The position numbers were made by a program, and so were the translations under genes. From NCBI GenBank assembly GCA_025997135.1, contig BNUE01000018.1:1-21390 (forward strand): a stretch of DNA of 21,390 nt. Direction: 5' to 3'. Every line of letters starts with the position of its first letter. Within the stretch, counting starts at the first letter, position 1. Below are positions 1 through 21,390 of this stretch, in pieces. The notes below the pieces were generated by a model, which saw only the letters and a list, made by a program, of their open reading frames with translations, was not told the DNA's origin and searched no databases. This DNA comes from a candidate division SR1 bacterium (GTDB taxonomy: Bacteria; Patescibacteriota; Gracilibacteria; Absconditabacterales; Absconditicoccaceae).

Positions 1-59
1 GATTTGTTTTTCTGATTCATCTGAGGTGAAGTTTGCTGTTTGTGGTAGTCTATGTTCAT
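1..59 (-). CDS. Start of an unidentified protein (partial)
   Basis: ATG at 59 reading leftward gives an open frame of 19 residues beginning MNIDYHKQQ, rich in Gln, Asn and Lys, and running off the window edge. The upstream region (70-101) is nearly identical to the region in front of the large minus-strand gene starting at 3335, and the start lies at a comparable distance from it. That shared promoter is the main reason to believe this start. The two proteins do not look alike over the visible residues, so nothing can be said about function. Confidence 0.55.
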   Translation of the reverse strand, partial: MNIDYHKQQTSPQMNQKNK

Positions 60-69
60 CTAAGTTTTT

Positions 70-101
70 AATGTAAAAAACTCACAGTTTAAGTATAACT
101 G
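70..101 (-). promoter_or_regulatory. Duplicated leftward promoter/operator, copy A
   Basis: This 32-bp block matches 3346-3377 with one mismatch. It contains TCACAGTTTAAGTATAACTG (82-101). Read on the minus strand it carries a -10-like TATACT (complement of 92-97). The -10 lies inside a dyad, CAGTT-N7-AACTG (85-101), that could be an operator. It probably drives the gene starting at 59. No clear -35 is seen. Confidence 0.55.
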
Positions 102-149
102 GAGATGAAGGGAAAGGCTAGATTGTGATAGATTTTGGAGCGTTTTTAG

Positions 150-178
150 TTGACAATTTTGAAATCTGTATGTATAAT
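150..178 (+). promoter_or_regulatory. Consensus sigma70-type promoter facing right
   Basis: TTGACA at 150-155 and TATAAT at 173-178 are separated by 17 bp, a perfect consensus. The downstream plus strand has no open gene. A transcript would run antisense into the small minus genes at 255-682. The equivalent promoter in the second copy of this module (3427-3456) does face a gene. Confidence 0.7.
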
Positions 179-254
179 ATGTGGGAGTCTGAGCAAGGCT
201 GTGTTTTTTTGGTTTAGGGGGAAAGTAGTAAATATATAGAAATTAATTATTTGG

Positions 255-515
255 TTATAATTGGGATTTTAGATTTTCTGATTGAGACAACTGATCAGAT
301 TTCTGTTTTTGTTTTTCTTCTTCTAAACTCTTTTTTCTTCGATATTCGCGATCATCCCTACATGTTTGTAAAAACTGATTATCTCGATATTTTTGCATCA
401 TTTCATCTGTAAATATCTCTTTAATTTTGAGATCATCAACATTATTAGATCTACCTACAGAATCAGAGAATCTACTCGCCATTTCTCGATTGTCAGTTTT
501 TATATTATAAAACAT
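255..515 (-). CDS. Small charged hypothetical protein
   Basis: An 86-residue protein ending in TAA. It is hydrophilic, with no membrane segment or signal peptide. The C-terminal half (roughly residues 50-80) is a Lys/Glu/Gln/Arg-rich stretch likely to be one long helix. A second in-frame ATG at 482 (MASRF) would avoid the 16-nt overlap with the gene ending at 500 and is an equally good start. It is the last gene of a tightly packed leftward series with the large gene at 984-3335, so co-expression is likely. Family not recognised. Confidence 0.5.
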   Translation of the reverse strand: MFYNIKTDNREMASRFSDSVGRSNNVDDLKIKEIFTDEMMQKYRDNQFLQTCRDDREYRRKKSLEEEKQKQKSDQLSQSENLKSQL

Positions 516-682
516 ATATTGTCATAAAGTTTTATTGTAAATGATTGGTTCGTTATCAAAAAATCAGGTTCGATAATATAATTTTTCATTGTATGTGTTG
601 CTATTTGATGATAATTTTGAGATAATTGTAAATTTTTCCATATTGTAAATTTTAAATAAAATAAAGGTTTTAATAAACTCAT
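500..682 (-). CDS. Small hypothetical protein
   Basis: A 60-residue protein whose ATG (682) follows directly after the TAA (685-683) that ends the frame-shifted tail of the large upstream gene, with no gap. This suggests translational coupling. The composition is hydrophobic and aromatic (many Ile, Leu, Phe, Tyr) without a clean transmembrane helix. It overlaps the next gene by 16 nt. Function unknown; it could be a chance ORF, but the head-to-tail packing argues for a real gene. Confidence 0.4.
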   Translation of the reverse strand: MSLLKPLFYLKFTIWKNLQLSQNYHQIATHTMKNYIIEPDFLITNQSFTIKLYDNICFII

Positions 683-1003
683 TTAATCTAATCATCTAAG
701 TTCTCATCAAGTTTTTTTCGTCAAATCTTCCAAAAAACCTAAAAATATTGGTTCATCTTCTTTTGCTATTTGATATAAATTTTCTATTTGTACGTCAAGA
801 GTTTTTCACTGTATTTCTCATTGTTTAACTTTCCCAATAAAACCATTTTCTATCAAAAACCTTCTACTTTCCGTATCAAATCCTGCTTTTTGTAATTCTT
901 TTGTCTTTTTTAATAATTCATTATATTTTAGACTTCCTATTTCACCTTCCATATTATGAATTTCTATAAGACTAGAAATCTGATTATCTGTTAAATTCAG
1001 CTT
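683..1003 (-). pseudogene. Frame-shifted C-terminal part of the large upstream gene
   Basis: After the in-frame TAA at 986-984, coding-like sequence continues in another frame from about 1003 to TAA at 685-683. It starts KLNLTDNQISSLIEIHNMEG and contains segments such as ELLKKTKELQKAGFDTESRR and FLIENGFIGK. The switch lies at an A6 run (complement of 1002-1007). Removing one A restores a single frame with the upstream gene. Possible explanations are a real frameshift mutation, a sequencing error, transcriptional slippage or +1 recoding. An internal ATG at 952 could also start a separate protein. Confidence 0.6.
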
Positions 1004-3335
1004 TTTTAACTAATTTCTCTTGTGATTGTTGATTAATAGCTTTTCTTATTTCTTCAATATTTCATTCATCCATAATTTTTGAGTTTTCGACATTCATTAC
1101 CGTAATTTCTCCCAGTCTCAAATCATTCAGCATCTGCACATGTACTAATGGTGTCATAATTGTCCCTCATCATGTAATACTACTAAAGTATCATCCAAAT
1201 TTATCAATAATCAGCGTTATGTATCATTTATCAGATGTCAGTGGTAATGTGATATAATATGAATCTTCATCACATAGCTGTCAGCTTTCATTGACATATC
1301 CAGTTGGGAAACCTATCTTCTCAAATACAGAAACTAAAGTAGCATACTTGGTATCTACCTGCGATACTCATGAAAACGAATCTCACTCATAAGTACTATA
1401 CCAGTTATCATACATATTTATGTATTTTCAGTCAGGAAATGACTCTTGAGGATTAAAATCTCTATCAATCATTATATCACCTATACGAAGCCATTTATCT
1501 GTCAAAACAACATGTGCATTGAACCACTCTAAATCATCCGCTGTATAATAAACTTCTTCTTTTTGCTGAATATCGTCTAAATGCTTTACTGTAGGTTTTT
1601 TTATCGCGTCAATGATTTCCTGCATATCTATTGGTTGCTCTGCTTCATCTGTCGATTGCTCTGATTCATCTGTCGGATTTTTCATCCTCTCATCTAATAA
1701 TTGCAGTAACTCTTCATAAGTGATATGTCATGTCTTATCAGTAGTTTCTTTTTTTTCTTCAGAAACTTGTGCTTGATCTTTTAAGTCAGATTTAAAAACT
1801 GCTTTCTTTTCCTGATTTACTTTACTCGTTCTCACTCCTCCACCACTCACCAATCCAGTAGTCAAAGTAGTTAAAATCACAGTCTCCACCCAATCTTCTC
1901 GTCTCGTCATATCTCCGTCAAACTGTGTATCTCGCATCTTATTTGTTATCGCATTCTGCAATTTTTCAGTCAACTGCTGAAGTAATTCCTGTGCGTTTTC
2001 TTTCAGAATCACCTGTGGTAGTTCTTTCCTCAGAATTTTCCCAAGCTTCAACGGTAATTCTGGACTCACAAGTTCCAATATTGACTGTATTCCTGCTAAA
2101 CTTGTCGCATACAGCAGAGCTTTATTATCACTTAATCACTGATTCTTGGCTTCATCAAAAGTGTTTCATACCATCTGGATAAATGACGCACTCACTAAAC
2201 CAGCATTTCCACTCATTCACGCTTTACTCAAAATACTCGCTCCTCATCCTAACCCTACCAGCATATTGATTACCTGCTTTCACACGTGATAAATTATATT
2301 ATATGAATTGGGATTTGCTAGAATGCTAGATGATTGCTGAGTCGAAACCTGTGGTACCAAGTAATTTCTCCAGTTCTCAATTTGATCACTTCTCTGCTGC
2401 CAGTTATCATCTGTAAATTTACTTAAAACTGTGTGATTCACCATCTGCACTGTAGTGTAAACTCACATTGTAATCTCAAATAGTCAGCTCTGAACTGTAT
2501 TTATCAAGTTTTTTCGTGGTTTTAATCGCTCACTGGTCTCATTCCACTCTTGGTCAATCTTTTTTTGACTAAATTCTTGTCTGAGTTGTCTGGTTGATTG
2601 TCGCTCTGAAAGCTCAGTCTTCAACTGCTCAATAGACGCAAAATACTGATCCAAATTGTCTTTTTTATGCAACTCAAAATACTTAAAAAGCCTCGTGAAA
2701 TCTGTAGTCTTTATCTTCAATACCTCATTCATAGTTTGCAGTGATGACTTGATACTGTTCCCTGTCAGTTTATCTCATCTTAGCCTATCTAACATCTGTT
2801 TTCAGGGCGAAAACTTGGTTTTTATAGAATCTTGATAGTTATTAAATAGTTTTATATCTTGATTTAAACCTTCTCAACTAGAATATCAGATTTCTTTCGC
2901 TAAATTTTCTTGTCTCTGATGGATTTTTTCTTGGTATACTTTGAAAGCCTGAACAGCTAATTCATAACTAGCATACTCTGAGGGATCTGTTCATTTATTT
3001 TTATGATTTTGAAGAGCACTGAAATATCTATCTGAATATTTTACTCGCTTTTCTCCATTGTTCTCTAGTTTCTTTAACCAGGCATTGAGAGACTTGATAG
3101 GATCTGGTCATTCGTGAATAATTGGAACCCTCTGCTGAAAAGTCAGCTTTTTTAACTCTTTTTCTGATGGGGTTTTTTCTTTTGGTTGAGTTGAAGATTT
3201 TGGAAGTTTAATAGGAGAATTACTGAGTTGGTAAGCTATGTCTGCTTCTTTGGCTTTACTGAAAAATCATAATGCAGATTTTGGTGTCTGAGGATTTTGA
3301 AGAAAGAGGTGTTGTTGGATTTTATCTATGGGCAT
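984..3335 (-). CDS. Large phage/mobile-element-like protein, function unknown
   Basis: ATG at 3335 opens a 783-residue frame with many TGA codons read as Gly and ending at TAA 986-984. The N-terminal third is charged and helical, with a Pro/Lys-rich start. A hydrophobic Gly/Ala region follows (about residues 345-420, around GKQVINMLVGLGGGASIL and ALLYATSLAGIQSI), and a second Gly/Thr-rich hydrophobic segment lies near 483-502 (VETVILTTLTTGLVSGGG). This spacing resembles the long polyvalent or virion-associated proteins of phages and conjugative elements; that is my inference from pattern only. An acidic Glu/Asp/Pro stretch and a compact tail (EKIGFPTGYVN, PLTSDKGYIT, MTPLVHVQMLNDLRLGEIT) follow. 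The frame probably continued into 683-1003 originally. Confidence 0.75.
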
Positions 3336-3345
3336 CTATTGTTTG

Positions 3346-3377
3346 AATGTAAAAAATTCACAGTTTAAGTATAACTG
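3346..3377 (-). promoter_or_regulatory. Duplicated leftward promoter/operator, copy B
   Basis: Second copy of the 32-bp block at 70-101, with the 20-bp core at 3358-3377 identical. The minus-strand -10-like TATACT (complement of 3368-3373) lies in the dyad CAGTT-N7-AACTG (3361-3377). It lies 11 bp before the ATG of the large leftward gene at 3335, with the -10 box 32 bp from it. Confidence 0.6.
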
Positions 3378-3426
3378 AAAGTAAAGTGAATGGCGAGATT
3401 GTGGAGGGAAAATAAGGGATTTTTAG

Positions 3427-3456
3427 TTGACAAAAGTAACTAATTAGATTTATATG
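3427..3456 (+). promoter_or_regulatory. Rightward promoter of the divergent module, copy B
   Basis: TTGACA at 3427-3432 and TATATG at 3451-3456 are 18 bp apart. The bases before the -35 (tttttag) match those before the consensus promoter at 150. The next plus-strand gene begins at 3548. Confidence 0.55.
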
Positions 3457-3547
3457 CGAAGATAGTGGGACTAAATTCGGCTTGATTTTGATAAACTAAT
3501 TATTAGTATGATATGTACAATTGTTAAACAAAAATTTAAATAATTTT

Positions 3548-3805
3548 ATGAGCAGTATAATAGACAAAATGGGATTTAAAAGAGCAGAAGGTTCTTCCCT
3601 ATCACAGACAGAACGCAATGATTTGGCAGAGATGAGAATCATTTGCAAGAGAAAAGACGAAAAACATTGGTGGAAAATTTTCGTCCTATACAATGAAAAC
3701 TTGTACTCTAAGTGTGTTTATGGGAAAGAGAACAAAGATAGTTTGTTCAAAACAATAACCTATGCGATGTCAATCCACATGTTAGAGGAAGCAGTAGCTT
3801 CTTAA
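3548..3805 (+). CDS. Small hypothetical protein
   Basis: ATG at 3548 gives 85 residues, ending in TAA. A TTG at 3521 would add nine residues but there is no Shine-Dalgarno at either site. The protein is mixed alpha/beta in appearance, with a basic first half, a central RKDEKHWWKIFVLYNENLYS segment and a helical end. No TGA codons, signal peptide or membrane segment. It has its own promoter (3427-3456) and a strong terminator directly after the stop, so it looks like a single-gene unit. Family not recognised. Confidence 0.6.
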   Translation: MSSIIDKMGFKRAEGSSLSQTERNDLAEMRIICKRKDEKHWWKIFVLYNENLYSKCVYGKENKDSLFKTITYAMSIHMLEEAVAS

Positions 3806-3813
3806 TCCAAAAA

Positions 3814-3858
3814 TCCCCATCTAGCTTAATATTTTAGGTTAGATCGGGGAATTTTTTT
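3814..3858. terminator. Bidirectional terminator between convergent genes
   Basis: Arms TCCCCATCTA and TAGATCGGGGA pair with one bulge. T7 follows on the plus strand and T5 on the minus strand. It lies between the plus gene ending at 3805 and the minus gene ending at 3857 and overlaps the stop of the latter. Confidence 0.8.
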
Positions 3859-6439
3859 ATTTGATCATAGCTCTCAGTGTCATAAAATCTGCCTTTCATG
3901 AACCTAGAAGTGGAATTTCGGGAAGAATCTGAACTTCACTAATTTTCACTAAATTGGAAAACTTTTTTTCACGTAAAGTTTTATTTAGCTGTTTTATATC
4001 TATTTTTTCAGTCGAGAAGGCTACAAATTTGGCAGTGCCGTCTTCGTACTCTCTGGCTTCGACAGACAGTCATAATGCCTCCTCGATTGCTGGTAAACTG
4101 ATCATCTCTCAGGCTATCTTTACAAATCTCTTTAGTCTGCCTGATATTTGCAGATTTCCATCATCATCGAAATATCATAAATCTCAGGTGATATAATACT
4201 TTTTACCATCTATATATTCGAATGGGGAGTCTAGCTTGGGGTCTAAATATCCATCAAATACAAAATCTCAGTGTACTAAAATCATTCATTTGTCATTTAT
4301 TAGTATTTCACCTCAGATAATCACTTTTCAACAACTGCCAGGCTTCTCTCCGACCGCGATAATTGGACTACACTCAGTAATACCATATCATTCTAAGAGT
4401 TCAGTTTTTTTATTTTTTTGTCTCATCAGAGTCAGTAGACTGGCAGGGGCTTTTTCTGCTCAGGTAATGGCTAAACGCAGAGTTTTGACCTGAGAAGACT
4501 CGGCTGAATCCAGTATTCTCCTGAAAAAAGTCGGAGTCGATGTGATCAGAGTCGTATGAGTATGAGAAATTAAATCAGATAAAGTCTGAGCATCATTTGG
4601 GTCTGGATAATTGACCGTGCGAAGCCCAGAAATCAATGGAAGAATCGTATTTACAGTAAATCAGAATGAATGGAAAGGTGGTAAAAATGCAAGAAGGATG
4701 TCCGAAGTGCGTATCTGAATACGTCATAATGCTCATACAATGTCTGAGAGTAGATTGCGATGCGTGAGGGCGACAGCCTTTGGTAAAGACTCTGAACCAG
4801 AAGTGAATAGAACGACAGCTGTAGAATTAGGATCTAAATGCGGAATAGAAAATCTGAAAGATGAAATAACGGCTGAAATTTTCTGAAAAATAGATGTCTG
4901 CTGTAAAAGCTCCTCAAAATATGTCATTTCGTAAGTCTGGAGTCGTGGCGTCTGGATTTTCTGAAAAAATGATTTTGCAGTCAGAATTGTTTTTATCTTT
5001 TGTATTTTTAAACAGTGGCGAAATCAGGCTTCTGACTGTGTTCGATTGAGCATTACGGGAGTCTTGGAAGCGAGGTAGCATCAAACTATCAGAAGTGAGG
5101 TCGCCGAAAGCGATGGTAAGAGTATACCAATATGAGACTCTGGAAACCTGCGTAAAATATCTGCGATAAGATATGCCTTGATCAAAAAGGAACGTGAAGA
5201 CTGGACTCCAAAAAGCTGATCATAGCAGACTGATGCTCAGTGTAGACGCTGGAAACTTTTTTTCATCATAGAAATGATTGTATCTGATGGAGTATATGAT
5301 GTCTGGAGATGAGAGTATAGAAGCGTATTGTCTACTGGGAAATCTCGCTTACATGGTTTGAGAGTTGGCTGAGAGGATGAACCTCAAAGTGTCATATGAA
5401 TGAGATCTCAGACGGTTTTGAGGTCTGATAAACTGATATTTGAGGAGTTCGGATATTTTTTTAGGATTTCTTGTTTGAGTGATGCCATATCCAATGAGTC
5501 TAGAAGCAAATCAAGAACTAGGTTTGTATCAAGATTTAACTGAATGGATGGATTTTGTGTAAGTGTCTGAAGCGTCTGAGTAATAAAGTCCATAGTCTCT
5601 GCTGAATAACTCAGATGAGAATAGTCATTCGTAATGCGGAGAGATGAGAGCGAGCCTTCGATTTTGGCTGGAGGGAGGCGATGCTGAACTGTGTCGAAAT
5701 AGGAAAGAGCTGAAACATAATGAACCTCCTCTTCTCATCTAGCATTATACAATTTTTCGAGCTGAATATTGAAAGAATTTATGTCTGAAATGACTTTTGG
5801 TGAACGGAGAATTTTCGTAGCATCTGTTATCTCGATCTCTACCTTGTGCTTTGGAGTGAAGACAAAGAGATTAGCGAGAAGTATCCCTGCTCAGCGAACC
5901 AAAAAAGGGAAAAGGCTGACTCCCCTGCCAGATCGGGCTTTGGATGAACGAGAGCCTCGTAATCAACGGATATTTACTGTAAAAATCTTGGTATCTGCTG
6001 GAGCCTTTTCAACGGCATAAAAAGCTGATTTCTTGCCAATGATAGACTGAAAACCCTGAGCAGACAGTCATCCCTGAGGATAGAGTAGTACACTATGATG
6101 ATGAGTCAGATTTTTGTATATTTGTGAAGTAATCTCGTGTATGTCTAGATGCTGAGATGAATCTGCGTCCAGATCTTCGACGGGTATAGCATTCATAGCT
6201 CTAAAAAAAGGACGAAGCAATGGTTTATCATAATATTTCCTGCTCGAAACTGGATAAAAATTACACTTATGCGAAATATAAGCTGTCATAATCATCGGAT
6301 CGACTAGGGCAATATGTGCAGGCAAAATAAGTGAGGTTTCACCTGGTCTAATAAGGTCTAATCAATGAATCTGCACGTCATAGCGAAAGTGTAGCAATCG
6401 ACGCATTAGTTTTATAAAGACTGATAGGAGTTTACGCAT
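3857..6439 (-). CDS. Acyltransferase - acyl carrier - acyl-ACP synthetase fusion
   Basis: An 860-residue protein from ATG 6439 with many TGA codons read as Gly. Domain 1 (about 1-230) is a PlsC-type acyltransferase: HIALVD at 42-47 is the HX4D motif, and YPQGGLS matches the FPEGxxS block. Domain 2 (about 283-345) is an acyl carrier domain with LLLDSLDMASL; Ser315 is the expected phosphopantetheine site. Domain 3 (about 390-860) is an AMP-forming acyl ligase: TSGSESLPK at 546-554 is the phosphate loop, followed by YGITECSP, ITGDLGYF, GRLKRFVKIAGE and the C-terminal GSGK lysine. E. coli Aas has domains 1 and 3 only. Likely role: activate a free fatty acid, load it onto the built-in carrier and transfer it to a lysophospholipid at the membrane. 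The acceptor is inferred. Confidence 0.88.
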
Positions 6440-6477
6440 TTATAGCTGATTTTGGATTAAAAAAAGTTTATCTCTTG

Positions 6478-6506
6478 AGTATATATTTTTCATATCTAGA
6501 AGGCAA
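6478..6506 (-). promoter_or_regulatory. Promoter of the acyltransferase fusion gene
   Basis: On the minus strand, TTGCCT (complement of 6501-6506) and TATACT (complement of 6478-6483) are 17 bp apart, 38 bp before the ATG at 6439. Confidence 0.6.
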
Positions 6507-6564
6507 TATTTGGCTGAAGAAATAGGAAATTTTTTATTGACTTTTGGCACAAAATATTGCGGGT

Positions 6565-6593
6565 TAAAAAAATGGCAACTGATAAAGCTGCCA
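6565..6593 (-). terminator. Rho-independent terminator
   Basis: On the minus strand ATGGCA and TGCCAT form a stem (6572-6593) followed by T7 (6565-6571). It sits just after the stop of the gene at 6606-6974 and separates it from the fusion gene downstream. Confidence 0.7.
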
Positions 6594-6605
6594 TAAATAG
6601 ATTTT

Positions 6606-6974
6606 TTAAGCGAACTGTTGTAGTTTACAGTATCGCTGATTGAACTTTTCGATCTGAGAACGTGGCTTCTCGCGTTTTGTAGTGCCTGAATAACACTGGT
6701 AAAAGCTCTCAACTATGCGTCTCATATCATCTTTTCTACTCTCCAAATCAGAAATGGTTTCCTCTGGACTTATGATGAATCTCTCACTAAAATATTTAGG
6801 CAGATTCCCATAAATAGTTAGTTCATGAAACGTATTATCAAGTTTTGAAAGTTCTCCAAATGAGATCTCAATCTTTGATCCAATCTCTTCTTGAGGCTGT
6901 GTAAACCTGACAACGATATTATATCGCTCAGATAGTTTGATAAAAAGATAATTTTTTTTAATTTGTTTTAACAT
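6606..6974 (-). CDS. Hypothetical protein, 122 residues
   Basis: Opens with MLKQIKKNYLFIKL, then a probable beta-rich first half (YNIVVRFTQPQEE, KIEISFGEL) and a helical, charged second half with a Ser/Gly/Thr-Lys/Arg linker (YSGTTKREKPRSQ). No TGA codon, no signal peptide, no membrane helix. It is an independent transcription unit with promoter at 7006-7033 and terminator at 6565-6593, divergent from ruvB. Family not recognised; a small nucleic-acid-linked or regulatory protein is possible but unsupported. Confidence 0.7.
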   Translation of the reverse strand: MLKQIKKNYLFIKLSERYNIVVRFTQPQEEIGSKIEISFGELSKLDNTFHELTIYGNLPKYFSERFIISPEETISDLESRKDDMRRIVESFYQCYSGTTKREKPRSQIEKFNQRYCKLQQFA

Positions 6975-7005
6975 GTTTTTTATTTATAAATGATTACATT
7001 TTCTC

Positions 7006-7033
7006 ATTATACTCAAAAAAACCAAAAAGTCAA
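7006..7033 (-). promoter_or_regulatory. Promoter of the 122-residue gene
   Basis: On the minus strand TTGACT (complement of 7028-7033) and TATAAT (complement of 7006-7011) are 16 bp apart, with GAG before the -10. The promoter at 15411-15438 has the same layout. Confidence 0.75.
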
Positions 7034-7065
7034 GAGGAAAATTCCTTGAAAACAAAAGGGAAAAG

Positions 7066-7071
7066 TATACT
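7066..7071 (+). promoter_or_regulatory. -10 box of ruvB, nearly leaderless
   Basis: TATACT ends 9 bp before the ruvB ATG at 7081. A start site about 7 nt downstream of the box would leave almost no 5' leader, and there is no Shine-Dalgarno sequence. The -35 is unclear (TTGAAA at 14 bp is too close). Confidence 0.45.
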
Positions 7072-7080
7072 TTGTTATTT

Positions 7081-8025
7081 ATGGAAGTAAAAAAGATCGA
7101 TCTAACTCAGAAAATATCTCTAAAAGCTGGTGCCAGACCAGAAAATTTTGATGAATTTGTCTGACAAAAACAGATTAAAAAAATGCTGACTACAGCTATT
7201 CATTCGGCACAAAAGAGAGAATGACCGCTCGGGCATATACTTTTTAGCTGAGCAAGTGGTTATGGAAAGACCACACTGTCTCATATTATCGCTCAGCAAC
7301 TGGGCGTCCAAATCAAAGTCGTAACAGCATACGCCATCAGTAAACCCAGTGAACTCGTGAGCATACTGAATTCGCTGGAGGAAGGGAATTTACTATTTAT
7401 AGATGAGATTCACCGCCTGAAACCTACTATCGAAGAGGTTTTGTATATTGCTATGGAAGATTTTGTGATCGATATGGTGATGCCTGAGGGCGGAAGCGTA
7501 AGAATTCCTCTCAACCCTTTTACTCTGGTGGGAGCGACGACCAAGATGGAACAGCTCTCTACTCCTCTGAAAAACAGGTTTGTATACAGCTTTCATTTCG
7601 CCGATTATACCAAGGAAGAGAAAGAATCTATCATACAGAGATACCTAGACGAATATCAGATTTCTCTGGCTGATGATAAAATACTCACAGAAATAGAAAA
7701 AAAGGTTGACTCCGTACCACGTGAAATCCACAATCTCTGCGTGAAGATTAGAGATTACTGCGTGAGTCGTGGACTAGATACAGTGAATGAGGCGATTTGG
7801 AGCGATTTTCTGGCTCATGCACAGTTGCAAGAATGATGAATGACTACTCTACACCAGCAGTATCTAGATATTTTGGCATATTATGATAGACCGCTCGGTG
7901 CAAAAGTGATAGCTGCACAGATGAATGTGAGCGAAAAAGCACTAGAAAGTGATATTGAACCCCTGCTTCTGAAACTAGGAAAAATTGAAAGAACCCCAGC
8001 CGGAAGAGTGCTTTTGGGAGATTAG
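7081..8025 (+). CDS. ruvB: Holliday junction branch migration helicase RuvB
   Basis: 314 residues, slightly shorter than the usual 330-350. RuvB is the hexameric AAA+ motor that drives branch migration of recombination junctions together with RuvA. Five in-frame TGA codons are read as Gly; one is the first glycine of Walker A, GASGYGKTT (57-65), and another is in FVGQ, where RuvB normally has Gly. Walker B plus RuvB signature LLFIDEIHRL lies at 104-113. VGATTKMEQLSTPLKNRF carries sensor 1 and the arginine finger. The C-terminal winged helix ends with RTPAGRVLLG, matching RTPRGR. Standard-code annotation would split it at 7834-7839 and lose the first 92 residues. ruvA and ruvC are not next to it. 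Confidence 0.95.
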
Positions 8026-8155
8026 TTGATTTTGGGAGTAATTTCTCTTGCTTTTATGATGAAAATCCCTATATTATCCTGACTTTGCTCTCATCCAACA
8101 ATCCAGAGCGAATACGTCATTCAGATTTATTTTATCTATTATCCTAGTTCGCGAT

Positions 8156-8332
8156 ATGGCAAACAAGAAAAAATGAGGAGTCGTAAAAGTTGCGATGGTC
8201 TGTGCAAATTGCAAAGCTACCAACTACTACACCTCTATCAATAAAACTATCAGACCTAAACTGACTATCAAAAAGTACTGTAAACACTGCAAAACAGCAG
8301 TCGAGCATAACTCTAGAGAAAAATTAAAATAG
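8156..8332 (+). CDS. rpmG: Large subunit ribosomal protein L33
   Basis: 58 residues. It is the four-cysteine form: CANC near residue 16 and CKHC near 42 form a zinc ribbon. One TGA codon gives KKKGG near the start, where a glycine is usual. L33 sits near the E site of the 50S subunit. The gene lies 130 bp after ruvB and 45 bp before rpsP, in the same direction. It is too short for many gene callers and is interrupted under the standard code. Confidence 0.92.
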
Positions 8333-8377
8333 TCTCTAAAAATAGAACTATATTTTATATTATGTTTATATTTTTCA

Positions 8378-8677
8378 ATGTTAGCAATTAGACTTTCCAG
8401 ACACGGAAGATCAAAAAGACCCTTTTACAGAGTCGTATTAACTGAACATACAAAACCTGCTAAAAGTGGGTACAAACAAGTTTTGGGGTCATTCGATCCT
8501 ATGAAACACCTGTTCGAAGCTGATGTCGTAGCGATCAAAGAATTGATAGCTCAGGGTGCTCAGCCGAGTGAAAGAGTGGCAAAACTCCTCTTCCAATCTA
8601 CCAAAGATGAATTTTTCCAAAAATATTTTGTCGAGAGAGAGAGAAAATGAGTGACAAAAAATGAGAAAAAAGATTAG
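8378..8677 (+). CDS. rpsP: Small subunit ribosomal protein S16
   Basis: 99 residues. The start MLAIRLSRHGRSKRPFYRVV is the diagnostic N-terminus of S16, a 30S assembly protein. GSFDP follows, then a helical C-terminal part. A TGA at 8648-8650 would end it at residue 90 under the standard code; reading it as Gly adds a Lys-rich tail (GVTKNEKKD) ending at TAG. S16 tails vary, so either length would work biologically, but the code of the window supports the longer form. Neighbours are rpmG upstream and a membrane protein 22 bp downstream. Confidence 0.95.
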
Positions 8678-8699
8678 TTTTATCATTTAGAATGTCGTA

Positions 8700-9116
8700 A
8701 TGCCAGAAGATTTTAATAGTCTTTTTAGTTCGACCGAGGATATTATTCTTTTCGTGATGGCGGTTGCCGTATTGGTCGTATTTGCTGGGTGCATTTACGC
8801 CTTTTTTTATGCAATTTATCTATTTATTTTCTCAAAAGGTGAGGATTCCAAGCGTAAAAAAGCACGAGATAGTATCAGATATATGATTATAGGACTGTTC
8901 CTGACTGTGATGTTGTTATTTATCTGACCTCAGATTCTCAGGCTATTCAAGTTGCCAAATTATGAACAGTATAGTGCAAAAAATGTATTTTCCAAGATAT
9001 GAAGCGTGATTACTGGTGTAGGAACTGTAATATGAATAGTAGCTAGAGATTATCCAGGGGTAGGAATCGATGAAAGCACGTCTCGAGATACATCTTCGAC
9101 ATCTTATCAACTCTAA
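8700..9116 (+). CDS. Small membrane protein, pilin (VirB2/TrbC)-like
   Basis: 138 residues with three TGA codons read as Gly. A first hydrophobic segment (about 15-45, DIILFVMAVAVLVVFAGC and onward) is followed by a short basic loop (KGEDSKRKKARDSIRY), a second segment (about 60-76, MIIGLFLTVMLLFIG) and a weaker third one near 105-118. Two helices around a Lys/Arg loop with 'R-x-x-I-I-G' is the layout of VirB2/TrbC-type pilins found beside secretion genes; this is a pattern inference only, as no secretion genes are present here. It ends with a Ser/Thr/Asp tail. A terminator follows. Confidence 0.7.
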
Positions 9117-9131
9117 AAATAGGTAGAAAAA

Positions 9132-9154
9132 GCTGGTTTTATTCCAGTTTTTTT
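9132..9154 (+). terminator. Terminator after the pilin-like gene
   Basis: CTGG/CCAG stem extended by A/T pairs, followed by T7 (9148-9154), 16 bp after the stop at 9116. Confidence 0.6.
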
Positions 9155-9189
9155 ATATTACAAACCCAGCTTGTGACATATTACTCGAA

Positions 9190-9212
9190 CGGGGACAAGC
9201 CCTATCCCTACA
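9190..9212. repeat. Short dispersed intergenic repeat, copy 1
   Basis: CGGGGACAAGCCC then TATCCCTACA resembles 10581-10603 (TCGGACCCAAGCC then TGTCCCTACA). The core is a weak palindrome, GGGACA/TGTCCC-like. Both copies are in gene-free DNA near terminators and are GC-richer than their surroundings. Confidence 0.4.
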
Positions 9213-9369
9213 AAAGGACAAGAAAACACACATTACAAACCCAGTTTTAAATATGTCAATACTAACTTTCCGCATACCATAGCAAAAAATATGAGAAATC
9301 CTAGTTATAAAGCTGATTTTTATTTCTTTTTTTTATTGTAAAAAAGTGAGAACTTTAAATGAAAAAGGC

Positions 9370-9397
9370 TTGAAATTGCTTTTGTCTTCCTTAATAT
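9370..9397 (+). promoter_or_regulatory. Promoter of the HU gene
   Basis: TTGAAA at 9370-9375 and TAATAT at 9392-9397 with 16 bp between, about 50 bp before the HU start codon. Confidence 0.5.
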
Positions 9398-9410
9398 CAC
9401 GGATGTACAA

Positions 9411-9422
9411 GTACATATGTAC
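9411..9422. promoter_or_regulatory. Palindromic operator-like site in the HU leader
   Basis: GTACATATGTAC is a perfect 12-bp palindrome, preceded by a related TGTACAA. It lies just downstream of the expected transcription start of the HU gene, where a repressor could act. Confidence 0.4.
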
Positions 9423-9449
9423 GTTTTTATTTATTTATTAGTTCTACTA

Positions 9450-9725
9450 ATGAGTAAGACAAATCTTATCGCTTCTTTAGCAGAAGAATTAGGAGTTTCA
9501 AAGAAACTCGCTGCTGAATTAGTAAATGCTTTCCTCGACACTGTAATTGAAGGTGTTAAAAAGCAAGGTGAAGTTAGAATTCAGGGATTCGGTACTTTCA
9601 AAGCTTCTAAAAGAAAAGCTAGAGAAGGTGTTAATCCTCAGAATCCTTCTCAGAAAATCAAGATTCCTGCAATGAAGGTAGTTACTTTCAAGGCTGGATC
9701 TGAATTCAAAGCTGCTGTAAAATAG
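9450..9725 (+). CDS. hup: HU/IHF-family DNA-binding protein
   Basis: 91 residues from the ATG at 9450, the usual HU length. The longer frame from 9417 would add a hydrophobic stretch that HU proteins do not have. It starts SKTNLIASLAEELGVSKK, then GEVRIQGFGTFKASKRKARE (the signature of the DNA-binding arm), NPQNPSQKIKIPAM and the C-terminal FKAGSEFKAAV helix. HU bends and compacts DNA as a dimer. All Gly codons are GGN; there is no TGA. It has its own promoter and terminator. Confidence 0.95.
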   Translation: MSKTNLIASLAEELGVSKKLAAELVNAFLDTVIEGVKKQGEVRIQGFGTFKASKRKAREGVNPQNPSQKIKIPAMKVVTFKAGSEFKAAVK

Positions 9726-9747
9726 TTTTTTCCTCAGCGATAGAGAA

Positions 9748-9772
9748 ATCCACCTCTGGGTGGGTTTTTTTA
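9748..9772 (+). terminator. Terminator after the HU gene
   Basis: TCCACC-TCTG-GGTGGG hairpin followed by a T-rich run. Confidence 0.85.
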
Positions 9773-9842
9773 TTTTCTCTTGACTTTTGAGAAAAAATGA
9801 CTATAATTAAAGCTTGTAATAAAAATTAAAAAAGGTGAAAAA

Positions 9843-10460
9843 ATGCAATTGACATCGTATGTATTATTGGGACCTCCATGCTCTGGAAAGGGCACTCAAG
9901 CTCATAATTTTAAAGAAGCTTTCGGAGAAAAATTAGAAATGGTTTCGACGGGAGATTTACTCAGGATAAAGGCAGGAGATGGAAGTGAAATCGGAAATGA
10001 AATAGCTTCCGTGCTGAGATCTGGTAAACTTGTATCAGATGATTTAGTAGTGTCAGCTCTCAGAAATTATTTGGAAGTATTTGATATTCGCAGGAGATAT
10101 GAACCTATGTATCCTGTGGATAAAGTAGTATTTGATGGATTTCCTAGAAATTATTCTCAAATAGCTATATTCGAGAGTCTGATGGAGGAATTTGGTTTCG
10201 ATCAGATTTGTATTGTCTATTTCAAAGTGGATGATGAAATCCTAATGAAGAGACTATCATCTAGGATATCTGAGACAATATCGAAGGGTATGAAGCTTAG
10301 AGAAGATGATAATCTAGAGATATTTCACAAAAGATTAGAAGAATATAAAGAAAAAACTGATCCAATGATCTCGTATTTCTATTCACAAGGTAATGTCATT
10401 ACAATCGATGCGAACAGGTCTGCAGACCATGTAAAAGCAGACTTACTATCCAAAATTTAG
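9843..10460 (+). CDS. adk: Adenylate kinase
   Basis: 205 residues. It interconverts ATP+AMP and 2 ADP in the cytosol. P-loop GPPCSGKGT at 10-18, STGDLLR for the AMP-binding part, FDGFPRN near 97-103, and RLSSRI before the lid. The lid is short and has no zinc cysteines; REDDN and the RLEEYKEKTDPMISYF helix follow. The ATG has one of the few good Shine-Dalgarno sites here (AAAGGTG, 5 bp upstream). No TGA codon is used for Gly, unlike most neighbours. A strong terminator follows the TAG. Confidence 0.95.
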   Translation: MQLTSYVLLGPPCSGKGTQAHNFKEAFGEKLEMVSTGDLLRIKAGDGSEIGNEIASVLRSGKLVSDDLVVSALRNYLEVFDIRRRYEPMYPVDKVVFDGFPRNYSQIAIFESLMEEFGFDQICIVYFKVDDEILMKRLSSRISETISKGMKLREDDNLEIFHKRLEEYKEKTDPMISYFYSQGNVITIDANRSADHVKADLLSKI

Positions 10461-10479
10461 GCATAATATATTATGCTTT

Positions 10480-10504
10480 GCTCCCAAATTGGGAGCATTT
10501 TTTT
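10480..10504 (+). terminator. Terminator after adk
   Basis: GCTCCCA/TGGGAGC perfect 7-bp stem with a 3-nt AAT loop, followed by ATTTTTTT. Confidence 0.9.
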
Positions 10505-10580
10505 GGAAAATGTGATGTTTTTGGTCGTGCAAGGGCAGGATGGTTGTGTGTGGACATGGAAATGGCAAACATCCGATAAG

Positions 10581-10603
10581 TCGGACCCAAGCCTGTCCCT
10601 ACA
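10581..10603. repeat. Short dispersed intergenic repeat, copy 2
   Basis: Partner of 9190-9212; it lies between the adk terminator and the secG promoter. Imperfect match, so the relation is suggestive only. Confidence 0.35.
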
Positions 10604-10628
10604 TCGGAAAAAACAAATTGTAAATGAC

Positions 10629-10656
10629 TTGCAAAGAAGTGGAAAATTGTTATAGT
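10629..10656 (+). promoter_or_regulatory. Promoter of the secG operon
   Basis: TTGCAA at 10629-10634 and TATAGT at 10651-10656 with a 16-bp spacer. The start would lie about 28 nt before the ATG at 10692. Confidence 0.5.
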
Positions 10657-10691
10657 ATATGGATAATTTTTATCTTTATGCTTTGTGGTCT

Positions 10692-10928
10692 ATGAAAACA
10701 GCATTATTTATCCTAGTTTTTGTGCTCGGACTCGTAATTGTTACCTCTATTTTGATGATGAATCCAAAGGATGGCTGAATCGGTATGGGTATCGGCGGAG
10801 CTGCTGCTGGAGGCGGAGGAAATGAATATGGTTCCAAAAAAACTATGGAAGGCAAAATCAAAAAAGTGGCTCTAATTGCTTCAATTCTATTGATGTTGGT
10901 TTGCCTGTTTTTACCTTTTGTGAAATAG
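10692..10928 (+). CDS. secG: Preprotein translocase subunit SecG
   Basis: 78 residues with the SecG plan: a first membrane helix (2-22), a Gly/Ala-rich cytoplasmic loop (MGIGGAAAGGGGNEYGSKKT) and a second helix (about 55-76). SecG joins SecYE in the membrane and assists SecA-driven export. One TGA is read as Gly before the loop. The ATG at 10692 is preferred; an in-frame ATG at 10659 lies too close to the -10 box (10651-10656) to be used from that promoter. The stop is one base before the next ATG, so the two genes are probably coupled. Confidence 0.88.
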
Positions 10929-10929
10929 G

Positions 10930-13059
10930 ATGATTAGTCCACTGTACAAGATGAGTGTCGCGAAGAGATTCTTTAGGTATCTTTTGGCTGTTTTGGTTGT
11001 GTCTCGATGTATTGTCAGCTTTGTTTTGGGCTATTTTTACCTGATATATACAGGAACTGAACAAAGTACAAAAGGATGAACTTTTGTCGAAGGAATTTTC
11101 TCTCAGATTTCTTATTTACCTTACCTAAAAACTGATTCTCAGAGTTTATTTTATCAGAAATTTCTCTTCAGAAACTGTCTAAATCCGTATGAAACAGATG
11201 AAAATGGAAGCTTAAAGCAGGATTTATGCAAAGTATATACTGAAGACAATAAAACTTATATCCTCAAGCTCATAGATGAGATACAGCGAAGCGATGGAAT
11301 GCCTGTCAATATTGAGGATGTTTTTTGGACGTATGATGAAATTATCCGCCAAAATAAGCGAAATATAGCTAGTCTAAATGGACGAAATCAGATCCAAGTA
11401 TCACTAGAGGATGGTAAGGTAAAAGTCGTTTTTCCATCTGCGAGTGAGGATAATCAGCTTTTTTTTACTAATGCAATATTACCAAAACATAGTTTGCTGA
11501 ATGCTAATCTAGATGAATATAGGATCAATTTTGCTGGAAATGTCGTGTCAGATGCCTGCTGAAAACTGGTCAACCAGACAAAAGATATTCAAAGTCTGGT
11601 ATTTGATTTGGGGGAATGTAGAGATACTAATTTTGCTTATTATCAGCTCAAAAGTTATCGTGATTTCGAGGAGATGGACACAAATTTACAGGGCGGAAAA
11701 AAATCTATCATCGATGTGTATGAATGATTATATTCTCTGGAATGATTTGAGCCAAAACGCGTATTGACACCTTATTTATTGGGAATTTTCTTCAATACTA
11801 ACTCATCCAAGATGACTGTGAGGGTGAGGAGATCACTCGCTGGACTAATCAATGCAAAATTTTATACGTGAGATTACCAACAGTATATTCAGCCATACGG
11901 AGGCGACTTTCTGAACCAATTTTATTCCAATGGAGAGAATATAAAAGATTTGATTTCTCGCGTGAATCTAACAGAAGATGAGACAGCAATAAACGAGCAA
12001 GACCTGAAAGAAAGCTGAGCAAAAGAACTCCCAAATAGTATAACTATAAACTGAATAGACAGAAAATTTGTCTTCTTTATGCAGAGGCCTACGGAGTCTA
12101 GAATGCTGGAGGTAAACTTTAATGCTCCTTTTGAAACTGTGAAAATCATAGCTCCAAACTGAAAAGTCTTTACTCCGACATGATACAAAGCGACAGATAA
12201 AAAAGTGTCCTATAAACTGATAAATAATGAGAATCTCAGTCTCTGATCAAATCAATATACGATAAAAGGTACAGTAAAAGGCAAAGAATACACTATCGCA
12301 AGTATAGATATTTATGTCTTTGAACATCTGGATAATTCTCAGAATGCAGATAAAGACTGGAAATTTAACGTGTTGTACTATCATGATGCATCCACTGTAT
12401 TTGTAGTTCAGCAGCTGAAAACTATATTTAGTAACGCTGATATTTTGGATTATTTCACATTTGAAGGGGTTTTTAATGCTGAAGAATTGGAATGAAAACT
12501 ATTGATGTGAAGCTATGACCTATATATCTCGACTATTGACCTAGGAAGTAGGAAAAATGTACTATGATTGTTTTCGACTGATGACGCCTCACTAAATCCA
12601 TCTCAATACAAAAATCCAATCCTAAACTCACTAATCAAACAATATGCAAATAATGCCACTCCAGATATAATCAAGCAGATAAATAATATTTTTTCTCAGG
12701 ATATGCCTGCTATTTTGCTAGGTCATACCTATACTCTCCTACAGATGCAACAGAAGTTGGCTGATGATTTATTCAGTGGCGATGATAGTCTATATGCAAA
12801 TCAGCGAAGAAATCAGGTTTACAAGCACTTTTCTCTGGTGAATAATGTCCGTATAAATATGGATGAAGCTCTAAATCTAGACAGGTTTGTGCAATTTATA
12901 ATTCAACAACTGATGGATCAAAAGAAAAATAAAAATCTGATTAAAACTGGAGAAATGGATATGTGATCAGATAGTGAATGAGTAAACGAAGGTGGTGAAA
13001 TCGAAGTAAGTGAAGGTGATGAAGGTGAAGTTGCTGGTGAAGTAAGCGAAAATATGTAA
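10930..13059 (+). CDS. Membrane-anchored peptide-binding protein, ABC family 5 type
   Basis: 709 residues, larger than typical family-5 solute-binding proteins (about 500-600). One N-terminal membrane helix (about 14-40) acts as an uncleaved anchor. It is followed by GGTFVEGIFSQISYLPYL, the family-5 'GGTlveg...lnPl' opening, then NIEDVFWTYDEIIRQN, matching 'taeDVvfTy', and later SYDLYISTIDLG, near the 'yDl' block. Many TGA codons serve as Gly. The last 40 residues are an acidic Glu/Gly/Ser tail. Such proteins deliver oligopeptides to an ABC permease; no permease gene is nearby. Its ATG is 1 nt after the secG stop. Confidence 0.8.
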
Positions 13060-13091
13060 ATATGTTTTTAAATTAACTCTATTGATTAACT

Positions 13092-13745
13092 ATGGATATG
13101 ATAGTTTCCTTCATTTATCCTGCAATAATCCTCCTAATATCTATCTGAATGCACGAATATGCACATGCTTTTTCGTCATATAAACTAGGTGATCCAACCC
13201 CTAAAATGCAAGACAGACTCAGTCCGAATCCTATCAAACATTTGGATCCGATTTGATTTTTTCTGATTTTTTTAATCTGATTTGGTCGATGAAAACCCGT
13301 ACAAATCAATCCGATGTACTACAAAAAACCGCTTCGCGATGAGCTAATTACGGCTCTTGCCTGACCTGCAATGAATCTGACTCTGGCGATCGCTGGTATG
13401 ACGATAATGATGATATATGCGAGACTAATGGGTATCGATTTACAGACCCTGATAATGCAGAATTTTGACTTGGTAACGCTGTTTTGGATGATGTTTATCA
13501 CTATAAATATAGGATTGGCTATATTTAATTTGATACCAATTTTTCCACTCGATGGGTACAGATTGGTGAAAATCTTCTGGACTAAATGAGCTGTTTGGAT
13601 GGAACAACATGCTATGATGATTTCAGTTGTACTGCTGGTTTTTCTGCTCTGACCTGGGAAAGGCATTGTATGAAACTATATTATTATGGTCACGAGCAAA
13701 CTTTATGATGTGTTTTTTATGATCGGTAGTCAGATTTTTTATTAG
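13092..13745 (+). CDS. M50 family (site-2 type) membrane metalloprotease
   Basis: 217 residues, multi-pass membrane protein. HEYAH at 21-25 is the zinc HExxH motif; AGPAMN near 90-95 and [10 protein letters not shown] (Asp154) are the other two M50 signatures. Eight TGA codons are read as Gly, including the conserved Gly of AGPA. The length and order match the compact rhomboid-adjacent bacterial M50 group without PDZ domain. This family cuts substrates within the membrane, for example anti-sigma factors or signal-peptide remnants; the target is unknown. It lies 32 bp after the peptide-binding gene in the same direction and likely belongs to the secG operon. Second possible ATG at 13098. Confidence 0.92.
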
Positions 13746-13761
13746 AGATAACATATCCCAT

Positions 13762-14460
13762 TTAAAAATCCCTAAAAATACGTTTGGTTTTGGTGCGGAG
13801 TTTGCGTACTCTATCTATGTCGTCTAGAGAAATAGGTGAAGATATTTGTGAAAGTGACTGAATATCTGCAGATGATAACTGGACTGTCTGAGTGTCAAGT
13901 GAGGATGGTGAAGATGTGCCTAATGACTGAGCTAAATCTAAAGAATTAGTCGATACAGATGACGTTGTGGTCGTTTCATCGTCTAGCAAGTTTTGTAAGG
14001 CTGTGGTATTTTCTGACTCAGATGAAGACTGAGGACTTATGTCTAGTGGTGGCAAAGTTGTCGATATAGATGAAACAGGTGTTATGGATGGGTCTGATGA
14101 GGGTGATGGTGAATATTGAGATGAAGATGAGGATGAATTTGACTGTGAAGAAGTGAGTTGTGAAGAAGTGGAAGAAGATGAAGCATCGCTAGAGCGTGAA
14201 GAATGATGGGATGATAAAGAAGGATTGGTAAGCAAAAACTGCTCATAATCATAATCTGTCTGTAAATTTACCCAGTATTTCTGCGGTGTCTGAAAGTAGT
14301 GAGAAAGCATATAATCCCGCTGGATAGTTATGTTTCTTTTTCCTTTTATTAATTCGTTTATCTCGCTAACGCTTTTTTTTACTAAAATCGCAAACTCTTT
14401 TTGAGTCATCTCTTGTTGTCTGAGTAATTCTCATATATGGAAACCTGGATGTGCAAGCAA
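13762..14460 (-). CDS. HigA-like HTH regulator with Ser/Thr-rich tail
   Basis: With the TTG at 14460 as start the protein has 232 residues. Residues 1-85 are a HigA/VapI-type XRE helix-turn-helix: HPGFHIGELLRQQEMTQKEF, then SVSEINELIKGKRNIT and PQKYWVNLQTDYDYEQ, closely matching HigA 'HPGe.L.e.l...glsq' and 'fWlnlQ.aYdl'. TGA supplies the Gly of HIGELL. An ATG start at 14409 would cut off the conserved HPG segment. Residues about 90-215 are low-complexity Ser/Thr/Asp/Gln/Pro, unlike normal HigA, which ends at about 100. The last residues are basic (VRKLRTKTKRIF). No HigB/RelE toxin gene is adjacent. The operator array at 14484-14700 suggests autoregulation. Confidence 0.8.
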
Positions 14461-14507
14461 AAGAATAATTGTTTGAAATAAAATTCACTATATCTGTGAA
14501 TACTTCA

Positions 14508-14536
14508 ATTATACCCCAAACGTTACAAAAAAGCAA
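14508..14536 (-). promoter_or_regulatory. Promoter of the HigA-like gene
   Basis: On the minus strand TTGCTT (complement of 14531-14536) and TATAAT (complement of 14508-14513) are 17 bp apart. It is bracketed by operator-like sites at 14484-14500 and 14544-14560. Confidence 0.7.
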
Positions 14537-14537
14537 A

Positions 14538-14601
14538 AAAAAGTTCACTAATTCTATGAAATAGCGAATTTATTCACTAATTCACTGAAAGTGTGAATTA
14601 T
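14538..14601. repeat. 64-bp direct repeat, copy 1
   Basis: Identical over 64 bp to 14637-14700 (offset 99). Contains three overlapping or adjacent operator-like sites. Confidence 0.95.
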
Positions 14602-14636
14602 TATCATTTTCTTAACAAAAATTCACTATTATTGTG

Positions 14637-14700
14637 AAAAAGTTCACTAATTCTATGAAATAGCGAATTTATTCACTAATTCACTGAAAGTGTGAATTAT
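14637..14700. repeat. 64-bp direct repeat, copy 2
   Basis: Exact copy of 14538-14601. The 35-bp spacer between copies contains a further perfect site (14622-14638). Confidence 0.95.
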
Positions 14701-14780
14701 GCCTTCTACGTTTTTTAATTGTGTAGGGACTGTGTTTTTTTAAAGAGAGGCTCACGAAACCGCACCTACGATTTATGTTT

Positions 14781-14808
14781 AAAAAAGAGAGAAGATAAAC
14801 TTCCCTCT
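14781..14808 (-). terminator. Terminator after the 173-residue gene
   Basis: On the minus strand GAGGGAAG and CTTCTCTC pair (one G-T) around TTTAT, followed by T6. It lies about 45 bp after the TAA at 14855-14853. Confidence 0.7.
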
Positions 14809-14852
14809 ATATGCTTGCCGAAAATGAATGTTAGCACAAATGTAATCCCCGA

Positions 14853-15374
14853 TTACAAAGCTGTCGTCAGATCTTCATAAGTTTCTTTGGCATCTTTCTC
14901 AGAGAGATTAAGTTCTCTGATGAAAACCTTCCTAGCCTGCTGGGCTAAAAAAATTTGTTTTTGCTCCAATTGCCAAGAGTTGTCGATCATCCTAGTATAT
15001 CTAAAGTCCGGAAATCCTTTTTGATATGGAGGAGATATGATTTCCCATTTCCACACACCGTCAAAGCAGGTTTGATCTGCCATTTCGATGCGAGAATGTA
15101 GATACATTTTGTATCTAACTTTTGTGGGAATAATAGCAAAGTTGCTATCTATAATCTGACAATAGCTGGAGATCTTCTCTAGATCCGCAACTAATTGATC
15201 TGTGGAGAATTCTGGATGCTTCTGCATATATTCCCTGACAAATCTACCAATGAACATCATACTTTTATTTCCAGATTTACGTAGATTTTCGTCTACTTCT
15301 AGAAAAAAAGAGACATATTTGTATTTTGGTGCTAAATCGCTCATAAAAAGCGAATGTTGGCTTTCGTCTGCCAT
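14853..15374 (-). CDS. Hypothetical protein, 173 residues
   Basis: A soluble, mixed helix/strand protein starting MADESQHSLFMSDLAPKYKY. No signal peptide or membrane segment. It is rich in aromatics (Phe, Tyr, Trp), with a central FDGVWKWEIISPPYQKGFPD segment and a helical end (EKDAKETYEDLTTAL). No TGA codon. A Shine-Dalgarno-like AGGT precedes the ATG, and promoter and terminator are both clear, so it is a single-gene unit. Family not recognised. Confidence 0.75.
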   Translation of the reverse strand: MADESQHSLFMSDLAPKYKYVSFFLEVDENLRKSGNKSMMFIGRFVREYMQKHPEFSTDQLVADLEKISSYCQIIDSNFAIIPTKVRYKMYLHSRIEMADQTCFDGVWKWEIISPPYQKGFPDFRYTRMIDNSWQLEQKQIFLAQQARKVFIRELNLSEKDAKETYEDLTTAL

Positions 15375-15410
15375 AATTTACCTATATATTTTTTGTTAAA
15401 CTGTTTCTGT

Positions 15411-15438
15411 AATATACTCAATTTTTTTCAAAAGTCAA
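15411..15438 (-). promoter_or_regulatory. Promoter of the 173-residue gene
   Basis: On the minus strand TTGACT (complement of 15433-15438) and TATATT (complement of 15411-15416), 16-bp spacer, GAG just before the -10. Confidence 0.7.
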
Positions 15439-15517
15439 GAGAATTTTTTTTCTAGAATCAACCCATTTATGTACTTGGAGAATACTGACTGAAGGATATT
15501 TTTTGATTGAAATTTAG

Positions 15518-16165
15518 TTAATTAGACAATCAGACAGAAAAAAGCTGAAGGTTATCATAGGTATGACCTCAGGACTTGGTATAAATTTTATCCCCACATA
15601 TTGGATGTCAAATACTGGCAAGGTGAGCACGAATTTGGTGGCGGATACCTTTGGTGATTTGGATGAGCAAAACGCTAGTTCTCGTCTCGGGTAAAAATTC
15701 AAATTCAATGATAGATGTCGACACGTGATGAATGTGTCATTTGGTCTTTTTTTCATCCTCTGGAGACTGGATGACTACCATACGGTCCGGGTTGTAGCGG
15801 TGATGAGCGATAGGATAGGAGATTGCCAACTGATTGTTTGCAATGAAGGAAGTAATATCTCAATAAACCTCTGCAACATAGAGCTTGTGAAGCTGAAAAG
15901 ACCGTTGAAGCTGTTTAAATTCGCGGTAAGCTCTGGGATTCTTGGCGAAATAAAGAAGTCAAGAGGTGTCATTGTCCAGGCGATTAAGGAGTCAGAATTC
16001 TTTTTCTGTTCAGAAGAAAGCTGATAAAGACTGAAAAATAGGGTTAGTGTCGATATGTTGGATAAGATGATCAAGAAAAGAGGATTCTTTGCCAAAAGTA
16101 GAGGGCATACCTGCGGGTTTTCGGAAAAAATAGAAGTTAGAATCTTGGTAATAAGTCAGGTGCAT
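15518..16165 (-). CDS. RluA-family pseudouridine synthase
   Basis: 215 residues from ATG 16165, found only when TGA is read as Gly (eight times). RKPAGMPST near residues 15-23 matches 'nKPaGlpv'. LLNRLDNDTSGLLYFAKN carries the catalytic Asp64 (HRLDxxTSG motif; His is replaced by Asn). ITKGIRHQIRAHLASIGHPI followed by GDKIY is the conserved C-terminal block. It isomerises uridine to pseudouridine in rRNA or tRNA; the target cannot be told. There is no S4 domain in front, as in the shorter members of the family. Two unrelated-looking minus-strand ORFs and a 99-residue plus-strand ORF in this stretch are shadows. Confidence 0.9.
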
Positions 16166-16270
16166 TGTGTAAATTGGAAAGAATATCAAAATTTCTACTT
16201 GATTTTTATCTTTTTTTGTGTATGTTTCAACTACAACTTTAAATAATTTTCATATTAGTATCCCAAAACC

Positions 16271-16305
16271 AAAACGAACTGTTTTATCTTCAGTTCGTTT
16301 TTTTT
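16271..16305 (+). terminator. Strong hairpin with T-run upstream of plus-strand genes
   Basis: AAAACGAACTG/CAGTTCGTTTT, an 11-bp perfect stem with a 9-nt loop, followed by T8 on the plus strand. It terminates rightward transcription, yet no rightward gene ends here; the next rightward ORF starts at 16312. It may end an antisense or small RNA, or act as an attenuator. A weak rightward promoter-like pair lies before it (TTGATT near 16199, TATGTT near 16221). Confidence 0.7.
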
Positions 16306-16311
16306 AATATT

Positions 16312-16503
16312 ATGAATATAGATATGTCTAGATCGCGGATCAAGCCCACAAAGACAGAGCCGTATCTTTCAAGGATTTCAAAGTTTTTTTGATTTTTTGA
16401 AAAATTCTCTTGAAAATGTCCAGCAAATATATATAGTTTTGGAGAAAATGGTTGACTTGTCGACTTATTTAGTTTGTTAGATATGCGGTGAAATGCTACG
16501 TAA
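16312..16503 (+). CDS. Possible small protein overlapping the next gene
   Basis: ATG at 16312 gives 63 residues with TGA as Gly, ending at TAA 16501-16503. It overlaps the ATG (16493) of the large secreted protein by 11 nt. It is basic at the start (SRSRIKPTKTEPYLSRISKF), then aromatic and Gly-containing. The overlap fits translational coupling, but the promoter-like sequence at 16410-16437 inside it and the absence of a known family leave doubt. Confidence 0.4.
16410..16437 (+). promoter_or_regulatory. Promoter of the large secreted protein gene
   Basis: TTGAAA at 16410-16415 and TATAGT at 16432-16437, 16-bp spacer, about 55 bp before the ATG at 16493. Confidence 0.5.
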
Positions 16504-19500
16504 AACCTGAGTTTGAATTCTGATTTTCTGTCTAGTTTTTTGACTATTTTGACCTAGTGGAGAAGGCTTGATGGCTATGGCTGGTGCAAGTCTGAGGATT
16601 TCAGAAGTATATTGGATGGGGAGCAAAGAGCGAGTAGAGATCACGAATATCGGAGATGAAGATTTTGAGGATGAGATTACTTTGAAGGGAATTGGGAATG
16701 ATAAGAAAATTAACCTAAATATACCAGTTCATAGCTCCAAAGTAATAAATGAAGATATAAATCTGAATGATAAACAAGCTTTTTGGCTAGAATTATCAGT
16801 GAGCTGAGAAGTAGTGGATACTTTCGATGGTAGTCAGGAATTAGTAGATCAAGTGAAAAATATCACAGACAATTCTAAGAGAAGCTCTTTGGAGGTGTTT
16901 TTTGATAGCGAGAAATGATCTATTCAGGCGACACCTGCTGAACATAGTCAAAACTCGACAGAATGAAATGCCAATCCGTGAGTGGTTTTCGCAGAGGAAA
17001 ATGTTTTCGAGTGGGCTGAGGGAGATAGATTGGAACGGGTGGAAGGAGATGAGAAAGGAGATGGTGAGAATGATGAACAGGAAGGAGATGTTCAAGATCC
17101 TGGATCAAGTTCAGGATGAGTGGAAGGAGTTTCTGAAACAAATTCAGAATGACAGGAGGAATGAGACATAACTGGGAATTGAGACATAACTGTGAGTGAA
17201 ATTTGGCGAGGAGATGAAAATGTAGAACCATATCTGGAATTTGAGGTGAATAAAAATGTGAATGTAAAATATGAGGAGATTATGATTTCGTGAACTTTAA
17301 TTCAGAATTTTTTAACTTTTGTAAATATATCACAACTTGAGAAAAACGCAAGATGGATCGTAGTGAAAGATGGTCTAAACTTGTCTGCAAGAGGAGTGAT
17401 AACCAATAGCTATCAAACAGGCTTGATGCTCAATAACAGCTGATGAGAACTAGAAATTTGGTGATTGAGTGGACAGGATAGACAGCTTTTAGACAGTGTG
17501 AAGATAGAGCATTGACAAGAGTGAAAATCCAGTTATAATCAGAGTCAAAATCGCTCTAACTGACGCTATATGGACAGGGTGGATTATTTCTCACCAGGCT
17601 TTGATGAGGAGGCTTTGAAGTTTTTTAGGGATGATGATAAGGTAGATAATGATGATGAATTATCTAATGATAATGAATGACAGGTGCTAGAAATATGACG
17701 AGGTGGGATGAATATCATCGAAATAAAATGGCAGGCTCCTGAGCAAATTATGATACAATCAGAACTGGATTTTGATGTTAATTTTAGTCAGAAAAAATAC
17801 TATCTAAATGTACTAAATGCTGATACGCAGAAAACTACCAAAAGATATTTGTCTGGAACACTGGAGGCTGGCGGAAGTGGAGTATTTATGACAAATTGAG
17901 CGTTTCCTGATGTCTGATGATGTGCCAGCGTCCGAAGTGGTGATATTCAGCTGAGCGAATCAAAATGCTGGTCTAAAGAGGTAAAAATAGTTGGCGTATG
18001 ATGAGGCGGTTGAGGAGGAGGCTGAGGAGGAGGCTGACAGAGTGAGTCAATAGCTGAAGTACACATATCTCTCAGAATACTAGATATACTCTGGGATCCT
18101 GACTGAAGCGACACAAATAATGAAACTATCACTCTAAAAAATGACTGAAACGATGCTATAGATCTCAGTAAACTCAAGATGAGAGTAAATACAACAAATA
18201 AAAAGCTGACTGGAATGCTGGAAATCTGAGAGACGAAAACATTAAGATGAACGTTTGGTTTCCCAAATTCTACGAGTGATGGAAGTGAAGTTGTAGTGCA
18301 GATTTTTAGTGGGAATGATGTGTATGCGAGTTTTAATTATCAGCCAAATAAGCCGAAAACTGACACCTGAAAAGCAAAAACAGATGATGAAGAAGATGAA
18401 TATATAGGAAGTGGGGTCGCTCTGTCTATAAACTCTATGAAAATTGAAGAGATAGCTTACAAATCACCTGAAAAGATAATTATCAGCTCTAATTTAGCTT
18501 TTGATGTGAATTTTAGTGATAAAAAATACCACCTGAGAACTCTCAGTAATGCGACTGGAAAAATAACTAAAAAGTATCTGCAATGAACTGTTTTTGCTGG
18601 CACTGAAAATACTTTTTCGACTAATGCAATGTTTGTAGATGCCTGATGATGTGCTGAGATATGGGCAGGAGAAGTGCAGGTAAGTGAAAAAGTCTGCTGG
18701 TGAAAAGAGATTGAGATGAAAAATGAAGGTGCTGAAGATGGTGAAGATAAAGAATGAAAAGATAAAGAAGAAATATTTAAAATCCAGATTGTAAGTATCT
18801 TGCCTAATCCAAAAGGTGCAGATGCAGGTAAAGAAGAGATTGTATTTAGAAGTGAAGAAAATGTGAATTTAAGTCCTGATTTCTATCTACTGATCAATGG
18901 AAAAACTAAAAAAAAGCTGGCAGGGGAGTTAGTAGCAGGGGAAGAGACAGTTGTGAAGGGAACTTTTAGTCTACCAAATACTGCAAGCTGTGTAGAGTTA
19001 TGGAGACAGTCTGTCGTCGTGGAGCCAACTCGCAATCTAGATCCTGAAAAGATAGATACTTTCTGCTATGAGAAGGCAGGCGATGGGATCAGATTTCTCA
19101 GAAATAATGAATCTGTACAAGAAATTCCCAATGAAGAACTGGCTGTCGTGAAAGGTATTACTCTACAAAAGATAAATGATCAGCTTTGTATTACTTATAT
19201 GAAAGTACAGTTCTGATGCAAGAAAATACCGAATTCAACTACTCTAAAAAATGCACAACTGCTCTCTCTACAAAATACATATATCGCAGATATGGAGGAT
19301 ATTCTCAGAGATAAATATTCACTGATTTTCTATGATAAAGAGCTTCAGCAGCTATTTTTGCAATATTCTCAGCAGAAAAAGAAGATAAAAAGCTGAAATG
19401 GTGAAGGCGGAAATGATGATTTAGTAGGGCTTTTCGATGCGTTTCTAGAGAGAGCTGATAAAAGATGAGAAGAATTGTTGTTTGATAGTGTGAAAAATGG

Positions 19501-19609
19501 GGTACCAGATGAATTGAAAGAATGGGTGAATGATAGAAAAGCAATAAAAGTCAATACAATAAACCAAGAAGCAACAATTTTGTCAATTTAAAATTATATT
19601 TTCTAAGTA
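16493..19609 (+). CDS. Large secreted protein with lamin-tail-like domains
   Basis: 1038 residues with dozens of TGA codons read as Gly, ending at TAG. The start gives a classic signal peptide: MLRKTG, a hydrophobic core (VGILIFCLVFGLF) and an Ala-rich cleavage region before about residue 32. Domain 1 (32-110) is lamin-tail-like (LRISEVYW, RVEITNIGDEDFE). An acidic linker follows. Two related modules (406-500 and about 648-745) share NFSQKKYYL/NFSDKKYHL, a Gly-Gly-Cys and a later Cys-Trp. Between them are 13 consecutive glycines (503-515) and a clear lamin-tail domain (520-640, ETITLKNDGNDAIDLSKLKM). A further one spans 762-860 (VSILPNPKGADAGKEEIVF). The C-terminus is helical and charged. Likely a cell-surface or released adhesion/scaffold protein; the ligand is unknown. 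Confidence 0.85.
17096..17155 (+). repeat. Two palindromic repeat remnants inside the coding region
   Basis: ATCCTG-N9-CAGGAT then GA (17097-17119), and TTCTGA-N7-TCAGAA then TGACAGG (17131-17155). Both follow the layout of dispersed palindromic elements ending GGATGACAGG. The reading frame passes through the TGA of each as Gly. Related pieces are in the next gene. Confidence 0.5.
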
Positions 19610-19952
19610 GACAGGTCAACCTACACGACAATCAGACTTTTTGTCTTTTGTTTCAAGATTTTTTAGACAGGAAAATATAAGATAGATTTTTGGGACAGAT
19701 AAAGTCTAGATGTGTCTGTGGTTTTTTGGATTGATGAGGAGAAAAAATGATGGGAAACTCTACTTCAGGACTACTGATGTCTAAAAGTAAATTAAAATGA
19801 ATTAAAAATGCAGAAAAATGACTAAATTAGTCAAAAGCTGTCAAATGGAAAAAGACAGTTCTAGACTGGCAAAACCCCTTGCAATTGGGAGTATTTTTGA
19901 TAAAAGGCTCTTTGTTATGTAAATTTAATGGTTTTATGCATTGATAGTATAT
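19610..19952 (+). other. Gene-free region between two surface protein genes
   Basis: AT-rich with no convincing gene. It holds possible weak hairpins: ACAGA/TCTGT before a T6 (about 19692-19730), CTGTC/GACAG (about 19830-19855), and CCC/GGG before T5 (about 19874-19897), which resembles a decayed copy of the adk terminator. No clear promoter for the next gene could be fixed. Confidence 0.45.
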
Positions 19953-21390
19953 ATGACTTTTATGAATTTATTAAAATCAAAATTATCTAATTTGGAATTA
20001 TCAAGTATTTTTTCATTTAAAAGTTCCCTGGTCTTGCTGGTAGGAATCGAGACTTTTGCGTTGTTTAATGTGGTTTATACTATGATGGCAGTGTGATATG
20101 AAACTGAGATAATGAATGAAATCAATGAAATAGCTGTAAATATGCATCCTTGAGATAATTCATCTGATCATAGCTCTGCAGATAATACAGAAGCCGCACA
20201 GCTGCCACTACCTAGATGAGGGAGATCTTTTGATAGTGATGAATGATGAATAATTAGCGATGAATGAAGTGAAGAAACCGTAGGTAGTACTGAGAGTGAA
20301 AATAGTTCTAGCGATGGAGAAAGTGGAAGTGGAGAAAATGATCATCAAGAGACTGAAACAAATTCAGAACCACAGGAAAACAATGAAGAAAAGTCTGAAT
20401 GAAGTGGTGAATGAAGTGAAAATAATACAGGTAGTACTGAGAGTGAAAATAGTTCTAGCGATGGAGAAAATTGAAGTGGAGACTCTGAAACAAGCTCGGG
20501 ATGACAGAAGGAAAATGAAGGAAAATGAAGTGGTAGTGATACGTGAAATGAACTAAGCTGAAGTGATATCTGAAGTGAAAATAATACAGGTAGTACTGAG
20601 AGTGAAAATAGTTCTAGCGATGGAGAAAATTGAAGTGGAAAAAATGGTGATGGATGATTAGTGATTGATGGTGAATGAGGGTCCCCGCAGTTTAATACGG
20701 GGCAGGCAGGATGACAGGAGGTAGAGATTGTAGAGAAGCCAACTGTACCTAGCAAACCAGCTAAATCCACTCTAAAACGTGCAAATACGAACTATCCATG
20801 ATGTGATGGCAGAGATTTTATCGTATGAGACCACACTATCGCTGCATGTAATGTCTGAGCAAACAGTGAATGAAGAGATGAAAACGCTGGATGAAACGTA
20901 TGATTTCATTTTCAGTGGGGGAATGGCTACGGATGGAGTCTCTCTACTTCCGCATCTAATATTATGAAATCTAGCTCAGCGACAGCACAAAATGTGATAC
21001 AATACTGACCTACTAATCCATACTCTCAGCGTATCTGGAGCACTCTAAATCCACGAGATACCACACCTGCGAATAAGAACCTCTGGTGAGGACTAGAAAC
21101 ATATGATGATCAGAGAAAATGACCATGTGCCGACTGATATCACGTACCGACTGTCAATGAGTGGCAGTCCGTAGTCTCTGAGGCTAGTAAAGACCTAGAG
21201 ATTCAGCTTTCTTTGCCTTTTGGTGGTTATCGTGCGTATGCAAATGCTGAGATCAGTAATGCTGGAGTTCAAGGATATTTCTGGACTGCAAATAGAGGCA
21301 ATAGTACAGATGCGACCATCATGTCTATCTCCTCTAGCTCTGCGAGCATGTTGCCACTAAATATCAGCAATGGTGTGAATGTGAGATGTT
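19953..21390 (+). CDS. Surface protein with FISUMP-like domain (partial)
   Basis: 479 residues visible, running off the window, with many TGA codons as Gly. ATG at 19953 or 19962. One membrane segment near residues 24-48 (SLVLLVGIETFALFNVVYTM) anchors it. Residues about 75-260 are Ser/Glu/Gly/Asn-rich with three copies of GSTESENSSSDGE. After a Pro-Lys linker comes a Cys-containing globular domain: DHTIAACNVG, FHFQWGNGYGWS, GPCADGYHVPTVNEWQS, LPFGGYRAY, GYFWTA and GVNVRC. This is the layout of the Fibrobacter-major-paralogous (FISUMP) domain, common on surface proteins of these phyla. It probably projects the domain outside the cell on a flexible acidic stalk. Confidence 0.8.
20283..20335 (+). 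repeat. Intragenic repeat, copy 1 (diverged)
   Basis: Shares GGTAGTACTGAGAGTGAAAA and what follows with the copies at 20430 and 20589. It differs at the end, where AGT GGA stands in place of AAT TGA. Both GGA and TGA mean Gly here. Confidence 0.85.
20412..20480 (+). repeat. Intragenic repeat, copy 2
   Basis: 69 bp identical to 20571-20639 (offset 159, i.e. 53 codons), keeping the reading frame. Confidence 0.95.
20571..20639 (+). repeat. Intragenic repeat, copy 3
   Basis: Exact copy of 20412-20480; encodes GSENNTGSTESENSSSDGEN and on. The acidic stalk appears to have grown by in-frame duplication. Confidence 0.95.

Follow-up and report, generated by a model that had tools for sequence, protein, structure and literature searches.

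UGA as glycine and CGA and CGG as tryptophan: a predicted three-codon change in a genome fragment of an uncultured Absconditabacteria (SR1) bacterium

RESULTS

Genes and open reading frames of the window

The window, meaning the whole stretch of 21,390 nucleotides that was analyzed, holds 20 open reading frames (6,172 codons), one of which runs past the window end (Table 1). These frames contain 168 internal TGA codons, while TAA and TAG occur in them only as the 19 terminal stops (TAA 12, TAG 7), an absence of internal TAA and TAG that is partly circular because the frames were called with these two codons as stops. With that proviso, the statement of the first-pass annotation that the large genes are broken by TGA only was borne out. 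TGA makes up 38.8% of the glycine codons in the window frames (n = 433).

Table 1. Features of the window, with the codons of interest in each
Feature	Position	Strand	Evidence and codons
Small ORFs of 146 and 89 aa	255..952	-	7 TGA, 4 CGA; no Pfam match
783-aa protein	984..3335	-	24 TGA, 6 CGA; no Pfam match
PlsC acyltransferase + AMP-binding ligase fusion, 860 aa	3857..6439	-	PF01553, PF00501; 24 TGA, 6 CGA
RuvB, 314 aa	7081..8025	+	PF05496/PF05491; PDB alignments with TGA as X; start ATG; 5 TGA
Ribosomal protein L33	8156..8332	+	PF00471 (run on 8159-8329); ATG at 8156; 1 TGA
Ribosomal protein S16	8378..8677	+	PF00886; 1 TGA
Type IV secretion pilin-like membrane protein	8700..9116	+	PF18895; 3 TGA, 2 CGA
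SecG	10659..10928	+	PF03840; 1 TGA
Family 5 solute-binding protein	10876..13059	+	PF00496 weak, below cut-off; start uncertain (TTG at 10876); 15 TGA, 5 CGA, counted from 10936, which is not a start codon
M50 site-2 protease, 217 aa	13092..13745	+	8 TGA (Gly), CGA66 (Trp, FGWGKP)
HigA-like HTH protein	13762..14460	-	PF01381 just below cut-off; 7csv, 6jpi; 1 TGA, 1 CGG
RluA-type pseudouridine synthase	15518..16189	-	PF00849; 8 TGA, 1 CGA, 1 CGG
Large lamin-tail-domain-like protein	16493..19591	+	PF00932 weak, below cut-off; 42 TGA, 4 CGA, 1 CGG
Probable surface protein rich in repeats, cut off by the window end	19941..21389	+	28 TGA, 1 CGA; no Pfam match

The best named relatives of the M50 protease are from Absconditabacteria STD2_163 (54%) and SR1 RAAC1_SR1_1 (55%), and the other named matches listed carry several Absconditabacterales or SR1 names and one Gracilibacteria name. 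This supports placement of the window genome in the Absconditabacteria (SR1) family, designated f1 here, in agreement with the affiliation proposed at first pass.

UGA aligns with glycine

As an independent test of the meaning of UGA, alignments were made in which TGA was entered as a blank residue (X). A search for 17 ribosomal proteins covered 55 genomes from the class of the window genome, which itself yielded 16, with 33 TGA codons in all. Of these, 19 fall in informative columns (conserved to at least 80% among families with the standard code), with glycine at 17, aspartate at 1, and lysine at 1. When nine f1 genomes were pooled at a 60% threshold, ribosomal TGA columns held glycine in 370/415 cells listed, which is close to the figure for GGA columns (428/467 cells listed).

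Genes of the window were compared in the same way. The reference for the M50 protease consisted of 77 of 80 named loci, after removal of L360-L362, which are of SR1 type or uncertain. TGA55 faces glycine in 77/77 of these and TGA91, the glycine of the AGPA motif, in 76/76, and neither lies in a scan pattern; TGA67 is also glycine in 77/77, a figure biased upward by the scan pattern FGWGKPVQ, which spans residues 64-71 and so includes Trp66 and TGA67. In RuvB, the first glycine of Walker A (X57) is glycine in both 3pfi and 1in4, as it is at X28 and X253 in the PDB alignments, and in the ligase fusion TGA stands at several AMP-ligase motif glycines in comparison with 4-coumarate-CoA ligase chains. 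The TSG site of the RluA-type synthase (X69) is glycine in all five alignments shown, whereas its IGHP site (X186) is glycine in 2i82 (RluA), threonine in three RluD chains, and not glycine in 5uba. The first-pass view that TGA falls on family-conserved glycines thus holds for sites in RuvB, M50, and RluA, the IGHP site only in part, but not for several other TGAs, which lie at variable or non-glycine columns.

Such columns occur in several proteins. M50 TGA63 is glycine in 60/77, TGA194 in 6/14, and TGA19 in 1/77 (mostly T, S, or P); TGA166 faces mostly A, R, or F (n = 55), and TGA187 has no glycine among the residues listed (n = 31). RuvB X48 and X252 are not glycine, nor are 2 of the 19 ribosomal TGA columns of the window genome. 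The single TGA of the HigA-like protein, in the HIGELL named at first pass, is residue 10, which phmmer sets opposite D in 7csv and 6jpi; a shift by one motif would place it on the HPGE glycine, so this site may or may not be a conserved glycine.

Relatives from metagenome databases often carry tryptophan at glycine columns, as at RluA TGA58 (W in 116/119). We read these residues as probable database translations with table 4, because the same rows also show tryptophan opposite GGT or GGC of the window. With W and G mixed in this way, database relatives were not relied on for the meaning of TGA. At the level of sequence alignment, the predicted reading of UGA as glycine is confirmed for the window genome, as had been claimed for the whole window.

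Release factor and UCA tRNA

A tRNA with a UCA anticodon and the lack of RF2 had been named beforehand as checks on this reading. The former is 1 of 39 Rfam tRNAs in the window genome (G000:C15:19582-19655), has 74 nt, and carries identity bases of the glycine type (acceptor G1-C72, C2-G71, and G3-C70; discriminator U73); a separate tRNA-Trp(CCA) carries G73. As for the latter, the sole PF00472 match in the 1.04-Mb, 93.8%-complete assembly has the PxT-type motif PDT, which we take to mark RF1. No RF2 was found by this search, an absence short of absolute with ~6% of the genome missing. Within f1, the PxT variants PDT, PET, and PAT differ. Twelve extra release factor domain matches occur in f1 genomes, 11 of them with loci (L119-L129, including L124 and L125); nine were rejected as RF2 candidates, being short GGQ proteins (frames of 127-212 residues, ArfB-like by length).

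The catalytic GGQ of the window genome's RF1 is spelled GGA-TGA-CAA, and its frame contains eight TGA codons. Among the 17 f1 RF1 genes read, TGA occupies at least one GGQ glycine in 10 and both in 3. Since RF1 itself contains TGA in its GGQ, termination in these cells would depend on the reading of UGA as glycine, and the UGA change would be locked in. In a limited literature search, no GGQ spelled with UGA was seen among the titles and abstract starts listed.

CGA and CGG align with tryptophan

In 12 ribosomal columns holding CGA or CGG in nine f1 genomes, the 90 other codons include 48 TGG and no arginine codon, with the remainder encoding Tyr (19), Phe (13), His (3), Gln (2), and single Pro, Cys, Val, Leu, and Asn residues. 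Compared with the standard-code consensus, f1 CGA columns (n = 11) gave W 3, H 4, P 2, F 1, Y 1, and R 0, and f1 CGU columns gave R in 31/40 listed. CGA columns are R in 16/18 for family f14, 90/104 for f22, and 23/30 for f24.

Other proteins behaved similarly. Across 17 f1 RF1 sequences, TGG and CGA exchange at 10/7 in one column and 11/4 in a second (which also has two Leu codons), while a third holds TTT 9, CGA 4, TGG 2, and two others; four more CGA-holding columns, at or upstream of the start codon, were left unused. The six CGA codons of the window's ligase fusion, one of them in GLWGS at residue 161, were compared with 11 loci from 10 relative genomes; of the 60 non-gap cells, 39 hold TGG, 16 CGR, 5 other codons, and none an arginine codon. 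M50 CGA66 faces tryptophan in 77/77 loci, a count biased upward by its position inside the scan pattern, and TGG in L360 and L361. Among the tRNAs, UCG has C20 and G73, CCG has U20, G73, and A1-U72, and both are without A20, which tRNAs GCG, CCU, and UCU of the window genome all carry.

The code of the window genome is thus predicted to read CGA and CGG as tryptophan besides UGA as glycine, and "code 25" in the first-pass annotation was right for UGA and incomplete for CGA and CGG. Under table 25, 35 codons of the window would come out as arginine where tryptophan belongs, and that number of residues changes in the predicted proteins. That tryptophan is encoded by TGG was correct as far as TGG goes, with CGA and CGG omitted. 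The gene boundaries stand, because the CGA/CGG change affects no stop codon.

Two kinds of UCA tRNA

Families f14, f22, and f24, called Gracilibacteria-type here on the strength of the literature, carry a UCA tRNA unlike that of f1. A pattern search, of which only the complete set of f1 UCA types was counted, placed the TTCAGC-type UCA tRNA in 41/49 f1 genomes; of 37 f1 loci fetched, 34 gave a UCA tRNA by ARAGORN, all with G37, and the other 3 had been taken for another match in their genome. Many matches to the TTCAGC pattern outside f1, f22, and f24 were set aside as other tRNAs (e.g., with CAT or CAC anticodons by reading). The f14/f22/f24 type (79 nt, A37, another D arm, and CCA encoded) was found in 52/55 such genomes, with all 30 loci fetched reading as UCA tRNA with A37, and was absent from 49 f1 genomes save for one match with three mismatches.

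Mean identity of UCA tRNAs is 91% within f1, 90% between f14 and f22, and 65-67% between f1 and f14/f22/f24, a value also seen between unrelated tRNAs (55-70%). However, between the window genome and genome G178, tRNA-Gly(UCC) is 89%, tRNA-Cys 78%, and tRNA-Trp 67% identical. Separate descent of the UCA tRNAs is unproven by identity alone, since tRNA-Trp, an ortholog pair, is only 67% identical, and the case for it also rests on the D arm, position 37, and CCA coding. The decoding tRNA may have been born twice, or been replaced, or have diverged fast.

A lineage with UGA as glycine outside this clade

Genome G012 (family f12, GC 25%) uses TGA for 211/226 glycine codons in its ribosomal proteins (93%), the highest share among genomes with ribosomal codons counted. 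Its ribosomal TGAs meet glycine in 137/145 informative columns, and TGA columns of its PheT are glycine in 19/20. Among the nearest other PheT rows in the database, 13/23 have tryptophan at no fewer than 14 of 26 conserved-glycine columns, as would be expected of table 4 translations of such genes. An NCBI PheT entry under Candidatus Gracilibacteria is translated with glycine; the use of UGA as glycine in a G012-type genome would not be new, and a separate origin would be.

Trees were built with FastTree, with a mixture model on 24 taxa, and with bootstraps on 14 taxa, the taxa being hand chosen in part. A single branch separates families f1, f14, f22, and f24 from the other taxa (99 with 24 taxa, 100/99 with 14 taxa), f14/f22/f24 being the sister group of f1, and G012 is sister to f17, a standard-code family (again 99 and 100/99); the f12 placement rests on one genome, whose amino acid composition was flagged as unlike the alignment. 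Five of the 55 genomes (G019, G001, G015, G023, and G035), with fewer than half of the columns, were left out of the 50-taxon set, and FastTree without f17 set G012 with f11 (0.986). The f17 genome G023 was restored in the 24- and 14-taxon trees with 48% of columns filled. Forcing G012 into the f1/f14/f22/f24 clade was rejected (p-AU 0.0049), a value that is not strictly preplanned, as the test came after the FastTree result was known. By inference, AT-richness should tend to draw G012 to the remaining recoded genomes, a composition bias that the tree result opposes.

By taxonomy, G012 and f17 share one order, with two genomes in the set. The evidence that f17 uses the standard code consists of 0 TGA in 104 ribosomal glycine codons and an rplB without TGA; G023 has two release factor domain matches, and TGA ends 0/7 of its scored ribosomal genes. 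The alignment tally for f17 has one X residue that is absent as TGA from the codon count. In the G012 assembly, 617 kb of about 700 kb, no UCA tRNA was found among 26 Rfam tRNAs and no release factor at all, RF1 included.

DISCUSSION

We assign a probability of about 95% to the reading that the window comes from the chromosome of an uncultured member of the Absconditabacteria (SR1) in which UGA would specify glycine and CGA and CGG tryptophan. The underlying scheme starts from observations, namely, codon meanings by alignment, the tRNAs, an RF1, and a search that found no RF2, and adds to them the charging of tRNAs and an order of events that we infer. Loss of RF2 would have meant that UGA was no longer a stop, with RF1 left for UAA and UAG, and a dedicated tRNA(UCA) would bring glycine to UGA, probably charged by glycyl-tRNA synthetase, as its identity bases and published work on SR1 bacteria suggest. 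CGA and CGG would be read by tRNAs UCG and CCG, for which tryptophanyl-tRNA synthetase is the likely charger because G73 is present and the arginine determinant A20 absent. CGU, CGC, and AGR would remain arginine codons via tRNAs GCG, UCU, and CCU with A20.

Other codes were weighed against the same data. SR1 and Gracilibacteria are registered under NCBI table 25, with UGA as glycine and CGA and CGG still arginine, and this code agrees with the mostly arginine CGA columns of f14, f22, and f24. In f1, however, arginine codons are missing among all partners of CGA and CGG in ribosomal columns, arginine is missing from every conserved CGA column, the six ligase positions exchange CGA and CGG with TGG and never with arginine codons, and the A20 of the remaining arginine tRNAs is lacking in UCG and CCG, which carry G73, making table 25 a very improbable description of the window genome. 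A code of the table 4 type, with UGA as tryptophan, would explain the W seen at these columns in many database relatives, but it is refuted by standard-code references, which have tryptophan at none of the 19 informative ribosomal columns, and it sits badly with U73 and the GCG acceptor bases of tRNA(UCA), given G73 in the CCA tRNA; we hold it to be barely credible. The label tRNA-SeC that ARAGORN gives to the UCA tRNA would suit selenocysteine at UGA, and decayed genes in which UGA is a true stop might be envisaged as well. Yet this tRNA is an ordinary 74-mer, TGA recurs throughout the window frames, the ribosomal proteins, and the RF1 frame, and the conserved glycine columns refute both versions, so that their chance is negligible.

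The history of the UGA change is a separate matter from its present meaning. Taken together, the trees and tRNAs indicate that UGA probably came to encode glycine more than once, separately in f12, which lies among families with the standard code, and perhaps twice within Absconditabacteria/Gracilibacteria with respect to the tRNA and, perhaps, the reassignment; the tRNA part of this reading is weakened by the ortholog pair of tRNA-Trp, which is no more alike. For f12, the data suggest an independent origin as a lead worth testing. Multiple origins would contradict a 2026 review (PMC13293708), which states that UGA-to-glycine recoding has a single ancestor and occurs in one lineage only. No report contrary to the single origin was recognized among the listed titles and abstract starts of published papers. 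Stop-to-glycine reassignment is now treated as a one-off, and a second origin, if true, would make it a repeatable event, in which the order of RF2 loss, tRNA birth, and codon takeover becomes comparable between lineages. The unlike UCA tRNAs and the UGA in the GGQ of RF1 offer handles on how such a change arises and becomes irreversible. Of more immediate practical bearing, annotation of f1 (Absconditabacteria) needs a three-codon code, as table 25 would turn tryptophans into arginines.

With regard to known systems, NCBI table 25, in which UGA is glycine, reportedly goes back to work by Campbell and by Rinke in 2013. The window genome resembles table 25 in UGA as glycine, in its UCA tRNA, and in that no RF2 was found, and differs from it in CGA and CGG, which the table gives as arginine. 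The Gracilibacteria-type families f14, f22, and f24 are like f1 in reading UGA as glycine and, in most genomes, in having a single release factor match; unlike f1, they have CGA mostly as arginine and a UCA tRNA of 79 nt with A37 and encoded CCA. The closest counterpart is the code that Shulgin and Eddy (2021; PMC8629427) predicted for Absconditabacteria, with UGA as glycine and CGA and CGG as tryptophan, a prediction repeated in PMC13092985; PMC4032931 is a further published basis for the recoding. The rules in PMC8629427 call for G1-C72, C2-G71, G3-C70, and U73 in the UCA tRNA and for G73 without A20 in tRNAs of the tryptophan type, and the window genome conforms to all of these and has a GCG tRNA for CGU and CGC. 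No difference from that code appears in the window, and an RF1 GGQ with UGA is absent from the portion of the text seen. Both code changes are already published, and the window adds a member to this group rather than a new code.

UGA usage among recoded genomes

In the ribosomal proteins of the recoded genomes (loci L245-L299), UGA accounts for between 1% and 93% of glycine codons, the lowest share being that of G140, a member of the window's genus, and G079. The window's own genome has a share of 17% in these proteins, compared with 38.8% in the window. The highest share belongs to G012 (family f12; L291, L328-L347, and L440-L479), a low-GC genome placed outside the known UGA = Gly clade; its 617 kb of sequence yielded no release factor and no UCA tRNA.

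Many database relatives (P0007-P0245 and P0249-P0270) appear to have been translated with table 4, showing Trp at UGA glycines, and the same set apparently carries CGR as Arg. Such translations would distort residue tallies.

Repeats within window genes

Similar peptides, HPELVSESP and SEFVSETP, occur in minus-strand frames opposite two genes, suggesting a dispersed DNA repeat within coding sequence. The predicted repeat-rich protein contains an internally repeated GSTESENSSSDGENGSG-type unit, and the adjoining lamin-tail-domain-like gene encodes a long poly-glycine run.

Locations of the features discussed
Feature	Position	Strand
Minus-strand peptide frames, putative repeat	window 16477-17406; 20075-20770	-
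Lamin-tail-domain-like gene	window 16493-19591	+
Repeat-rich protein gene	window 19941-21389	+
Own-genome RF1 (L031)	G000:C24:4034-4366	

Release factors

Several genera of f1, the window's family, encode an additional short GGQ protein (L119-L123 and L126-L129) that, judged by its length, may be ArfB-like; no second RF-domain match was found in eight searched genomes of the window's genus. UGA codons encode GGQ glycines in 10 of 17 f1 RF1 genes. The stretch following GGQ has diverged in f1 RF1 (L031 and L103-L118), reading GGQNANKNQTGVR in the own-genome protein, whereas RF1 of the Gracilibacteria-type families f14 and f22 (L101/L102) has GGQHVNK.
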